A stretch of 64,000 bases of DNA, taken from Mesorhizobium sp. Lineage in GTDB: Bacteria; Pseudomonadota; Alphaproteobacteria; Rhizobiales; Rhizobiaceae. Below the pieces are notes generated by a model, which saw only the letters and a list, made by a program, of their open reading frames with translations, did no database searches and was not told the DNA's origin. The stretch lies in contig JAIPUZ010000086.1 in assembly GCA_022833215.1 (NCBI GenBank), forward strand, positions 1 to 64,000, written 5' to 3'. Positions within the stretch are counted from its first letter, which is position 1. Each line of letters begins with the position of its first letter. Below, piece after piece: positions 1-64,000 of this stretch. Position numbers and translations under genes: made by a program.

Positions 1-224
1 GGCAACGGATTCGGCCGACATAATCATCGCTTCGCCAACAGATCAACGCCGCATTTCAACCGTGCGCTACGTCATCCCTTTTCCCGCCACCGTTTCCTCT
101 AAACTGCTTACGCGCCGCTTACGTGGAAATTTTCGCTGTCTCGGTGGTTTGTGGCTCGGCTCTTAAACTGCTGTATTCCCTTCATTTTTTTCGTCTTCAG
201 TTCATGCATCCACCCTTGACAGCA

Positions 225-266
225 GCCTTCGGAGGGCGACACTCTATCCAGCTGAGCTACGGGTGC
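225..266 (-). pseudogene. tRNA-Arg(CCG) 5' fragment, truncated
   Basis: Read on the minus strand from 266, the sequence has a tRNA acceptor 5' strand (GCACCCG), a D arm (GCTCAGCTGGATAGAGT), and an anticodon arm with loop CTCCGAA (anticodon CCG, Arg). The match stops after the first three bases of the 3' anticodon stem. No T arm, no 3' acceptor strand and no CCA follow, and I find no complementary 3' half between 1 and 225. This looks like half a tRNA gene, left by a recombination or deletion event. An interrupted gene whose 3' half lies beyond the window edge is not excluded. Confidence 0.65.
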
Positions 267-401
267 CTGATATGCGTGCAATCTCTTAGACGATCCGCAC
301 CGGTCCATCAACGGCGCAGATGACGAAAAACTGCGTTTATCCTGCGCTGCGTCAAATGCACGGGAAAAGGAAGGCGTGCGAATGCGTAGGCGGCGGACGG
401 G

Positions 402-1610
402 TCAGGAGGCATTTTCGGCGATCGCGGTGCCTGCCGCCCAGCCAGAGGCCCACGCCCACTGGAAATTGTAGCCGCCCAGCCAGCCCGTCACATCCACCAC
501 CTCGCCGATGAAAAACAGGCCGGGAACGGCTTTCGCCGCCATGGTGCGCGAATCGATACATGCGGTATCGACGCCGCCGAGCGTCACTTCCGCCGTGCGG
601 TAGCCTTCGGTTCCAGCCGGATACAGCTCCCAGTTCTGCAGCATGTCCGCGATTTCCGCGAGCTTCCTGTCGGACGCCTCCGCCAGCGTGCCGCTCCATC
701 CCTGTGTTTCGGCCAGATGGGCGACCAGACGCCTGGGCAGCAACTCGCCAAGTGCCGTCTGGACGCTCCTGCGTCCGTTTTCGCGTTTGGCCGCACACAG
801 CAGCGCGCCAAGGTCGGCCGACGGAAGAAACGCGATCCGGATCGGCTGCGTCTCGCGCCAGTAGGAGGAAATCTGAAGAACGGCCGGACCTGACAGGCCG
901 CGATGGGTGAACAGGAGCGCTTCCTCGAAAGCCGCCTTGCCGCAGGAGACCCGCACGTCTGCCGCAACGCCGGCAATCTCACGAAAACCGCGAAGGACAT
1001 CCTCCCCGAAGGTCAGCGGCACCAGACCCGGCCGGGTCTCGGTGACCGCGAGACCGAATTGTTTGGCAATCTGGTAGCCGAGGCCGGTTGCGCCCATTTT
1101 GGGGATGGATTTGCCGCCGCACGCCACCACCACATGCCGGCAACCGACGGTTGCCGCGCCCTCGCCGCCCAGCGTCACGACAAAGCCCGCCTCATTGCGC
1201 TCGACGCGTTCCAGCGTCGTGAAGAGCCGCATTTCGCAGCCTGCCCGCGCCATTTCACCGACCAGCATGGCGATGATGTCCCTGGCGGAACGGTCGCAGA
1301 AGAGCTGCCCGAGCGTTTTCTCATGGTAGGCGATGCCATGCTTCTCGACCATCGCGATGAAGTGCTGCGGCGTGTAGCGGCCAAGCGCGGACTTGGCGAA
1401 ATGGGGATTGCCGGAAATGAAGTTGCGGGCGCTCGCGCCGACATTGGTGAAATTGCAGCGGCCACCGCCGGAAATGCGGATCTTCTCGCCGGGAGCCTTC
1501 GCATGATCGACGATCAGCACCCTGCCCCCGCGCGCGGCGGCGTGGATGGCACACATCATTCCAGCCGCGCCGGCGCCCAGGATCACGGTATCGAAAGTCT
1601 CACGCCGCAT
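402..1610 (-). CDS. FAD-dependent oxidoreductase, HI0933/BaiN-like flavoprotein
   Basis: A 402-residue protein of the HI0933 (YhiN/BaiN) flavoprotein family. The N-terminus has the Rossmann dinucleotide motif GAGAAG at about residues 12-17, and the family signature SGGGRCNFTN follows near residues 47-56. The C-terminus has a second FAD-contacting segment (FIGEVVDVTGWLGGYN), as expected for a full-length member. These are predicted NAD(P)/FAD oxidoreductases; one relative, BaiN of gut clostridia, reduces bile-acid intermediates, but the substrate of proteobacterial members is unknown and nothing here points to one. The gene is monocistronic and diverges from the IMPACT-family gene across a 157-bp spacer. 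Confidence 0.9.
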   Translation of the reverse strand: MRRETFDTVILGAGAAGMMCAIHAAARGGRVLIVDHAKAPGEKIRISGGGRCNFTNVGASARNFISGNPHFAKSALGRYTPQHFIAMVEKHGIAYHEKTLGQLFCDRSARDIIAMLVGEMARAGCEMRLFTTLERVERNEAGFVVTLGGEGAATVGCRHVVVACGGKSIPKMGATGLGYQIAKQFGLAVTETRPGLVPLTFGEDVLRGFREIAGVAADVRVSCGKAAFEEALLFTHRGLSGPAVLQISSYWRETQPIRIAFLPSADLGALLCAAKRENGRRSVQTALGELLPRRLVAHLAETQGWSGTLAEASDRKLAEIADMLQNWELYPAGTEGYRTAEVTLGGVDTACIDSRTMAAKAVPGLFFIGEVVDVTGWLGGYNFQWAWASGWAAGTAIAENAS

Positions 1611-1767
1611 GATTTTTTCCGGAAGATCGTCTGCAGGGCCTGCATGGATGCCAGCGCCTGACGGACCCGGTAAACGATCCGCAGGCCGCCATCAACAGGG
1701 CCGCCGCAAATGGTTTCAGCGCCGCGCCGGGCTGGCCGCGGCAGCCCACAGGTTCTATCAGAAGGGC

Positions 1768-2394
1768 ATGACCACGCTTCACACCCTCGTCGCTATCGAA
1801 AGCGCCCGGCAGGAGATCAGGAAAAGCCGCTTTCTGGCCATCGCCGGACCGATCGATTCGCAGGAGAGCGCCAAGGCGTTCATCGCAACGCATTCCGATG
1901 CCTCGGCCAACCACAATTGCTGGGCCTGGCGGTTCGGCCAGACCTACAGGTTCAGCGACGACGGCGAGCCTTCGGGCACCGCAGGCAAGCCGATTCTGCA
2001 GGCGATCGACGGCCAGTCGCTCGACCGGGTGGCGGTCGTCGTCACCCGCTGGTTCGGAGGCGTTCTTCTGGGCAGCGGCGGCCTGATCCGCGCCTATGGC
2101 GGCACGGCGGCGATGTGCCTGCGCGCCGCTGCAAAAACACCCCTCATCGAGACCACCCAGATGGATGTGACCTGCAATTTCACGGACCTCGCTCTTGTCA
2201 GGGCGCGGCTGGGGGCTATGCCTGCGGTGTCGGTCACAGCGGAGAAATACACCGGCAGCGGCGGCGAACTCACGCTTTGCGTCCCTCTTTCGGAGCTGGA
2301 GGGAACAGTCTCGCTGATTGCCGATCTCACCAGCGGGCGCGCCGTGATTTCCACCGACCGTGGACCGGCTGACGGCAAGCCCGCCCGTCCTTGA
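1768..2394 (+). CDS. YigZ/IMPACT family protein
   Basis: A 208-residue protein of the YigZ/IMPACT family. The start at ATG 1768 gives MTTLHTLVAIES; the reading frame is open further upstream, but homology to the family begins here. The N-terminal UPF0029 domain carries the typical stretches NHNCWAWRFG, SDDGEPSGTAGKP and VVVTRWFGGVLLGSGGLIRA (about residues 45-115). A C-terminal DUF1949-like ferredoxin fold follows. Eukaryotic IMPACT regulates translation through GCN1, while the bacterial role is not established. It is transcribed alone or with the downstream S-formylglutathione hydrolase gene, 88 bp away. Confidence 0.88.
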   Translation: MTTLHTLVAIESARQEIRKSRFLAIAGPIDSQESAKAFIATHSDASANHNCWAWRFGQTYRFSDDGEPSGTAGKPILQAIDGQSLDRVAVVVTRWFGGVLLGSGGLIRAYGGTAAMCLRAAAKTPLIETTQMDVTCNFTDLALVRARLGAMPAVSVTAEKYTGSGGELTLCVPLSELEGTVSLIADLTSGRAVISTDRGPADGKPARP

Positions 2395-2482
2395 CCTTTG
2401 CGGGTTTGTGGGCTCAGTTGCGGCCGCATCGGGGCAACGGGAACAGCCACCCTGCCCGTTGCCCAACCGCAGGAGTTGCTGA

Positions 2483-3316
2483 ATGAAGACGGTTTCCACC
2501 TCGAAGGCGCATGGCGGCGTGCAGGGCGTCTACACGCACGCTTCGGACAGTTGCGCCTGCGACATGACCTTCGCCGTTTTCGTGCCGCCGCAGGCCGCCA
2601 ATGGGCCGGTGCCGGTGCTGTGGTATCTTTCCGGCCTTACCTGCACCCATGCCAACGTCATGGACAAGGGCGAATATCGGCGCATGGCCGCCGAGCTCGG
2701 CCTGATGATCGTGTGCCCCGACACCAGCCCGCGCGGCGAGGCCGTTCCCGACGAGAGGGACAACTGGCAGTTCGGCTCAGGCGCGGGATTCTATGTGGAC
2801 GCGACCGAGGCGCCCTATGCGCAAAACTATCGCATGTATTCCTACATCACCGAGGAGTTGCCGGCGCTTGTCGCAGCCCGTTTCCCCGCCGATATGGGGC
2901 GGCAGGGCATTTTCGGCCATTCGATGGGCGGACACGGCGCACTGACCATCGCGCTGAAGAACCCGGAGCGGTTTCGCAGCTGCACCGCCTTCGCCCCGAT
3001 CGCCCAGCCCAGCACGGCCGGATGGTCGCGGCCCGCTCTCGGGAAATATCTGGGCGCGGACGAAGCTGCCTGGCGTGCCTATGACGCAACCCTGCTGATT
3101 GCGGACGGCCATCGTTTCCCGGAACTTCTGGTCGATCAGGGCACGGCCGACGGTTTTCTGGACGAGGGCCTGCGCCCCTGGCTGCTGGAAGAGGCGTGCC
3201 GCGAGGCGGGCATGGCGCTGACCCTGCGGATGCAGGAGGGCTATGACCACTCCTACAACTTCATCTCCACCTTCATGGACGACCATCTGAAATGGCATGC
3301 GAAACGGCTGCGTTGA
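2483..3316 (+). CDS. fghA: S-formylglutathione hydrolase
   Basis: A 277-residue alpha/beta hydrolase of the esterase D family, which hydrolyses S-formylglutathione to formate and glutathione in the last step of glutathione-dependent formaldehyde detoxification. The nucleophile elbow GHSMGG places the catalytic serine at Ser147. The rest of the triad is visible as Asp in DQGTADGF and His in YDHSYNF near the C-terminus. The oxyanion region (YLSGLTCTHAN) and length match the family. A purine-rich GGAG lies about 9 bases before the ATG. No formaldehyde dehydrogenase gene is adjacent, so the pathway is encoded at separate loci. Confidence 0.93.
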   Translation: MKTVSTSKAHGGVQGVYTHASDSCACDMTFAVFVPPQAANGPVPVLWYLSGLTCTHANVMDKGEYRRMAAELGLMIVCPDTSPRGEAVPDERDNWQFGSGAGFYVDATEAPYAQNYRMYSYITEELPALVAARFPADMGRQGIFGHSMGGHGALTIALKNPERFRSCTAFAPIAQPSTAGWSRPALGKYLGADEAAWRAYDATLLIADGHRFPELLVDQGTADGFLDEGLRPWLLEEACREAGMALTLRMQEGYDHSYNFISTFMDDHLKWHAKRLR

Positions 3317-3346
3317 GCGGCTTCCGGCGTCAGACATGACCGTCAC

Positions 3347-3385
3347 GATTTTTTGCCCGCCGCCCACGATTTGAGGCGGCGGGCA
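3347..3385 (-). terminator. Rho-independent terminator after the DUF1344 gene
   Basis: An 11-bp perfect stem (TGCCCGCCGCC at 3354-3364 with GGCGGCGGGCA at 3375-3385) with a 10-base loop. Read on the minus strand it is followed by a run of T residues (A/T tract at 3349-3354 on the plus strand). It sits 22 bp beyond the stop of the leftward DUF1344 gene. Confidence 0.8.
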
Positions 3386-3406
3386 TCCGGATATGCGGGA
3401 CCGGCG

Positions 3407-3667
3407 TCAGTTGCCGGCGAGGCTGCCGCTGAATACCGTGGTGACGTTGCCGCTTTCACTGTTGAACTGGATCTTGGCGTGAGAGCCGGAGCCCAGATCG
3501 GCCGGGACAGCCACCTGAACCGGAACCGAAGCGGTGGAACCATCTTCGAGCACGATGGTGCGCGTCTGGTTGTCGTAGGAGCGGACCGTGCCGCTAAGGG
3601 TGCTGGCAGCCATGGCCGACCCGGAAAGAACGGCGAGGGCGGCAACCGAAGCGATAATCCTGATCAT
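3407..3667 (-). CDS. Small exported DUF1344 protein
   Basis: An 86-residue protein with a clear Sec signal peptide (about residues 1-20, ending Ala-Met-Ala-Ala). The mature part is a short beta-rich domain of the DUF1344 type, with the pattern GTVRSYDNQTRTIVLEDGS typical of that family. Function is unknown; the family is mostly seen in Rhizobiales and is predicted periplasmic. The start is supported by AAGGA 8 bases before the ATG. The upstream leader is AT-rich and contains an inverted repeat, AAGCAAT (3700-3706) with ATTGCTT (3715-3721), which could be an operator or a leader hairpin. It has its own terminator. Confidence 0.75.
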   Translation of the reverse strand: MIRIIASVAALAVLSGSAMAASTLSGTVRSYDNQTRTIVLEDGSTASVPVQVAVPADLGSGSHAKIQFNSESGNVTTVFSGSLAGN

Positions 3668-4032
3668 TTTCCATATCCTTATAAGTATTTCAATTTACAA
3701 AGCAATTTCTTCTCATTGCTTCGACACTCCGGATATAGGAGCCTCTGCCCCGGCTAAGAAGACGCCAGTTTTCGACCAGACCGTTCACCAAAATCAAACG
3801 ATGGGACTGTCCGCGCTCTGCCGCCCTCGCCCGGTCAGCAACCTTGCAGCCATCGGCGCGGGGCCTGCGCGGCGCGGAAGTTTCGCGCGGGGGACAAAGC
3901 GTGTTGCGATCTTTCAGATCCGCTCGCTACGCTTCAGGATCTTTTATTTGCGCGTGTCGTTGCCCTGAAACCGGTTCCCGCTTTCGGGCGACATGCTTCA
4001 GTCTTCGAAACGACCCGTGGCGGTGGGGCGGG
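3668..4032. other. Intergenic region, no gene seen
   Basis: This 365-bp gap holds the AT-rich promoter side of the DUF1344 gene (3668-3760) and a dispersed repeat (3896-3997, listed separately). Between 3760 and 3895 I see no gene, RNA or regulatory motif that I can support; short open frames here have no recognisable product. Confidence 0.6.
3896..3997. repeat. Dispersed intergenic repeat, copy 1
   Basis: The segment starting AAAGCGTGTTGCGATCTTTC and ending TTTCGGGCGACATGC is shared, with a few substitutions, with 32161-32229. Shared blocks include GCGATCTTTCAG, CGCTNNNTACGCTTCAGG and TTGCGCNTGTCG. I recognise it as resembling a palindromic-rich intergenic repeat found in many copies in Mesorhizobium-group genomes. 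It lies between genes and encodes nothing obvious. Confidence 0.7.
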
Positions 4033-4188
4033 TCAGGCGCGCGACACCGCGACGATCAGATAGAACACGACAAAGGTGGCGGCGATTGCCAGCAGCGTGA
4101 TGGTCTGGGCAATGCCTATGGTCAAACCACCGGCAACGATCAGAGCCAGCGCAAGGACAAGAAAAAGCGCAACAGCAGCCTTAGGCAT
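4033..4188 (-). CDS. Small two-helix membrane protein
   Basis: A 51-residue hydrophobic protein with two predicted transmembrane segments (about residues 4-22 and 27-47) and an Ala/Leu/Val-rich composition. GGAGA lies 9 bases before ATG 4188 and fixes the start; the same frame is open further upstream but without support. The protein ends VAVSRA. I do not recognise a named family. Its short length, high hydrophobicity and good ribosome binding site make it a plausible real gene. It is followed on the left by a dispersed repeat and preceded by a 195-bp gap before tRNA-Thr. Confidence 0.6.
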   Translation of the reverse strand: MPKAAVALFLVLALALIVAGGLTIGIAQTITLLAIAATFVVFYLIVAVSRA

Positions 4189-4383
4189 GGATATGTCTCC
4201 TTTTCCTGCCGCCAATAGCACCTGCACGGATAGCCGGGGCTGTGACAGAATGTCGGACCGGCTGCAAAAGGCGGCCATGCTGAAAATGGCGTCCCGGACG
4301 GACCGCCGCAAGCCCGTCAGGAGCAAGTCGTGCTTCAGGCCGTGCTCAACCGATCGGGAACGCAACTGAATTTTTGGGAGAAG

Positions 4384-4459
4384 TGGTGCCGCTGAAGGGA
4401 CTCGAACCCCCGACCCCATCATTACGAATGACGTGCTCTACCAACTGAGCTACAGCGGC
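4384..4459 (-). tRNA. tRNA-Thr(CGT)
   Basis: A complete 76-base cloverleaf on the minus strand: acceptor GCCGCTG (4459 down) pairs with CAGCGGC, followed by discriminator A and an encoded CCA (TGG at 4384-4386 on the plus strand). The D arm is GCTCAGTTGGTAGAGC, the anticodon loop is TTCGTAA (anticodon CGT, Thr), and the T arm contains GGTTCGAGTCC. Nothing unusual is seen. Confidence 0.95.
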
Positions 4460-4695
4460 CCGGAAGGACAAGCCTCCGAGAATGCCGGCGTGATAACCGC
4501 AAGCCCGTGTTAATTCAAGTGGCCCGGTAAAATTCAGGACAGATTGTTGGCGGTGGCGCACCGAACAGCGAACAGGGCGGGCGAGGCCGCCCCCGCTGAC
4601 ACGGGTATCGACAGTTCATCATGCCAACAGCGTTGATTGATCGGCGTTCTGCGGGTAACCATCAGGACAACGCAGGCTGTCACAAGGATTCCGGC

Positions 4696-5790
4696 TTGGA
4701 CCCGATCGAAAAAGCGATTCGGAATGCCCTCGAAAAAGGCAATGCCGGGGACAGGTCGTTCCGCGAGAAGGTGTACCGTTCGGCCTTCTCCGCGCTCGAC
4801 CGCGCCTTGCAGGCCAACCCGAACGTTACGGTCGAGACCGCCATCAATCGCCGCAAGGCCATGCAGGCCAAGATCGCGGAAATCGAGGCGCAATTCCTGC
4901 CGGCGCCGGACAACGCCGCACCTTCCCCGATGCGGAACGATGCCGTGCCGGGCGTCGAAGCTCCCGGCCAGCCTTCCGCCGCCCACAGCCAGCGAAGCGA
5001 ACCCACGTTCGACGCGGGGGACCGGAACGGAGACGAACCCGACGCGCATGTAATGCCGGTCGTTCCCGACATCATTCCCGAGGGCCCGCTGCCGCGCAAT
5101 GTCGCCGAACCGGAGCCCGACCGCGCGCCACGCCGCAGGCGTCCGCGCCGACGCGGACTGCCCGCCCTGTTCGCGGGGCTCACGCTGCTCATCGTGATCG
5201 CTCTTGGCGCCTGGTGGCTGCTGCAATCGGGCGCGCTGCGGACACCGGAGCAGCGGGGCGAGGTGCCGGTGCCGCCGGCCAGCGTCGAGGACGAGGACTT
5301 TTCGCCCTCGGGCGGGGGCGCGCCGCTGCAAACCGGGCAGGCAGAGTTCTCCGGCGAATGGATCACCGTGTTCACACCGCTCGACCCGACGACGGTCTCC
5401 ACCCCGTCCGACGCCAGCGCCGAGGCCATGGAAGACGACAGCGGCGCATTCCTGCGCGTGCGCTCGGGCGCTTCCGGCTCCGCCGTCTCCTTCGACGTCG
5501 GCCAGGGCATACTGGACGAGGTTTCGGGCTCGAAGGCGGTCTTCGTGCTGGTTGCGCGGGCCGAGGACGGCAAGGCGACGCAGATCTCCATCGACTGCAA
5601 TTTCGGCGAACTCGGCGATTGCGGCCGCAAGCGCTATGAAGTCGGACGCGAGCGCGGGGAATATCTGTTCGACGTGCAGTTCCCCGACAAGCGCGCCGGA
5701 GCGGCCGGCACAATCGCCATCAATTCCGATGTCGAGAATCAAGGCAAGGCCATCGACATCTACGAGATCAGGGTTTCGCCCAACCAGTAA
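4696..5790 (+). CDS. Unknown single-pass membrane protein with large extracytoplasmic domain
   Basis: A protein of about 364 residues, starting at TTG 4696 (LDPIEKAIRNALEKG). AAGGA lies about 9 bases upstream, and the sequence before this codon is not protein-like; the frame itself is open from 4621. The N-terminal 70 residues form an amphipathic helical region, followed by a Pro/Asp/Arg-rich linker. A basic patch (RRRRPRRRG) precedes one transmembrane helix at about residues 158-178. The C-terminal 150 residues look like a beta-rich domain with two cysteines (IDCNFGELGDCG), probably periplasmic and possibly disulfide-bonded. I recognise no characterised family. It is convergent with the ligase gene, 8 bp away. 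Confidence 0.7.
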   Translation: MDPIEKAIRNALEKGNAGDRSFREKVYRSAFSALDRALQANPNVTVETAINRRKAMQAKIAEIEAQFLPAPDNAAPSPMRNDAVPGVEAPGQPSAAHSQRSEPTFDAGDRNGDEPDAHVMPVVPDIIPEGPLPRNVAEPEPDRAPRRRRPRRRGLPALFAGLTLLIVIALGAWWLLQSGALRTPEQRGEVPVPPASVEDEDFSPSGGGAPLQTGQAEFSGEWITVFTPLDPTTVSTPSDASAEAMEDDSGAFLRVRSGASGSAVSFDVGQGILDEVSGSKAVFVLVARAEDGKATQISIDCNFGELGDCGRKRYEVGRERGEYLFDVQFPDKRAGAAGTIAINSDVENQGKAIDIYEIRVSPNQ

Positions 5791-5798
5791 GCGAATAC

Positions 5799-7403
5799 TT
5801 ACCGGTCCAGCAGTTCCCTGAGGGTCTCGATGCGGTCGGCTTCGGCCGGGGGCTTGTCCCAGCGCAGGCGCGAAATGCGCGGAAAGCGCATGGCCACGCC
5901 GGACTTGTGACGGGTGGAACGGTTCAGCCCCTCGAAGGCCACTTCCAGCACCAGCCCGTTCCGCCGGTCGGCGCGCACAGCGCGCACCGGGCCGAAACGC
6001 TCGACCGTGTTGTCGCGCACATATTTGTCGATCTGGCGCAATTCCTCGTCGGTGAACCCGAAATAAGCCTTGCCGACCGGCACCAGTTCCTCTTCGCCTT
6101 CCGCTCCGGTCCAGACGCCGAATGTGTAGTCGGAATAGAAGGAAGAGCGCTTGCCGTGGCCGCGCTGGGCATACATGAGCACGGCATCGACGGTGTGCGG
6201 ATCGCGCTTCCACTTGAACCACGGCCCTTTCGGCCGGCCGGCGAGATAGGGCGAATCCCAACGCTTCAGCATCACGCCCTCGATGATGGGATGAGGCGGC
6301 GCGATGCGCAGATCCTCCAGCGCTTTCCAGTCTTCGAAGGCGACCAGCGGCGAAAGGTCGAAGCGGGCGGGATCGAGCGTGGCGACAAGGTCCTCAAGCC
6401 GGGCGCGACGTTGCCGGAAGGGCAAGGCGCGCACATCCTCGCCGTCCAGTTGCAGCAGATCGTAGCAGCGCACGAAGGCCGGATGGTTCTGCATGATCTT
6501 CGGCGAAACCGTCTTGCGGTTCAGCCGCTGCTGAAGGTCCGAGAAGGTGCCGGTGGCGGCCGGGGAGCCGACCAGCAATTCGCCGTCGAGTACGGCTTCG
6601 AAGCCGATGCCGCCGGCAAGATCGGGAAAGGCGCGGGATATGTCGTCGCCGGTGCGCGAATAAAGACGCCGGACACCGCCTTCGAACGACACCTGGACGC
6701 GGATGCCGTCCCATTTCCATTCCGCGGCGTAGTCTGCCGGATCGAGCCTTTCGAGGTCGCCGTCGCCAACCGGGTTGGCCAGCATGACGGGGCGAAACAG
6801 GGCAAAAGCCGCCCGCTCGGGCTTGCGCGCGCGTCCTTCCAGCCATGCGAAGAGTTCCGTGTAGGGCGGCTCCAGTCCGTGCCACAGTTCTTCGATTTCG
6901 GCCACATCCACCGGACCCAGATCGGCCACGGCCTGCTTGGCCAGACGGGCGGAGACCCCGATGCGCAGGCCGCCGGTGACCAGCTTGATGATGGCGAAAC
7001 GCGCGGCGATGTCGGACCTGTCGAGAAGACCCGCCAGAACCTTCGGTCCGTCCGAGCGGCTGGCGGACTGCAATTTCGCGATCACCTCGGCCAGCGTCAT
7101 GTGAGAGGCGGACGCCGTATCCCCATCATGGCGGGCCGGCCACACCAGCGAGACGGTCTCGGCAAGATCGCCGACATAATCGTAGGAATAGCCGAACAGC
7201 ACCGGGTCGACACGCTCGGCGACCAGCGCGCGCAGCATGGCGGGTTTTATCGCCGCGATGGACAGGTCGCCGGTGATCGCAGCCAGCGCCAGCCCGCGAT
7301 CCGGATCCTCCGTCACGCGGAAATAATCGGTCAGCAGCCGGAGCTTGCCGTTGCGCGACGGCGTCAGCACAAGCCGGTCGAGGAGTTCGGCGAACCGCTT
7401 CAT
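5799..7403 (-). CDS. ATP-dependent DNA ligase of the ligase-associated repair cluster
   Basis: A 534-residue ATP-dependent DNA ligase. The adenylation motif KWDGIR gives the lysine that carries AMP. An N-terminal all-alpha ligase domain precedes it and an OB-fold domain follows, with the conserved VLMYAQRGHG and VAFEGLNRSTRHKSGVAMRFPR stretches. Its partners identify it as the ligase of the four-gene set described by TIGR04120-04123 (ligase, DEXH helicase, exonuclease, phosphoesterase). It starts 5 bp after the stop of the exonuclease gene, so the two are co-transcribed leftward. It is expected to act in DNA repair rather than replication, which uses NAD-dependent LigA. Confidence 0.92.
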   Translation of the reverse strand: MKRFAELLDRLVLTPSRNGKLRLLTDYFRVTEDPDRGLALAAITGDLSIAAIKPAMLRALVAERVDPVLFGYSYDYVGDLAETVSLVWPARHDGDTASASHMTLAEVIAKLQSASRSDGPKVLAGLLDRSDIAARFAIIKLVTGGLRIGVSARLAKQAVADLGPVDVAEIEELWHGLEPPYTELFAWLEGRARKPERAAFALFRPVMLANPVGDGDLERLDPADYAAEWKWDGIRVQVSFEGGVRRLYSRTGDDISRAFPDLAGGIGFEAVLDGELLVGSPAATGTFSDLQQRLNRKTVSPKIMQNHPAFVRCYDLLQLDGEDVRALPFRQRRARLEDLVATLDPARFDLSPLVAFEDWKALEDLRIAPPHPIIEGVMLKRWDSPYLAGRPKGPWFKWKRDPHTVDAVLMYAQRGHGKRSSFYSDYTFGVWTGAEGEEELVPVGKAYFGFTDEELRQIDKYVRDNTVERFGPVRAVRADRRNGLVLEVAFEGLNRSTRHKSGVAMRFPRISRLRWDKPPAEADRIETLRELLDR

Positions 7404-7408
7404 GCCGG

Positions 7409-8419
7409 TCAGTCCCCCTCGTCCTCGTAGCCGACCAGATGCAGCGGGCGGGCGGCGATGCCCTGCAATTCGCACCAGCGCACCAGCGCCTCCTCGCGGC
7501 CATGCGTGACCCATACTTCGCCGGCACCCGTCCCGGCGATGGTCTGGCACAGTTCGTCCCAGTCGCAATGGTCGGACAGGATCAGCGGCAGTTCGACGCC
7601 GCGCTGTCTGGCGCGCTGGCGGATGCGCATCCAGCCCGAGGCGAAGCAGGATACGGGATCGGGGAAGCGCCGTGCCCAGCGGTCGGCGAAGGCCGAGGGC
7701 GGACCGATGACGACGGCCCCGGCAAAGTCGCCCTTGCGGCCGGCCTCCACCGTCGCCGGCTCCAGCGTGCCGAGGTCGATGCCTTCCTCCTGATAGTAGG
7801 CGCTGAGCTTCGCCAGAGCACCGTGGATATGGATCGGCCGGTCATAGCCGGCCTGCCGCAGTTCCTTCATCACGCGCTGCGCCTTGCCAAGCGCATAGGC
7901 CCCGACCAGATGGCTGCGCTCGGGAAACTGCGCCACCGATTTCAGCAGCCGCGCAATCTCTTCCTGCGGCGGCGGGTGGCGGAAGACGGGCAGCGCAAAG
8001 GTCGCCTCGGTGATGAAGACATCGCAGGGCACAAGCTCGAAAGGCGCGCAGGTGGCATCGCGGGTGCGCTTGTAGTCGCCGGAAGCGACGATGCGCAGGC
8101 CGCCTTTCTCCACCGCGATCTGGGCGGAACCCAGCACATGGCCGGCCGGATGAAAGGTGACGGTCACGCCGCCGACATCGATCTTTTCACCCAGGGCCGC
8201 CGCCTGCCGGCCCTGGGCGAAATTCTCCCCGTAGCGCAGCGCCATGATATCCAGCGTCTGACGCGTGGCCAGCACATGGGCATGGCCGGCCCGCGCGTGG
8301 TCGGAATGGCCGTGGGTGATCAGCGCGCGCTCCACCGGGCGCACCGGATCGATGAAGAAATCGCCGGGCGGGCAATAGAGCCCTTCAGGGCGGGGCTGGA
8401 GCAGATCGCTGGGACGCAT
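7409..8419 (-). CDS. Ligase-associated MBL-fold exonuclease
   Basis: A 336-residue metallo-beta-lactamase/beta-CASP protein. The metal-binding motif HGHSDHA lies near residues 35-41; further metal ligands appear in FHPAGHVLGSAQ and SGDYK, and in the C-terminal SDHCDWDEL. It corresponds to the ligase-associated exonuclease family (TIGR04122), related to SNM1/CPSF-type nucleases that act on DNA ends. The start at ATG 8419 gives MRPSDLLQPRPEG; sequence upstream in the same frame is not protein-like. It is the first gene of the leftward pair and diverges from the helicase gene across a 133-bp promoter region. Confidence 0.92.
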   Translation of the reverse strand: MRPSDLLQPRPEGLYCPPGDFFIDPVRPVERALITHGHSDHARAGHAHVLATRQTLDIMALRYGENFAQGRQAAALGEKIDVGGVTVTFHPAGHVLGSAQIAVEKGGLRIVASGDYKRTRDATCAPFELVPCDVFITEATFALPVFRHPPPQEEIARLLKSVAQFPERSHLVGAYALGKAQRVMKELRQAGYDRPIHIHGALAKLSAYYQEEGIDLGTLEPATVEAGRKGDFAGAVVIGPPSAFADRWARRFPDPVSCFASGWMRIRQRARQRGVELPLILSDHCDWDELCQTIAGTGAGEVWVTHGREEALVRWCELQGIAARPLHLVGYEDEGD

Positions 8420-8486
8420 GGCTGACAGATAGGTCGTTTCGGCACCGCGGAAAGGCCGCACTGTGCCTGTGCGCCGCCATCCGCGC

Positions 8487-8518
8487 AAGCAAATGATCCT
8501 GTTTTGTTCTTTTTGCTT
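8487..8518. promoter_or_regulatory. Candidate LexA box inside a dyad, divergent repair-cluster promoter
   Basis: GATC-N7-GTTC at 8495-8509 matches 7 of 8 fixed bases of the alphaproteobacterial SOS box GTTC-N7-GTTC. It is framed by an inverted repeat, AAGCAAA (8487-8493) and TTTGCTT (8512-8518). The site lies between the exonuclease (leftward) and helicase (rightward) genes, where a shared operator would control all four repair genes. LexA control is an inference from the motif. Confidence 0.45.
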
Positions 8519-8552
8519 GGCGATCCGCCCTGCCCGCGCTACCTGTGGGAGC

Positions 8553-11072
8553 GTGACCGCGAAGCCAGAGCCCCTGCACGAAACGGCCGTCGCCCGCCTG
8601 CCCGAGCCGTTCCTGAAATGGTTCGCAGGCAAGGGCTGGACGCCGCGCGCCCATCAGCTTGAACTGCTTTCGCGCGCGCAGGCGGGCCAATCCACCCTGC
8701 TGATCGCGCCCACGGGCGCCGGCAAGACGCTGGCCGGCTTTCTGCCGTCGCTGACGGAACTGGCCATACGGCCGAAGCGCAAGCCGGGGCAAGCGCATCG
8801 CGGCATCCACACGCTCTACATATCGCCGCTCAAGGCGCTGGCGGTGGACATCGAGCGCAATCTGGGCAAGCCGGTCGCGGAAATCGGCCTGGCCGTGGCC
8901 ATCGAGACGCGCACCGGTGACACGCCCACCCACAAGCGCCAGCGCCAGAAGCTGGTTCCGCCCGACATATTGCTGACCACGCCCGAGCAGCTTGCCCTGC
9001 TGATCGCCAGCGGCGATGCGAAGCGCTTCTTCGAGGACCTGCGCTATGTGATCTTCGACGAGTTGCATTCGCTGGTGACCTCCAAGCGCGGCCATCTGCT
9101 GGCGCTGGGGCTTGCCCGGCTGCGCGCCATCGTGCCGGGGCTTCAGACCATCGGGCTTTCCGCCACCGTGGCCGAGCCGGACGAACTGCGCCGCTGGCTG
9201 GTAGCGCAGAATCCACCCGGGAACATGGCGGGGCTGGTAACGGTCGCCGGCGGGGCAAAGCCCGACATTTCCATCCTCGAATCGGAAGAGCGGGTGCCAT
9301 GGGCGGGCCATTCGGCGCGCTACGCCATTCCCGAAATCTACGAGGAAATCCGGCGGCACAGGACGACGCTTCTGTTCGTAAACACCCGCAGCCAGGCCGA
9401 GATGCTGTTTCAGGAACTGTGGCGCGCCAACGAGGATGCGCTGCCCATCGCGCTGCATCACGGCTCGCTCGATGTCGGCCAGCGGCGGCGGGTGGAAAAG
9501 GCGATGGCCGACAATGCGCTGCGCGCCATCGTCGCCACCTCGACGCTCGACCTCGGCATCGACTGGGGCGATGTCGATCTGGTCATCCATGTCGGCGCGC
9601 CGAAGGGAGCAAGCCGGCTCGCCCAGCGCATCGGCCGCGCCAACCACCGCATGGATGAGCCGTCGAAGGCGATCCTCATTCCGGCCAACCGCTTCGAGGT
9701 GCTGGAATGCCGGGCGGCGCTCGACGCCAACTATCTCGGCGCGCAGGACACCCCGCCGCTGCTGGCCGGGGCGCTCGATGTGCTGGCCCAGCATGTGCTG
9801 GGCACCGCCTGCGCCGGGCCGTTCGAGGCGCAGGCGCTCTATGAGGAGGTGCGCACCGCCGCGCCCTATGCCGCACTTTCGCGCGCCAGCTTCGATCAGG
9901 TGGTCGAGTTCGTCGCCACCGGCGGCTATGCGCTGCGAAACTACGAGCGCTATGCCCGAATCCGCAGAACGAAGGAGGGGCTGTGGCGCATCACCCATCC
10001 GCGCATCGCCCAGCAATACCGGCTCAATGTCGGCACCATCGTCGAGATGCCGGAACTCAATGTGCGCTATGTGCGATCGAGCCGGGGGCTGGCCGGCCAT
10101 GGCGGGCGGGTGCTGGGCAAGGTGGAGGAGTATTTCGCCGAGACGCTGCGGCCCGGCGACAATTTCCTGTTCGCCGGCAAGATCCTGCGCTTCGAAGGCA
10201 TACGCGAGAACGAATGCGTGGTTTCGGCCGGCACCAGTGCCAACATCATCGTGCCGAGCTATGCCGGCGGCAAGTTCCCGCTTTCCACCTATCTGGCCGA
10301 TCAGGTGCGCGCCATGCTGGCCGACCCGGACAGATGGTCGACGCTGCCCGAACAGGTGTCCGACTGGCTGCGGCTGCAAAAGGAAAAATCCATACTCCCG
10401 AAACGCGGCGACCTTCTGGTCGAGACCTTTCCGCGCGGCGACCGGCACCACATGGTGTGCTATCCGTTCGAGGGCAGGCTGGCGCACCAGACGCTCGGCA
10501 TGCTCCTGACACGCCGGCTGGAACGCGCCGAAGCCCGCCCGCTCGGTTTCGTGGCCACCGACTATTCGCTGGCGATCTGGGCGCTGGACGACATGGGCGC
10601 GCTGTTCAGGGCGAAGAAGCCATCGCTGGCGGAACTGTTCGACGAGGACATGCTGGGCGACGATCTCGAAGCCTGGCTCAACGACAGCTGGATGCTCAAG
10701 CGCACCTTCCGCAACTGCGCGGTGATCTCCGGCCTGATCGAGAAGCGCTTTCCGGGGCAGGAAAAGACCGGCAGGCAGGTGACGGTCTCGGCCGATCTGT
10801 TCTACGATGTGCTGCGCAGCCATGAGCCCGACCACATTCTGTTGCAGGCGACACGCGCCGATGCCGGTGCCGGCCTGCTCGATGTCGGCAGGCTTGGCGA
10901 CATGCTCTCGCGGGTGCGCGGGCGAATCGTGCATAAGCCTCTGGAGCGGATTTCGCCGCTGGCCGTGCCGGTGATGCTGGAGATCGGCAGGGAACAGGTC
11001 AATGGCGGCGCCAATGAGAGCCTGCTGATGGAAGCGGCCGAACTGGCCGGGGAAGCGATGGGACAGGCATGA
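8553..11072 (+). CDS. Ligase-associated DEXH-box helicase (Lhr-like)
   Basis: An 839-residue superfamily 2 helicase of the Lhr-like ligase-associated type (TIGR04121). Walker A is APTGAGKT and the DEXH box is DELH. Motif III region GLSATVAEP, motif V region TSTLDLGIDWGDVDLV and motif VI QRIGRANHR are all present. A long C-terminal Lhr-specific region follows. I chose GTG 8553 (VTAKPEP), which has a GGGAG just upstream; the frame is open back to 8463, but that would place the regulatory dyad inside the gene. The stop overlaps the next gene by ATGA, so helicase and phosphoesterase are translationally coupled. Relatives act as 3'-5' DNA helicases in repair. Confidence 0.92.
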   Translation: MTAKPEPLHETAVARLPEPFLKWFAGKGWTPRAHQLELLSRAQAGQSTLLIAPTGAGKTLAGFLPSLTELAIRPKRKPGQAHRGIHTLYISPLKALAVDIERNLGKPVAEIGLAVAIETRTGDTPTHKRQRQKLVPPDILLTTPEQLALLIASGDAKRFFEDLRYVIFDELHSLVTSKRGHLLALGLARLRAIVPGLQTIGLSATVAEPDELRRWLVAQNPPGNMAGLVTVAGGAKPDISILESEERVPWAGHSARYAIPEIYEEIRRHRTTLLFVNTRSQAEMLFQELWRANEDALPIALHHGSLDVGQRRRVEKAMADNALRAIVATSTLDLGIDWGDVDLVIHVGAPKGASRLAQRIGRANHRMDEPSKAILIPANRFEVLECRAALDANYLGAQDTPPLLAGALDVLAQHVLGTACAGPFEAQALYEEVRTAAPYAALSRASFDQVVEFVATGGYALRNYERYARIRRTKEGLWRITHPRIAQQYRLNVGTIVEMPELNVRYVRSSRGLAGHGGRVLGKVEEYFAETLRPGDNFLFAGKILRFEGIRENECVVSAGTSANIIVPSYAGGKFPLSTYLADQVRAMLADPDRWSTLPEQVSDWLRLQKEKSILPKRGDLLVETFPRGDRHHMVCYPFEGRLAHQTLGMLLTRRLERAEARPLGFVATDYSLAIWALDDMGALFRAKKPSLAELFDEDMLGDDLEAWLNDSWMLKRTFRNCAVISGLIEKRFPGQEKTGRQVTVSADLFYDVLRSHEPDHILLQATRADAGAGLLDVGRLGDMLSRVRGRIVHKPLERISPLAVPVMLEIGREQVNGGANESLLMEAAELAGEAMGQA

Positions 11073-11785
11073 ATTTCGTACCCGCGACGGTTGCGGTTCC
11101 GGATGCCGCCGAACTGGTCTCCATTGCCGGCGAACGGGCTGTCTGCGATGCGCGCGGTGTCCTTTATTTCCCCGAAATGGACATGCTGGCCGTATCGGAC
11201 CTGCATCTGGAAAAGGGATCGTCGCTGGCCCGTCGCGGCGCGCTGCTGCCGCCCTATGACACCATCGCCACGCTGGCGCGGCTGCAGGAAGCGCTCGATC
11301 TCTACCGGCCGCGCATCGTCGTCAGCCTCGGCGATTCCTTCCATGACGGCGAAGGCGCGAGCCGCCTGCATCCGGCCTTTCGGGAGCGGCTGGAGGCGAT
11401 GATGGCGGGGCGCGACTGGTTCTGGATCGCCGGCAACCACGACCCCGACGCGCCGGCGGACCTGCCCGGCGACACGGTGCGGGAGCTTGCCATCGGCACG
11501 CTGCTGTTCCGGCATGAGCCTTCCCGCATTCCCGTGGAAGGCGAGATCGCCGGTCATCTGCATCCTTGCGCGCGCATCGTGCAGCGCGGCCGCTCGGTCA
11601 GGCGGCGCTGTTTCGCCAGCGACGGCACGCGCATGGTGATGCCGGCCTTCGGCGCCTATACGGGCTCGCTCAACGTGCTCGACCGCGCCTATGCCGGCCT
11701 GTTTCGCCGCGAAAGCCTGATGGCCTACATGATGGGCCGCGACCGCGTCTTCGCGATCGCCGGCCGGATGCTGCGTCCGGGGTGA
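11069..11785 (+). CDS. pdeM: Ligase-associated metallophosphoesterase/endonuclease PdeM
   Basis: A 238-residue calcineurin-like phosphoesterase of the ligase-associated PdeM family (TIGR04123). Metal-binding motifs appear in order: SDLHLEKGSS, LGDSFHDGEG, AGNHDPD and GHLHP near the middle. A fourth block, MPAFGAYTGSLNVLD, is typical of this subfamily. It completes the four-gene repair set and overlaps the helicase stop by 4 bases. It probably processes nucleic-acid ends or cyclic phosphodiesters; the exact substrate in this context is not known to me. Confidence 0.92.
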   Translation: MNFVPATVAVPDAAELVSIAGERAVCDARGVLYFPEMDMLAVSDLHLEKGSSLARRGALLPPYDTIATLARLQEALDLYRPRIVVSLGDSFHDGEGASRLHPAFRERLEAMMAGRDWFWIAGNHDPDAPADLPGDTVRELAIGTLLFRHEPSRIPVEGEIAGHLHPCARIVQRGRSVRRRCFASDGTRMVMPAFGAYTGSLNVLDRAYAGLFRRESLMAYMMGRDRVFAIAGRMLRPG

Positions 11786-11795
11786 GAAACCGCGC

Positions 11796-12593
11796 TCAAT
11801 CCCTGCGGAACACGATGCTGCCCAGCCAGCCCACAGCCATGGCGAAGCCCACCGACAGCAGGCCATAGAAGAAGCCGTGATTGTGGGCGAGGCGGAACAC
11901 CGCCTGCTCGAAGCCCGCCTTGCGGATTTCGAGCTGGGCCGAGCTTTCCTTCACGAACATGCCGTTCTTGAACAGGAAGGCGCGCGCCTTGTGCGTGCCG
12001 ACCGGGGCGTCGGGCGCAAGCCGCACCGTGGCGCGGAACAGGTTCTGCGACAGGAAGCGCACGCCGCCGACATTCTCGCTGTAAAGCCCGGCGGCAACCT
12101 TTCGCTCCCGCAGCGCCTTCGTGAATTCGGCGATGGTGGGCTGGCTGCCTTCGGCATCGGCCGGTTGCAGGTAGATGTTGTTGGCGCCGAGGGAAAGCTG
12201 GCGGTAGCTGACCGGTTCGGTAATGTCCTGGAACGGACGCGTGGTGGCGACCGAATAGGAAACCGGCACATTCTCGAATTCCTCGGACTGAAGATTGATC
12301 CAGACGCCCAGCACACGGTCCTTGCGGCGGACGACGATGCGTCTTGCAGGCCCTTCGAGCACCACGATCACATCGTAGCGCCCTTGCCGGGCCACTTCCG
12401 GATCGGCGTTTTCGAGCGCGCCGAAAATGGTGAGATCGGCCCCCGAGAACCCGGCGGTGATCGAGATGTTCTCGGTGGACAGCCCGATCTGTATGCCTTC
12501 GGGATTGGGGTTCTGCGCCGCGGCTGAAACCAGCCCGGCGACCATCGCCGCAAGCGCCAGCGCGAACCGGAGGAACGGGAGCCGGGCCGCCAT
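11796..12593 (-). CDS. TIGR02186-family exported membrane-anchored protein
   Basis: A 265-residue protein with an N-terminal signal peptide (about residues 1-26, ending SAAAQ), a large beta-rich extracytoplasmic domain, and a C-terminal transmembrane helix at about residues 238-260 ending IVFRRD. It matches my memory of the alphaproteobacterial conserved family TIGR02186, usually encoded next to a TSUP permease. The start codon shares its first base with the upstream permease stop (TGATG), so the two are translationally coupled. The arrangement suggests that the protein serves the permease from the periplasmic side; the function is not established. Confidence 0.8.
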   Translation of the reverse strand: MAARLPFLRFALALAAMVAGLVSAAAQNPNPEGIQIGLSTENISITAGFSGADLTIFGALENADPEVARQGRYDVIVVLEGPARRIVVRRKDRVLGVWINLQSEEFENVPVSYSVATTRPFQDITEPVSYRQLSLGANNIYLQPADAEGSQPTIAEFTKALRERKVAAGLYSENVGGVRFLSQNLFRATVRLAPDAPVGTHKARAFLFKNGMFVKESSAQLEIRKAGFEQAVFRLAHNHGFFYGLLSVGFAMAVGWLGSIVFRRD

Positions 12594-13516
12594 CAGCCCA
12601 TCCCCGGTATGCTGAGCGAATAGACATTGTCCGGGCGGATGAACAGGTCCACGGCCAGACGCAGCGCCACCGCCAGCACCATCAGCGCCAGCAGGGCGCG
12701 CAACTGTTCGCCGCGCAGCTTCTGGCCCGCCTTGACGCCGTACTGGGCGCCGGCGACGCCGCCAACCATCAAAAGCATGGCCAGCACGATGTCGACGGTG
12801 AAATTGGTGGTGGCATGCACCAGCGTCGTATAGGCGGAGGTGAAGATGATCTGGAACAGCGAGGTGCCGACGACGACATTGGTCGGCACGCGCAGCAGAT
12901 AGATCAGCGCAGGCACCATGATGAAGCCGCCGCCCACGCCCATGATCGACGACAGGAAGCCGATGATGGCGCCGATGCCCAGCACCGGGATGACGCTGAC
13001 GAACAGCTTGGAGGTGCGGAACCGCATCTTGAGCGGCAGGCGGTGAATCCAGTTGTGCTGGCCGGGACGCTTCAGGCCCGTCGGCGCGCCGCCGCGGGCC
13101 GCGCGCAGGGAGTTGACGCTCTCCACCAGCATGAGCCCGCCGACTGTGCCGAGCAGGATGACATAGAGCAGCGAAATGAACAGGTCGAGCTGGCCAAGAC
13201 TTCGCAGGATCGAAAAGACGTAAACGCCCGCCGTCGAGCCGACGATACCTCCCGCCAGCAGCATGAAGCCCAGCCTGAAGTCGAGCGTGCCCCGCTTCAT
13301 GTGGGACATCGCACCCGAGAAGGAGGAGCCGATGACCTGGTTGGCGCCAGTGGCGACGGCGATGGCTGGCGGAATGTTGTAGAAGATGAGCAGCGGCGTG
13401 ATCAGGAAGCCCCCGCCGACGCCGAACAGGCCCGACAGGAAGCCCACCGCCGCGCCCATCGCCAGCAGTACGAAGACATTGACGGAAAGTTCCGCAATCG
13501 GGAGATAGATGCCCAC
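12593..13516 (-). CDS. TSUP (TauE/SafE) family permease
   Basis: A 307-residue polytopic membrane protein of the TSUP (TauE/SafE) family, with about eight predicted helices. The duplicated family signature is clear: FLSGLFGVGGGFLITP near residues 26-41 and IGFLSSIMGVGGGFIMVP in the second half. TSUP proteins move sulfur-containing anions such as sulfite or sulfonates; the substrate here cannot be read from sequence. The start is GTG 13516. The longer-than-usual loop between the halves (GLKRPGQHNWIHRL) is typical of the subfamily paired with TIGR02186 proteins. Confidence 0.9.
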   Translation of the reverse strand: MGIYLPIAELSVNVFVLLAMGAAVGFLSGLFGVGGGFLITPLLIFYNIPPAIAVATGANQVIGSSFSGAMSHMKRGTLDFRLGFMLLAGGIVGSTAGVYVFSILRSLGQLDLFISLLYVILLGTVGGLMLVESVNSLRAARGGAPTGLKRPGQHNWIHRLPLKMRFRTSKLFVSVIPVLGIGAIIGFLSSIMGVGGGFIMVPALIYLLRVPTNVVVGTSLFQIIFTSAYTTLVHATTNFTVDIVLAMLLMVGGVAGAQYGVKAGQKLRGEQLRALLALMVLAVALRLAVDLFIRPDNVYSLSIPGMG

Positions 13517-13852
13517 CCGTCTGTTCCAATCAACCGTCGTTTCCGGCCCGGATCATAGCGCCGAAAACCTAATCTCTTCTTGCACGAGAACCGCGAACGG
13601 ATTTTCATCCGCCGCGGATTTGAAACCAGAAATATCTCAATCAGTTAACAGGCAAATATATGGCAAGGCATCGCAATAACGACGCCGTGCATCCCAATTT
13701 GCGGGATATTGCCCGCCCGCGACCGCAACGGGGCGCCACAGAGCCGCACGATCCCTGCAAGACAGGCGAACGAGGCGGCCAGTCCCCGGGCCTACTGCGG
13801 ATGAACGCCGCTCCAAAGCGGGAAGACCGCCGTAGCCCGGCTTCCCCTGCCC
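13517..13852. other. Intergenic region, no gene seen
   Basis: 336 bp between the start of the TSUP gene and the stop of podJ, both leftward. It should contain the promoter of the TSUP/TIGR02186 pair; the segment 13600-13670 is relatively AT-rich. I see no terminator with a T run after podJ and no convincing open frame or RNA. Confidence 0.6.
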
Positions 13853-16800
13853 CTACTTGCGCGCCAGCAGAGCCTCGACCAGCTTGTCGTCCACCTCTCC
13901 GGTCGGCGGCAGGCCGTTATCGGTCTGGAAAGCGGCGATGGCTTCCTTCGTCTTTCCGCCCATGACGCCGTCGATCGCGCCGGCCGGATAGCCGTTCTTG
14001 TTGAGAATGGCCTGGATGTTGCGCACAGCCTTCTTCATATCGACAGAGGCGGTGGTGACGGGCTCATCGACCCAGGCGTCGGGAAGGGTGACGCCATTGG
14101 CGTCGAGGTCGAGCTCCCTTGCCTCCCACAGGTCCGCCGTCTGGCGCGCCTTTTCGAGCTGCTCGGGGCGCAGGGCTTTGGCGATCTCGTCGCGCTTGGC
14201 GGCGGCGTCCTTGTCGCCGGTCTTGGCCACGAGGGCGAACCACTTGTAGGAATCTTCCAGATTCTGCTGCATGCCGACACCCTTGGCGGCGAGGATGCCG
14301 AGATTGAACTGGCTGTCCTTGACGCCGAGATCGGCGGCTGCCTTGAACCAGCGCACCGCGCCTTCGTTGTCCGCAGCGCCGTCCGTTCCCATGGCCAGCA
14401 GCACGGCCAGATTGTGCATGGCGCTGGCGTTGCCCTGCCCGGCCGCCATTTCATACCACTTGCGGGCCTTGTCGGCATCGCGTTCGACACCTATCCCCTT
14501 TTCGTAGAGATTGCCGATCCGGTACTGTGCCGGGGCGAGGCCAAGCTCGGCCGCGCGCTCGTACCATTGCGCGGCGGCGGCAGGGTCTTCCTTGACGCCG
14601 CGCGCCTCGGCATAGCGCGCGCCAATCTCGAACAGCGCCTTGGCGTCACCGGCGGCAGCGGCCTCGCGCAGCGCCGGCGTGCCGATATCGGCAGGCACGT
14701 CGATCAGAGCGGGAGACACGGGCAGAGCAGGAGACAAAGGCAGGGACACCGGCGCCACGGCGCCCGTGGACACCGCATCGGTCAGGCCGGCCTCAGCCTG
14801 CGGTGCGGCCTCTTCCGGCGCGGGCGCAGCCGAGAACCGGTCGGGCTGCTCCTTCACCGGTGCGGTGCTTTCTTCGCTCATGCGCACGGGCTCGACGATG
14901 CGTGCCGCCTCCGCCTTCGGCGCAAGAGGTGTCGCTTCCGGCTGCTGCACAGGCTTTTCGCCGGCCACCTTCGGTTCCTGTGCAACCTTCCTCTCGATCG
15001 CGGCAGGAGCCGGGGCAGCGCTCGAAACCTGTTCGCTGCCATCGAGGAAAGCCTTGCCGAACTGTAGTCCGGCAAGCGCCAGGATCACCGCGCCAACGGC
15101 CATGAGGATCGGCTTGCGGCGCGCCTTGAACAGTTCGCCGATGCGCAGGCCCCTGGCGGGGCCGCCAAGGCTCGACTGGCGCTTCAGCGTCTCGGCTTCG
15201 GCCGCCGCAGCCTGCGCGGCGCGGCGTGCCGCGGCGATGAAATCGGACTTTGAGGCATCCGCAGCCGGGCGGGCATCCGTCTGGCCGCGCTCGTCGCGGA
15301 CACGCTTCAGGATCGCGTTGAGGTCCGGCGCACCGGAACCGGGCTCCAGCGGCCTGTTGACCAGCGAGGGCTCAAGCGGCTCGTCCAGACCGGCATCGAC
15401 GTTTTCGCCGGTCAGAACCGGCTCGGCCGGCCTGGGCGCCGCGTCCTTGCGGAAGGCGCGGGTAAGGTTTCCGAGCAGCGAGGTCTTTCGCGCCCCTTCC
15501 TGTGCGGCAGTTTCACCGAGCGCGGCGCGCGCTGCCTCCGAGGCGGCCTGCGCCGGCGTGCGCTGCTGCACCTCGCCGTCCATGGCATCGGCCAGCAGGG
15601 TTTCGCCCTCACCGGCAAGGGCCTCCATGTCGAGGCTCGGCGGCTGGCCCACCGAAATCTTGGGCGACGGCTGAGGCACGGCCTGCACCATGCCCGAGAC
15701 TTCCAGCGAGCCCAGCCGGTCGACGATCTTCAGCAGCGTGTCGTGGATGGCTTCGAAGGTGCGCGCGTTGCGGTCGTCGGAACGACGGGTCAGCGACTCC
15801 AGCGTCTTCAGATCCTGGGCGAGGCCGGCGACCGCGGCCTGTTCGACTCCGCCGCCCGCTCCCTCCGCCGCCATCGACTGCACGGCACGCTCCGCCGCTT
15901 CGCGCGCCGCCTCCAGAATGGTCTCGCGCGTGCCGGCAAGCGACTGCTCGATCTGGGTCAGGCGCGGGCTGATGTCCTCGAAATCGGGCAACGGCCTGCC
16001 CGGCTGGGACAGATGTGCCGAGAGCCCGGCAACCTGCGCCTCGAGGCTGCGGATCAGGTCCGGATCGATGGCGCCGAAACGCTCGACGGACCCGTCGAGC
16101 CGCTGCGAGATGTCGGCCAGCCGCATTTCGAGGCCACGGATGGCCTCCTGCCCGGCAGGCTCGCGCCCGTCGAGTTCGCGCGCAAGCGCATCGAAGCGGG
16201 CGTCGATCGCCTCCATGACTTCCGCGCCATCGAAAGCCGGAACGGCATCGCGCCGGTCCAGACGCTCGGCGACTTCCTCGAGCCGGCGCTCAAAATCGCG
16301 GAGGATGACGTTGCCCTGATCAACGGCGTCGCTGTGGCGGCGCTCCAGGGAAACGGCGAACATGTCGAAGCGCTGCTCAAGCCCTTCCAGCAGGTAACCG
16401 AAGTCGGGCATCTGCGGTGCCTGCCCGACACGCTCCGCGATTGCCGCGATCTGGTCGGCCAGGCGTCCGATGGTCTCTTCCGGCAGACGGCTTTCGGCGG
16501 CCAGATCGTCCACCCGGCGCGACAGCAGGGCCAGCCGCTCCATGACCTCGGCATCCTGCCGGTCATGCGCCACTTCCTCGATCTGTCCCGCCAGCGCGGC
16601 GATGCGGTTCTCGATCCGCTCCAGAACGGCGGGGTCGAAACTGCTGGCCTGCGCCGCGACGGTCGAGGCGACAATGGCGCGTGAAATCTCGTCGAGCCGC
16701 TCGTCGATCAGGCCCAGCGTGTTCGTCTCCGAGGGACGCTGCGCCGCCAGCTGGTCGACCGCCAGCGCCAGCGTGCGCAGTTTCTCTTCCAGCGACCGCA

Positions 16801-17560
16801 ACGAAAGCGATTGCGGCAGCATGTCCACCGCCCGGGCGATCTCCTCCAGCCGCTGGTTGAGCGCGGCAAGCCCCTCGCCGGCGTTGTTCCGGTCGGCGCT
16901 GCTGGCATCGAAACGGTCCTCGAACGCCGACCAGCGCCGGTCGAACTCTTCCCAGCGGCGATCGACCGCACGCACGCTGTCCTCGCGGGCGAGGGTCTCG
17001 ATCTGCTCCCTGAGCTGCTCAAGTTCCAGGCGCATGAGATTGACGCCGCGGTCGTCGCTCCTGTGCGCCAGTTCCTGCACGGCACCGGAAAGGCGCTCCA
17101 GCTCGCGGCCGAGACGCGCGCTGTCGCCGGCACCTTCGCCCGAGCGGCAGGCGCGATCGATGTCGCGGCGCAAAGCCTCGAACTCGCGATGCAGGCCGAC
17201 CGTCATCTGCTGGCGCAGCTCGTCGCGCAGGCCCTGCAACTCGCCCGCGATGCGGCCGGCGACGGCGAGGCCGTCCTCCTGCCCGCGCACGCGTTCGATG
17301 TCGTTCATGAGCGCCTGATAGCCGCGCGCGGGGGCTGCGGCGGGCTGGCGCGCAGGCCAACCCTCGCGCTCGTCCGCAAATGTGCGCTGGGAAGCAGGAT
17401 TGCGCAGCATGCTGTCGCCACGCGGCTGGGCGTCGGCACGGCTGCGCTGCAACCGCTCCTCGAGCGCGGCCAGCGACTCGTTGATCTGGTCGAGGGTCGA
17501 GGCGTGCCGGTGCTGACGCGCCGCAGCCGATGTGTCGAGATAGGACCTTCTGTTGCTCAT
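13853..17560 (-). CDS. podJ: PodJ-like polarity protein: coiled coil, TM helix, Sel1 repeats, peptidoglycan-binding domain
   Basis: A 1235-residue protein with the layout of the Caulobacter polar localisation factor PodJ. Residues 15-600 are predicted coiled coil rich in Glu, Arg, Leu and Ala. A Pro/Ala-rich linker precedes one transmembrane helix at about residues 817-838 (AVGAVILALAGL). The periplasmic part has four Sel1-type TPR repeats at about residues 957-1107 (for example AAAQWYERAAELGLAPAQY) and a C-terminal peptidoglycan-binding domain at about 1177-1235 (GAIDGVMGGKTKEAIAAF). PodJ recruits polar organelle and cell-cycle factors, and in Rhizobiales it marks the old pole. The start at ATG 17560 (MSNRRSYLDTS) is where family similarity begins, although the frame is open further upstream. 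Confidence 0.85.
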   Translation of the reverse strand: MSNRRSYLDTSAAARQHRHASTLDQINESLAALEERLQRSRADAQPRGDSMLRNPASQRTFADEREGWPARQPAAAPARGYQALMNDIERVRGQEDGLAVAGRIAGELQGLRDELRQQMTVGLHREFEALRRDIDRACRSGEGAGDSARLGRELERLSGAVQELAHRSDDRGVNLMRLELEQLREQIETLAREDSVRAVDRRWEEFDRRWSAFEDRFDASSADRNNAGEGLAALNQRLEEIARAVDMLPQSLSLRSLEEKLRTLALAVDQLAAQRPSETNTLGLIDERLDEISRAIVASTVAAQASSFDPAVLERIENRIAALAGQIEEVAHDRQDAEVMERLALLSRRVDDLAAESRLPEETIGRLADQIAAIAERVGQAPQMPDFGYLLEGLEQRFDMFAVSLERRHSDAVDQGNVILRDFERRLEEVAERLDRRDAVPAFDGAEVMEAIDARFDALARELDGREPAGQEAIRGLEMRLADISQRLDGSVERFGAIDPDLIRSLEAQVAGLSAHLSQPGRPLPDFEDISPRLTQIEQSLAGTRETILEAAREAAERAVQSMAAEGAGGGVEQAAVAGLAQDLKTLESLTRRSDDRNARTFEAIHDTLLKIVDRLGSLEVSGMVQAVPQPSPKISVGQPPSLDMEALAGEGETLLADAMDGEVQQRTPAQAASEAARAALGETAAQEGARKTSLLGNLTRAFRKDAAPRPAEPVLTGENVDAGLDEPLEPSLVNRPLEPGSGAPDLNAILKRVRDERGQTDARPAADASKSDFIAAARRAAQAAAAEAETLKRQSSLGGPARGLRIGELFKARRKPILMAVGAVILALAGLQFGKAFLDGSEQVSSAAPAPAAIERKVAQEPKVAGEKPVQQPEATPLAPKAEAARIVEPVRMSEESTAPVKEQPDRFSAAPAPEEAAPQAEAGLTDAVSTGAVAPVSLPLSPALPVSPALIDVPADIGTPALREAAAAGDAKALFEIGARYAEARGVKEDPAAAAQWYERAAELGLAPAQYRIGNLYEKGIGVERDADKARKWYEMAAGQGNASAMHNLAVLLAMGTDGAADNEGAVRWFKAAADLGVKDSQFNLGILAAKGVGMQQNLEDSYKWFALVAKTGDKDAAAKRDEIAKALRPEQLEKARQTADLWEARELDLDANGVTLPDAWVDEPVTTASVDMKKAVRNIQAILNKNGYPAGAIDGVMGGKTKEAIAAFQTDNGLPPTGEVDDKLVEALLARK

Positions 17561-17912
17561 CGCGACGCCCGTTTCCCTTAAAGCGCCCGGTCGCAAGACC
17601 GGCGTCCCCTTCAAAATAGGTCGGAACGGAAAGCGGATTCGGGCGTTGTGGACCCGGCGCCTGCCAAAAACCGTGAAAACTTCGCTACTGGATAAGCACG
17701 GAGAACCGACAGACGCACAATTCGCCCAACGTGGTAAACAAGGCGTTAACCGCGAGCAGGAACTATGGCTGCGCCGCCGGAAAAATGCCCGTTTTGCCGC
17801 AGTTCGACGTGAATACTTGAACCCGGAGGCAATTCCCGCTAAGCACATCTTACGTAAACGTAATGGAAGGGGCTCCGTACGTTCACAGATGGGGTCTTGT
17901 TCCTCAGGGCAA
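17561..17912. other. Divergent promoter region of podJ and the MerR regulator
   Basis: 352 bp without a supported gene. It separates leftward podJ from the rightward MerR gene and contains a CtrA-like box (17735-17749) and a GANTC site (GATTC near 17636), the target of the CcrM methyltransferase in alphaproteobacteria. Apparent open frames continuing from both genes have no protein-like sequence here. Confidence 0.6.
17735..17749. promoter_or_regulatory. CtrA-like box upstream of podJ
   Basis: Read on the minus strand this is TTAA-N7-TTTA, 7 of 8 fixed bases of the CtrA consensus TTAA-N7-TTAA. It lies about 175 bp before the podJ start. podJ is known to be under CtrA control in Caulobacter and Sinorhizobium, so the position is sensible; the call rests on the motif alone. 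Confidence 0.45.
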
Positions 17913-18398
17913 ATGCACATGATCCGGGATTCCCGAATGAAGACGAACGATCTGATTGCCGAAGCGGCGATGACTGCGGCCGGCGAACTCCACGAGAGCG
18001 AAGAGCTTACCCGCATCGGCGAAATGGCGAAGCATTTCGGCATTACGCTGCGCACACTGCGCTTCTACGAGGACAAGGGGCTGATCAACCCGCAACGCGA
18101 CGGCACCACCCGCCTTTACAGCCATCGCGACAAGGCGCGGCTCAAGCTCATCCTGCTCGGCCGCAAGGTCGGCTTCTCGCTGCGCGACGTGAAGCAGATG
18201 ATGGACCTCTACGATCCGTCCGGCTCCAACGCCCGACAGCTCAAGGTGGCGCTGGAAAAGTCGGAGAAGCAGATGGCCCGGCTGCAAAAGCAGCGCGCCC
18301 TTCTCGATGAAGCGATCGCCGATCTTTCCAGGTCCATGGATGAAGCGCGCCTGCGGCTCTCCGGGAACATGGCGACCCAGCAGACAGCGGCGGCCTGA
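17913..18398 (+). CDS. MerR family transcriptional regulator
   Basis: A 161-residue MerR-family regulator. The winged-helix DNA-binding domain occupies about residues 38-105 (TRIGEMAKHFGITLRTLRFY, then the wing NPQRDGTTRLYSHRD). A coiled-coil dimerisation helix follows (ALEKSEKQMARLQKQRALLDEAI). There is no C-terminal metal-binding cysteine motif, so it is not a classical metal sensor, and the inducer is unknown. I chose ATG 17913, which has AGGG about 6 bases upstream; ATG 17937 is an alternative. The frame is open well upstream but without protein-like sequence. It diverges from podJ; the next gene downstream is ahcY, 268 bp away. Confidence 0.85.
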   Translation: MHMIRDSRMKTNDLIAEAAMTAAGELHESEELTRIGEMAKHFGITLRTLRFYEDKGLINPQRDGTTRLYSHRDKARLKLILLGRKVGFSLRDVKQMMDLYDPSGSNARQLKVALEKSEKQMARLQKQRALLDEAIADLSRSMDEARLRLSGNMATQQTAAA

Positions 18399-18425
18399 TC
18401 TTTCTTCCTGCCCTCGTCATCAATG

Positions 18426-18448
18426 CCTTCGCCAGTTGCTGGCGAAGG
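18426..18448 (+). terminator. Strong hairpin after the MerR gene
   Basis: A perfect 10-bp stem with a 3-base loop (CCTTCGCCAG TTG CTGGCGAAGG) 27 bp after the MerR stop. It lacks a following T run, so it is a weak candidate for an intrinsic terminator; it may instead protect the 3' end of the mRNA. Confidence 0.4.
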
Positions 18449-18543
18449 GGTATTTGGAATAGATTTCCACCTTCAGCGGGCGTATGGTCATTCACGGATG
18501 GAAATCCGCTTTTCCCGGCCATTTTCCGCTCAAGCATCTACAG

Positions 18544-18559
18544 ATAAAGATTTCTTTAT
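18544..18559. promoter_or_regulatory. SahR-like dyad upstream of ahcY
   Basis: ATAAAG-ATTT-CTTTAT is a perfect 6-bp inverted repeat in an AT-rich patch about 110 bp before the ahcY start. Operators of this general form are predicted for the ArsR-family regulator SahR, which controls S-adenosylhomocysteine recycling genes in proteobacteria. The assignment follows from position and pattern; no sahR gene is in the window. Confidence 0.45.
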
Positions 18560-18666
18560 ATCCGTTGTCGTGATCGCTCCGATCTGCTAGTCAGCAGGCA
18601 GATTTTCGCCACCTGCCGCATTCGCGGCGCGGCAGCCTGCCGACAGATTTTCACCGGAGTGCCATC

Positions 18667-20067
18667 ATGACAGCCAACAAGGATTATGTGATCGCCGACA
18701 TCTCGCTTGCCGACTGGGGTCGCAAGGAGATCGAGATCGCGGAAACGGAAATGCCGGGCCTCATGGCCTGCCGCGAGGAGTTCGGGAAGAGCCAGCCGCT
18801 GAAGGGCGCGCGCATCACCGGCTCGCTGCACATGACCATCCAGACCGCGGTGCTGATCGAGACCCTGAAGGCGCTGGGCGCCGAGCTGCGCTGGGCCTCC
18901 TGCAACATCTTCTCCACGCAGGACCATGCCGCCGCCGCCATTGCCGACGCCGGCATCCCGGTCTTCGCCGTCAAGGGCGAGACGCTGGAGGACTACTGGA
19001 CCTATACCGACCGCATCTTCCAGTGGGCGGATGGCGAGCCCTCCAACATGATCCTCGACGACGGCGGCGACGCGACCATGTACATCCTTCTGGGTGCGCG
19101 CGCAGAAGCCGGTGAGGACGTGCTAACCAACCCCGGCAGCGAGGAAGAGGAAATCCTCTTCGCGCAGATCAAAAAGCGCATGGCGGCAACGCCCGGCTTC
19201 TTCACGAAGCAGCGCGAGGCGATCCGCGGCGTTTCCGAAGAGACCACCACCGGCGTGAACCGTCTCTATCAGCTCCAGAAGAAGGGCCTGCTGCCCTTCC
19301 CCGCCATCAACGTCAACGACTCGGTCACCAAGTCCAAGTTCGACAACAAGTATGGCTGCAAGGAATCGCTGGTCGACGGCATCCGGCGCGGCACGGATGT
19401 GATGATGGCCGGCAAGGTTGCCGTGGTCTGCGGTTATGGCGATGTGGGCAAGGGCTCGGCAGCCTCGCTCGCCGGCGCCGGCGCGCGCGTCAAGGTCACC
19501 GAGGTCGATCCGATCTGCGCCCTCCAGGCGGCGATGGACGGCTACGAGGTGGTGACGCTGGAGGACGCGGCCCCCACCGCCGACATCGTCATCACCACCA
19601 CCGGCAACAAGGACGTGATCCGCATCGAGCACATGCGCGCGATGAAGGACATGGTCATCGTCGGCAATATCGGCCATTTCGACAACGAGATTCAGGTCAC
19701 GGCGCTGCGTAATCTGAAGTGGACCAACGTCAAGCCGCAGGTGGACATGATCTCCTTCCCCGACGGCAAGCGCATGATCCTGCTCTCGGAAGGCCGCCTG
19801 CTCAATCTCGGCAACGCCACCGGACATCCCAGCTTCGTCATGTCGGCCTCCTTCACCAATCAGGTGCTGGCCCAGATCGAGCTGTTCACCAAGGGCGAGC
19901 AGTACAGGAACGAGGTCTATGTGCTGCCCAAGCACCTCGATGAAAAGGTCGCGCGGCTGCATCTCGACAAGCTTGGCGCGAAGCTCACAGCGCTTTCGGA
20001 AGAACAGGCCGCCTATATCGGCGTAACCCCGCAGGGTCCGTTCAAGCCCGAACACTACCGCTATTAA
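18667..20067 (+). CDS. ahcY: Adenosylhomocysteinase
   Basis: A 466-residue S-adenosylhomocysteine hydrolase, which converts SAH to adenosine and homocysteine and so sustains methylation. The NAD-binding motif [10 protein letters not shown] and the substrate-site stretch [10 protein letters not shown] are present, as is the C-terminal KPEHYRY that reaches into the neighbouring NAD site of the tetramer. The insertion near residues 150-190 ([19 protein letters not shown]) is typical of bacterial forms and explains the length. ACCGGAGTGCC precedes the ATG. It is monocistronic: a dyad lies upstream and a strong terminator follows 26 bp after the stop. Confidence 0.97.
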
Positions 20068-20092
20068 CCATACTCTGAAATACCACCATATA

Positions 20093-20131
20093 TAGAGCCG
20101 GGCGATTGACTTTTCGCCCGGCTCTATTTTT
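20093..20131 (+). terminator. Rho-independent terminator of ahcY
   Basis: A 13-bp perfect stem (TAGAGCCGGGCGA at 20093-20105 with TCGCCCGGCTCTA at 20114-20126) with an 8-base loop, followed by a run of T residues at 20127-20131. Confidence 0.9.
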
Positions 20132-20273
20132 GCGGGGCACCGTGCTTCACGCAGATTCGCCGAGGCGGTATTGTGAGGTGATTCGCGACGCTTCAGCCGG
20201 ACATGGGTTCGGGGCCGACAGGCCGGGGTATTCGGCTGGGTGTCCTTCTACAGGGCGCGGAGAGGACCACGAC

Positions 20274-22826
20274 ATGCCGGGGGAAAACCCGCTTCGGGCG
20301 GGACAGGCCGTTGCCGGCGGCCATAGCGATTCCAGGGACGGGGATTGTCCATCTGTGGGCTGGCGGCTTCGCGCGCGGGGGCGGCTGGGCCTGCTGCTCG
20401 GCTCCTGCGCGCTCACGCTCCCCCTCGCCACACTGAACGCCGGTGCGCAATCGGCCACGCGCGCGGCCATGCCGATCGGCACTTCGGACGTCATTCAGCT
20501 CGCGCTGTCGGTCGGCGTCATGGGGGCCGCGCTGATCTCCGCGATCGTTCTGATCCGCGAACGCCAGCGCACGGCGACCGAAAACGCCCAGTTGCGTGCG
20601 CGTATCGCCGACGTCAACGCAGCCCTGCAACGCTCGGAGGCCATACTCAACCTGCGCGACCAGCGCATCGTCGTGTGGGCCGGCGACAACCAGAAACCCG
20701 AACTGATCGGCTCGCTGTCGCCCGAAGCCGGAGCGCCGGAAGAGCGCGCGGCATTCCTCGCCTTCGGACGCTGGCTGGCGCCGCGCTCGGCGGCCGCGCT
20801 CGAACGCGGCATCGCAGCGCTGCGCGAAAAAGGCAGGGCCTTCGACATCGCCGTCGAGACCCATGGCGGCGCGCCGCTGGAGGTCCAGGGCCGCAAGGCG
20901 GCGACGCACACGCTTGTGCGCTTCCTCTCCCTTTCGGAAAGCCAGCGCGCCCATGCCCGCCTGAAGCTGGAAAACGAGCGGCTTGCAAGCGACCATGAAA
21001 CCGTCATCGGCCTGCTCGACGCTCTCGACATGCCCGCCTGGCTGCGCGACGAGAACGGCAGGCTGAAATGGACCAACCGGGCCTATGCAGGTGCGGTCGA
21101 GGCCCCGAGCGCAGGGGACGCGGTGCGGGACGGCAAGGAGTTTCTCGGCGTCCGCGGACGGGCCGCAATTGCAGAGGAGCATCGCGTCAGCCCGGTGTTC
21201 GTCCAGACGCTTTCCACGGTCATCTCGGGCGACCGGCGCCAGTTCGCCGTCACCGACTATAGCGGACCGCGCGGGTCGGCCGGCCTTGCCTGCGACGTCA
21301 GCGACGTCGAAGCGCTGCGCGAGGAATATGAGCGCACCGTGCGCAATCACGCCGACACGCTCGACCATCTCAACACCGCCGTGGCCATCTTCGACACCGA
21401 GCAGAAGCTGCGCTTCTTCAACCAGGCGTTCCAGAAGCTGTGGGCGCTCGACCTGTCCTTCCTCAACAGCGCGCCCGACAATGCGCTGCTGCTCGACCGG
21501 CTGCGCAGCGAGGGCAAGATCGCCGAGCAGCCGGAATGGCGGCGCTGGAAGGAAAACCTGCTCGGCGCCTATCGCGCCGTGGAGACGCAGGAGCACTGGT
21601 GGCATCTGCCGGACGGCAAGACGATCCGCGTCGTCGCCAACCCGCAGCCCAAGGGCGGCGTGACCTGGCTGTTCGAGAACCTGACCGAGAAGATCGATCT
21701 GGAAAGCCGCTACCAGACCGCCGTGCGCGTTCAGGGCGAGACGCTGGACAATCTGGCCGAAGGCGTGGCCGTGTTCGGGCCGGACGGACGTCTGCGGCTT
21801 TCCAACCCGGCCTTCGCCGCCCTGTGGGAACTGGACGACAGCATCGTGCAGCCGAATGTCCATGTCGCCTCGATCCGCGCGATCTGCGACAGCCGGGCCA
21901 AGGACAGCCCCTGGAGCGGCTTCGTCGCCGCCATCACCGGCTTCGACGAGGAACGCCGCAACTGGCACGGGCTGGTGGAGCTGAATTCGGGAAGCGTGCT
22001 GCGCTATGCCGTCATCCACCTGCCCAACGGGCAGGTAATGACCACCTTCGTCGACGTCACCGACAGCGTCAATGTCGAGCGGGCGCTGAAGGAAAAGAAC
22101 GAGGCGCTGCTGAAGTCCGACCAGATCAAGAACGACTTCGTGCAGCATGTGTCCTACGAGCTGCGCTCGCCGCTCACCAACATCATCGGCTTCACCGAAC
22201 TGCTGTCGCTGCCGGCCACGGGGCCGCTGTCGCCGCGCCAGCGCGAATATGTGGAGCATATCGGCTCGTCGTCGTCGGTGCTGCTCACCATCGTCAACGA
22301 TATTCTCGACCTCGCCACCGTCGATGCCGGCATCATGCAGCTAGACATCACCGAAGTCGACGTGGCCAACGCCATCACGGCCGCCGCCGAACTGGTTTCC
22401 GAGCGGTTGCAGGACCATGCGATCCGGCTGGAGGTGGATGCCTCGGCCGCGCCGAAGAGCTTCAGGGGCGACGAGGTGCGGGTGCGCCAGATCCTCTACA
22501 ATTTGCTCACCAACGCCGCGAACTACGCGCCGGAAGGCAGCGCCGTGCACCTCACCTGCCGGCAGATGGCCGATGGCATCGAATTCGCCGTGCATGACGA
22601 CGGGCCGGGCATGCCACCCGATGTGCTGGACCTCGTCTTCCACCGCTTCGAATCGCGCGTGAACGGCGGCCGCCGGCGCGGCGCGGGCCTCGGACTCTCC
22701 ATCGTGAAGAGCTTCGTCGAGCTGCATGGCGGCGATGTGCGCATCGAGACCGGCTCCGGCGAGGGAACCACGGTTGTCTGCACCTTCCCCGACACGCCGG
22801 CGGATATGCGCGACGCTGCGGAGTAG
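20274..22826 (+). CDS. divL: DivL-like PAS-domain histidine pseudokinase with Tyr at the phospho-acceptor site
   Basis: An 850-residue membrane-bound sensor protein. The N-terminus has two hydrophobic segments (about residues 37-57 and 72-94). At least two PAS domains of the PAS_7 type are visible at about 360-470 (HLNTAVAIFDTEQKL) and 489-600 (LDNLAEGVAVFGPDG), with a further one likely before them. The dimerisation helix reads VQHVSYELRSPLTNIIGF, in which the usual SHELR histidine is replaced by Tyr628; the His at 625 is not in the acceptor position. The ATPase domain is intact (LLTNAANYAPEGS, DDGPGMP, GAGLGLSIVKSF). This is the hallmark of DivL, the alphaproteobacterial regulator of CckA and CtrA. 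GGAGAGG upstream supports ATG 20274. Confidence 0.85.
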   Translation: MPGENPLRAGQAVAGGHSDSRDGDCPSVGWRLRARGRLGLLLGSCALTLPLATLNAGAQSATRAAMPIGTSDVIQLALSVGVMGAALISAIVLIRERQRTATENAQLRARIADVNAALQRSEAILNLRDQRIVVWAGDNQKPELIGSLSPEAGAPEERAAFLAFGRWLAPRSAAALERGIAALREKGRAFDIAVETHGGAPLEVQGRKAATHTLVRFLSLSESQRAHARLKLENERLASDHETVIGLLDALDMPAWLRDENGRLKWTNRAYAGAVEAPSAGDAVRDGKEFLGVRGRAAIAEEHRVSPVFVQTLSTVISGDRRQFAVTDYSGPRGSAGLACDVSDVEALREEYERTVRNHADTLDHLNTAVAIFDTEQKLRFFNQAFQKLWALDLSFLNSAPDNALLLDRLRSEGKIAEQPEWRRWKENLLGAYRAVETQEHWWHLPDGKTIRVVANPQPKGGVTWLFENLTEKIDLESRYQTAVRVQGETLDNLAEGVAVFGPDGRLRLSNPAFAALWELDDSIVQPNVHVASIRAICDSRAKDSPWSGFVAAITGFDEERRNWHGLVELNSGSVLRYAVIHLPNGQVMTTFVDVTDSVNVERALKEKNEALLKSDQIKNDFVQHVSYELRSPLTNIIGFTELLSLPATGPLSPRQREYVEHIGSSSSVLLTIVNDILDLATVDAGIMQLDITEVDVANAITAAAELVSERLQDHAIRLEVDASAAPKSFRGDEVRVRQILYNLLTNAANYAPEGSAVHLTCRQMADGIEFAVHDDGPGMPPDVLDLVFHRFESRVNGGRRRGAGLGLSIVKSFVELHGGDVRIETGSGEGTTVVCTFPDTPADMRDAAE

Positions 22827-22834
22827 CCCCCGGC

Positions 22835-24346
22835 ATGGAAGCCTCCCCTATCGAGGTGGTGCTTGACGACGAGGCGGCGACACGGCGGCTGGGCGAAGAC
22901 CTCGCCATGGCCGTGCGGCCGGGCGACGTGCTGGCCCTGCAAGGCGATCTCGGCGCTGGAAAATCCACGCTGGCGCGCGCCCTGATCCGCGCCCTTGCCG
23001 ACGATGAAGCGCTGGAAGTGCCGAGCCCCACCTTCACGCTGGTGCAGAGCTACGAGACGCGCTTTCCGGTCCATCACTTCGATCTCTATCGCCTCGGTCA
23101 TGAGGACGAACTGGACGAGCTCGGCTTCGGGGAAGCGATCGCCGAAGGGGTGGCACTGGTGGAATGGCCGGAACGCGCCGGCAGCCGCCTGCCCCGCACG
23201 GCCATATCGGTCGAGCTTGAGCATGAGGGCGAAGGACGCCGCGCGCGCATTTCCGGCAGCGGCGAGGCAATGGCGCGGGTCGGGCGGTCGCTTGCCATGC
23301 GCGCCTTCCTCGAAAGTGCGGGATGGGGCAATGCTCAACGCCGCCATCTGACGGGCGACGCCTCGGCGCGCTCCTACGAGACGGTGCGGCTGGAAGGCCA
23401 GCCCGGGCGCATCCTGATGAACTCGCCGCCGCTGGCGATGGGCCCGCCGGTGCGCGACGGCAAGCCCTATGCCGAGATCGCCCATACCTCGAAGACCGTT
23501 GCCGCCTTCGTCGCCATCGACAAGGTGCTGCGCGAGGCCGGCATCTGTGCCCCGGAGGTTTACGCGCAGGACCTCGACAACGGCTTCCTGCTGATCGAGC
23601 ATCTGGGCAGCGCCGGCGTGCTGGATGCCGACCGCAATCCTATTCGGGAGCGCTATGTCGCGGCCGCCGTACTGCTGGCAGACATGCACGCACGGCAATG
23701 GCCTTCCCGCATCGAGGCCGCGCCCGGCGTGATCCACGAGGTGCCCCCGTTCGACCGCGACGCAATGCTGATCGAGGTCGACCTGCTGGTCGACTGGTAT
23801 GTGCCGGCCGTGACCGGCCAGCCGGCCGACGACAATCTGCGCGCCCGCTACCGGCAGGAATGGAACGCCGCGCTGGACCGCATCGAAGGCGGCGAGACCA
23901 CGCTGATGCAGCGCGACTATCATTCGCCGAACCTGATCTGGCGGGCGGAACGCAGCGGGCACGACCGGCTGGGCGTCATCGATTTTCAGGACGCGCTGAT
24001 CGGCCCCACCGCCTACGATCTCGCCTCGCTCGCCATGGATGCGCGCGCAACCGTGCCGCGCGAAGTGGAGCAGGCGACGGTGGATGCCTATCTCGCCGCC
24101 CGCCGGGCTGCCGGCCCCTTCGACGAAGCTGCTTTCCTCGAAGCCTATGCGCTGATGGCGGCGCAGCGGAACTCCAAGATTCTCGGCATTTTCGTGCGCC
24201 TGCACCGCCGCGACGGCAAGCCCGGCTATCTGAAGCACCTGCCGCGCATCCGCGACTATCTGCGCCGGGCGCTCGCCCATCCGGCGCTGGCTTCCATGCA
24301 TGCCTTCTACGAGGAGCAGAGCTTTCTGGAGGAGCGCGAACTGTGA
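22835..24346 (+). CDS. tsaE: TsaE-AmgK fusion: tRNA t6A ATPase joined to an amino-sugar anomeric kinase
   Basis: A 503-residue fusion. Residues 1-150 are TsaE, the P-loop ATPase of the t6A tRNA-modification complex, with Walker A GDLGAGKST and the family stretches PSPTFTLVQ and HFDLYRL. Residues 165-503 are an aminoglycoside-phosphotransferase-fold kinase with the catalytic loop QRDYHSPNLIW and metal-binding VIDFQDALIGP. This kinase subfamily includes AmgK, which phosphorylates MurNAc and GlcNAc at C1 during peptidoglycan recycling; the murU-like gene directly downstream supports that reading. The gene starts 8 bp after divL and overlaps murU by 4 bases. The fusion is shared by many Rhizobiales. 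Confidence 0.88.
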   Translation: MEASPIEVVLDDEAATRRLGEDLAMAVRPGDVLALQGDLGAGKSTLARALIRALADDEALEVPSPTFTLVQSYETRFPVHHFDLYRLGHEDELDELGFGEAIAEGVALVEWPERAGSRLPRTAISVELEHEGEGRRARISGSGEAMARVGRSLAMRAFLESAGWGNAQRRHLTGDASARSYETVRLEGQPGRILMNSPPLAMGPPVRDGKPYAEIAHTSKTVAAFVAIDKVLREAGICAPEVYAQDLDNGFLLIEHLGSAGVLDADRNPIRERYVAAAVLLADMHARQWPSRIEAAPGVIHEVPPFDRDAMLIEVDLLVDWYVPAVTGQPADDNLRARYRQEWNAALDRIEGGETTLMQRDYHSPNLIWRAERSGHDRLGVIDFQDALIGPTAYDLASLAMDARATVPREVEQATVDAYLAARRAAGPFDEAAFLEAYALMAAQRNSKILGIFVRLHRRDGKPGYLKHLPRIRDYLRRALAHPALASMHAFYEEQSFLEEREL

Positions 24347-25068
24347 CGGGTCCGAAGACAGCGATGGTTCTCGCCGCCGGGCTCGGCACGCGCATGCGGC
24401 CGATCACCGACACGCTGCCGAAGCCGCTGGTGGAGATCTCCGGACGAACCCTGCTCGACCGTGGGCTGGATGCACTGGCCGGGGCGGGCGTGGAAAAGGC
24501 GGTGGTCAATGTCCATCATCTCGGCTCCATGATCGCCGCCCATGTCGCAGGGTACCAGAAGCCCCGCATCGTCATTTCCGACGAGAGCGACAGGCTGCTC
24601 GACAGCGCCGGCGGCATCGTCAGGGCGCTGCCGGAGCTTGGGCCCGACCCATTCTACGTCCTCAATGCCGACACCTTCTGGATCGAGCGCGGCACGCCCG
24701 AGCTTGAGCGTCTGGCCGCGACGTGGGACGATGGACGCATGGACATATTGCTCATGCTCGCCGACCCGGCGAACGCCACGGGCCACAGCGGCTCCACCGA
24801 TTTCCTGCTCGGCGAAGACGGCAGGCTGGCGCGCGGGCGCAACCACCCCGACGGTCTGATCTATGGCGGCGCGGGCATCGTCCATCCGCGCATCTTCGCC
24901 GGCGCAGAGGCACAACCGCATTCGCTGAACCTCTATTTCGACCTTGCGATTGAAGCTGGCCGCCTGTTCGGGCTGGCGATGAACGGCCACTGGATCACGG
25001 TCGGCACGCCGGATGCCATCGCACCGGCCGAGGCAGCCATCCGCAAATTCCCGGCCGGGGCGGCATGA
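24343..25068 (+). CDS. murU: MurU-like nucleotidyltransferase
   Basis: A 241-residue nucleotidyltransferase with the N-terminal signature MVLAAGLGTRMRP and a downstream LPKPLVEISG lysine. The Mg-binding aspartate lies in FYVLNADTFW. It matches N-acetylmuramate-alpha-1-phosphate uridylyltransferase MurU, which makes UDP-MurNAc and, with AmgK, bypasses de novo synthesis and fosfomycin. The start is GTG 24343, overlapping the TsaE-AmgK stop (GTGA). A role as a general sugar-1-phosphate nucleotidyltransferase is the alternative, but the AmgK-like partner makes MurU the better call. The stop overlaps the addB start. Confidence 0.8.
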   Translation: MTGPKTAMVLAAGLGTRMRPITDTLPKPLVEISGRTLLDRGLDALAGAGVEKAVVNVHHLGSMIAAHVAGYQKPRIVISDESDRLLDSAGGIVRALPELGPDPFYVLNADTFWIERGTPELERLAATWDDGRMDILLMLADPANATGHSGSTDFLLGEDGRLARGRNHPDGLIYGGAGIVHPRIFAGAEAQPHSLNLYFDLAIEAGRLFGLAMNGHWITVGTPDAIAPAEAAIRKFPAGAA

Positions 25069-28000
25069 GAAGCGCGCCGCGCGTCTTCTCGATCCCGCCC
25101 GGAGCGCCATTCCTGCCGACATTGGCCGAGGCGCTGCTTTCGGGCACGCTGGTTCCCGGTTTCCGCTTCGACGGCGACCCGCTGGCGCTGGCAGACGTCA
25201 CCATCTATGTGCCGACGCGGCGCGCAGCGCGCGCGCTGCGCACCGAGTTCATGGGGTTGATGGGCGGGCGCGCCGCCATCTTGCCCACGGTGCGGCCGCT
25301 CGGCGAGTTCGACGAGGACGAGGCGCTGTTCGAGACGGATGCGCAGGAAAGTGCTGCCGCGCTCGACCTTGCCCCGCCCATCGCCCCGACCGAAAGACTG
25401 CTGCTGCTCGCCGTTCTGGTGCGCGCGTGGAAGCAGCGCCTGCCGGCCGAGGTGGCGGCGCGTTTCGCCGAGGAGATCATGGTGCCGGCCTCCGCCGCCG
25501 ACGCCATCTGGCTGGCGCGCGATCTGGCCGACCTGATGGACGAGGTGGAGACGGAGGGCTCCGACTGGGCCAAGCTTGCCGATCTCGTCACCGGCAACCT
25601 TGCCGGCTGGTGGCAGGTGACGCTGGACTTCCTCGGCATCGCCAGCCGGCACTGGCCGCTGATCCTTGCCGAGCGCGACCGTTCCAACCCCGCCGCGCAT
25701 CGCAGCGCGCTGATCCGTTTCGAGGCGGAACGCCTGCTGCGCAATCCACCCGCCGGCCCGGTGATCGCCGCAGGCTCGACCGGCTCTATCCCCGCCACGG
25801 CGGAACTGCTCAAGGTCATTTCCCGCCTGCCGAACGGAGCGGTGGTGCTGCCGGGCTTCGACGCCGCGCTCGACGCGGCTTCGCTGGCCGCCATCTCCGC
25901 CCCGGAGGCGCGGCCGGCGCTGCTCGGCCATCCGCAATACGGCCTCGTCAAGCTGGCGGGCAAGACCGGCGTCGCCCGCGACGAGATCGCGCCGCTCGGT
26001 GTCCCCTCGCCCGCGCTTGGACTGCGCAATCGGATCGTCAGCGAGGCGTTGCGCCCGGCCGACACGACGGAGCTGTGGCCGCAGACGCGCAAAGGCTTCA
26101 GCGATGCGGATATGACCACGGCGCTCGAAGGCGTGACCGTGCTGGAAGCGCCGAACGAGCGCGACGAGGCCACCGCGATTGCCGTGGCGCTGCGCCATGC
26201 CGTGAGCGTTCCCGGCAAGCGGGCAGCACTTGTGACGGGCGACCGGGCGCTGGCCCGGCGCGTCTCTGCCGAACTGCTGCGCTTCGGCATCAAGGCCGAC
26301 GATTCCGGCGGCACGCCGCTTGCCAACACGCCGCCCGCAGCACTGCTGCGCCTTGCAGCACAGGCCGCCTTCCGCCCCGGCGACCCGCTGCCGCTGCTGG
26401 CGCTGGTCAAGCACCCGCTGCTTTCGCTCGGGCTGGAGCGCCCACCCGTGCGCCACGCGGCGGAACTGGTCGAGCTTGCCGCGCTGCGCGGCGGCACCGG
26501 ACGCCCCGACATCGCCAGCTTTGCCGACCTTTTCGAGCGGCGGCTGTCCGCGCCCGGTGACGGCGGGCGCGAGCCGTTCTGGTTCGCGCGGTTTCCGGCG
26601 CGGCGCATCGAGGAGGCGATCGCCATCGTCCGACGCCTCGTCGAGGCGCTCGGGCCCCTGCTCGAACTGCGCGGCCGCTCCGATCTTGGTGTGCCCCAAT
26701 TCGCGGAGGCGAGCACGAAGGCGCTCGAAGCGCTTGGCCGCCATGCAGACGGCAGCGTGACAGCCCTTTATGCCGGCGATGCCGGCCAGAAGCTGGCGCA
26801 GTTGCTGCGCGATCTGGTGGCGGCGCACTCGCCCTTCACCTTCGGCGCCGACGAATGGCCGGACGTGCTGGACGCCCTGCTCGCCCCCGAAACGGTGAAG
26901 CCGCGGCAGGGCACCGACCGCGCAATCGCCATATGGGGCGCGCTGGAGGCACGGCTTCAGCATGTCGACACGCTGGTCGTCGGCGGCCTCAACGAAGGGG
27001 TGTGGCCACGCAAGCCCGAGAGCGACCGCTTCATGTCGCGGCTGATGAAGGGCGGGCTCGATCTCGAACCGCCGGAGCGGCGCATCGGCCTTGCCGCGCA
27101 CGATTTCCAGATGGCGATGGGCACGCAAAAGGTGGTGCTGGCGCGCGCGCTGCGCTCCGGCGATGCACCGGCCGTGCCATCGCGCTGGCTGCAACGCCTG
27201 CTCACCTTCACCGGCAAGGACCATGCCGCCATCCTGCGCCGGCGCGGCGAGCAACTGCTTTCGTGGGCACGCACGCTGGACGACGCGCCGCGCGTCGACT
27301 TCGCCCCGCGCCCCTGCCCCAAACCACCCACAGAGGTTCGCCCGAAGCATTTTTCCGTCACGGAGATCGAGACGCTGCGGCGCGACCCCTACGCCGTCTA
27401 TGCCCGCCGCATCCTCGGCCTTCATGCGCTCGACCCGGTGATCCGCGATCCGGGGGCTGCCGAACGCGGCACGCTGTTCCACGCCATTCTGCATCGCTTT
27501 TCCATGCAGGCCGATCCTGCCGCGCCGGATGCGCTGGAAAAACTGGTGCAGGCTGGCCGTGACTGCTTTGCCGAAGCCGAACTGCCACAGGATGTCGAGG
27601 CGGTGTGGTGGCCGCGCTTCGAGACACTGGCGGGAAACATCATCGCGTGGGAGCGCGGCCGCTTCGACGTGTTGTCGCGCCATGCCGAGGCGCGTGCGGA
27701 AAAGACGGTCGTAGGCGCAACCGGCGTCACGCTGTCGGGCTATGCCGACCGCGTCGACCTTTTGACCGGCAACATGGCCGACATTCTCGACTACAAGACT
27801 GGCTCGTCGCCCTCCAAGGTGCAGGCGCACACGCTGCTTGCACCGCAACTCGCGCTTGAAGCCGCGCTGCTGAGACGCGGTTCCTTCCGCGATCTGGGCA
27901 ACCGCGAGCCGGCCGACCTCGCCTTCATCCGCCTGCGCGCCAATGGCGAGGTGGAGCCCGAATCCATCCTCAGGCACGGCAAGACGATCCGTTCCGGCAG

Positions 28001-28190
28001 CGAGTTGGGCGAGGATGCGTGGGCGCGGCTGGAAAAGCTGCTCTACCACTATGCCAACCCGGCCACCGGCTATCTGTCGCGGGCGCTGCCCTTCCGCGAG
28101 GGCGAGACGGATGGCGACTACGACCATCTGGCGCGCGTGCTGGAATGGTCGGCCGGCGGCGACGGTGCAGGCGAAGGGGGAGAGGAATGA
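25065..28190 (+). CDS. addB: AddB, double-strand break repair helicase-nuclease subunit
   Basis: A 1041-residue AddB of the alphaproteobacterial type. The N-terminal three quarters form a degenerate helicase-like scaffold (VTIYVPTRRAARAL near residue 45; the Walker A is not conserved in this subfamily). The C-terminal PD-(D/E)XK nuclease domain begins around residue 763 (SVTEIETLRRDPYAVYARR) and has the metal site in GYADRVDLL and ILDYKTGSSPS near residue 909. The AddAB complex resects DNA ends to load RecA. It overlaps murU upstream and addA downstream by ATGA, so the three are translationally coupled. Confidence 0.94.
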   Translation: MRSAPRVFSIPPGAPFLPTLAEALLSGTLVPGFRFDGDPLALADVTIYVPTRRAARALRTEFMGLMGGRAAILPTVRPLGEFDEDEALFETDAQESAAALDLAPPIAPTERLLLLAVLVRAWKQRLPAEVAARFAEEIMVPASAADAIWLARDLADLMDEVETEGSDWAKLADLVTGNLAGWWQVTLDFLGIASRHWPLILAERDRSNPAAHRSALIRFEAERLLRNPPAGPVIAAGSTGSIPATAELLKVISRLPNGAVVLPGFDAALDAASLAAISAPEARPALLGHPQYGLVKLAGKTGVARDEIAPLGVPSPALGLRNRIVSEALRPADTTELWPQTRKGFSDADMTTALEGVTVLEAPNERDEATAIAVALRHAVSVPGKRAALVTGDRALARRVSAELLRFGIKADDSGGTPLANTPPAALLRLAAQAAFRPGDPLPLLALVKHPLLSLGLERPPVRHAAELVELAALRGGTGRPDIASFADLFERRLSAPGDGGREPFWFARFPARRIEEAIAIVRRLVEALGPLLELRGRSDLGVPQFAEASTKALEALGRHADGSVTALYAGDAGQKLAQLLRDLVAAHSPFTFGADEWPDVLDALLAPETVKPRQGTDRAIAIWGALEARLQHVDTLVVGGLNEGVWPRKPESDRFMSRLMKGGLDLEPPERRIGLAAHDFQMAMGTQKVVLARALRSGDAPAVPSRWLQRLLTFTGKDHAAILRRRGEQLLSWARTLDDAPRVDFAPRPCPKPPTEVRPKHFSVTEIETLRRDPYAVYARRILGLHALDPVIRDPGAAERGTLFHAILHRFSMQADPAAPDALEKLVQAGRDCFAEAELPQDVEAVWWPRFETLAGNIIAWERGRFDVLSRHAEARAEKTVVGATGVTLSGYADRVDLLTGNMADILDYKTGSSPSKVQAHTLLAPQLALEAALLRRGSFRDLGNREPADLAFIRLRANGEVEPESILRHGKTIRSGSELGEDAWARLEKLLYHYANPATGYLSRALPFREGETDGDYDHLARVLEWSAGGDGAGEGGEE

Positions 28191-31100
28191 AATATCCGAT
28201 CCCCACCGATACTGCGCTGGCGCAGGCGCGCGCCTCCGACCCCGCCAATTCGGCATGGGTGTCGGCCAATGCCGGCTCCGGCAAGACGCATGTGCTGGCC
28301 CAGCGCGTCATCCGGCTGCTGCTGCGCGGCACGGAGCCGTCGAAAATCCTGTGCCTGACCTACACGCGCGCGGCGGCCGCCAACATGTCGAACCGCGTCT
28401 TTTCCACGCTGTCGGAATGGACCGCGCTGGACGAGGCCGAGCTTGCGAAGCGCATCGAGGCCATGGACGGGCGGCGGCCCGACGCCGAGACCTTGCAGCG
28501 CGCGCGCCGCCTGTTCGCCGAGGCGCTCGAAACGCCGGGCGGGCTGAAGATCCAGACCATCCACGCCTTCTGCGAGGCGGTGCTGCACCAGTTCCCGCTC
28601 GAGGCGAACATCGTCGCCCATTTCCAGATGCTGGACACCCAGATGGAACAGGCGCTGGTGGCCGCAGCGCGGCGCGACATGATCGCCGGGGCGGTCGGCG
28701 GAGCGAGCGCGGAACTGACCGAAGCCTTCGCCACCGTGCTTGCGCGCGGCGGCGAAACCGGGCTCGACGCGCTGCTTTCCGAGATCGTGGGAAAGCGCGA
28801 GTCGCTTCGTGAATTTCTCGGAAAGATCGGCGGGACGGCCACCGGGTTCGGGCCGCTTTTCGAGGAATTCGGCTTCGGCCCCGATGACAGCGAGGCCGAT
28901 ATTGCCGGCTCTGTCTGGCCGCTGCCGGGATTCGGGCCAGACGACATGGCAAAGCTCGACGCGCTTTCCCTGCAACTGGGAGCCAACCGCGCGCGGGGCT
29001 CCCTCGTGGACGATGCGCTCATCGCCTTCGCGGAGCCCGATCCCATGCCGCGCCTTGCGGCCTTGCAGAAATCCTTCCTGAGCGGCAAGGGCGAAGCCTA
29101 CAAGCCGGACTGGCTGTTTTCCAAGGCGCTGCTCGCCGCCATGCCGGATCTGCCCGAACGCTATCTCGCCGCCACCGAGACGATTGCCGCCGTCTGCGAC
29201 CGGCTGGCGCTCTACCGCATGGTGAAGGGCTCTACCTCGGCGCTCACGATAGCCGACTGGCTGATCCGTCGCTACGAGGAGCTGAAGCGGGCGCGCGGGC
29301 TTCTCGACTTCAACGACCTCATCACCCGCACCGTCAACCTGCTCAAGCGCCCGGAAGCCGGCGCATGGGTGCAGTACAAGCTCGATCAGGGCATCGACCA
29401 CATCCTGCTCGACGAGGCGCAGGACACCAGCCCCGAGCAATGGGACGTGGTCAAGAAGCTGGCCGAGGAGTTCTTCTCCGGCGAGAGCGCGCGCGACAAT
29501 ATCCTGCGCACCATCTTCGCCGTCGGCGACGAAAAGCAGTCGATCTACTCCTTTCAGGGCGCCGCGCCGGATTCGTTCGCCGAAAGCAAGGTCGAGTTCG
29601 CCGGGCGCGTGCGCGCCGCCAGCCGTGAGTTCGCCGACCTCAAGCTGACCTTCTCCTTCCGTTCCAGCGAGGATGTGCTGCGCGCGGTGGACCGTGTCTT
29701 CGCGGATGCAGAGGTAAGGCGCGGCATCAGCCATGATCCCGAACCGCTCGACCACAAGGCGATCCGCAACGACGCGCCGGGCTATGTGGAAGTGTGGCCC
29801 ACGCTGGGCGCGGATCAGGTGGAGGAGCCGGACGACTGGACGCTGCCGGTCAACCACGCCAGCGCGCCGGCCGTGCGGGTGGCCGAGCATGTCGCCGCCA
29901 CCATCAAGAACTGGCTGGACAGCGGCGACATCCTCGAAGGCAAGGGCCGGCCGCTGCGCGCCGGCGACGTGCTGGTGCTGGTGCGCAAGCGCGACCGCTT
30001 CATCCACGCGCTCTCAAAAAGCCTGAAGGAAAAGGGCGTGCCGGTGGCCGGCGCGGACCGGCTGAGCCTGCCCGGCCATATCGCCGTGAAGGACCTTGCA
30101 GCACTTGGCCGCTTCCTCGTCCAGCCGCAGGACGATCTTTCGCTCGCCGCCGTGCTGCGCTCACCGGTCTTCGACCTGCCCGAAGAACGCCTGTTCGACC
30201 TCGCGGCGGGGCGCGAGCGCAGCCAGCCGCTGATCCAGTCGCTGCGCCGCCACGCGGAAACGGACACGCAACTGGCCGGCATTGCCGACACGCTCGAGCG
30301 TTGGGCGAGCGAGGCGGCCTTCAGGCCGGTGTTCGAGTTCTACGCCGGCCTTCTGGCGCGCGACGGCGTGCGCCGGAAGATGATCGCGCGGCTGGGGCCG
30401 GAAGCCGGCGACATACTGGACGAGTTCCTGAACTTTTGCCTCGCCGAGGAACGTACCGGCCTGCCCGGTCTCGATTCCTTCCTTTCCACGCTGGAGAATG
30501 CCGGCCCGGAGGTGAAGCGGGAGATGGACCAGACCCGCGACGAGGTACGCATCATGACGGTGCATGCCTCCAAGGGTCTCGAAGCGCCGGTGGTGTTCCT
30601 TGTCGATGGCGGCACGCGCGCCTTCAGCGACCAGCACCTGCCGCGCCTGATGCCGTTCGAAAGCTCCGGCCAGCACTGGCGCGGCCGCGGCTATCTGTGG
30701 CGTTCCGATGCCGAAGTCGCCAACGCCGTCTCGCGCGGAGCGGCGGAAAAGGCCCGAGACCTCGCCGACGACGAATATCGCCGCCTGCTCTATGTGGCCA
30801 TGACGCGCGCCGAGGACCGGCTGATCGTGGCCGGATATCACGGCAAGCGCGAGCCCGGCGACGGCACCTGGCACCGCATCGTCAGCCGCGCGCTGGCTGC
30901 CGCGCCGGAAACGCGCGAACTCGTGCACCCCGTCAGCGGCGAGACGGTGCATCGCTTCCACGCCACCGGCCTGCCGCCGCTGACATCCGCGCAGGCTGGC
31001 GCAGACCCCGTCAGGGACGATTTTGCGCCGCTGCCCGCCATGCTGTTCGACAGGCTGGACGACGACGAGGAACTGCCGCGCCCGCTTTCGCCCTCCGGCG

Positions 31101-31705
31101 CATCGGCTCTGATCGAGGAGGACGGCATGGAGCCGGCTGTCGACCCGCGCTCCCCGGTGCTGGAAGCGGAAGAGGAGCCGTCGCTGGCGATTGCGCGCGG
31201 GCTCGCCACCCACAAGCTGTTGCAGATGCTGCCGGGCATGGCCGCCGCAGACAGGCTTGCGGCGGCCCGGCGCTATCTGGCGCGCGCCGGTGCGGACTGG
31301 AACGAGCGCGAGCGCGATCACGTGCTTTCCGCCGTCATGGGCGTGCTCGACGACCAGCGCTTCGCGCCCATCTTCGCGGTGGGTTCACGTGCCGAAGTGG
31401 CGCTCATGGGCAGCCTGAAGGTGAAGGGAAAGCAACGCTCCGTCTCGGGCAAGATCGACCGGCTGGCGGTCACGCCGGACAGGGTGCTGATCGTCGACTA
31501 CAAGACCAATCGCCCCCCGCCGGCCACACTGGCGCAGGTTCCCGATGCCTATGTGTTGCAGCTTGGGCTTTACCGGGAGTTGCTGAAGCCGCTCTATCCC
31601 GGCCGCGGGATCGTGGCGGCGCTGCTGTTCACAGAAGCCCCGCGCCTGATCGAGCTGACGGCAGAAGCGATGGACGCCGCCCTTGCCCGACTCACCCTGT
31701 CGTGA
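28187..31705 (+). CDS. addA: AddA, double-strand break repair helicase-nuclease subunit
   Basis: A 1172-residue UvrD/Rep-type helicase with a C-terminal nuclease. Walker A is ANAGSGKTH at about residues 27-35, motif II is DEAQDTS near 409, and motif III region GDEKQSIYSFQGA follows. Motif V/VI appear as VMTVHASKGLEAPVVF-like and LYVAMTRAEDRLIV segments. The PD-(D/E)XK nuclease motif VDYKTNRPP lies near residue 1103. The start ATG 28187 overlaps the addB stop and is preceded by GGGGGAGAGGA. Together with AddB it replaces RecBCD in this lineage. Confidence 0.95.
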   Translation: MKYPIPTDTALAQARASDPANSAWVSANAGSGKTHVLAQRVIRLLLRGTEPSKILCLTYTRAAAANMSNRVFSTLSEWTALDEAELAKRIEAMDGRRPDAETLQRARRLFAEALETPGGLKIQTIHAFCEAVLHQFPLEANIVAHFQMLDTQMEQALVAAARRDMIAGAVGGASAELTEAFATVLARGGETGLDALLSEIVGKRESLREFLGKIGGTATGFGPLFEEFGFGPDDSEADIAGSVWPLPGFGPDDMAKLDALSLQLGANRARGSLVDDALIAFAEPDPMPRLAALQKSFLSGKGEAYKPDWLFSKALLAAMPDLPERYLAATETIAAVCDRLALYRMVKGSTSALTIADWLIRRYEELKRARGLLDFNDLITRTVNLLKRPEAGAWVQYKLDQGIDHILLDEAQDTSPEQWDVVKKLAEEFFSGESARDNILRTIFAVGDEKQSIYSFQGAAPDSFAESKVEFAGRVRAASREFADLKLTFSFRSSEDVLRAVDRVFADAEVRRGISHDPEPLDHKAIRNDAPGYVEVWPTLGADQVEEPDDWTLPVNHASAPAVRVAEHVAATIKNWLDSGDILEGKGRPLRAGDVLVLVRKRDRFIHALSKSLKEKGVPVAGADRLSLPGHIAVKDLAALGRFLVQPQDDLSLAAVLRSPVFDLPEERLFDLAAGRERSQPLIQSLRRHAETDTQLAGIADTLERWASEAAFRPVFEFYAGLLARDGVRRKMIARLGPEAGDILDEFLNFCLAEERTGLPGLDSFLSTLENAGPEVKREMDQTRDEVRIMTVHASKGLEAPVVFLVDGGTRAFSDQHLPRLMPFESSGQHWRGRGYLWRSDAEVANAVSRGAAEKARDLADDEYRRLLYVAMTRAEDRLIVAGYHGKREPGDGTWHRIVSRALAAAPETRELVHPVSGETVHRFHATGLPPLTSAQAGADPVRDDFAPLPAMLFDRLDDDEELPRPLSPSGASALIEEDGMEPAVDPRSPVLEAEEEPSLAIARGLATHKLLQMLPGMAAADRLAAARRYLARAGADWNERERDHVLSAVMGVLDDQRFAPIFAVGSRAEVALMGSLKVKGKQRSVSGKIDRLAVTPDRVLIVDYKTNRPPPATLAQVPDAYVLQLGLYRELLKPLYPGRGIVAALLFTEAPRLIELTAEAMDAALARLTLS

Positions 31706-31778
31706 CACAAGACCTGCTTGAATTTGGCCGGTCCCACCGCCACATATTGTTGAGCTGAACAACCGAAAGGGCTTTCGC

Positions 31779-32102
31779 ATGGCAACCGTCAAGGTCGACA
31801 AGGGCAATTTCCAGTCCGACGTGCTCGACGCAAAGGAACCGGTCGTGGTGGATTTCTGGGCCGAATGGTGCGGCCCCTGCAAGATGATCGGCCCGTCGCT
31901 GGAAGAGATTTCCAACGAGCTTGGCGGCAAGGTCAAGATCGCGAAGCTGAACATCGACGAGAACCCCGAGCTGGCCGCCCAGTTCGGCGTGCGTTCCATT
32001 CCCACGCTGATGGTCTTCAAGGACGGACAGGTGGCCGACACCAAGGTGGGCGCGGCGCCCAAGACCGCGCTGTCGCAGTGGATCAACGGCGCGCTCGCCT
32101 GA
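31779..32102 (+). CDS. trxA: Thioredoxin 1
   Basis: A 107-residue cytoplasmic thioredoxin with the active site WCGPC (Cys31 and Cys34), the buried Asp in VVDFWAEW, and the cis-proline in RSIPTLMVF. Length and sequence are canonical. It lies 73 bp after addA, with its own ribosome binding site (GAAAGG), and ends before a strong terminator, so it can be expressed separately from the addAB run. Confidence 0.97.
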
Positions 32103-32125
32103 TCGGGATTGCATTTTCAAAAACG

Positions 32126-32153
32126 AAAGCCCGGCCATCGTGCCGGGCTTTTT
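32126..32153 (+). terminator. Rho-independent terminator of trxA
   Basis: A 10-bp stem, AAAGCCCGGC (32126-32135) with GCCGGGCTTT (32142-32151), closing a 6-base loop and followed by T residues. It lies 24 bp after the trxA stop. Confidence 0.9.
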
Positions 32154-32160
32154 GCTGCCT

Positions 32161-32229
32161 GAAGCGTGTCGCGATCTTTCAGGTTCGCTCCTTACGCTTC
32201 AGGTTCCCGTTCTTGCGCATGTCGCCCTG
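32161..32229. repeat. Dispersed intergenic repeat, copy 2
   Basis: GAAGCGTGTCGCGATCTTTC and the following 50 bases match the copy at 3896-3997 with scattered substitutions. This copy is shorter, ending at GCATGTCGCCCTGTCAGG, and abuts the folC stop codon, so the last residues of FolC lie at its edge. Confidence 0.7.
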
Positions 32230-33561
32230 TCAGGTGGGCGGCGTGCCGTTCTCCGCAAGAACCGCCCCGGCCAGATAGAGCGAACCGCCGATCAGGATGC
32301 GCGGCGGGACCTCGGCATCCTGCCATGTGTCGCGCAGCAGCATCAACGCACTGGCGACCGAGCTGACCGGCTCCGCCGACAATCCTGCCGCTTCGGCGCG
32401 GGCTGCCAGCTCGTCATTGCCGACGCTGGCATCGCTGAAGTCGACCGGCACGGTGTAGGCGTGCTTCACCAGACCGTTGAAGGCATTGAAATAGCCGCCC
32501 TGATCCTTGGTGTTGATCATGCCCGCAATCAGGAAAAGAGGGCGCGGGTCCTTGTGCTCCAGCTCGGCCAGCGCTTCCGCGATGACCACGCCGGCAGCGG
32601 GATTGTGGCCGCCGTCGAGCCAGATGTCGGCGCCGGGCGGCGCAAGCTCCACCAGCCTGCCATGGGGCAGCTTCTGCATGCGACCCGGCCACGCCGCCGT
32701 GACCATGGCGCGGTCCACGGCATGGTCGCGCGGCTCGAAGCCGGCGGCCTTGACCGTGGCGATGGCAGCTGCGGCGTTGGCGATCTGGTGGCGGCCCGGC
32801 AGACGCGGCAGCGGCAGGTCCATCAGCCCGGCCTGGTCCTGATAGACCATGCGGCCATGCTCCTCGAAGGCGAGGAAATCCTGTCCGTACACATAAGTCG
32901 GACAGCCGAGGCGATCGGCCGTGTCGACCAGCACCTCGAGCGCGGATTCATAAGGCTGCGATCCGATCACCACCGGGCAGCCCGGCTTGATGATACCGGC
33001 CTTCTCGGTGGCGATCAGTTCGACGCGGTCGCCGAGATAAGCCTCATGGTCGAGCGAAACCGGCATGATGACCGAGGCCGCCGGGCGGGCGACGACGTTA
33101 GTGGCGTCGAAACGTCCTCCAAGGCCCACTTCCATGACGACCACGTCGGCGGGATGCTCCGCAAAAAGCAGGAAGCCGACAGCGGTGAGAATCTCGAACA
33201 CCGTGATCTGCTGGCCGTCATTGGCCCTGGCAACGCGCGCTATCGCCTCGGCCAGCGTGGCGTCATCGACCAGCCGGCCGCCGCCGTCCGCGGCAAGGCG
33301 ATAGCGCTCGTGCCAGTTGACCAGGTGCGGCGAGGTGTGGGTGTGAACCAGAAGGCCCTGCGCCTCCAGAATGGCGCGGCAGAAGGCGGCGCAGGAACCC
33401 TTGCCATTGGTGCCGGCGATGTGGATCACCGGCGGCATCAGGTCCTGCGGATTGCCGAGCTTTTCGAGCAGGCGCGACACGCGCTCCAGCGAAAGGTCGA
33501 AACCCTTCGGATGCAGCGTCATCAGATGTTCGATTTCACGGTCGGCGGAGAGCGTGGTCAT
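32230..33561 (-). CDS. folC: Bifunctional folylpolyglutamate synthase/dihydrofolate synthase
   Basis: A 443-residue Mur-ligase-fold enzyme that adds glutamate to dihydropteroate and to tetrahydrofolate. The ATP-binding loop is GTNGKGS at about residues 50-56. The family stretches HTSPHLVNWHERYRL, EVGLGGRFDATN and DGGHNPAAG are present in order. It is the last gene of the leftward trpF-trpB-trpA-accD-folC block and starts 12 bp after accD. Its stop abuts a dispersed repeat and is close to the trxA terminator from the opposite strand. Confidence 0.95.
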   Translation of the reverse strand: MTTLSADREIEHLMTLHPKGFDLSLERVSRLLEKLGNPQDLMPPVIHIAGTNGKGSCAAFCRAILEAQGLLVHTHTSPHLVNWHERYRLAADGGGRLVDDATLAEAIARVARANDGQQITVFEILTAVGFLLFAEHPADVVVMEVGLGGRFDATNVVARPAASVIMPVSLDHEAYLGDRVELIATEKAGIIKPGCPVVIGSQPYESALEVLVDTADRLGCPTYVYGQDFLAFEEHGRMVYQDQAGLMDLPLPRLPGRHQIANAAAAIATVKAAGFEPRDHAVDRAMVTAAWPGRMQKLPHGRLVELAPPGADIWLDGGHNPAAGVVIAEALAELEHKDPRPLFLIAGMINTKDQGGYFNAFNGLVKHAYTVPVDFSDASVGNDELAARAEAAGLSAEPVSSVASALMLLRDTWQDAEVPPRILIGGSLYLAGAVLAENGTPPT

Positions 33562-33573
33562 GCCGGGCTGCGA

Positions 33574-34500
33574 TCAGGCCTGTGGCCGGGCTTCCGGCGC
33601 GGCGGCGACCGGTGGCGGCAAAACCTCTGCCTCCGGCTCCTCCTGCACTTCCGGCATCTTGAGGAGCAGCCTGAGCAGGCGCGAAATCGTCTGCTTCATC
33701 TCCAGCCGCGACACGACCATGTCGACCATGCCGTGCTCCATAAGGTATTCGGCGCGCTGGAAGCCCTCGGGGAGCTTCTCGCGGATGGTCTGCTCGATGA
33801 CGCGCGGGCCGGCGAAGCCGATCAGGGCTCCCGGCTCGGCGATGTGCACGTCGCCCAGCATCGCATAGGAAGCGGTGACGCCGCCGGTGGTCGGGTTGGT
33901 CAGCACCACGATATAGGGCAGCCCCGCCTCCTTGAGGCGGTCGACCACGACAGTGGTGCGGGCAAGCTGCATGAGCGACAGGATGCCTTCCTGCATGCGC
34001 GCGCCGCCGGAGGCCGCGAACAGCACCAGCGGCTGGCGGCGCTGGCGCGCCGTGTCGAAAGCGGTGATGATGGCCTCGCCCGCGGCAAGGCCGAGCGAGC
34101 CGCCCATGAAAGCGAAGTCCTGCACGGTGGCGACGACGGGCAGGCCGTCGACTTCGCCGGCGGCGTTGACGATGGCGTCATCCATGCCGGTCTTGGCGCG
34201 GGCGTCCTTGAGACGGTCCACATAGCGCTTCTCGTCGCGGAATTTCAGCGGGTCCTGCACCACTTTCGGGTTTTCCAGAACCTCGTACCTGCCGCCGTCG
34301 AAGAAGAACCTCAGACGCTCCTTGGCGGCGATCTTCATGTGATAGCCGGAGGACGGGATGACGAACTGGTTCTCTTCCAGATCCTTGTGGAAGACCATCT
34401 CGCCCGTCTCCGGATCCTTGATCCAGAGGTTCTCGGGCATTTCGCGCCGGCCGAGCATGGAATTGATCTTCGGGCGGACGTAGTTGGTGATCCAGTTCAT
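33574..34500 (-). CDS. accD: Acetyl-CoA carboxylase carboxyltransferase beta subunit, lacking the zinc-finger cysteines
   Basis: A 308-residue AccD, which with AccA transfers carboxyl from biotin to acetyl-CoA in fatty acid synthesis. The crotonase-fold stretches [25 protein letters not shown] and [18 protein letters not shown] are intact. In E. coli AccD an N-terminal zinc finger uses four cysteines (27, 30, 46, 49); the equivalent region here reads [13 protein letters not shown] and [10 protein letters not shown], with Asp29, Thr32, Ile48 and Ser51 instead, so no zinc can bind by that route. The C-terminal tail is Pro/Glu/Ala-rich. The gene lies between trpA and folC. Confidence 0.95.
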
Positions 34501-34545
34501 CGTTCGGCTCCTGACCGCGACTTGATTCGGTTTGGGTTAGGGCAA

Positions 34546-35388
34546 CTATTCGGCGGCAGCAAGGCGGGCCTGACGCACACCCTGCGCAAGACCGGAGACC
34601 AGCGTGGCGACCGCCTCGGCCGGATCGGCCGTGCGCCTGCCATCCGGCCCCAGCACATTGGCCACCGCGTTGACGATAGCCGTGCCGACCACCACGCCGT
34701 CGGCAGACGCGCCGATGGTGCGGGCCTGTTCGGCCGTCTTGACGCCGAAGCCGACGCAGACCGGCAGGTCGGTGTGCTGCTTGATGCGCCGGACCGCCTC
34801 GGCCACCTTGCCCGTATCCGCCAGCGCCGAGCCGGTGATGCCCGTCATCGACACGTAGTAGACGAAACCGGAGGTGTTCTGGAGCACCTTGGGCAGGCGC
34901 TTGTCGTCGGTGGTCGGCGTGGCGAGGCGGATGAAGTTGATGCCGGCCCTGAGCGCCGGCACGCACAGTTCCTCGTCCATTTCCGGCGGCAGGTCGACGA
35001 CGATCAGCCCGTCGATGCCGGACGCCTTCGCGTCAGCGAGGAAGCGCTCGACGCCATAGATGTAGATGGGATTGTAGTAACCCATCAGAACGATGGGGGT
35101 GTCGTCGTCATCCCTGCGGAAGTCAGCCGCCATCTGCAACGTGCGCACGAGCGTCTGGCCGCCTTTCAGCGAGCGCAGGCCAGCCGCCTGGATGGCCGGG
35201 CCATCGGCCATGGGATCGGAAAACGGCATGCCGAGCTCGATGACGTCGGCCCCGGAGCGGCCAAGCGCCTTCATGATCGACAAGGAGGTGTCGTAGTCCG
35301 GGTCGCCGCCCATGAAATAGGTGACGAGCGCCGGGCGGCCCTCTGCCTTCAGCTTCGCCATGCGGCGGTCGATGCGGGTCTCGGTCAT
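34546..35388 (-). CDS. trpA: Tryptophan synthase alpha subunit
   Basis: A 280-residue TIM-barrel protein that cleaves indole-3-glycerol phosphate to indole and glyceraldehyde 3-phosphate. The catalytic acids are Glu51 and Asp62 in [13 protein letters not shown]. The phosphate-binding segment GFGVKTAEQ and the [10 protein letters not shown] stretch are present. The ATG follows the trpB stop by 1 base, so the two subunits are translationally coupled, as their complex requires. Confidence 0.97.
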
Positions 35389-35389
35389 T

Positions 35390-36610
35390 TCAGATCTCCA
35401 TACCCATCATGGAGGCCACGGTGTGCACGTCCTTGTCGCCGCGGCCGGACAGGTTGACGACGATGACCTCGTCCTTGCCCATCGACGGCGCGATCTTGAC
35501 CGCATGGGCGATGGCATGGGCCGATTCGAGCGCCGGGATGATGCCTTCGGTGCGCGTGCAGAGCTGGAAAGCCTCCAGCGCCTCGTCGTCGAGGACCGGC
35601 ACATAATCGACGCGGCCGGTGTCGCGCAGCCATGAATGCTCCGGCCCGACGCCGGGATAGTCGAGACCGGCGGAGATCGAATGGCCGTCGAGGATCTGGC
35701 CGTCCTCGTTCTGCAACAGGTAGGTGCGGTTGCCGTGCAGCACGCCCGGACGGCCGGCATTCATGGAAGCGCAATGCTCGATGCCGTCGAGGCCCCGACC
35801 GCCGGCCTCGATACCGACGATCCTGACGTCCTTGTCATCGAGGAAGGGGTGGAACAGGCCGATGGCGTTGGAGCCGCCGCCGACGGCGGCGATGATGACA
35901 TCCGGCAGGCGGCCTTCCTGTTCAAGGATCTGGGCGCGCGCCTCGGTGCCGATGGGCGACTGGAACTCGCGCACCATTTCCGGATAGGGGTGCGGGCCGG
36001 CGGCGGTGCCGATCAGGTAGTAGGTGTCCTCGACATTGGTGACCCAGTCGCGGAGCGCTTCGTTCATGGCATCCTTGAGCGTGCCGTGACCGGCGCTCAC
36101 CGGCTTCACCTCCGCGCCCAGCAGCTTCATGCGGAACACGTTGGGGCTTTGGCGCGCCACGTCGGTCGCACCCATGTAGACCACGCAGGGCAGGCCGAAG
36201 CGCGCCGCCACGGTGGCGGAAGCGACGCCGTGCTGGCCGGCGCCGGTTTCGGCGATGATGCGCGTCTTGCCCATGCGCTTGGCGAGCAGGATCTGGCCGA
36301 GGCAGTTGTTGATCTTGTGCGAGCCGGTGTGGTTCAGGTCCTCGCGCTTGAAGTAGATTTTCGCGCCGCCGAGATACCTTGTCAGCCCTTCGGCAAAATA
36401 GAGCTTGGAGGGGCGGCCGGCATAGAAGGTGGAGAGCGCCTGAAGCTCGGCCCTGAAAGCCGGATCGGTCCTGGCCTCGTTCCACTTCTCCTCCAGATCG
36501 AGGATCAGCGGCATCAGCGTCTCGGCGACGAAGCGGCCGCCGAAAATGCCGAACATCCCCTGCTCGTCGGGGCCGGTGCGGAAGGAATTTGGCATGGCCG
36601 GCTTGTTCAT
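35390..36610 (-). CDS. trpB: Tryptophan synthase beta subunit
   Basis: A 406-residue PLP enzyme that condenses indole with serine. The PLP lysine is Lys99 in [10 protein letters not shown], and the phosphate-binding glycine loop is VGGGSNAIG. The protein is the standard TrpB1 type. It lies 30 bp downstream of trpF and directly upstream of trpA. No leader peptide or attenuator is visible between trpF and trpB. Confidence 0.97.
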
Positions 36611-36640
36611 CGCCGATCTCCTCGGGCAAGGGGCTGCGGT

Positions 36641-37300
36641 TCAGGCTGCACGGTCGTTGCGCGCGGCTGCAACCGCCTTGAAAAAAGCTTCGATGAGCGC
36701 TGCGTCCTTGACGCCCGGCGCGCTCTCGACCCCGGACGATATGTCGATGCCCAGCGGGTTCGCAAGCCGCAGCGCATCGCCGATATTGGCGGCGTCGAGC
36801 CCGCCCGAAAGCATGTAATCGACGCCAGCGTCAAGCCCGGCGAGAATGGTCCAGTCGAAACGCACGCCGTTTCCGCCGGGAAGCTCCGAACCGGCCGGCG
36901 GCCTTGCGTCGAAAAGAAAGCGCTCGGCGATGCCGCGATAGGGCGCGATGCGGGCAAGGTCCGCCGCTTCATGGACGGCGAACGCCTTCATCACCGGCAG
37001 CGAATGGCGCGCCCTGACCGCCGCGACACGCCCGGGGCTTTCCGAACCGTGAAGCTGGAGCATGTCCGGCCGCATCGCCTCCACGATGGCATCGAGAAAG
37101 GCATCGTCGGCATCGACGGTGACGGCGACCGTCTTCGCCCTGCCGTCGGCCTGTTCGCGCAGGGTCGCAGCCTGCGCCGGCGTCACGTTGCGCGGGCTTT
37201 TGGGAAAGAAGATGAAGCCGACATGGCTGGCGCCGCCTTCGATGGCGGCCGTCAGCGCTTCGGCGGTCTTCAGCCCGCATATCTTGATGTCGAGTGCCAT
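36641..37300 (-). CDS. trpF: Phosphoribosylanthranilate isomerase
   Basis: A 219-residue TIM-barrel enzyme of tryptophan synthesis. The catalytic cysteine lies in IKICGLK (Cys8), and the general acid Asp in LSGGLDAANI-type and IDISSGVESAPGVKD segments near the C-terminus. The start ATG 37300 gives MALDIKICGL; the frame is open upstream without family similarity. It is the first gene of the leftward trp-acc-fol block; the promoter should lie in 37301-37399. Confidence 0.95.
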   Translation of the reverse strand: MALDIKICGLKTAEALTAAIEGGASHVGFIFFPKSPRNVTPAQAATLREQADGRAKTVAVTVDADDAFLDAIVEAMRPDMLQLHGSESPGRVAAVRARHSLPVMKAFAVHEAADLARIAPYRGIAERFLFDARPPAGSELPGGNGVRFDWTILAGLDAGVDYMLSGGLDAANIGDALRLANPLGIDISSGVESAPGVKDAALIEAFFKAVAAARNDRAA

Positions 37301-37399
37301 GGCGCGGACTTGGCACGAAAAGCCGGCGGAGTCGAGACAAAGCCGCCCGCACAGGCTGCTCACAAGGCAGGGGCCGCACGATGCGCGGCCCGAACCCGG

Positions 37400-38143
37400 T
37401 CAGAGGCGTCCGGCCTCGACGATCTGCCTGAGGAAGGCGCGGGTGCGCTCTTCCTTCGGCTCGCCAAAAATCTGCTCCGGCGGCCCCTTCTCCAGGAGCT
37501 TGCCCTGCTCGAGGAACACCACGACGTCGGAGACCTCGCGGGCAAACTGCATCTCGTGCGTGGCGAGGATCATGGTCATGCCGTCGCGGGCCAGATCGCG
37601 AACGATGTTGAGCACTTCGGCCACCAGCTCGGGATCGAGGGCCGAGGTGATCTCGTCCAGAAGCAGCGCTTCCGGACGCATGGCGATGGCGCGCACGATG
37701 GCAACGCGCTGCTGCTGGCCGCCGGAAAGCTGGTCGGGATAATAACGGGCGCGATGGTCGAGATTGACCCTCTCCAGCAATTCGCGCGCACGCCTGAGCG
37801 CCCCTTCCCGGTCCTCGCCCAGAAGGCGCACGGGACCGACGGCGATGTTGTCCTCGACCGTCATGTGCGGAAACAGGTTGAACGACTGGAAAACCATGCC
37901 GACCTTGCGGCGCAGTCGGTCCAGGTCGACGCCCGGACCGGACACCACGTCGCCATCGACGGAAACGGTGCCGCTGTCGATGGTTTCCAGCGCGTTGATG
38001 CAGCGCAGCAATGTCGATTTGCCCGAACCGGAAGCGCCGATCAGCGTCACGACCTGATGCTTTTCCACATCGAGGTCGATGCCCTTCAGCACCTGATGGT
38101 TCGAATAGCTCTTCTCTATGCCGGACAGTTCGATGAAAGCCAT
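37400..38143 (-). CDS. Amino-acid ABC transporter ATP-binding protein
   Basis: A 247-residue ATPase of the polar-amino-acid (GlnQ/HisP) subfamily. Walker A is GASGSGKST, the signature is LSGGQQQR, Walker B is LLLDEITSALDP, and the H-loop is ATHEMQFA. The start ATG 38143 lies 2 bp after the permease stop. It powers the adjacent permease and solute-binding protein; specificity resides in those. Confidence 0.93.
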   Translation of the reverse strand: MAFIELSGIEKSYSNHQVLKGIDLDVEKHQVVTLIGASGSGKSTLLRCINALETIDSGTVSVDGDVVSGPGVDLDRLRRKVGMVFQSFNLFPHMTVEDNIAVGPVRLLGEDREGALRRARELLERVNLDHRARYYPDQLSGGQQQRVAIVRAIAMRPEALLLDEITSALDPELVAEVLNIVRDLARDGMTMILATHEMQFAREVSDVVVFLEQGKLLEKGPPEQIFGEPKEERTRAFLRQIVEAGRL

Positions 38144-38145
38144 GG

Positions 38146-39216
38146 TCAAGCTCCCTTGCGGCGGTTCGCACCGCGCTCGAGCATCCAGTCGACGAAGCGC
38201 GTCTGGGGAATGGTGATGATGACGAACAGGATGGCCACCACCGTCACCGACGACAGGTTGAAGGTGCTGGAGGCGTAGAACTTCGCCTGGTTGAACGCGT
38301 CGAGCGTGCCGATGACGTTGACCAGCGAGGTGTCCTTCTGCAGGGCGATGAATGTGCTCAGCATCGGCGGGATGACGAGACGCATGGCCTGCGGCAGGAT
38401 GAAGAAGCGCAGCGTCTGCAAATAGGAGAAGCCGAGCGAGCGGCTGGCCGCCCATTGCGAGGGATGGATCGAGGCGATGCCCGAACGGTACACCTCGGCC
38501 ACATAGGCGCTGTAGGTCAGCGACAGGGCAAGGATGGCGAACCACTCCGCATTGAGCCCGCTCAAGACGGGCAGGTTGGTGAGCGGCAGGCCGAAGCCGA
38601 TCAGGTACAGCACGATGATCGCCGGCACGGCGCGCATGAGATCGATATAGGCGACGGCCAGAAAGCGGACCGGTGCGCCTGCCTTGCCGGGGATCATGCG
38701 GGCGATGGCCAGAACGAGCCCGAACACCAGAACGATGACGCCCGAGATGAGGGCCAGCCTGATGTTGACGATGAAGGCACGGGCGATGTCGAGCGCGCTG
38801 CCCGCCATCAGGTCGCCGCGCAGGAATGTGCGCTGGATGTTGCCGTCATTGATGAGGACGAGCTGGATCAGCGCAAAGCCGATCAGCACGGCGAAGGCAA
38901 GACCGAAGGTGATGAAGCTGTGCTGGCGCGACTGGGCAGCGCTGGCGCGGGAGGCGAGCACCTCACCGGCGGCTTCTTCACTGGCACTGCGAAAAGAATG
39001 ACGCAGCGCGCTCACGGCGGCCCACAGGGTCACGGCGCCGAGCGCCAGCCCCGCTGCCATCACCCAGATGCTGAAGGTGGAAAGCTCCGGGCTGGTGGTT
39101 ATGCCTGCGCGAACACTTTCTCCCACCGCAGCAACGGTAACGAGCAAGGCTATGGCGAGCAGCGTGGCGAAAACCGCCAGACCGCGACTGCGCGGTGCAG
39201 GGCTCAGCGAGGTCAT
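38146..39216 (-). CDS. Amino-acid ABC transporter permease with N-terminal extension
   Basis: A 356-residue permease of the His/Glu/Gln/Arg/opine 3-TM subfamily. The conserved EAA-type loop lies in ASRSLGFSYLQTLRFFILPQA, and the family stretch YIDLMRAVPAIIVLYL is present. It is longer than a typical member (about 220-240 residues): the first 120 residues add two hydrophobic helices (about 12-32 and 47-67) and a hydrophilic Ser/Ala/Glu linker before the core. It is the only permease gene in the operon, so the channel is probably a homodimer. The extension may anchor or regulate it. Confidence 0.9.
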   Translation of the reverse strand: MTSLSPAPRSRGLAVFATLLAIALLVTVAAVGESVRAGITTSPELSTFSIWVMAAGLALGAVTLWAAVSALRHSFRSASEEAAGEVLASRASAAQSRQHSFITFGLAFAVLIGFALIQLVLINDGNIQRTFLRGDLMAGSALDIARAFIVNIRLALISGVIVLVFGLVLAIARMIPGKAGAPVRFLAVAYIDLMRAVPAIIVLYLIGFGLPLTNLPVLSGLNAEWFAILALSLTYSAYVAEVYRSGIASIHPSQWAASRSLGFSYLQTLRFFILPQAMRLVIPPMLSTFIALQKDTSLVNVIGTLDAFNQAKFYASSTFNLSSVTVVAILFVIITIPQTRFVDWMLERGANRRKGA

Positions 39217-39253
39217 GCCATCTCCAATTTTCGTTTCGGGTTTTTCACGAACT

Positions 39254-39291
39254 GACGCTGCCGGGGCGCGGATTCAGCCCCGGGCAGCGTC
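39254..39291 (-). promoter_or_regulatory. Hairpin between solute-binding protein and permease genes
   Basis: A GC-rich stem of 13-14 bp (GACGCTGCCGGGG with CCCCGGGCAGCGTC, one bulged base) 41 bp after the solute-binding protein stop. No T run follows on the minus strand. Such hairpins often stabilise the upstream mRNA so that binding protein is made in excess over the membrane parts. Confidence 0.55.
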
Positions 39292-39331
39292 GCAAGATCT
39301 CCCCTCGCCCGCGTGGCGAGAGAAGAGACGA

Positions 39332-40177
39332 TCACTTCAGGGTCCAGACCGGAACGGATGCCGGATCGACCCCGAACAGAGGCGCCAGATATCTGGCCGA
39401 CAGGTCGGCCAGCGTGCCGTCTTCCCTGAAAGCGGCAACCGCCTGATCGACGACGGCGGCATTGGCCGAGCCCTTCGGCAGCACGATGCCGTAGCCCTGA
39501 TCGAGCTCGAACTGGCCGATGACTTCGATCATGCCGTTGGTGCCATTGGTGGCCGAGAGCACCAGCGTGGTGTCGGAAACGATGGCGTCCACCTGGCCGG
39601 CAATGAGCGCGGTGACCATGTCGGGCTGCGACTGGTAGAGCGACGGCTGCTGGTCGGGCTTCAGCGTGCCGATGACCCAGTCCGACCCCATGTTGCCCTG
39701 CAGGACGCCGATGCGCTTCGAACGGATGTTTTCCGCGCTCACGTCGGCGCCCTTCTTCACGGCAACGCCGAGATTGGACGAGAAATAGGGCTGGCTGAAA
39801 TCGAAGACCTGCTTGCGGGCTTCGGTGATGGTGGTGCCGGCGATGCCGATGTCATAGTTGGAGGCAGTGCCGGAAATGTACTGGTCCCAGGCCATGTTGA
39901 CGAGGCGCACCTTGTCCAGCCCGGCGCGGTGGGCGATCTCGGCCCCCATGCAATATTCGAAGCCGTCCTCGATCTTCTCGGGCGAGACGCCATTGTACCA
40001 GCCGGGGTTCGGCAGCACCGTCGCCACGGTCAGCGTATCGGCGGCAATGGTTTCAAGGCTGATGCTGCCGTGCTCGCCCTTCGGCTCGCACTTGCCATAT
40101 TCGGCCGCCTGAGCGCCGGCCGTCGCGGCCAGAGTGGACAGGAGGCCGGCGACGGCCAGCAATGCAAATGACTTCAT
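39332..40177 (-). CDS. ABC transporter periplasmic solute-binding protein, polar amino acid type
   Basis: A 281-residue periplasmic protein with a signal peptide (about residues 1-25, ending AQAAE). The body is a family 3 solute-binding domain: YDIGIAGTTITEARK, FDFSQPYFSSNLGV and GVLQGNMGSDWV are the usual ligand-pocket stretches. Two cysteines in the mature N-terminal part (GKCEPKG and FEYCMGAE) could form a disulfide. The ligand cannot be read from sequence; the neighbouring PuuD-like hydrolase suggests a gamma-glutamyl compound or related amide. The start ATG 40177 is preceded by GGGAGAACC. Confidence 0.9.
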   Translation of the reverse strand: MKSFALLAVAGLLSTLAATAGAQAAEYGKCEPKGEHGSISLETIAADTLTVATVLPNPGWYNGVSPEKIEDGFEYCMGAEIAHRAGLDKVRLVNMAWDQYISGTASNYDIGIAGTTITEARKQVFDFSQPYFSSNLGVAVKKGADVSAENIRSKRIGVLQGNMGSDWVIGTLKPDQQPSLYQSQPDMVTALIAGQVDAIVSDTTLVLSATNGTNGMIEVIGQFELDQGYGIVLPKGSANAAVVDQAVAAFREDGTLADLSARYLAPLFGVDPASVPVWTLK

Positions 40178-40211
40178 GGAACGGTTCTCCCTGATCTTGA
40201 TTGTGCTGCGG

Positions 40212-40964
40212 TTATGCGCGCCTGCATTGGGCGAGGAATGCGCCCAGCAGCCGGTCGAAATCCTCACGGGACGCTCTGGGGTCCTCCGGGTGCCACTGGA
40301 CGCCGACCGCCCAGTCGTCGCCGGCGCCTTCCAGCGCCTCGACGATGCCGTCGGCGGCCCTTGCCGCGACCTTCAGCCCCGCGCCCACTTTTGAAACCGC
40401 CTGATGGTGGCCGGAGCGCACAACGATCCCGGTCGCTCCGTAAACCTCTTCCAGACGCGTATCGGGCAGTATTTCGACCGGATGGGCAGTCATGACCGAA
40501 TTGTCGGCCGTCAGATAATGCATCGTGCCGCCGCCGATCTCCTGCGTGAGATCGCCGCCCGCCGCGATGTTGAGAAGCTGCATGCCCCGGCAGATGCCGA
40601 GGAAAGGAAGATGCCTTTCGCGGGCAAGGCGCAAAAGCTCCAGTTCATAGTCGTCCGCCGCGCGATGGACGCCATAGACAGTGTCGGAGGCAATGGACTG
40701 GCCATAGGTTTGCGGATCGGCATCGGCTCCGCCCAGCATCAGAAGTCCGTCCACGTCCTCCAGCGCCTCGCGCTGGGTCAGCACCGGCGCGGAAGCCTCG
40801 ACAAAAACCACGTCCACACCCGCATCGCGCAGCCCCGCGAAGGCGGAATCGGAAAACTCCCGCAGGGTGCAGGCCAGATAGTCGCTTGCATAAGGCGAGG
40901 CGAGAGAGCCGGAAACAAGGATGCGAGGCTTTGCCGGCTTGTGTTCGGATATGGTTTGAGGCAT
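40212..40964 (-). CDS. PuuD-like gamma-glutamyl hydrolase (class I amidotransferase fold)
   Basis: A 250-residue protein of the peptidase C26 / gamma-glutamyl-GABA hydrolase family. The nucleophile elbow is GICRGMQLLN, giving the catalytic cysteine, and the His-Glu pair is in GVQWHPEDP. The family stretch LLMLGGADADPQTYG is present. These enzymes release glutamate from gamma-glutamyl amides, as PuuD does in putrescine breakdown. It starts the leftward operon with the ABC transporter. I chose ATG 40964 (MPQTIS); GTG 40985 is in frame but falls inside the operator dyad. Confidence 0.88.
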   Translation of the reverse strand: MPQTISEHKPAKPRILVSGSLASPYASDYLACTLREFSDSAFAGLRDAGVDVVFVEASAPVLTQREALEDVDGLLMLGGADADPQTYGQSIASDTVYGVHRAADDYELELLRLARERHLPFLGICRGMQLLNIAAGGDLTQEIGGGTMHYLTADNSVMTAHPVEILPDTRLEEVYGATGIVVRSGHHQAVSKVGAGLKVAARAADGIVEALEGAGDDWAVGVQWHPEDPRASREDFDRLLGAFLAQCRRA

Positions 40965-40975
40965 TGCATTCCAAC

Positions 40976-40998
40976 TGTTAATCACATAACATTTAACA
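40976..40998. promoter_or_regulatory. Operator-like dyad between the transporter operon and its GntR gene
   Basis: TGTTAA (40976-40981) and TTAACA (40993-40998) form an inverted repeat with an 11-base spacer; on the minus strand the same stretch also reads as a direct repeat of ATGTTA. The whole 53-bp divergent spacer is AT-rich, unlike its surroundings. It is the obvious place for the GntR-type regulator to bind and control both directions. Confidence 0.55.
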
Positions 40999-41017
40999 TC
41001 TATAGTTTATTGGTCAA

Positions 41018-41722
41018 ATGAAATTTCTGACGCCCCTCTCTGCCGAAGGCAACAGCGCGCCGGACATGGTGTTCCGCCGGCTGCGGGAGGCCATCACCAT
41101 GGGCGATCTGAGCCCCGGCGAGCAGCTTCCGCCCGAGAACGAACTGGCGAGAATGCTGGGGGTTGCGCCGATGACCGCGCGCATCGCGCTCGGCGCCATG
41201 CGCGACATGGGACTGCTGACGACGGTGCGCGGCCGCAATGGCGGCAACTTCGTCGCCACCGACGTTGGCGAGCGGCTGGCGGATGCCGCGCGCCGTCTCA
41301 GGCTCACGCGGGAAGAACTGCGCGATCTCACCGACTGGCGGCGCGCCATCTCCGGCGAGGCCTGCTACCTCGCGGCCGAACGCGGAAGCCCTGCCGATTT
41401 CGAGCGTATCGGGCAGGCCGCAAGGGATTACGACGATCTTTTGCCGCGCTTTCCGGACATGCGTTTCGCCGATGCCCGTTTCCACACCATCATCGCCGAG
41501 GTGTCCGGCTCGGCGCGGCTGCTGAAGCAGGAAACCGAAATACAGGTCGAGGTGACGAACTTCATCCTTTCGGCCGTGAAACCGGCGGCCGCCAAGAACC
41601 TGACGCCCTACAATCACGATCCCATCGTCAAGGCCATCCGCAACCGCCAGCCGGAGGCGGCGCGGAAGGCGATGCTGGAGCATGCCGAACAGACCTTCGC
41701 GTGGATAACGGTGGTGCTTTGA
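41018..41722 (+). CDS. GntR family regulator, FadR/FCD subfamily
   Basis: A 234-residue regulator. The N-terminal winged helix-turn-helix is clear at about residues 15-80 (QLPPENELARMLGVAPMTAR, then TTVRGRNGGNFV). The C-terminal alpha-helical FCD domain has candidate metal ligands in DARFHTII and the late histidines (NHDPIVKAI and LEHAEQTF). FCD regulators bind organic acids or amino-acid derivatives. It diverges from the PuuD-like hydrolase and ABC transporter genes across a short AT-rich operator region, so it is very probably their local regulator. Confidence 0.9.
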   Translation: MKFLTPLSAEGNSAPDMVFRRLREAITMGDLSPGEQLPPENELARMLGVAPMTARIALGAMRDMGLLTTVRGRNGGNFVATDVGERLADAARRLRLTREELRDLTDWRRAISGEACYLAAERGSPADFERIGQAARDYDDLLPRFPDMRFADARFHTIIAEVSGSARLLKQETEIQVEVTNFILSAVKPAAAKNLTPYNHDPIVKAIRNRQPEAARKAMLEHAEQTFAWITVVL

Positions 41723-41746
41723 CGGCACCGCAATCCATCGCCACGC

Positions 41747-41790
41747 AAACGAAGGAGCCGGAAAGCTGCGCTTTCCGGCTCCTTCGTTTT
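41747..41790. terminator. Bidirectional terminator, perfect 20-bp stem
   Basis: AAACGAAGGAGCCGGAAAGC (41747-41766) and its exact complement (41770-41789) with a 3-base loop. The A tract on the left and T tract on the right let it work for the rightward GntR gene and the leftward outer-membrane protein gene that converge here. Confidence 0.9.
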
Positions 41791-41804
41791 CAGGCCAGAT
41801 CCGC

Positions 41805-42701
41805 CTACTTGGTGTAGATCGGCTCCGGCGGCGGCTCATAGGCGACCGTCTCGGGCTGATAGCAGTGATTTGCACCGCCCCCGAAATTGTAGCGCAGGCC
41901 GGCGCGCACTTCGTGCGTGTTGAAGCCCTTGTCGAAGCCGGGGCCGGCACCGTTGCGCTCGAACATGCGCCCGCCCTCGATGCGGCTGAACCGGTAGCCG
42001 GCGTCCAGCATGAGGTTGTCGGTCAGGCAGTAGGAGGCACCGGCCATCAGGGCGTAGGCAAAGCGCCAGCTCTTGCTGCCCTTGTGGACGGCGAAGCCGA
42101 CATTGGCGTCGTTCTCCAGATCGTCCCACCTGATGTGCGCACCGCCGATACCGGCGCCGACATAAGGCGTCAGGCCGTTCCATGTGCCAAGATCGACATA
42201 GGCATTGGCAAGCAGCAGAAGCGCCGACATCTTGGAACGGTCGACAGACTGGCAGGGAATGGTGGGGCTGCCGCAACCAAAGTTGCCGTCATCGGACGTG
42301 CTGCCCTTGAACTTGGTCCTGAACCAGTAGTCGAGGGTCAGGTCCGTACGAAAATGCCGGTTGATCTGGTAGCCGACGCCGGCGCCGATCGAGAACGCGC
42401 TCTTGAGCTCGGTGGTGTCGAAGCTCTTGGTGCCGCCGACGCCCTGGAACCCATCGCCACAGCCGGGGCATGGCTCAATGCCATAGGTGATGTATTCGGC
42501 GCCGCGGATCTTCGATTTGTGATAATCCAGATCGCCACGGATATACCAGCCGCCAAAATCGCTGACTTCTTCGTAAGGCTGCTGGATGACGGGCGGCTCC
42601 TCGATCACGATCGGCCGCTCGGCGAGGTCCGCAGCAAGCACCGGGGAAGCACCGCCGGCAACGACAGCGGCCAGAGCCGCTTTCCTGAACAGGTTGGACA
42701 T
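41805..42701 (-). CDS. Omp25/Omp31-like outer-membrane beta-barrel protein
   Basis: A 298-residue exported protein with a signal peptide (about residues 1-23, ending VLAAD). Alternating aromatic strands (FGGWYIRGDLDYHK, GVGYQINRHFRTDLTLDYWF, LTPYVGAGIGGAHI, EVRAGLRYNFGG) fit an eight-stranded barrel of the rhizobial/Brucella Omp25-Omp31 group. Four cysteines in loop regions (PCPGCG, FGCGSPTIPC) are unusual for a porin-like barrel and may form disulfides. The C-terminus continues past the last strand with a Pro/Glu-rich tail instead of ending in an aromatic residue. A perfect CtrA box lies 74 bp upstream of the start. Confidence 0.85.
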   Translation of the reverse strand: MSNLFRKAALAAVVAGGASPVLAADLAERPIVIEEPPVIQQPYEEVSDFGGWYIRGDLDYHKSKIRGAEYITYGIEPCPGCGDGFQGVGGTKSFDTTELKSAFSIGAGVGYQINRHFRTDLTLDYWFRTKFKGSTSDDGNFGCGSPTIPCQSVDRSKMSALLLLANAYVDLGTWNGLTPYVGAGIGGAHIRWDDLENDANVGFAVHKGSKSWRFAYALMAGASYCLTDNLMLDAGYRFSRIEGGRMFERNGAGPGFDKGFNTHEVRAGLRYNFGGGANHCYQPETVAYEPPPEPIYTK

Positions 42702-43074
42702 AGTTCACCCCTAATCCGGCCGCCGCTGCGCACCGGCATACATAAACCGCGACATGAATAATGAATGGCAAACGTTAAAACGGGCTTAACCCTGTCGATT
42801 AACCAAGACAGCCGGAAAACGGCCGCTTCGGGCGCAGGGTGCTCGTCTGTCGTTCAGGGCCCGGACAGTTCGCCCTTGCCTGTCTTTCGGCCTGCGGCCG
42901 CTGCCGACAATCTGTCGCGCTTTCGAGACCCGGCTGTCGCCATGCCGCCTTCGCCCCCGGTCGGCCACCGCGACTTCGACGTGGACATGCGAAAGCGAGC
43001 ATGTCTATCCCGACCATACGGGAAGGCTGCGAAAGGCGCGCCGGCCGGCGTAGTCCGCTTCGGAAACGTCCCGT
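42702..43074. other. Intergenic region, no gene seen
   Basis: 373 bp between the start of the outer-membrane protein gene and the stop of the GH5 gene. Its left part holds the promoter and CtrA box for the barrel protein. The GC-rich remainder (42800-43074) has overlapping open frames on both strands with Arg/Pro-rich, non-protein-like translations. I find no RNA gene or terminator. Confidence 0.6.
42775..42789. promoter_or_regulatory. Perfect CtrA box upstream of the outer-membrane protein gene
   Basis: TTAA-AACGGGC-TTAA matches the CtrA consensus TTAA-N7-TTAA at all 8 fixed bases. It lies 74 bp before the start of the leftward barrel gene, a position suited to activation near -35. Another TTAA follows at 42799-42802. 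Confidence 0.6.
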
Positions 43075-44334
43075 TCAGCCGGACATGGCCAGGGCCGAAA
43101 CCAGTTCCCGGTCCAGCTCGTTCTCGTTCCCGTCGCGATAGATTCCCATCTGGTAGCTGTTGAGGTCCCATATCGACCAGCCGAAGCCATGGGATGCCGC
43201 CACATGCGTCACATCGGACATCCAGCGCCGCCGATGGACCTGCGCCGCCCCCACGAGCCTGTCGGAACGCCGTGTCACGCCGAACTCGCCCATGACGATG
43301 CGCTCACGGGCAATGCCATGGCGATCCGCCCATTTCGCGACGATGGCGAAGTCGTCTTCCACGCGCTGACGGTTCCAGCCGTCGGCAAGAAAGCGCCCGA
43401 GTATGGATTGCGCGTGTTCCCTTGCCGCCGCCCTGGCCGCTTCATCGAGCGGTGCGGCGGCGATGCGCGCTTCCAGAGCGGCCTCGATCTCCTCCGCCGG
43501 AATGGCGTCATAGGGATAGGGAAGATCCGATACATAAGGCGAGGTCACCGCGTCCGGGGTGCCGAAATCCACCCCCTGATGCGTGAAGCTGAGCGGCAGG
43601 TAATAGTGATAGGAATACAGAACGTTGCTGTCGGCATAGGGCGACGGGTCGAGATCGTTCAGGCCGCTGATGCCGCCATAATGCGCGCCCGTGAGCATGA
43701 GCGGCAGGTCGGGCGCGGCCCGCCTTGCCGCATCGTGCAGGGACAGCTGCGCCGCACCCCACACCATCACCTGCGTGCGATGAGCGGCGTTGTTCATGAG
43801 CGGCTCGTTCATCAGTTCCAGCACCACGCGCCCGGTCCGCACATTGGAAAGCATGGCGGCCAGCCTGACGATCATCGCCCTGTACTCGCTAAACAGCGGG
43901 CTCTCCAGATCCTCAAGGATGGACTGCGGTGAATAGAGCGGCACCTGCTCCACCGGATGGCAATCGACAAGCACGTCGAGGCCGAGCGCATGCAGCCGCC
44001 CTATATTGGCGAGCAGCTTCTGTTCCAGCGCGGTCCGGTCGGAACCCTGCAACTGCATGAACGGCCCCACGTCCAGCGAGAGGCGGATGAAATCGAATCC
44101 GGCCGCAGCGAACTCGCGCGCAAGAGCTTCGGGAAAGGCATTGCGCGGCGTCTCGAACGGGCGTGGAAGATAACGGGTGGCGCTTCCCTCCTGAAGGATG
44201 CCCCAGTTCATCATGTTGTGGATTCCCGCACCGCGATGGAGGAGCCGCCTCGTCGTCTGCGCGGCGGCGTCACGAGGCAGGACGGCGAGAGCGCCGGCGG
44301 ACAGGGACAGGAACTGGCGGCGATTCAGGCTCAT
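43075..44334 (-). CDS. Tat-exported glycoside hydrolase family 5
   Basis: A 419-residue secreted hydrolase. The N-terminus has a Tat signal (NRRQFLSLSAGALAVL), so it is exported folded. The (beta/alpha)8 barrel of GH5 shows the acid/base glutamate in LELMNEPL (Glu177) and the nucleophile in IVMGEFGV (Glu350), plus the conserved substrate stretch RLSLDVGPF. The DCHPVEQ and SYHYYLP segments add active-site His residues. GH5 enzymes cut beta-1,4 glucans, mannans and related polymers. Its place at the edge of the polysaccharide locus suggests trimming or turnover of the product. It diverges from the heparinase gene, so the two may share control. Confidence 0.88.
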   Translation of the reverse strand: MSLNRRQFLSLSAGALAVLPRDAAAQTTRRLLHRGAGIHNMMNWGILQEGSATRYLPRPFETPRNAFPEALAREFAAAGFDFIRLSLDVGPFMQLQGSDRTALEQKLLANIGRLHALGLDVLVDCHPVEQVPLYSPQSILEDLESPLFSEYRAMIVRLAAMLSNVRTGRVVLELMNEPLMNNAAHRTQVMVWGAAQLSLHDAARRAAPDLPLMLTGAHYGGISGLNDLDPSPYADSNVLYSYHYYLPLSFTHQGVDFGTPDAVTSPYVSDLPYPYDAIPAEEIEAALEARIAAAPLDEAARAAAREHAQSILGRFLADGWNRQRVEDDFAIVAKWADRHGIARERIVMGEFGVTRRSDRLVGAAQVHRRRWMSDVTHVAASHGFGWSIWDLNSYQMGIYRDGNENELDRELVSALAMSG

Positions 44335-44496
44335 GGGGCAAGCCTCCGATGCTTACGCGACGATGCACGCAAGGGTAGAACAGGGCGCGCGTGAAGGCGA
44401 GCCCTGCTCTGTGCGAGATTGCCGACAAGGTTAGCGCCCGAAATGGAGGCAGCGACGTTAATCGTAATGCAACCCGCCGCTTGCTAAGGCTTTCGC

Positions 44497-46461
44497 ATGT
44501 TGAGACGGCTGGGATGGTATGCGCGGCGCCTCGCCGTCATGGAACGCGGCGAGATCCGCCATCGGATTCGCGAACAGATTGCAAGACGCGCCGCACGGCG
44601 CGAAAACGGCGGCTGGGCGCAATTCGCGATGCCCGGTGCGCGGCCCGTGCCCCTGCCGCTTTTCGCCCCCCTGCTCACGGGCGATCTTTCCGCTCCGGTC
44701 GCAGCGCAGCTCGCCATCGCGGCCGAAGCATTCCGTTCGGGCAAACTCAGGCTGCTGAACCGCGACTGGCCGCAAACCATCCTCGACGGGGCAGGCAGCG
44801 TTGCACCGGACGTCTGGACCCTCGACCCGGTCAGCGGCACACAGTGGCCCGGCCCGGACGTATCGGCCTTCGATATCGATTTCCGCTTCGAGGGCGGCCA
44901 TCGCGACGTCAAATATGTCGCGGAAGCCAACCGCCTGCATTTCCTCGCGGCCCCGGCAATTCATGCCCGCCGTACGGAAGATGCGACGCTGGCGCATGCC
45001 GTGCTCGGCTCCCTGTTCTCATGGATGCAGGCCAATCCGCCGGGACGGGGCGTCAACTGGTATTCCGGCATAGAGGCCGGCTACAGACTTGCCTCGCTCG
45101 CCTCTGTCGTCACGGTCCTCGATCCATGGATCGACAGCGCTGCCGGCGGGAAACTGGCGTCTTTCGTCGCCGCGCACGGCACATGGCTGGCGCGGTTTCC
45201 GTCGCTCTTTTCATCCGCGAACAACCATCTCGTCGCCGAGGCGATGGGGCTGGTGCTGGCCGCGCGCCTGCTGCCCGACCACCCGCACGCGGCGGACTGG
45301 CTGGCGCAGGGCCGGGGCCATCTCGATGGCAGGACATGCGCCCTGTTTCATGAGGATGGTGTCGGACAGGAGCAGTCGCCTGCCTATGCCGCCTTCACGC
45401 TGGAGATGTTGCTGATCGGCTTCGGGGCCATCGGTCCGGACGCGCCCTCCCCGGCTGCTCGGGAGCGGCTGGGCAAGGCAGCCGCGGCGCTGAACGCCTT
45501 CCTCGATGACGAGGGCCATGTTCCCCTGATCGGCGACGACGACCAGAGCCGCGTGCTTCTGGCCTATGGCAGCGCGGAACCGCGTTATGCGGCCTCCGTT
45601 TGCGCCGCGATCGCCGGATTTCTCCAGCGCCCGGAACTTGCCCCCGCCATTCGCGACCCGCATTGGCGCGACGTCGTATTCGCCGCGCCGCCACCCGGCC
45701 CGGCACCCTCCGACGGCACGACGACCTTTCCGCAGGGCGGCTACACGATCCGGCGCGGCGACATCGCCGGCCGCCGGGTCCATTTCACCTTCGATCACGG
45801 ACCGCTGGGGTTCGGCGCTCTGGCCGCGCACGGCCACGCCGATGCGCTTTCGGTATGGCTGTCGCTGGACGGCCGCCCGGTCCTCGTCGATGCCGGCACC
45901 TATCTCTACCATTCCGAAGGCGAGAACCGCCGCCGCTTCCGCGTGACCGCGGTCCACAACACGCTGACCCTCTCCGGCGCCAGCCAGAGCGAACCTTCCG
46001 GCCCCTTCAACTGGATGCCGCGCCGGGCGCGGGCCAGGCTGGAAAAAGGGGCGGACAGCGTGCCGCTCGACGTGTCTGCCTCGCATGACGGCTATGAAAA
46101 ACGCTTCGGAGTCGTCCATCGCCGCGACATCGCGGAGACCGCATACGGCTTCGACATCACCGACCGGCTGACCGGCGCAACGCCTGACGGCGAGGTGGAA
46201 ATCGCTTTCCTGCTGGCTCCCGATCTCGACGTCACGGCCCTTGACGGGCGCGTGACGGCACGCCGGGACGGGCAGGCCGAAATCGCGCTCGCCGCCCCCG
46301 AAGAGGCTTCCCTCGAAATCATACGCGCGGACGACATATCGGGCCGCGGCTTCCACTCACCGGGCTTCGGCGTGCTGCAGGAGGCGGCGACCGTGCTGTT
46401 CAGGGCGCCTGCAAATGCCATGCGCTGGCGCAGTTCGATCGTGCTCGACCCCGTAACGTGA
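44497..46461 (+). CDS. Heparinase II/III family protein (uronate polymer lyase-like)
   Basis: A 654-residue protein of the heparinase II/III type. An N-terminal alpha/alpha toroid (about residues 80-380, with GVNWYSGIEAGYRLASL and SSANNHLVAEAMGLVL) carries the Asn/His/Tyr region used by these lyases. A C-terminal beta-sandwich follows, beginning in GGYTIRRGDIAGRRVHFTFD with GHADALSVWLS and VDAGTYLYH. No signal peptide is evident, so its location is uncertain; many polysaccharide loci encode such proteins. Heparinase-fold lyases cleave uronic-acid-containing chains by beta-elimination, which fits the adjacent GDP-mannuronate-forming dehydrogenase. Confidence 0.88.
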   Translation: MLRRLGWYARRLAVMERGEIRHRIREQIARRAARRENGGWAQFAMPGARPVPLPLFAPLLTGDLSAPVAAQLAIAAEAFRSGKLRLLNRDWPQTILDGAGSVAPDVWTLDPVSGTQWPGPDVSAFDIDFRFEGGHRDVKYVAEANRLHFLAAPAIHARRTEDATLAHAVLGSLFSWMQANPPGRGVNWYSGIEAGYRLASLASVVTVLDPWIDSAAGGKLASFVAAHGTWLARFPSLFSSANNHLVAEAMGLVLAARLLPDHPHAADWLAQGRGHLDGRTCALFHEDGVGQEQSPAYAAFTLEMLLIGFGAIGPDAPSPAARERLGKAAAALNAFLDDEGHVPLIGDDDQSRVLLAYGSAEPRYAASVCAAIAGFLQRPELAPAIRDPHWRDVVFAAPPPGPAPSDGTTTFPQGGYTIRRGDIAGRRVHFTFDHGPLGFGALAAHGHADALSVWLSLDGRPVLVDAGTYLYHSEGENRRRFRVTAVHNTLTLSGASQSEPSGPFNWMPRRARARLEKGADSVPLDVSASHDGYEKRFGVVHRRDIAETAYGFDITDRLTGATPDGEVEIAFLLAPDLDVTALDGRVTARRDGQAEIALAAPEEASLEIIRADDISGRGFHSPGFGVLQEAATVLFRAPANAMRWRSSIVLDPVT

Positions 46462-46551
46462 CCTTTACCTGTCGGGGTTAGACCGGTTCGGACAGGGATC
46501 GGACGGATTACCGTCGGCGTAACGACAACAAGGCAAAGCGGTCAGACAACC

Positions 46552-47865
46552 ATGAAAATATCCATTTTCGGACTGGGATATGTGGGCACCGTATGCGCGG
46601 CCTGCATGGCCGAGCGCGGCCATGAGGTGATCGGCTGCGATGTCAGCGAATCCAAGGTCGCCCTCATCAATGCCGGCCAGAGCCCGATCATCGAAAAGGA
46701 CATCGGCGAGCTGGTCGCGGCCAAGGTCGCCGCCGGCAGCCTGCGCGCGACGGCCTCGACCGAAGAGGCGATCATGGGCAGCGACCTGTCGCTGCTTTGC
46801 GTCGGCACCCCGTCGCGGCCCAACGGCTCGCTCGACCTGTCGGCCGTCGAGGCGGTGGCGCGGCAGATCGGCGCGGTGCTCGCCACCAAGGACAGCTACC
46901 ATTCCGTCGTCATCCGCTCCACAGTCCTGCCGGGAACGCTGGCCGACCTCGTGGTGCCGGCGCTGGAAGAAGCTTCCGGCAAGAAGCTGGGCGTCGCCTT
47001 CGGCGTTGCCTCCAACCCCGAATTCATGCGCGAAGGCTCGGCCGTCGCCGACTTCAACAATCCCGCCAAGACCGTGATCGGCGCCGAGGACGAGACCACG
47101 CGCAAGCGGCTGCTGGAACTCTATGACGGCCTGCCGGGGCAGACCATCGTGACCGAGCCGCGGCTGGCGGAGCTGGTGAAGTACACCGACAACACCTGGC
47201 ACGCGCTGAAAGTGGCCTTCGGCAACGAGATCGGCAATGTGTGCAAGGCAGCCGGCGTCGACAGCCACGACCTGATGAAGGTGTTCTTCGCGGACACCAA
47301 GCTCAACATCTCCAGCGCCTATCTGCTGCCGGGGTTTGCCTTCGGCGGCTCCTGCCTGCCCAAGGACGTGCGCGCCATCAACGCCTATGCGGTCCAGCAC
47401 GACGTGGAAGCGCCGCTGCTGAAATCGCTGATGCCTTCCAACAAGCAGCAGATCGAACGCGCCCTGCAATGGGTGCTCGGCCACGGCAAGCGCAATGTCG
47501 GCTTCCTCGGCTTCTCCTTCAAGGCCGGCACGGACGACCTGCGCGAAAGCCCCTATCTGGAGCTGATCGAACGCCTGCTCGGCAAGGGCTGCGACATCCG
47601 CATATTCGACCAGAACGTGTCGCTGGCGAAACTGGTCGGCGCCAACAAAGCCTATCTGATGAACGCCATCCCCCATGTCACCCAGCTGATGGTGCCGTCG
47701 GTCGATGACGTGGTGAAGCACGCCGACATTCTGGTGGCGACAAGCCGCTCGCCCGAATACGAGGCGGTGGTGGAAAAGATGCGACCCGATCAGGTGCTGC
47801 TGGACATGGCGCGCCTTCCCAACATCGAGCGCGTTGCGGGGACCTATGACGGCATCAACTGGTAG
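46552..47865 (+). CDS. algD: GDP-mannose 6-dehydrogenase, AlgD type
   Basis: A 437-residue nucleotide-sugar dehydrogenase. The N-terminal NAD motif is GLGYVGTVCA. The catalytic cysteine is Cys268 in GFAFGGSCLPKDVRA, the same residue number as in Pseudomonas AlgD (436 residues), and other AlgD-like stretches follow: LRESPYLELIERLLGKG and DIRIFDQNVSLAKL. The GFAFGGSCLPKD form is typical of GDP-mannose enzymes, whereas UDP-glucose dehydrogenases usually have GxGFGGxCFPKD. The product would be GDP-mannuronic acid for the polymer. UDP-sugar specificity remains possible. The next gene overlaps by 20 bases. Confidence 0.85.
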   Translation: MKISIFGLGYVGTVCAACMAERGHEVIGCDVSESKVALINAGQSPIIEKDIGELVAAKVAAGSLRATASTEEAIMGSDLSLLCVGTPSRPNGSLDLSAVEAVARQIGAVLATKDSYHSVVIRSTVLPGTLADLVVPALEEASGKKLGVAFGVASNPEFMREGSAVADFNNPAKTVIGAEDETTRKRLLELYDGLPGQTIVTEPRLAELVKYTDNTWHALKVAFGNEIGNVCKAAGVDSHDLMKVFFADTKLNISSAYLLPGFAFGGSCLPKDVRAINAYAVQHDVEAPLLKSLMPSNKQQIERALQWVLGHGKRNVGFLGFSFKAGTDDLRESPYLELIERLLGKGCDIRIFDQNVSLAKLVGANKAYLMNAIPHVTQLMVPSVDDVVKHADILVATSRSPEYEAVVEKMRPDQVLLDMARLPNIERVAGTYDGINW

Positions 47866-49051
47866 GCGCGTCCTCATCATCGTCGAGAACCTGCCGGTGC
47901 CTTTCGACCGGCGCGTCTGGTCGGAAGCCACAACGCTGGTCAGGGCCGGCTATCAGGTCTCGGTGATCTGCCCGAAAGGCAAGGGCTCGACCGCTTCCTA
48001 CGAGGTGATCGACGGCGTGCATATATATCGCCATTCGCTGCCGCTCGATGCCGAGGGCGTGCTGGGCTATGCGCTGGAATACAGCGCCGCCCTGTTCTGG
48101 GAATTCCTGCTTTCGCTCAAGGTGGCGTGGCAGCGGGGCTTCGACGTCATCCATGCCTGCAACCCCCCGGACACCATCTTCCTGATCGGCGGCTTCTACC
48201 GGCTGTTCGGCAAGAAGTTCCTGTTCGACCACCACGACATCAATCCCGAGCTCTACGAGGCAAAGTTCGGCCGCCGCGATTTCGGCTGGAAGCTGATGGT
48301 GTGGCTGGAACGCCTGTCGTTCCGCACCGCAAACCGCTCGCTTGCCACCAACGAAAGCTATCGGGAAATCGCCATCACGCGCGGCGGCATGGCCCCGGAC
48401 AAGGTGCATATCGTACGCTCCGGCCCCAATCTGGACCGCGTGCGCGAGGTGGAACCGGATCCGAAATGGCGCAACGGCCGCCGCTTCGTCGTCGGCTATG
48501 TCGGCGTCATCGGCAAGCAGGAGGGGCTCGACCTTCTGCTGGAATCGGTCAGCCATCTGGTCAATGTGCGCAAGCGCGACGACATCCAGTTCGTCATCTG
48601 CGGCGGCGGACCCGAGCTGGAAGCGATCAGGGCCGAAAGCGCGGCAATGGGGCTTGGCGACTATGTGACCTTCACCGGACGCTGCCCGGACGAGACGCTG
48701 TTCTCGGCGCTCTCCACCTCCGACGTCTGTGTCAACCCCGACCGGCCGACGGCGATGAACGACAAATCGACCATGAACAAGATCATGGAGTACATGGCGC
48801 TCGGAAAACCGATCGTGCAATATGACCTGCGCGAAGGCCGGTTCTCCGCGCAGGAAGCCTCGCTCTACGCAACATGCACCGATCCGGCCGATTTCGGCGA
48901 CAAGATCGCCGAGCTGCTGGACGATCCCGAACGCCGCGCGGCCATGGGGGATTTCGGACGCGAGCGCGTGCGCAACGAGCTGGCATGGAACTACGAGGCG
49001 CCGAAGCTGCTGGCCGCCTATGAGGCGCTGTTCACGGCACGCGGGAAATAA
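47846..49051 (+). CDS. Glycosyltransferase family 4
   Basis: A 401-residue GT-B glycosyltransferase. The N-terminal domain opens with VLIIVENLPVPFDRRVW, and the donor site has the family E-x7-E-like region in NDKSTMNKIMEYMALGKPIV. GPNLDRV and VGYVGVIGKQEGLDLLLESV are typical. The start ATG 47846 lies inside the end of algD (20-base overlap); TTG 47834 is less likely. The gene is probably translationally coupled to algD, which suggests that this enzyme may be the one using the uronic-acid donor. Confidence 0.88.
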   Translation: MTASTGRRVLIIVENLPVPFDRRVWSEATTLVRAGYQVSVICPKGKGSTASYEVIDGVHIYRHSLPLDAEGVLGYALEYSAALFWEFLLSLKVAWQRGFDVIHACNPPDTIFLIGGFYRLFGKKFLFDHHDINPELYEAKFGRRDFGWKLMVWLERLSFRTANRSLATNESYREIAITRGGMAPDKVHIVRSGPNLDRVREVEPDPKWRNGRRFVVGYVGVIGKQEGLDLLLESVSHLVNVRKRDDIQFVICGGGPELEAIRAESAAMGLGDYVTFTGRCPDETLFSALSTSDVCVNPDRPTAMNDKSTMNKIMEYMALGKPIVQYDLREGRFSAQEASLYATCTDPADFGDKIAELLDDPERRAAMGDFGRERVRNELAWNYEAPKLLAAYEALFTARGK

Positions 49052-49063
49052 GGGCGACGGCTC

Positions 49064-50968
49064 ATGTGCGGCATCTTCGGATTTCATGCCAGGGCGCGCC
49101 TGTCGCTCGATGCCGAACTGAACGCGGCCACGGATCTTCTGGCCCATCGCGGGCCGGACGGGCGCGGCACCTTTGCCGCGCGCAGCCCGGATGGCGAATG
49201 GCAGGTCGGGCTTGGTCACCGCCGCCTGTCGATCCTCGACATCGAGGGCAGCCCGCAGCCGATGCATTCGCACGATGGCCGCTACACCATCGTCTACAAT
49301 GGCGAGATCTATAACTATATCGAGCTGCGCGCCGAGCTTGCGGAACGCGGCCACCGCTTCGCCACGCAGGGCGATACCGAAGTGCTGATCGAGGCGTGGC
49401 GGGCCTGGGGCGAGGATTGCCTCTCCCGCTTCAACGGCATGTTCGCCTTCCTTTTGTGGGACAACCGGACCGGCCGCCTGATCGCGGCGCGCGATCCGTT
49501 CGGCAAGAAGCCGCTGTTCGTCGCAAGGGCGGAAGGCGCGCATGTCTTCGCTTCGGAAATCGAGCCGCTGCGCAAATTTCCGGGCGTCGACGACCGGCTG
49601 GACCAGGATTCGCTGCGGGAATATCTGAGCTACCGCTATGTGCCGGGACCGGCGACCTTCTTCAGGGGTATCGCCAAGGTGCCGCCCGGCACCTTCATGG
49701 CGCTGGACGGCGACACGGTTTCCGCGACCCGCTATTTCACGACGCCGTTCTCGCGAACCACACCCGACATCACCAACTTCGACGAGGCGCTGCGCCTGTT
49801 CTCGGACCGGCTCGACGCGGCGGTGCAATTGCGGCTGCGCTCCGACGCGCCGTTCGGCGCCTATCTGTCCGGCGGGCTCGATTCCTCGATGATCGTGGCG
49901 CTGATGAGCCGGCACATGGACAAGCCGGTCTCGACCTTCTCGGTCGGGTTCGACGTGCCCGGCTCCTCCGAGCTGCCCTATGCGAGGCAGGTCGCCGATG
50001 CATTCGGCACCGACCACCATGAGCTTGCCGTGGGCCTGAACGAGTTCACCTCCGTTTGGGAGGAGGCGGTGCTGCGGCGCGGCGCGCCGGTGGCCGAGCC
50101 CTCCGACCTGCCTGTGCTGCTGCTGTCGAAAATGGCGAGCCGCAGCGTCAAGATGGTGCTGACCGGGGAAGGCGCCGACGAGCTTCTGGGCGGCTATCCA
50201 AAGCACCGCGCCGAACCGTGGGTCGCGCTCTACCAGCGGCTGGTGCCGGGCGTCCTGCACGACGCCGTCGTCGCTCCCGGCGCGCGCGCCCTGCCCTATG
50301 CGCTGCGTCGCGTGAAGACCGTTGCGGGCGTCGCCGGCATTCGCGACCAGCAGGCCCGCATGGCTGCCTGGTTCGGTGGCGGCGATGCCGAACTGGCCGG
50401 GGCGCTCTATGCGGGCGCGCCCGCTTCACGCGATCTCGACCCCCTGCCCTTCGCGGCTGACGGAGCCGCCAGCGCCCTGAAGCGCATGCTGCATTTCGAC
50501 CAGACCTCGTGGCTGCCCGACAACCTGCTGGAACGCGGCGACCGCATGATGATGGCCGGCTCCATCGAGGGTCGCATGCCGTTCATGGATGTGGGACTTG
50601 CCGAACTCGTCGCCCGCTTCCCGGACGCCTTCCTGACCGGCGCGCCGAAGGGAAAGCGCGTGCTGCGCACGCTGGCCGCCCGCATGCTGCCGGAGGCCAT
50701 CGTAACGCGAAAGAAAGTCGGCTTCCGGGTGCCGGTGGAGCAATGGTTCAGGACCGGCATGGCCGACCAGATGCGCGACCTCCTGCAATCGGGCGATGCA
50801 ACGGTCAGGCAGGTCTGCAACGCCGGCGAAATCGACCGGCTGATGAGCGAGCATCTGGGCGGCAGGCACAACCACGAAAAGCTGCTGTGGGCGCTTGCCA
50901 ATCTCGAGCAGTTCTTCCGCATTTTCCGGCCGGCGACGGGCCAGATCGCCGGACGCTCGTCCGGATGA
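49064..50968 (+). CDS. Asparagine-synthase-like glutamine amidotransferase
   Basis: A 634-residue enzyme with an N-terminal Ntn glutaminase domain (catalytic Cys2 in MCGIFGFHA; also LAHRGPDGRG and YNGEIYNY) and a C-terminal synthetase domain with the ATP-pyrophosphatase loop SGGLDSS. Both domains are complete. In a housekeeping setting this would be AsnB. In polysaccharide loci, homologues such as WbpS amidate uronic acids, and the run algD, GT4, this gene suggests that role here. It starts 12 bp after the glycosyltransferase stop. Confidence 0.88.
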   Translation: MCGIFGFHARARLSLDAELNAATDLLAHRGPDGRGTFAARSPDGEWQVGLGHRRLSILDIEGSPQPMHSHDGRYTIVYNGEIYNYIELRAELAERGHRFATQGDTEVLIEAWRAWGEDCLSRFNGMFAFLLWDNRTGRLIAARDPFGKKPLFVARAEGAHVFASEIEPLRKFPGVDDRLDQDSLREYLSYRYVPGPATFFRGIAKVPPGTFMALDGDTVSATRYFTTPFSRTTPDITNFDEALRLFSDRLDAAVQLRLRSDAPFGAYLSGGLDSSMIVALMSRHMDKPVSTFSVGFDVPGSSELPYARQVADAFGTDHHELAVGLNEFTSVWEEAVLRRGAPVAEPSDLPVLLLSKMASRSVKMVLTGEGADELLGGYPKHRAEPWVALYQRLVPGVLHDAVVAPGARALPYALRRVKTVAGVAGIRDQQARMAAWFGGGDAELAGALYAGAPASRDLDPLPFAADGAASALKRMLHFDQTSWLPDNLLERGDRMMMAGSIEGRMPFMDVGLAELVARFPDAFLTGAPKGKRVLRTLAARMLPEAIVTRKKVGFRVPVEQWFRTGMADQMRDLLQSGDATVRQVCNAGEIDRLMSEHLGGRHNHEKLLWALANLEQFFRIFRPATGQIAGRSSG

Positions 50969-51133
50969 TCGACAGAGCACTGGAATCACCAAAACCCGAA
51001 TCGCTTCCGTAACGATCCCTGATCGCCAATGGGATCAGGCAAGGCTCCATGGCTGCCGGCAGGACGCCTCGTCATTACACCGTCGATTCAGAGCCGCAAC
51101 GATCGCCCATCTGTGCAGCCATGCAGCGAACGC

Positions 51134-52237
51134 TCACTGCCTGACGGCGAGCGCCTTGCGGTAGACTTTCGCCAGCCCGCCGACCATCGATTCGAGCCCG
51201 AAATGATCCTTGTAAATCCGGCGTGAGGCAGCGCGGAAGCTTTCCCGAAGGGCCTTGTCGCCGATCACCCTGCCCAGCGCCCGCGCAATCCCCTCCGGGT
51301 CGTCGGGGGTGATGAACAGGCCGTTCTCGCCCTCTCGCAGCACGTCCGGCACCGAGCCCACCGGTGTCGCAACAAGCGCCGCGCCCGCGCAGGCGCCTTC
51401 CAGCAGACAGACCGGCAACACCTCGTTGCGCGAGGGCAGAACGACGATGTCGGCTTGTCGGTAAAGCGGCAGGATGGCGTCGCGGGCAATCCAGCCGGTG
51501 AACTCCACCCGTCCCGAAAGACCGAGCGTTTCGGCGCGCTCGCGAAAGCCGGCCACATCGCCTGTCCCCGCGAATGTCATGCGCCAGCCGGGCAGGTCGT
51601 CCGGCAAAAGGGCGAGCGCCTGCAACAATGCAGCGGCCCCTTTCGCATCGGTCAGATTGCCGGCGAACAGCAGGCGCACCGGCGCACCCTGTTCGCGCGG
51701 CCGGGGCGCATCGGGCGCGAAATCGGCAACCCCGTTGGCGACGACATCGAAGCGCCCGGCCGGCATGGCGTAGAAGCGGGCGACATACCCGCGCCAGTAA
51801 TCGCCCAGAACGATGATGGCCGAGGCCCGCTCCAGAACACGCCTCAGCACGGGCACCCAGCCCGGCTGCCTCTCACCCGGCTTCGGGAATGCCGAGCCAT
51901 GGAAATGCACGACCGTTGCCACGCCGAACAGGCGCGCCACGCCCTGCATCATCCATTTGCGCCACGCCGATGCATTGGTCGCCGCGTTCAGATGGACGAT
52001 GTCGTAGTGCCGCATCGCCACCATCCAGACATAGCGCAGGAAGGCGAGCGGAAAATGCAGCACCCATCCTGCCCCGGACGCATCGCCGCGCGAGGCGAGG
52101 AAGTCCATTTCCAGACCGAGCTCGGGATGCGCATGCAGTTCCTCATCGACATGGGAAAAGAGCGTCTCGATACCGCCACGCCCTTTCAGGCCACGCGGCA
52201 CGATACACAGCACGCGCAAGGGGCGAGGTGCCGTCAT
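51134..52237 (-). CDS. Glycosyltransferase family 4
   Basis: A 367-residue GT-B glycosyltransferase. The N-terminal domain has VLCIVPRGLKGRGGIETLF with an early Gly-rich acceptor loop, and the donor domain shows LLFAGNLTDAKGAAALLQAL and the E-x7-E motif EVLPVCLLE. Its ATG overlaps the stop of the upstream gene by 4 bases, so the two are translationally coupled. It converges with the amidotransferase gene across 165 bp in which I see no clear terminator. The sugar is unknown. Confidence 0.88.
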   Translation of the reverse strand: MTAPRPLRVLCIVPRGLKGRGGIETLFSHVDEELHAHPELGLEMDFLASRGDASGAGWVLHFPLAFLRYVWMVAMRHYDIVHLNAATNASAWRKWMMQGVARLFGVATVVHFHGSAFPKPGERQPGWVPVLRRVLERASAIIVLGDYWRGYVARFYAMPAGRFDVVANGVADFAPDAPRPREQGAPVRLLFAGNLTDAKGAAALLQALALLPDDLPGWRMTFAGTGDVAGFRERAETLGLSGRVEFTGWIARDAILPLYRQADIVVLPSRNEVLPVCLLEGACAGAALVATPVGSVPDVLREGENGLFITPDDPEGIARALGRVIGDKALRESFRAASRRIYKDHFGLESMVGGLAKVYRKALAVRQ

Positions 52238-53721
52238 CGGGCCCGGCGTCCCTTGCCGCGCCGCACGGGAACGATGCAGTCGATCGCCTCAAGCTGCCCC
52301 GTGGCGGTGAGCGTATGCACTTTCGGATAGGTCGATTTTTCCGGCGACAGGATTGGAACCGGCGTCGTCAGGCGCACCGTCGTCTCGTTCAGTTCGACGA
52401 GATCGGCCAGGCCGAGCGCGCCGCCATATCCGTTCGTACCGTCCTGCAAGGGCAGCACGATACGATCGCCCACACGCACGAAATGCCCGCCCGGCCTTGC
52501 CGACGTCCGGTCGACCGTCACCGGGTTGGCGGGATGAGGCACCCATGGTCCCTGCAGACCGGGTGCATGGAAAACCACGAGCGTGTCGGAGGCGCTGCCA
52601 TAGCCATAGCGTTCGGTGGCGAACAGCCACAGGCGGCCTTCATGCTCCAGCAAGGTCGCATCGAAAAGCTCCCGATCCGGGATCAGAACCGCATGCCGGA
52701 CCCAGCGCTCGGGGAAGGATTCCGCGCGGTAGAGGATCAGATTGCCCCCCGAACCACCTTCCGGCAGCATCCAGATTTCGCCGTCACGCGCGAACACCTG
52801 CGGATAGGACAGATGGTGAGGCTCATCCAGAACGCAGCGCGGCACCGTCGCCGTTCCGTTGGCGAACACTTCGGCAACGGAAATCACCGCCTTGTCGGAA
52901 TCGTAGGGACAATCCTCCACGAAGATGAAATGCCTGCCCTCCCATTCGAAGGGAAACGGATCGGCATAGAAGCGCCTGCCGTCGTCGGGCAAGGTGATCC
53001 AGGGCTCGCCGGCAAGCAGGCCGGTATCGACAACCCTCGCGCCCTTGTGGAACCGGTAGCGCACATCCCAGCGGTGGATATGGGAGACAAGGCGCTGGAT
53101 CGTGCCCCTGATCTGGCGCGGGATCATGGACAGCAGCCAGGCGCCGGTCAGTTGTCCGCCGGTCGGGCGCTCCAGCGCGCCAGCCGCAGGACGGCGGGCG
53201 GGCGTCCCGCCATCGGGATGGCGATGGGCCGCGGCGACCATCAGCGTCACCATGCCGGCCAAGACATCGTCCATGCCGCGCAGCAGCGAAAGACGACTGT
53301 CGACCATGGGCTTTCCACGGACCACGGAATGCTGACCGTCGAGGACGATGTCGACATTCGGCAATTGCCCGCGCAGCAGCATCAACGCCGCCCCCGCAGG
53401 CGAGGAAAAGCCCGAGAAGACAGGCTTCAGGGCCGGAGAGGCAACGGCCGCATCCGCGCCAGTCAGATCGAGCCTGAGCGCCATGTCCGTCCGCGCAGGC
53501 GACAGCTGTACGCCCGGCACCATGTCGAGCAGGCCGTTCATGCGAATCCGGAGAGCCCTGCGCTCGAAGCGAAGCAGCCGGTCCAGCGCCAGCCATCCCG
53601 CATCCTGTGCGCCGGCACCCACCAGCGCGACATCGTGACCGAGCGCCCGCAACCGGTCGGCCACGACGACGTGCATGCGACGCACCGCGTTTTCGGGCAC
53701 AAGAACATCGATCGCGCTCAT
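52234..53721 (-). CDS. Polysaccharide protein with formyltransferase-like N-domain and GINT1-type beta-propeller
   Basis: A protein of about 495 residues in two parts. The N-terminal 200 residues resemble the formyltransferase-like Rossmann domain found in some polysaccharide proteins (opening IDVLVPENAVRRMHVVVADR). The C-terminal 260 residues look like a five-bladed beta-propeller, with repeats such as FYADPFPFEWEGRHFIFVED, SYPQVFARDGEIWMLPEGG and LLEHEGRLWLFATE. This is the propeller seen at the N-terminus of plant GINT1 and in GH43-like folds. No formyl-folate motif is obvious, so the enzyme activity is uncertain. The start is also uncertain: ATG 53721, ATG 53748 or GTG 53805. It is coupled to the downstream GT4. 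Confidence 0.6.
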   Translation of the reverse strand: MSAIDVLVPENAVRRMHVVVADRLRALGHDVALVGAGAQDAGWLALDRLLRFERRALRIRMNGLLDMVPGVQLSPARTDMALRLDLTGADAAVASPALKPVFSGFSSPAGAALMLLRGQLPNVDIVLDGQHSVVRGKPMVDSRLSLLRGMDDVLAGMVTLMVAAAHRHPDGGTPARRPAAGALERPTGGQLTGAWLLSMIPRQIRGTIQRLVSHIHRWDVRYRFHKGARVVDTGLLAGEPWITLPDDGRRFYADPFPFEWEGRHFIFVEDCPYDSDKAVISVAEVFANGTATVPRCVLDEPHHLSYPQVFARDGEIWMLPEGGSGGNLILYRAESFPERWVRHAVLIPDRELFDATLLEHEGRLWLFATERYGYGSASDTLVVFHAPGLQGPWVPHPANPVTVDRTSARPGGHFVRVGDRIVLPLQDGTNGYGGALGLADLVELNETTVRLTTPVPILSPEKSTYPKVHTLTATGQLEAIDCIVPVRRGKGRRAR

Positions 53722-53879
53722 GGAGAAACCATCACAAACTGCCTGCATGACGTGGCGCCCCCGGAGTGGCTGGCCGGAGACGCGCCTGACCACAGTAATG
53801 GTCACGAAACGCTAAGTTCGGCTTAAGGCGACCGCGGACGGGCGCAGCCTGCCACCGGCTCATGCGCGGCCGTCCGGCA

Positions 53880-55010
53880 TCAGGACCGTGTCCGTACCGG
53901 AACCGGTGAAGCGTGCTGGCTCTGCACTTCCGAAGCCGGGGTTCGATGGCGTCGGCGAAAATACGGATCGATCCATTTGTCGATCAAAACCGCGTAAAAA
54001 ACGCAGACGACGAAAGAGGCGAGAAACAGGATGAGCGGCTTGTCGGCCACAGCGCTCCATTGAGCGATCATCAGTTGTATGACGATGAAGTGCATCAGGT
54101 AGATGGAATAGGACCAGACGCCGATCCTGCCGATCCACGTCCAGTTCAAGGGCCGGAACACGAAATTGTCGTGAAAACGGACCGCGCAATAAAAGAGCGG
54201 ATAAAGAGCCAGCCCCTGAAGAGAGTAGCGGAACGTTTGCCTGAAAATCTCGTCCCGATACACGAAAGTGAAGAGCAGAAGGCACAGGGCGCCGGCAACG
54301 AGAAGCCATTGAGCCCCGGACATGCGGCCACGCCCGGAAAGCCTGTCCATCGGGTTGCTCCAAAGGGCCAGCAGCGCACCGTAGAGGATGGAGTCTATGC
54401 GCGTATCCGTGCCGAAATAGGTGCGCGCCGGATGGAAGCCGGGTTGGTGGGAAAGATATATCCGCCAAAGAAGAACAGCGACGCATACTAGCGCAAAGAC
54501 ATATCCGATCTCCCGGCGGCGCAGGCCGAAGCCGGTGAGAGCCAGCAGGACAACCGGATAGAATATATAGAAATGCTCCTCGACGGCGAGGGACCACAGT
54601 ATGACTGTGCCTTCGGGTATCTTGCCGCCAAAATCAACAAATATCGCATAGTAATTCGCGAAGTAGAAAATCTGCGAAAGCACGCCATACAGCGTGATTC
54701 CACCCGGCAGCACATTAATGAAAACCAGCAGATAGGCGATCGCCAGGGTAAGGAACAGCGGCGGGAAAAGCCGGAAAAACCGCCGTATGTAGAAGTTCCT
54801 GATGCTGATCGAGCCTGTGTGATCATACTCGTTGAACAGCAGGCTCGTGATCAGGTATCCGCTGAGGAAAAAGAACACCGTGACGCCGAATCCGCCCGGT
54901 ATGATCTCTCCGTAACCGGCATGAGCCGCCATCACGATCAGCACCGATACGGCGCGAATGCCGTTCAGGGACGGGATCATCTGAAAAGGAAGAGTCATCT
55001 GCGAGCCCAT
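53880..55010 (-). CDS. Acyltransferase 3 family membrane protein
   Basis: A 376-residue polytopic membrane protein of the acyltransferase 3 (OafA/ExoZ) family, with about ten helices. The catalytic-site motif MAAHAGYGEIIPGGFGVTVF follows the first helix, and FFFLSGYLITSLL and YIRRFFRLFPPLF are typical. It would O-acetylate or otherwise acylate a sugar of the polymer. AGGAAAG 8 bases upstream supports ATG 55010 (MGSQMTLPF); the frame extends upstream without protein-like sequence. Local GC is low: I counted 27/60 at 54601-54660 and 29/60 at 54661-54720, against clearly higher values in neighbouring genes. Confidence 0.9.
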   Translation of the reverse strand: MGSQMTLPFQMIPSLNGIRAVSVLIVMAAHAGYGEIIPGGFGVTVFFFLSGYLITSLLFNEYDHTGSISIRNFYIRRFFRLFPPLFLTLAIAYLLVFINVLPGGITLYGVLSQIFYFANYYAIFVDFGGKIPEGTVILWSLAVEEHFYIFYPVVLLALTGFGLRRREIGYVFALVCVAVLLWRIYLSHQPGFHPARTYFGTDTRIDSILYGALLALWSNPMDRLSGRGRMSGAQWLLVAGALCLLLFTFVYRDEIFRQTFRYSLQGLALYPLFYCAVRFHDNFVFRPLNWTWIGRIGVWSYSIYLMHFIVIQLMIAQWSAVADKPLILFLASFVVCVFYAVLIDKWIDPYFRRRHRTPASEVQSQHASPVPVRTRS

Positions 55011-55047
55011 GGGAGCTTTCCTGAAAGCGCGGATAAACGAGACCACG

Positions 55048-56463
55048 TCATGATTGACACTGCGACGGAAGCCGGACACCGCCCGCTCCCGCAACTGGCG
55101 TACCGCGGCCGATCCGTGACAGCACATCGTTGGCGCTGTTGGTCACATGCCCCGAAGAAACAGTTTCCCTGCCCTTGCCGATCAGCGCCAGCATGATGAC
55201 GGCAGGAACGCTCATCATGTTGCTCTTGCCGCTGATGCCCACGGTGGTGGAAAGAATGAGGAAGATGTAGGCAAGGGGCAGGATGGCGCCGCGCCCGGCA
55301 GCCCGCAACATGTCGACGAACCAGCCGGCTATGCCGAACCACAGCACGGCCGTCATGACGACGCCGAACCGCAGCGCATGGCCCGCCCATGAATTTTCTA
55401 TGCCTTCGGCGAGACCGTTGAGCCGCACCTGAGTATCGAGGCTGATAAGGCGGTAACCCAGCAACAGATTTCGCAAGCTGATATCTTCAAACAGCCTGAA
55501 CAATACAACCCTGCTCTGTGCACTGCCCTTGTCGTTGACAAAGCGATTGAGGAAATTGTCGAAGATACCGGCCTGATAAAGAACGAACAGGGTGAGGGTA
55601 ACGAGCGGGAGGACCAGCAGGACGGAAACCAGCATCCGCTTGCTGACCTCGCCACCTCGAAGGAACATCAGGAATTTCAAACCGAGAACTGTCGCCACAG
55701 TCGCATAGACAATCAGGAATGAAACCCGGGAGCCGATGAAGGGCATGGCGGCCATGCACAGGAGGATGACCGGCACCCGCCAGCGGGCTCCGAGGCCGCG
55801 CACATTGCTGACAGTCGTCAGGATGATGGTGTAGACGCCGGTTGCCAGAGCTCCTCCCAGCGGATGCCCCAACAGCGCGGTTGCCCGATACTCCCATTCC
55901 TGTTCCCTGTCATTCAGGACGAAGGGAAAAAGGCGCCAGCCGGAAAGACCCTCGACCAGCGATAGGCAACAATTGACGACCATCAGGATATGAACCGTGC
56001 GCGCGATATGAAGGCGGGAGCGGTCCCCGACATCGGCGAACAGCATGTAAATTATGGCCGCGACCATGATGGCGTCGATCAGAAAGGAGGCGGGCTGGTC
56101 CCCCTTGAAGCGGGAGATGAATATCCACAGCAGGATGCAGGCAACGAGCAGGAAGGTGGATCCGAGGCAGCGCGCCATCAGATCGAACATGTACGCAACG
56201 GGGTTGGGGTTGGCGATCACCGCCAGTCCGAGCGCCATGACAAACAGATAGGTTGCGGGATGGATCTTCGTAATGATCGAGCCACCCGGCGAATTGTAGG
56301 GTATGCCGAAAAATTCCAGAGCGAAGCCCGACAACGAAAACATCGCCACAACGCCGAGGAAAAGGAGCAGGTCCACGAGCCCGCGCGCCTTTGGCCGCGC
56401 AATGCTTGGCACTGAATGCTCCATCGAGCTACCGCCTGTTGTCAGTTGCGCTCTCATCCCCAT
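55048..56463 (-). CDS. VpsF-like polysaccharide polymerase/ligase membrane protein
   Basis: A 471-residue protein with about eleven hydrophobic helices and a large loop in the second half. The layout resembles Wzy polymerases and O-antigen ligases, and the sequence reads like the VpsF group of exopolysaccharide proteins (YRATALLGHPLGGALATGVY and LLLGYRLISLDTQ). It is the best candidate for the polymerase of this locus. It lies 37 bp upstream of the acyltransferase gene in the same direction. Its start could be ATG 56463 or ATG 56424 (MEHSVPSIARP). Confidence 0.8.
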   Translation of the reverse strand: MGMRAQLTTGGSSMEHSVPSIARPKARGLVDLLLFLGVVAMFSLSGFALEFFGIPYNSPGGSIITKIHPATYLFVMALGLAVIANPNPVAYMFDLMARCLGSTFLLVACILLWIFISRFKGDQPASFLIDAIMVAAIIYMLFADVGDRSRLHIARTVHILMVVNCCLSLVEGLSGWRLFPFVLNDREQEWEYRATALLGHPLGGALATGVYTIILTTVSNVRGLGARWRVPVILLCMAAMPFIGSRVSFLIVYATVATVLGLKFLMFLRGGEVSKRMLVSVLLVLPLVTLTLFVLYQAGIFDNFLNRFVNDKGSAQSRVVLFRLFEDISLRNLLLGYRLISLDTQVRLNGLAEGIENSWAGHALRFGVVMTAVLWFGIAGWFVDMLRAAGRGAILPLAYIFLILSTTVGISGKSNMMSVPAVIMLALIGKGRETVSSGHVTNSANDVLSRIGRGTPVAGAGGVRLPSQCQS

Positions 56464-56803
56464 CCCGTCAGCCCAGATCGCAAGCTGTGTAGCATCGTCA
56501 AGCTTTCAAATCGATGAAGCCGCGCCAGCAGATGCCCCATAAGTTGGCACCGGCGACCCGTGAGGCGCGGCCGGCAGGCAGCAGCAGGAATGATGCAGCC
56601 ATCAGGAAGCGGTTCGGCCAATCGGCCGATGTGCAAACACCCTGTTTCACGCCCGGATGGCGTGCATCCCGCATCGCAAATGCAAGACGGGGCTTCCTGC
56701 CGCCATTCATGATGTATTAGGACGCATCCACTAGGTCTCTGGCGATGCAACCATCGTCATTTCTGACAGCTGGGCCAAGACAGAGGGTCGGAGAATAGAG
56801 GCT
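56464..56803. other. Divergent intergenic region, no gene seen
   Basis: 340 bp between the leftward polymerase gene and the rightward acyltransferase gene, so it should hold two promoters. I see no RNA gene, no strong hairpin and no convincing open frame. Confidence 0.55.
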
Positions 56804-57904
56804 GTGAAGAGCGGGAAATCCGAGAATATTCGCACTGAACAGCTGGAATCTGCTCAACTGGAAAGGCAGCAGAATCCTTTTTTTCAGCCCTGGGTGCTGG
56901 ATAATGCCCGCAGCCATCTTCTTGCTCGTCACGAAAGGTTCATTTCCATCGGCGGCGACGGGGAAATCGTTCTTCCGCTTGTGGTCGATCGGCGCATACC
57001 GGGCTTGCTGCCGACCGTTGCCCACATATGGGGGCACAAGCACTGCTTCGACTCGACGCCACTGAAGCAGAATCCCTCGCGCGACGATATGGCGACCCTG
57101 TTCGATTCCCTTGCCGGACAGGGCATCGACATATTGAGATGGCGCCGCATGCCTACAGACACGGATTTTTCCGCGGCATTGATCGATTTCCTCGCAGAGC
57201 GCGGTCTCGCGCATGAAGAAACGAAGCGCTATCAACGCTCCCTCCTTCTGGCCGGCAGCAACGATCCGGAAAGCTTCCTTGACCGTCTCAGCAAAAAGCG
57301 CCGGAAAGACTTGCGCCGGTGCCGGCAACGCCTGTCGGAGATGGGCACAGTGGAGTTCGTGACATATCAGGGACCGCATGACGCGGCACAATGGTGTCAC
57401 GACTTCATCGAGCTGGAAGCTTCGGGCTGGAAGGGTCCTTCCGGCACCCGTACGGCGATAGGCTGTTCGGAAAACGAACGCGCCTTCTTCGAAGCCATGG
57501 CAAAGGACGGTGCGGCCAGAGGCGATATCATCATTCACAGCCTGACACTGGACTCCAGGCCGATTGCGATGACGGTCAATTTCCGCTCGGGCACATGGGT
57601 CTGGGCCTACAAGGTCGCCTATCGCGAGGAACTGGCCAATCTGTCGCCCGGCGTACAGCTGGAGGTGGAAGGCAGTGTCGCATTCCTGAACGACCCGAAC
57701 ATTGCCTGTGTCGATTCCTGCACAGCATCGGGGCATAGCCTGATGGACAATCTGTGGTCCGGCCGGCGGCCCATGGCGGAATACCTGATCGCCGTCCGCC
57801 CGTCGGTCAACCCTGTGATACGGGCCAGCGGCCTGCTCTGGCGCGGCTATCTCTCACTGAAAAACACAGCGCGCGAAAAGCTCAAAAGCCCGCGCCCGTC
57901 GTAA
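56804..57904 (+). CDS. FemAB/BioF2-type GNAT acyltransferase
   Basis: A 366-residue protein of the GNAT-fold group that includes FemAB, BioF2 and CelD-like proteins of polysaccharide loci. The central DFLDRLSKKRRKDLRR-type basic segment (FLDRLSKKRRKDLRRCRQRL) precedes the acyl-CoA domain, with FIELEASGWKG, GDIIIHSLTLDSRPIAMTVN and WVWAYKVAYREELANLSPG. It probably transfers an acyl group to an amino sugar of the polymer. The start is GTG 56804 with AGAGG 5 bases upstream. A paralogue lies at 59339-60547 on the other strand. Confidence 0.8.
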   Translation: MKSGKSENIRTEQLESAQLERQQNPFFQPWVLDNARSHLLARHERFISIGGDGEIVLPLVVDRRIPGLLPTVAHIWGHKHCFDSTPLKQNPSRDDMATLFDSLAGQGIDILRWRRMPTDTDFSAALIDFLAERGLAHEETKRYQRSLLLAGSNDPESFLDRLSKKRRKDLRRCRQRLSEMGTVEFVTYQGPHDAAQWCHDFIELEASGWKGPSGTRTAIGCSENERAFFEAMAKDGAARGDIIIHSLTLDSRPIAMTVNFRSGTWVWAYKVAYREELANLSPGVQLEVEGSVAFLNDPNIACVDSCTASGHSLMDNLWSGRRPMAEYLIAVRPSVNPVIRASGLLWRGYLSLKNTAREKLKSPRPS

Positions 57905-57956
57905 CGACATCCGCCGCGCCGGCTTTGGCCGGAAGCCTGCAGGCGCGACAGGCACC

Positions 57957-57992
57957 CGGTTCGGGCGGCACGTATCGCCCGAGCCCGAACCG
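57957..57992. terminator. Hairpin between convergent genes
   Basis: GGTTCGGGC (57958-57966) pairs with GCCCGAACC (57983-57991), with further GC pairing inside. It lies between the converging acyltransferase and glycosyltransferase genes. There is no clear T run on either side, so intrinsic termination is uncertain. Confidence 0.4.
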
Positions 57993-58014
57993 TAGTCTCA
58001 CCTATGCCGAAACG

Positions 58015-59331
58015 TCATCGGGGCTGGCGGATGCGAGCCCGATCAGGCGCGAGATGCGACAGATATAATCTCTCCACCGTATCTGCCAGATGCCTGTAGT
58101 CGCGATTTGCCCTGACCCACGCCGGGCCCCGTGCGCCCATCGCTTCCGCCTTCTGCGGGTCGGTGAACAGGCGGGCCACGCCTTCCGCTATCGCCTTGCC
58201 TGTATATGCGGTGACGAAGCCTGCCCCGCTGCCGTGGATCACTTCGTTCTGGTCATAATGCACCGTACCTACGACCGGACGTCCCATGGCCAGATACTCG
58301 ACCAGCTTCGTAGGCGTCGCGACCTGCTGGGCCGAATCCATCATGAACGGCGACAGGCACACATCAACGCGCTTCACCCAGCCGAGAGCTTCTGCAAGCG
58401 GAAGGCGTCCAGTGAAAATTACACGGTCGGACACACCGAGTTTTTCCATCCGGGCCTCGAGATCCTTCCGCTCGAGGTCGGAAACCGCACCGATCAGGAC
58501 AAGGACGGCATCATGACCTTCCGCCACCAGCTCCGCCAGAGCGTCCATTGTGAGATTGGTGAGGATGCTCACCACATCGGCGCACAGATAGGCCATGCTC
58601 TTCCTGCCGGCCAGCCGCGGGTCCTCGATCGCGCGGATGGAGTCCGCGTTGTAGCGCTCCGTGGTGACCCCCATGGGAACGGGTGTCATCTTCTCCATCG
58701 GTATTCCGCGAAAACCCACGCGTTCGCGCATGCGCTTCGACTGCACGATGATGTGGCTGCTGAGAGGCAGGGCCAGCCTGTAAAACAGAAAGTCGGCCAC
58801 GATCGCATAAACGATCCGCACGGCCCTGGCAGGCAAGCTCATCGAGTTCAGATTGAGCAGGGCATCGCGCAACCGCCCTTCCAGAACCGGATAGCTCATC
58901 CAGAACAGGCAGGGCGTTCCGGAGATCTTGCAGGCGAGGGTATATGTAATGGCCCACAAAGGCTGGTCCCTGATCTGGACTACATCATAGTCCCCGCGCG
59001 CTGCCGACCATGCCAGCTTCAGGCGAAGCCAGTTCTCCGCCATCCGGTAGCGCAGCACACCGAATCTTTCCGACATCTGGCGACGCGCGACATGGAACCG
59101 CTCGGCGCCGCGCTCGTCCACACGCGCCGGTCCATCCTGAACGGGGCGCAGGCTCCAGTCGATGTTCAGCCCCCGGCTGACAAGATGATTGGAAAACAGC
59201 TCGACAAGATCGACGCGAAAGGCCGGATAATCGTCAGGGGCTACGAACAGCATTCTTACACCCGAGAGCGCCCCCTGTTCCGGCGCAACCGCGGGCGCTT
59301 CCGCTTCAGCCTGCATCGTCAAACCCGCCAC
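58015..59331 (-). CDS. Glycosyltransferase family 4
   Basis: A 438-residue GT-B glycosyltransferase with VRMLFVAPDDYPAFRVDLVE at the N-terminal domain and the donor-site region FMMDSAQQVATPTKLVEYLAMG, in which TPTKLVEYLAMG is the usual nucleotide-sugar loop. VIFTGRLPLAEALGWVKRVDV is also typical. It starts 7 bp after the stop of the upstream N-acyltransferase gene, so the two act in one leftward operon. A second possible start is ATG 59316. The sugar is unknown. Confidence 0.88.
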   Translation of the reverse strand: MAGLTMQAEAEAPAVAPEQGALSGVRMLFVAPDDYPAFRVDLVELFSNHLVSRGLNIDWSLRPVQDGPARVDERGAERFHVARRQMSERFGVLRYRMAENWLRLKLAWSAARGDYDVVQIRDQPLWAITYTLACKISGTPCLFWMSYPVLEGRLRDALLNLNSMSLPARAVRIVYAIVADFLFYRLALPLSSHIIVQSKRMRERVGFRGIPMEKMTPVPMGVTTERYNADSIRAIEDPRLAGRKSMAYLCADVVSILTNLTMDALAELVAEGHDAVLVLIGAVSDLERKDLEARMEKLGVSDRVIFTGRLPLAEALGWVKRVDVCLSPFMMDSAQQVATPTKLVEYLAMGRPVVGTVHYDQNEVIHGSGAGFVTAYTGKAIAEGVARLFTDPQKAEAMGARGPAWVRANRDYRHLADTVERLYLSHLAPDRARIRQPR

Positions 59332-59338
59332 AGATAGC

Positions 59339-60547
59339 TCATGTAGAAAACCGTTGGGACAGATATGCTTTTGCGAGCCTCAGATACCGCCAAAGGAACC
59401 TGTTCCGCCGCATCAGATTCTTCACCTGCTCACCATAATGGACTGCCCTGATCGTAGCCGAGCCGAGGCCTGTGAAGGCGACATGGATGTCATCCAGTTC
59501 GTGGATGATGTCGCACCAATGCGTCTTGTATTCTTCATACCCCACGCCCAGATCGAACGCGGACAATCCATTTTCGCAACATTGTTCTATGTGCCTGAAC
59601 AGAAGAGCCCGCCCCGGGCCAAAAGACACAAGTTCATCATTGGCGTAGGTAGAGAAGTAAGCATTTACGCGGCCGTGATGGATTCCCGAGCCCTTCACAG
59701 CCCGTGTTTTGCCACCGACCGAAAGTTCCATCATCTCCAGAAGCGGTTCTTCCATGCCTGCGGAGCGCTCGAGGAGCTCATGGAAAAAGTCCTGAACCCC
59801 CGGAGCGGCGAAGCTGTTGGCCTTTCCCTGCTCTGCAAGCCTCTGGCCCTTTTGCATAAAAAAGAAATCGAGGGCCGCCCGGGCGCGCTCAGGATCGCGC
59901 ACGGTGTCATAGACAAGAGGACCGGCCTCGCTCATCTTGCGTTCCTGTTTGCGAATGTTTTTCCTGCGCCTCGAACCGTCGGTTCTCGCGAGCACAGCCG
60001 CAAACCCGCCTGAGAGGTCGAATGAATATCCTTCCGTGGGAGACGGACGGGACTGCAATTTCGCAAGCGGCTGGGCTATTCCGTCATGGAGCCTCGGCGT
60101 CCTGTCCAAAAGGGCGCAGTCGACATCAGCAAGGGCAGGCCCGAGCATCGCTTCAACTTCAGAACGCCGCAGACGTTCCATCGCGGCCACGGCTTCCCTG
60201 CTCCAGAGGCCAAAATTGTAGCTGGAATGGTCGCCGCCGATCCATGTTGCAATGCGCACGGGACCGGTTCTGGAAATCTGCAGCGGCAGAATGAACGCCG
60301 GCTGCCCATCGAGCCTGCCCAGAACGATGGCGGGGCGTGCCTTCAGATGCGGCAGGACATGACGGACGTTGGAATCCACCCATTCGTAGCGCTGGAAAAC
60401 GGTTGCGACGCCGGCCGATTCGAGCTGTCGCCACTCCTTCTCGATATCCGATGGCCTGTCGAAGCTTTCGACCTGGAAAGGAGAGCCTGTTCGATCGGCG
60501 ACCCCGGCCGCCGCTACGCTGGAAGCCGTACTCGGCTGCGACGTCAT
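59339..60547 (-). CDS. FemAB/BioF2-type GNAT acyltransferase (CelD-like)
   Basis: A 402-residue GNAT-fold protein like the CelD/BcsL and BioF2 group. The core has DGSRRRKNIRKQERKMSEAG (basic segment), FFMQKGQRLAEQGKANSF, GGKTRAVKGSGIHHGRVNAY and FSTYANDELVSFGPGRALLF. The C-terminal FDLGVGYEEYKTHWCDI is highly typical of the family. It is a probable N- or O-acyltransferase for polysaccharide sugars, related in fold but not close in sequence to the protein at 56804-57904. It is the first gene of a leftward pair with the GT4. Confidence 0.85.
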   Translation of the reverse strand: MTSQPSTASSVAAAGVADRTGSPFQVESFDRPSDIEKEWRQLESAGVATVFQRYEWVDSNVRHVLPHLKARPAIVLGRLDGQPAFILPLQISRTGPVRIATWIGGDHSSYNFGLWSREAVAAMERLRRSEVEAMLGPALADVDCALLDRTPRLHDGIAQPLAKLQSRPSPTEGYSFDLSGGFAAVLARTDGSRRRKNIRKQERKMSEAGPLVYDTVRDPERARAALDFFFMQKGQRLAEQGKANSFAAPGVQDFFHELLERSAGMEEPLLEMMELSVGGKTRAVKGSGIHHGRVNAYFSTYANDELVSFGPGRALLFRHIEQCCENGLSAFDLGVGYEEYKTHWCDIIHELDDIHVAFTGLGSATIRAVHYGEQVKNLMRRNRFLWRYLRLAKAYLSQRFST

Positions 60548-60834
60548 ATTTCCTGAAGCTCCCTGGTACCGTTGCAGGCATGAATCAACTCGTTCAGCCG
60601 GGCGGAGATATCACACCGTGATCCAAGCATATCTCCGGTTAAGGAATAGTCTTGAGCCGTTCAGAAAAACACTGCAGATACAGGCGCAGGGGTACGGCAG
60701 GCATGTTTTGCCGCGTCGGCGGCTTGTAACGGAAACACGGATATGTGGCCGATTTCAGAATAACGCGTGACCGATATGAGCACAATCGGGCTGGAGTTTT
60801 CTACCCGACCTTCATCGGCATGACCCATTGCCCG

Positions 60835-61980
60835 TCACGGAGCACGCCCCGAGCGGGCATCTCCGGTAAGCACCTGTGCAGCAGGCGCAGGATCTGGCCT
60901 GCCCCTTCTGAGACGGAAGCGCAGATTCAGCGCAGGACGCTCCACAAATGTCCAGGAGAGCCAGGCGACCAGCGCTGCGAGGACGGTTGCCGATATCGCA
61001 TTTGCGAAGACGCCCTGCCCCGGAAAGAAGCTGATGAGGCATTGCTGGAGGAAAAAACCCCAAACATATATTCCATAGGAAAGGTCGGTGCGATCCGCCG
61101 CATCCTGCAGCCATCCGGCCTGAAAGCTGCCCAGCCAGAAACTCAGATAGGCGGCGGCGACCATTCCCAGCGGCAGTTTCAGGAGCGATCCGGACGCCAG
61201 ACAAAAGCCGAGCGGAATCCAGATCGCCAGCAGCCAGGGAAGGCTCAGCCTGATGCGATCCCGCTCGAACCAGGCGGTCACCCCCAGATAGAATGCGAAG
61301 AAGAGGCGGGCCAACCGGGTAGCGAGTTCACTGTGCCCGGTCATTTCGGGCAGCAGCAACAGGACACAGGAAACGCCCAGAACAACCGCCAGCAGAAGCC
61401 GCCGGATACCGGCCCCGGCCTTCAGGAAGCCAAGCGCAAGCATGAAGATTATGAGGCTTACGTAGCAGATCACCTCGTAGCGGATGGTCCAGATGGGAAT
61501 ATTGAGGACACCCGGCCAGGGGTTGTCTTCGAAAACCCCTGCAAGCGTGGTTTCAGACGAGAAGATAAGGAGGCTCCTGGCCAGGAAGGGACCGATATTT
61601 GCAACCGTCCAGTATTCGCCGGCCGACACGCTGGTGAGGAACAGGCCAGACACGATCACGATCGCCACGCAGACACAGACGAGAGCCGGCATGATGCGCA
61701 GGATTCGGGCCAGCACGAAGTCGACCACGTCGCGCGACCGCTCCCAGCTCGATGCCACCATGAAACCGGACAGGGAGAAAAATATGTTCACCGCATGACT
61801 TCCCAGCGAATAGCCGGTCACGTCCCGCAGGGGCTCCGAGGCGTCCTCGCCCAGCACGACGGCATAGGAATGGGTCCAGATCACGAGCACGGCCGCGATC
61901 ACTCTGATGATGCCATAGCTGTTGGCGCCACGCCTTGCGGCGCTCGCCAGAAAAAAGGGATCGCTCCCGCGTTTTGACAT
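60835..61980 (-). CDS. Acyltransferase 3 family membrane protein
   Basis: A 381-residue acyltransferase 3 protein with about ten helices. The active-site segment is VIRVIAAVLVIWTHSYAVV-like (IIRVIAAVLVIWTHSYAV), and NIFFSLSGFMVASSW and FVLARILRIMPALV are family hallmarks. AGGAGAAAGGA before ATG 61980 (MSKRGSDPFF) decides the start; the frame is open to 62046 without support. It is monocistronic and diverges from the flippase gene. Confidence 0.9.
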   Translation of the reverse strand: MSKRGSDPFFLASAARRGANSYGIIRVIAAVLVIWTHSYAVVLGEDASEPLRDVTGYSLGSHAVNIFFSLSGFMVASSWERSRDVVDFVLARILRIMPALVCVCVAIVIVSGLFLTSVSAGEYWTVANIGPFLARSLLIFSSETTLAGVFEDNPWPGVLNIPIWTIRYEVICYVSLIIFMLALGFLKAGAGIRRLLLAVVLGVSCVLLLLPEMTGHSELATRLARLFFAFYLGVTAWFERDRIRLSLPWLLAIWIPLGFCLASGSLLKLPLGMVAAAYLSFWLGSFQAGWLQDAADRTDLSYGIYVWGFFLQQCLISFFPGQGVFANAISATVLAALVAWLSWTFVERPALNLRFRLRRGRPDPAPAAQVLTGDARSGRAP

Positions 61981-62190
61981 CGATCCTTTCTCCTGCTGAA
62001 ACTGCGCTTTGAACACCAATTCCGGTTCCGGAACCCTGTTCGCCATCGCCAGCCTCGCCGCCGCTCCCTTCCGTCCGCAAACCTTCGGTCATTGTCAAGC
62101 TTCGCGACAAGGAAACGAACGCTAACGGCTGCCTCATAAATTGATGCTATTGGCCTACGACGCTCGGCTTACAGGGGAACAACAGAATCC

Positions 62191-63516
62191 ATGCGGCTAC
62201 TGAAAAAACTGCTCAGCCGGTCGGCCGATATCCGGACATTCGTGTTCGGGCTCATCTGGTCGACGCTCGGCACGGTGGCCGTGCGGCTGACGCCGCTGAT
62301 CACCACGGTGCTGATCTCGCACTGGTTCGGCATCGAATCCGTCGGCAAGTTCGCCGTCACCTACGGAACGCTGATGTCGGCAAGCATGCTGGCGGCCACC
62401 GGCGTCAGCCTCATGGCAACGCGCAACATCGCCGCCTTCGCCCACACCGAACCCGACAACGCCGGGCGTCTTGCCGGCATGGCCGTGCTGCTGGCGGGCG
62501 GAGCCGCGGCAGCGCTGGCGCTTGCCATATATCTGTTTTCGGACGAGATCGCAGAACGTATCCTGAAGCAGCCCGAGCTCGCCTTCTATCTGCGCGTCAT
62601 CTCTCCGATCATCGTCGTCAGCGCGCTGAACAACGTACAGACCGCCATACTGAGGGGGCTCCAGCAATTCAGGACAACCGCCCGGCTCGACATGATCATG
62701 GGTGTCCTGATGATCGCCTCGGTTCCCGCCGGGCTCTATCTTTACGGGCTGACGGGCGGCTTTGCGGCGCTGGGCCTTGCCTACCTTGCAGGTTGCATGG
62801 TCACGACGCCTGCGATGCTGCATGCATTGCGCTCGCACGGCATCCGCTTCTCGTTCAGCGGCTCGCTGTCGCAATGGCCGATGATCACCCGCTACGCCAT
62901 ACCGGCGCTGCTCGCCAGCCTCCTCTACGAGCCGGTGAACTGGATCTGCACCATGATCATCGTCAACAAGCCCGACGGGCTGGAGCAGGTCGGCCTCTAC
63001 TTCATCGCCATGCAGCTGGAGACGCTGCTTTTGTTCGCGCCGCAGATCGTTGTGCAGGTGCTTATCCCGATGCTCTCTTCCGGCTTCGGCGAAAAGGACA
63101 GCCGCCGCGTGCGCAACATACTGGCGATGGGCATCGGCACCAACCTTGCCATCGCGGTCGGCTTCGTTGCCGTGATGATGCTGTTCGGCGACTGGTTCCT
63201 GCTCCTGTTCAAGCTCGACCCGGCGCGCGACTGGCCGATCTTCATGATCGTGGTTCTTGCCGCGGCCATGATCGCCTGCGCCCTGCCGCTCGGGCAGGTT
63301 CCCGTGTCCTCCGGCTATATGTGGATCGGGCTTTCGATCACCGGCGGCTGGGCGATGACGTTCATCATCGGCACATGGATGCTTCAGGATCAGGGCGCGA
63401 AAGGCATCGTCATCGCCCGCGCCATTGCATGGGGCCTGCAAACGCTGGTCTATATCGGCTTCACCCGCTTTGCCGTCAGCCGCACCACATCACGCCCGAA
63501 AGATGTGCCATCATGA
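62191..63516 (+). CDS. Wzx-type polysaccharide flippase
   Basis: A 441-residue protein with about twelve predicted transmembrane helices, of the MOP superfamily of polysaccharide exporters. Features such as TVLISHWFGIESVGKFAVTY in the first helices and a paired layout of two six-helix halves are typical. It would flip lipid-linked repeat units across the inner membrane for the polymerase encoded at 55048-56463. GGGGAACAACAGAATCC precedes the ATG, with only a weak ribosome binding site. No gene follows on the same strand before the window end. Confidence 0.88.
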   Translation: MRLLKKLLSRSADIRTFVFGLIWSTLGTVAVRLTPLITTVLISHWFGIESVGKFAVTYGTLMSASMLAATGVSLMATRNIAAFAHTEPDNAGRLAGMAVLLAGGAAAALALAIYLFSDEIAERILKQPELAFYLRVISPIIVVSALNNVQTAILRGLQQFRTTARLDMIMGVLMIASVPAGLYLYGLTGGFAALGLAYLAGCMVTTPAMLHALRSHGIRFSFSGSLSQWPMITRYAIPALLASLLYEPVNWICTMIIVNKPDGLEQVGLYFIAMQLETLLLFAPQIVVQVLIPMLSSGFGEKDSRRVRNILAMGIGTNLAIAVGFVAVMMLFGDWFLLLFKLDPARDWPIFMIVVLAAAMIACALPLGQVPVSSGYMWIGLSITGGWAMTFIIGTWMLQDQGAKGIVIARAIAWGLQTLVYIGFTRFAVSRTTSRPKDVPS

Positions 63517-63769
63517 ATTTTCGCGGGTGCCTCGAAGCAAGTCACCGGCACCGGCATTGGGGCGGTTTCGTTTGCGAGACGTCTTTTTTCGTCACCCCGG
63601 GCTTCGCGTTCCGTCCGCGATCGCCAGCCGCAGCTAGCTTCCCAATAACCGGCTTCTGCCGGGACAGATCCGTGCGCCTCAGACCCGCGCTGCCGGCGTG
63701 TTTAGCAGCAACTCTGCCGGAGGTCGCTTAAGCCGTTTCTGCGGACAGGAGTACGCAGATCGCGGAACC

Positions 63770-64000
63770 TCAACCCGTGCTTTGAACCATGGGGGGAAGC
63801 TTTCCGGACAGGCGCCTGCGGCAGATGGCCATCACGGGACGCTCGACGAGAAGGTGCGCGAGGCAGCCACAGGCGACGGTGCCGGCAAAGACCAGCAGGT
63901 AAATCAGTTCCGGCGACAAGGGCTGGTAAGCCGAAAGCCTGATGAAGATTTTGCCGGTCAGTCCGAGAAACGCCAGATGGGTGAGGTAGATCGAATAGGA
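63770..64000 (-). CDS. Acyltransferase 3 family protein, C-terminal part, cut by the window end
   Basis: Read on the minus strand from 64000, the frame is open to a TGA at 63770-63772, giving the last 76 residues of a protein whose start lies outside the window. It opens with SYSIYLTHLAFLG and ends in CGCLAHLLVERPVMAICRRR followed by a short tail. The SYSIYLTH motif and the final LVERP after the last helix are hallmarks of acyltransferase 3 proteins. It would be the third such enzyme in the polysaccharide locus. Confidence 0.8.
   Translation of the reverse strand, partial: SYSIYLTHLAFLGLTGKIFIRLSAYQPLSPELIYLLVFAGTVACGCLAHLLVERPVMAICRRRLSGKLPPMVQSTG

Follow-up and report, generated by a model that had tools for sequence, protein, structure and literature searches.

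Mannuronate polymers are commonly viewed as alginate produced by a membrane synthase. A polysaccharide locus in a soil and sludge bacterium, whose genome is closely related to Aquamicrobium defluvii, raises the question of whether mannuronic acid can also enter a surface polymer through Wzx/Wzy-type assembly. The locus spans positions 43075..63516 of the window, the whole 64,000-nucleotide stretch analyzed here, which corresponds to positions 1-64,000 of contig JAIPUZ010000086.1 (89,489 bp). Its gene content indicates that it very probably makes a slimy surface polymer with mannuronic acid, assembled otherwise than seaweed-type alginate. Our complete model, to which we assign a probability of roughly 0.6, is a Wzx/Wzy-dependent heteropolysaccharide carrying a mannuronate module, with product, linkage, amidation and acylation all predicted from sequence.

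Organization of the locus

We called genes and scanned their products with Pfam and NCBIfam profiles, the Pfam scan covering 30 proteins around the locus. Every gene named in an initial annotation of this DNA was recovered in place, including three GT4 glycosyltransferases, an AsnB-like gene two genes downstream of the dehydrogenase, and two PF13480 proteins. That annotation had overlooked g41 (52234..53805, minus strand), a GINT1_N-like protein (PF24793, 105 bits) whose structure model is poor (pLDDT 59.8) and unfit for structure search. An open reading frame at 56717-57736, on the strand opposite g44, gave no profile match.

All locus genes have intact reading frames. Cassettes excepted, the locus and its counterpart in A. 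defluvii DSM 11603 are collinear, with a DNA identity of 90-96%. This collinearity, together with a dehydrogenase identity that rounds to 100%, rules out a contaminant contig. Matches to the dehydrogenase at 1e-100 occur in seven of 101 related genomes; the host is the sole carrier of its genus, and the other six belong only to the same order.

The dehydrogenase is of the AlgD type

The g37 protein (46552..47865, plus strand) is an AlgD-type GDP-mannose 6-dehydrogenase (GMD) with a catalytic-type Cys268. Its best match is AlgD at 466 bits, followed by the next enzyme at 254. In a phylogenetic tree, 65 AlgD-type rows, AlgD and g37 included, split from the UDP-glucose enzymes with a support of 98/94; the position of AlgD itself within this set is weak (85/77). 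The initial annotation had called the dehydrogenase AlgD-type and had named clustering with UDP-glucose enzymes beforehand as the outcome that would speak against it; no such clustering occurred. g37 has R122, L126, H217 and A263, where four UDP-sugar reference chains read K, P, L and G, and PMC4794789 describes these residues as specific to GDP-mannose dehydrogenases. The bit scores, the tree split and the family-specific residues rule out a UDP-glucose dehydrogenase. By predicted activity, g37 is very probably a GDP-mannose dehydrogenase.

Two positions depart from AlgD and count against our model. g37 retains four of the five published GDP-mannose-dehydrogenase-specific residues and has Asp in place of AlgD C213, a partial feature in that PMC4794789 gives Cys213 in 25 of 45 members. 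AlgD Arg259 is replaced by Leu in all 11 rows of the g37 clade, other AlgD-type rows having Lys, Arg or Met; docking places Arg259 among the key active-site residues (PMC10619135).

GDP-mannose as the substrate is also suggested by the Oxalobacteraceae loci: 31 of 32 have, downstream and in the same orientation, a gene for a ManC-type GDP-mannose pyrophosphorylase. The host genome encodes two mannose-1-phosphate guanylyltransferase-like genes outside the locus, and PF01050 scores stay below the cut-off throughout that genome.

A GT4 glycosyltransferase stays with the dehydrogenase across phyla

The gene next to g37 encodes g38 (47846..49051, plus strand), a GT4 glycosyltransferase by Pfam, whose start overlaps the g37 end by 20 bases. 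This arrangement is widespread: g38 is usually the next gene after GMD across phyla, with overlaps in several groups. Of 48 loci with a dehydrogenase identity of at least 52%, 46 have g38 and GMD on one stretch, and 43 have a heparinase-fold protein lacking an evident signal peptide. No window homologues were present on one Duganella stretch (L126/L127), which was left out, that genome being represented by L050. The GMD-GT4 core recurs in Alpha-, Beta- and Gammaproteobacteria, Actinomycetota, Deinococcota, Planctomycetota and Armatimonadota. The locus is thus no rhizobial oddity. What is new here is the conservation of the dehydrogenase-g38 pair across distant bacteria.

The association depends on how close the g38 relative is. 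With g38 as the sole query against 398 genomes, an AlgD-type GMD was adjacent in seven of the 11 evaluable matches outside the host genome, comprising 6/6 matches at 58% identity or more and 1/5 at 46-55%. On plasmids, g38 sits beside GMD in 8/8 records with a GMD of at least 50%, Streptomyces and Deinococcus included, and in 1/13 records with GMD below 50%, judged by best place. Conversely, all eight plasmid records with g38 of at least 56% have a GMD of at least 50% beside it, whereas only two of nine plasmid matches at 46-55% retrieved for g38 have an AlgD-type GMD within 5 kb. The plasmid list for GMD at 1e-100 is incomplete, omitting six records in which g38 has an AlgD-type GMD as its neighbor (L196-L200 and L202), so that absence from this list does not prove absence of the gene. 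A sharp 55% identity limit was abandoned because G375, which has GMD, scores 55% in one comparison and 54% in another, and G061 C1, which lacks it, 54% and 55% in the same two. In a g38 tree of 31 of the 59 rows (Oxalobacteraceae thinned, short rows omitted, L163 and L164 among those not included), two GMD-less rows, G061 and G084, are nested among GMD-linked ones.

This linkage suggests that g38 takes GDP-mannuronate as its donor, a role we regard as reasonably probable. The same Wzx/Wzy locus and GDP-mannuronate supply could instead serve g40 (51134..52237, minus strand; PF00534, 107 bits) or g45 (58015..59331, minus strand; PF13692, 58 bits), with g38 adding another sugar that tends to go along with mannuronate. 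To our knowledge, GT4 donors are not readable from sequence; the PDB sequences nearest g38 have weak scores and use GDP-mannose and other donors, and relatives of g38 at 46-55% identity exist without GMD (four of the 11 evaluable matches in the 398-genome sample lack it). However, g38 is the glycosyltransferase that stays with GMD, and what the Oxalobacteraceae loci have as relatives of g40 and g45 reaches only about 27-36% identity. We therefore consider use of the donor by g40 or g45 unlikely.

An AsnB-like protein is a candidate uronate amidase

g39 (49064..50968, plus strand; PF00733, 315 bits) is an AsnB-like glutamine amidotransferase that contains both the glutaminase Cys2 (MCGIFG) and the synthetase PP-loop (SGGLDSS). 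At the position of TTIRAS in E. coli AsnB and TTVRAS in human ASNS, a stretch that we take to bind aspartate in AsnB, it reads PVAEPSD. In 18 of the 48 loci, from Alpha-, Beta- and Gammaproteobacteria and one Acidobacteria contig, the GMD stretch also carries an AsnB-like gene, and PV[AS]EPSD is found in 18 of 19 GMD-linked AsnB copies. The AsnB copies of Deinococcus and Streptomyces are distant: a plasmid search at 1e-120 gave no match to them.

If g39 were simply an ordinary asparagine synthetase located within the operon, leaving the polymer unmodified, this would explain why g39 passes the general model TIGR01536 asn_synth_AEB (450 bits, cut-off 267). At 1e-20, the host genome has only two AsnB-like genes, the other reading LRTAPA at the TTIRAS position; neither has TTIRAS, so neither can be singled out as the housekeeping copy. 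Against this explanation, which we judge improbable, stand the recurrence of AsnB on the GMD stretch in several groups and the replacement of TTIRAS by PV[AS]EPSD in nearly all linked copies. For amidation there is precedent in the literature: WbpS-type AsnB relatives are required for uronamides (PMC7468200, PMC6025236). By analogy with WbpS, g39 is somewhat more likely to amidate a uronate than to play another part.

Heparinase-fold and GH5 proteins

The gene upstream of the dehydrogenase encodes the heparinase II/III-fold protein g36 (44497..46461, plus strand). Its start is most likely 44497, giving 654 residues, since relatives share the N-terminus that this start yields; the PF07940 score of 155 bits was obtained on a shorter 610-residue form. 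The structure model (pLDDT 84.3) best matches heparinase III and also resembles alginate lyases and human dermatan sulfate epimerase 1. g36 has the fold and catalytic-type residues of heparinase III-type lyases, for which PL12 is presumably the family label. The predicted lyase gene is where the initial annotation had placed it, just upstream of the dehydrogenase. Secreted alginate lyase is not the obvious reading of its role, because no signal peptide is evident in g36 or, on inspection by eye, in its relatives. It is possible, if short of an even chance, that g36 acts in the cytoplasm on lipid-linked mannuronate, as a C5-epimerase or a trimming lyase, giving the polymer L-guluronate or a 4,5-unsaturated end in place of plain mannuronate.

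g35 (43075..44334, minus strand) is a GH5 hydrolase (PF00150, 67.8 bits, cut-off 23.5) with NEP and GEFG motifs and an RRQFL motif of the twin-arginine type read in the sequence at its N-terminus. On Shinella and Rhizobium plasmids, GMD, GT4 and heparinase genes are likewise followed by one for a cellulase-family hydrolase. Heparinase-fold and GH5 proteins typically serve degradation, which favors a relic or scavenging locus that degrades foreign uronate polymers, with the biosynthetic genes secondary. We find this very improbable: the genes are open and collinear with those of A. defluvii DSM 11603, and the locus holds Wzx, Wzy-type and Wzz genes and three glycosyltransferases.

Assembly and decoration genes

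A flippase, a polymerase-like protein and a chain-length protein come together at this locus. The Wzx-type flippase is g48 (62191..63516, plus strand; PF01943, 50.7 bits, cut-off 28.2), and the putative Wzy-type polymerase is g43 (55048..56463, minus strand), a VpsF-family membrane protein (NF038256, 240 bits, cut-off 150). The initial annotation had proposed extending the locus to the right, where we found a third acyltransferase-3 gene, a 641-residue Wzz/GNVR protein (contig 64909-66834; PF02706 and PF13807) and GalE (contig 66943-67938; TIGR01179, 430 bits, cut-off 262). The expected Wzc with an active BY-kinase domain did not appear, the Wzz/GNVR protein having no Walker A match. The priming transferase and Wza expected in the same direction are absent from the contig: in a whole-genome profile search, all five PF02397 (priming transferase) and all four PF02563 (Wza) matches fell on other contigs of the host genome.

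The acyltransferase-3 genes are g42 (53880..55127, minus strand; PF01757, 85 bits), with a proposed role in O-acylation, g47 (60835..62046, minus strand; 76 bits) and, beyond these two within the locus, g49 (63770..64000 in the window, minus strand; 91 bits), which extends to contig position 64789. The two GNAT/FemAB-like N-acyltransferases are g44 (56804..57904, plus strand; PF13480, 75 bits) and g46 (59339..60547, minus strand; 103 bits). The profile scans fit the earlier proposal of a Wzx/Wzy-type instead of an alginate-type locus, and the gene set argues with high confidence for a Wzx/Wzy heteropolymer.

Comparison with known systems

The Pseudomonas/Azotobacter algD operon represents the gene content of an alginate locus. 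The window locus resembles it in the AlgD-type dehydrogenase with family-specific residues, the uronate-lyase-fold protein and the acylation genes, and differs in having Wzx, VpsF and several GT4 enzymes. An alginate locus was ruled out, as the Pfam scan of 30 proteins in and around it showed no Alg8/Alg44-like synthase. AlgE-family PF13372 has no match in the host genome, a negative with a weak control, since just one of 14 control genomes matched. MBOAT and Sel1 proteins occur in alginate loci, and one locus (L028) with a 43% GMD and no g38 lies beside such proteins.

The WbpS-type pathways of P. aeruginosa O6, P. gingivalis A-LPS and the H. pullorum N-glycan likewise rely on glycan loci that pair a nucleotide-sugar dehydrogenase with an AsnB-like amidotransferase. 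GNAT/FemAB-like N-acyltransferases are a further shared element, as with VimA in PMC7468200. In contrast, the window dehydrogenase is of the GDP-mannose type, and g39 reaches 452 bits against TIGR03108, under the cut-off of 816.9. A link to XrtA/PEP-CTERM exopolysaccharide loci is given by XrtA-associated families among the best NCBIfam scores of g38, g40, g45 and g39; however, all these scores fall far under the curated cut-offs, and no exosortase was found among the scanned genes of the locus. The VpsF-family protein g43 is shared with the Vibrio vps locus, which has different sugars and genes.

Our literature search found no published description of a GMD, heparinase and asparagine synthase exopolysaccharide gene set. 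PMC3684757 describes a different polysaccharide cluster with wbpS genes and PMC11340318 one with an exosortase-associated amidotransferase; the available parts of both make no mention of mannuronate synthesis by such a locus.

Proposed pathway

We infer the donor of g38, the target of g39, the order of steps and the reliance on priming and export genes located elsewhere as follows. g37 would convert GDP-mannose to GDP-mannuronic acid, from which g38 would, in the cytoplasm, transfer mannuronic acid to the lipid-linked repeat unit as it grows, standing in for Alg8/Alg44. g39 would amidate the carboxyl of a uronic acid, mannuronic acid being the simplest candidate. The remaining sugars would be added by g40 and g45, and the acyltransferases would decorate the added sugars. 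The repeat unit would be flipped by g48 and polymerized by g43, with chain length set by the Wzz-type protein. Priming and outer-membrane export would depend on genes elsewhere in the genome, and g35 may trim or release the polymer.

A side module at the same locus

In five Mesorhizobium relatives and G100, the same locus contains an amino acid:[carrier protein] ligase operon, the ligase being named by NCBIfam in one relative and assigned by BLAST clustering in the others. The ligase occurs in 15 of the 101 relatives, only G100 among them belonging to the seven GMD-bearing genomes, and is absent from the host genome at 1e-20. Of nine further ligase places, five were scanned for one to four neighbors each. 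Four have HipA and an integrase, a mandelate-racemase-like protein and GntR, an ABC transporter, or a solute-binding protein and an oxidoreductase; the fifth has a priming transferase. The operon looks like a mobile module because its neighbors vary, the host lacks it and few carriers bear GMD.

Implications

A small gene set that recurs in very distant bacteria makes a general way to mannuronate polymers testable, the Wzx/Wzy genes having been read at the window locus. More speculatively, and with a rather low probability, several phyla may share a second, undescribed mannuronate route, in which GMD, a dedicated GT4 mannuronosyltransferase, a cytoplasmic heparinase-fold epimerase or trimmer acting on the lipid carrier and an AsnB uronamide step would yield mannuronamide/guluronamide heteropolymers via Wzx/Wzy. 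If our reading is true, the GMD-GT4 pair would be a modular alternative to the membrane-synthase alginate route, and g38 would offer glycoengineering a sequence handle on a GDP-mannuronate glycosyltransferase. Mannuronic acid would then be predicted in the polymers of well-cultured Duganella, Massilia, Janthinobacterium and Shinella.

Identity of the dehydrogenase

The product of g37 (46552..47865, + strand) scores 466 bits in phmmer against Pseudomonas aeruginosa AlgD (1mfz) and 254 bits against the next reference, a UDP-glucose enzyme. The initial annotation had predicted a mannuronate-containing polymer and had named clustering of the dehydrogenase with UDP-glucose enzymes as the result that would speak against it. 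In a tree of 73 rows, g37 groups with AlgD inside a 65-row set split from the UDP-glucose enzymes at 98/94, although AlgD's own place within this set has weak support (85/77) and a long branch flagged by the program. A passage of PMC4794789 names His217, Leu126, Ala263, Arg122, and Cys213 (AlgD numbering) as specific for GDP-mannose dehydrogenases, Cys213 being present in only 25 of 45 members. G37 carries the first four residues, with Asp in place of Cys213; the four non-AlgD PDB reference chains have K, P, L, and G at 122, 126, 217, and 263. Caution attaches to the AlgD Arg259 position: all 11 rows of the clade that includes g37 have Leu there, one relative's genome (G100) and two copies from plasmids have Met, and the remaining AlgD-type rows have Lys or Arg.

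Extent of the locus and precursor supply

Gene calling with Pfam and NCBIfam confirmed every gene initially listed in the polysaccharide locus (43075..63516). The contig totals 89,489 bp, of which the window is positions 1–64000. Rightward extension brings in another acyltransferase-3 gene, the third (63770–64789), a 641-aa Wzz/GNVR protein (64909–66834), and GalE (66943–67938), all by Pfam/NCBIfam, followed by a 358-aa protein that matched no family (68303–69379) and, from ~70 kb onward, sarcosine-oxidase-like and peptide ABC-transporter genes. The priming transferase and Wza, which the initial annotation proposed to look for there, lie on other contigs only: whole-genome searches gave five matches to PF02397 and four to PF02563, all elsewhere. 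On the points open to testing, the initial reading is supported and extended.

Among 32 Oxalobacteraceae loci (L050–L069, L071–L073, L075–L083), 31 encode a ManC-type enzyme on the same strand, ~5 kb or less downstream of the GDP-mannose dehydrogenase (GMD); the exception is L066. The own genome holds two matches to the guanylyltransferase part of the ManC query (42% and 40%), both on other contigs; near one of them, on contig C43, a priming-transferase match and a Wza-type match lie no more than ~11 kb away. PF01050 did not exceed its cut-off in the own genome.

The amidotransferase g39

The AsnB-like protein g39 has the glutaminase Cys2 and an SGGLDSS loop. It scores 452 bits against TIGR03108 (cut-off 816.9) and 450 bits against TIGR01536 (cut-off 267); for TIGR03108, the Janthinobacterium (537 bits) and Nevskiaceae (547 bits) copies also fall under the cut-off. 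The TTIRAS stretch of E. coli AsnB is PV[AS]EPSD in 18 of 19 GMD-linked copies, including that of the window, L087 being the deviating one. The other AsnB-like protein of the own genome, 34% identical, reads LRTAPA, so neither own-genome copy shows the E. coli stretch. As described in parts of two reports, deleting PGN_1234 abolished a uronamide, the protein being named WbpS after a P. aeruginosa protein placed in TIGR03108 (PMC7468200), and a wbpS mutant of H. pullorum had a matching glycan change (PMC6025236).

Probable cassette exchange between strains

The closest named relative found was Aquamicrobium defluvii DSM 11603, whose GMD is 100% identical (to the nearest percent) and whose DNA is collinear with the contig at 90–96% identity outside swapped segments. 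Two parts of the locus region, 56467–62122 and 63419–64909, have no collinear match and contain GNAT, GT4, and acyltransferase-3 genes. This points to cassette exchange. In DSM 11603, the interval from an outer-membrane protein gene to the GH5 gene instead holds a GT4 (73%) and a GNAT (57%). The segments lie in a stretch of lower G+C (0.59–0.61 across 52.5–65 kb versus 0.64–0.67 on both sides). The core module appears stable, with acyl and glycosyltransferase cassettes being exchanged around it, as in antigen-type loci. Separately, the GINT1_N-like protein (52234–53805) was aligned with four relatives at 57–94% identity, and its AlphaFold model was poor.

An operon in Mesorhizobium sp. ES1-1 (L108:6766–14398) encodes a carrier protein, an acyl-CoA dehydrogenase, an amino acid--[acyl-carrier-protein] ligase (493 bits to NF005479 against a cut-off of 357), DUF1839, GH2-N, and a double hydrolase. 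Matching places occur in L097–L105, L109–L110, and L022; the operon lies in the same locus in five Mesorhizobium relatives and G100, is also found in unrelated places, and was absent from the own genome in a genome search. The part of a 2022 review that covers such ligases calls their role unknown (PMC9437257). FemAB/VimA-type aminoacylation of a sugar is a testable idea, against which stand the operon's occurrence elsewhere and its absence from the own genome.

A dehydrogenase–GT4 pair across genomes

The proposed mannuronosyltransferase g38 (GT4, 47846..49051, + strand) follows g37. A scan of named genomes gave 53 loci, and counts use the 48 with GMD identity of at least 52% (L040–L087). Profile searches found g38 on the same stretch as the GMD in 46/48, the heparinase-fold protein in 43/48, and the AsnB-like protein in 18/48. 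Both loci without g38 (L085, L087) are short contigs, L085 stopping ~770 bases past the GMD. Five lack the heparinase-fold protein: the contig starts within 450 bases of the GMD in L063, L074, and L086, the L087 contig measures 5.7 kb, and in L070 none lies nearby. The Phyllobacteriaceae loci L046–L049 are positive for the heparinase-fold protein and g38, with the GMD some kb from g38 on the opposite strand; their AsnB-like gene is recorded inconsistently, both as present and as missing. L090, whose contig is cut inside the GMD, was excluded. L088, L089, L091, and L092 have no g38; of these, the residues mark L088 and L089 alone as AlgD-type. Among eight lower-identity AlgD-type GMDs (these two plus six of the same order, at 41–46%), one on a 4-kb contig, g38 shared the stretch once, in G098, at a distance of ~4 kb and on the opposite strand.

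Used as a query against 398 genomes drawn across the phylum, g38 gave 13 matches in 12 genomes, 11 of them evaluable once the own genome and the contig-edge G359 were left out. An AlgD-type GMD directly adjoins g38 in 7/11: in 6/6 at identity of at least 58% (G386, G240, G439, G276, G100, G483) and in 1/5 at 46–55% (G375, but not G084, G217, or the two in G061). Of the four rows lacking a GMD, G061 C1 and G084 nest among GMD-linked rows in the g38 tree, with G098; the other two are absent from that tree.

The pair on plasmids

GMD matches at 1e-100 occur in 21 plasmid records. In the eight at 50% identity or more, g38 is directly beside the GMD (8/8; six read in fetched loci, Nonomuraea and a second Shinella by coordinates). 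Among 13 records below 50%, a g38 match (1e-90) is beside the best place in one, Rhodovastum; this count goes by best place, and Rhizobium sp. T136 contains another GMD place as well. Conversely, plasmid g38 at 56% or more has an AlgD-type GMD beside it in 8/8 records, with residues read for five plus two and one placed by coordinates at 52% identity. At 46–55%, two (L202, L210) of nine records fetched for g38 (L201–L208, L210) have one within 5 kb, as do two additional records, Rhodovastum and Nonomuraea, by coordinates; the count of nine covers fetched records, and further entries in this identity range come from Sinorhizobium, Rhizobium, Bradyrhizobium, and Aureimonas. On S. meliloti pSymB (L208), a 47% g38-like GT4 with no GMD within 5 kb adjoins genes for a phosphopantetheine-binding protein, an XrtA-associated decarboxylase and AMP-ligase, and type I secretion, which may reflect another role for this branch of GT4 enzymes.

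Gene content around the pair varies. Deinococcus aetherius has asnB, a heparinase-like gene, GMD, and GT4 in a single run. On the linear plasmid of Streptomyces sp. KN37 (L209), a type I polyketide synthase gene directly adjoins a set of genes for a priming transferase, GMD, GT4, Wzz (two genes), and AsnB. In Shinella, GMD and GT4 are accompanied by heparinase-like, GH5-type, and O-antigen-ligase-family genes plus GumC. No plasmid matched g39 at 1e-120, the D. aetherius and Streptomyces AsnB proteins being distant from it. In Deinococcus ficus and D. taeanensis (L205, L206), a g38-like GT4 and AsnB stand beside a right-handed beta-helix protein, in the heparinase-fold position of other loci. 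The heparinase-like gene of Rhizobium sp. CC-CFT758 (L213:8775–10572) is annotated as two overlapping pieces.

The novelty of the locus lies less in its exact gene set than in the dehydrogenase–GT4 pair, a probable marker of a mannuronate pathway distinct from that of alginate and present in several phyla.
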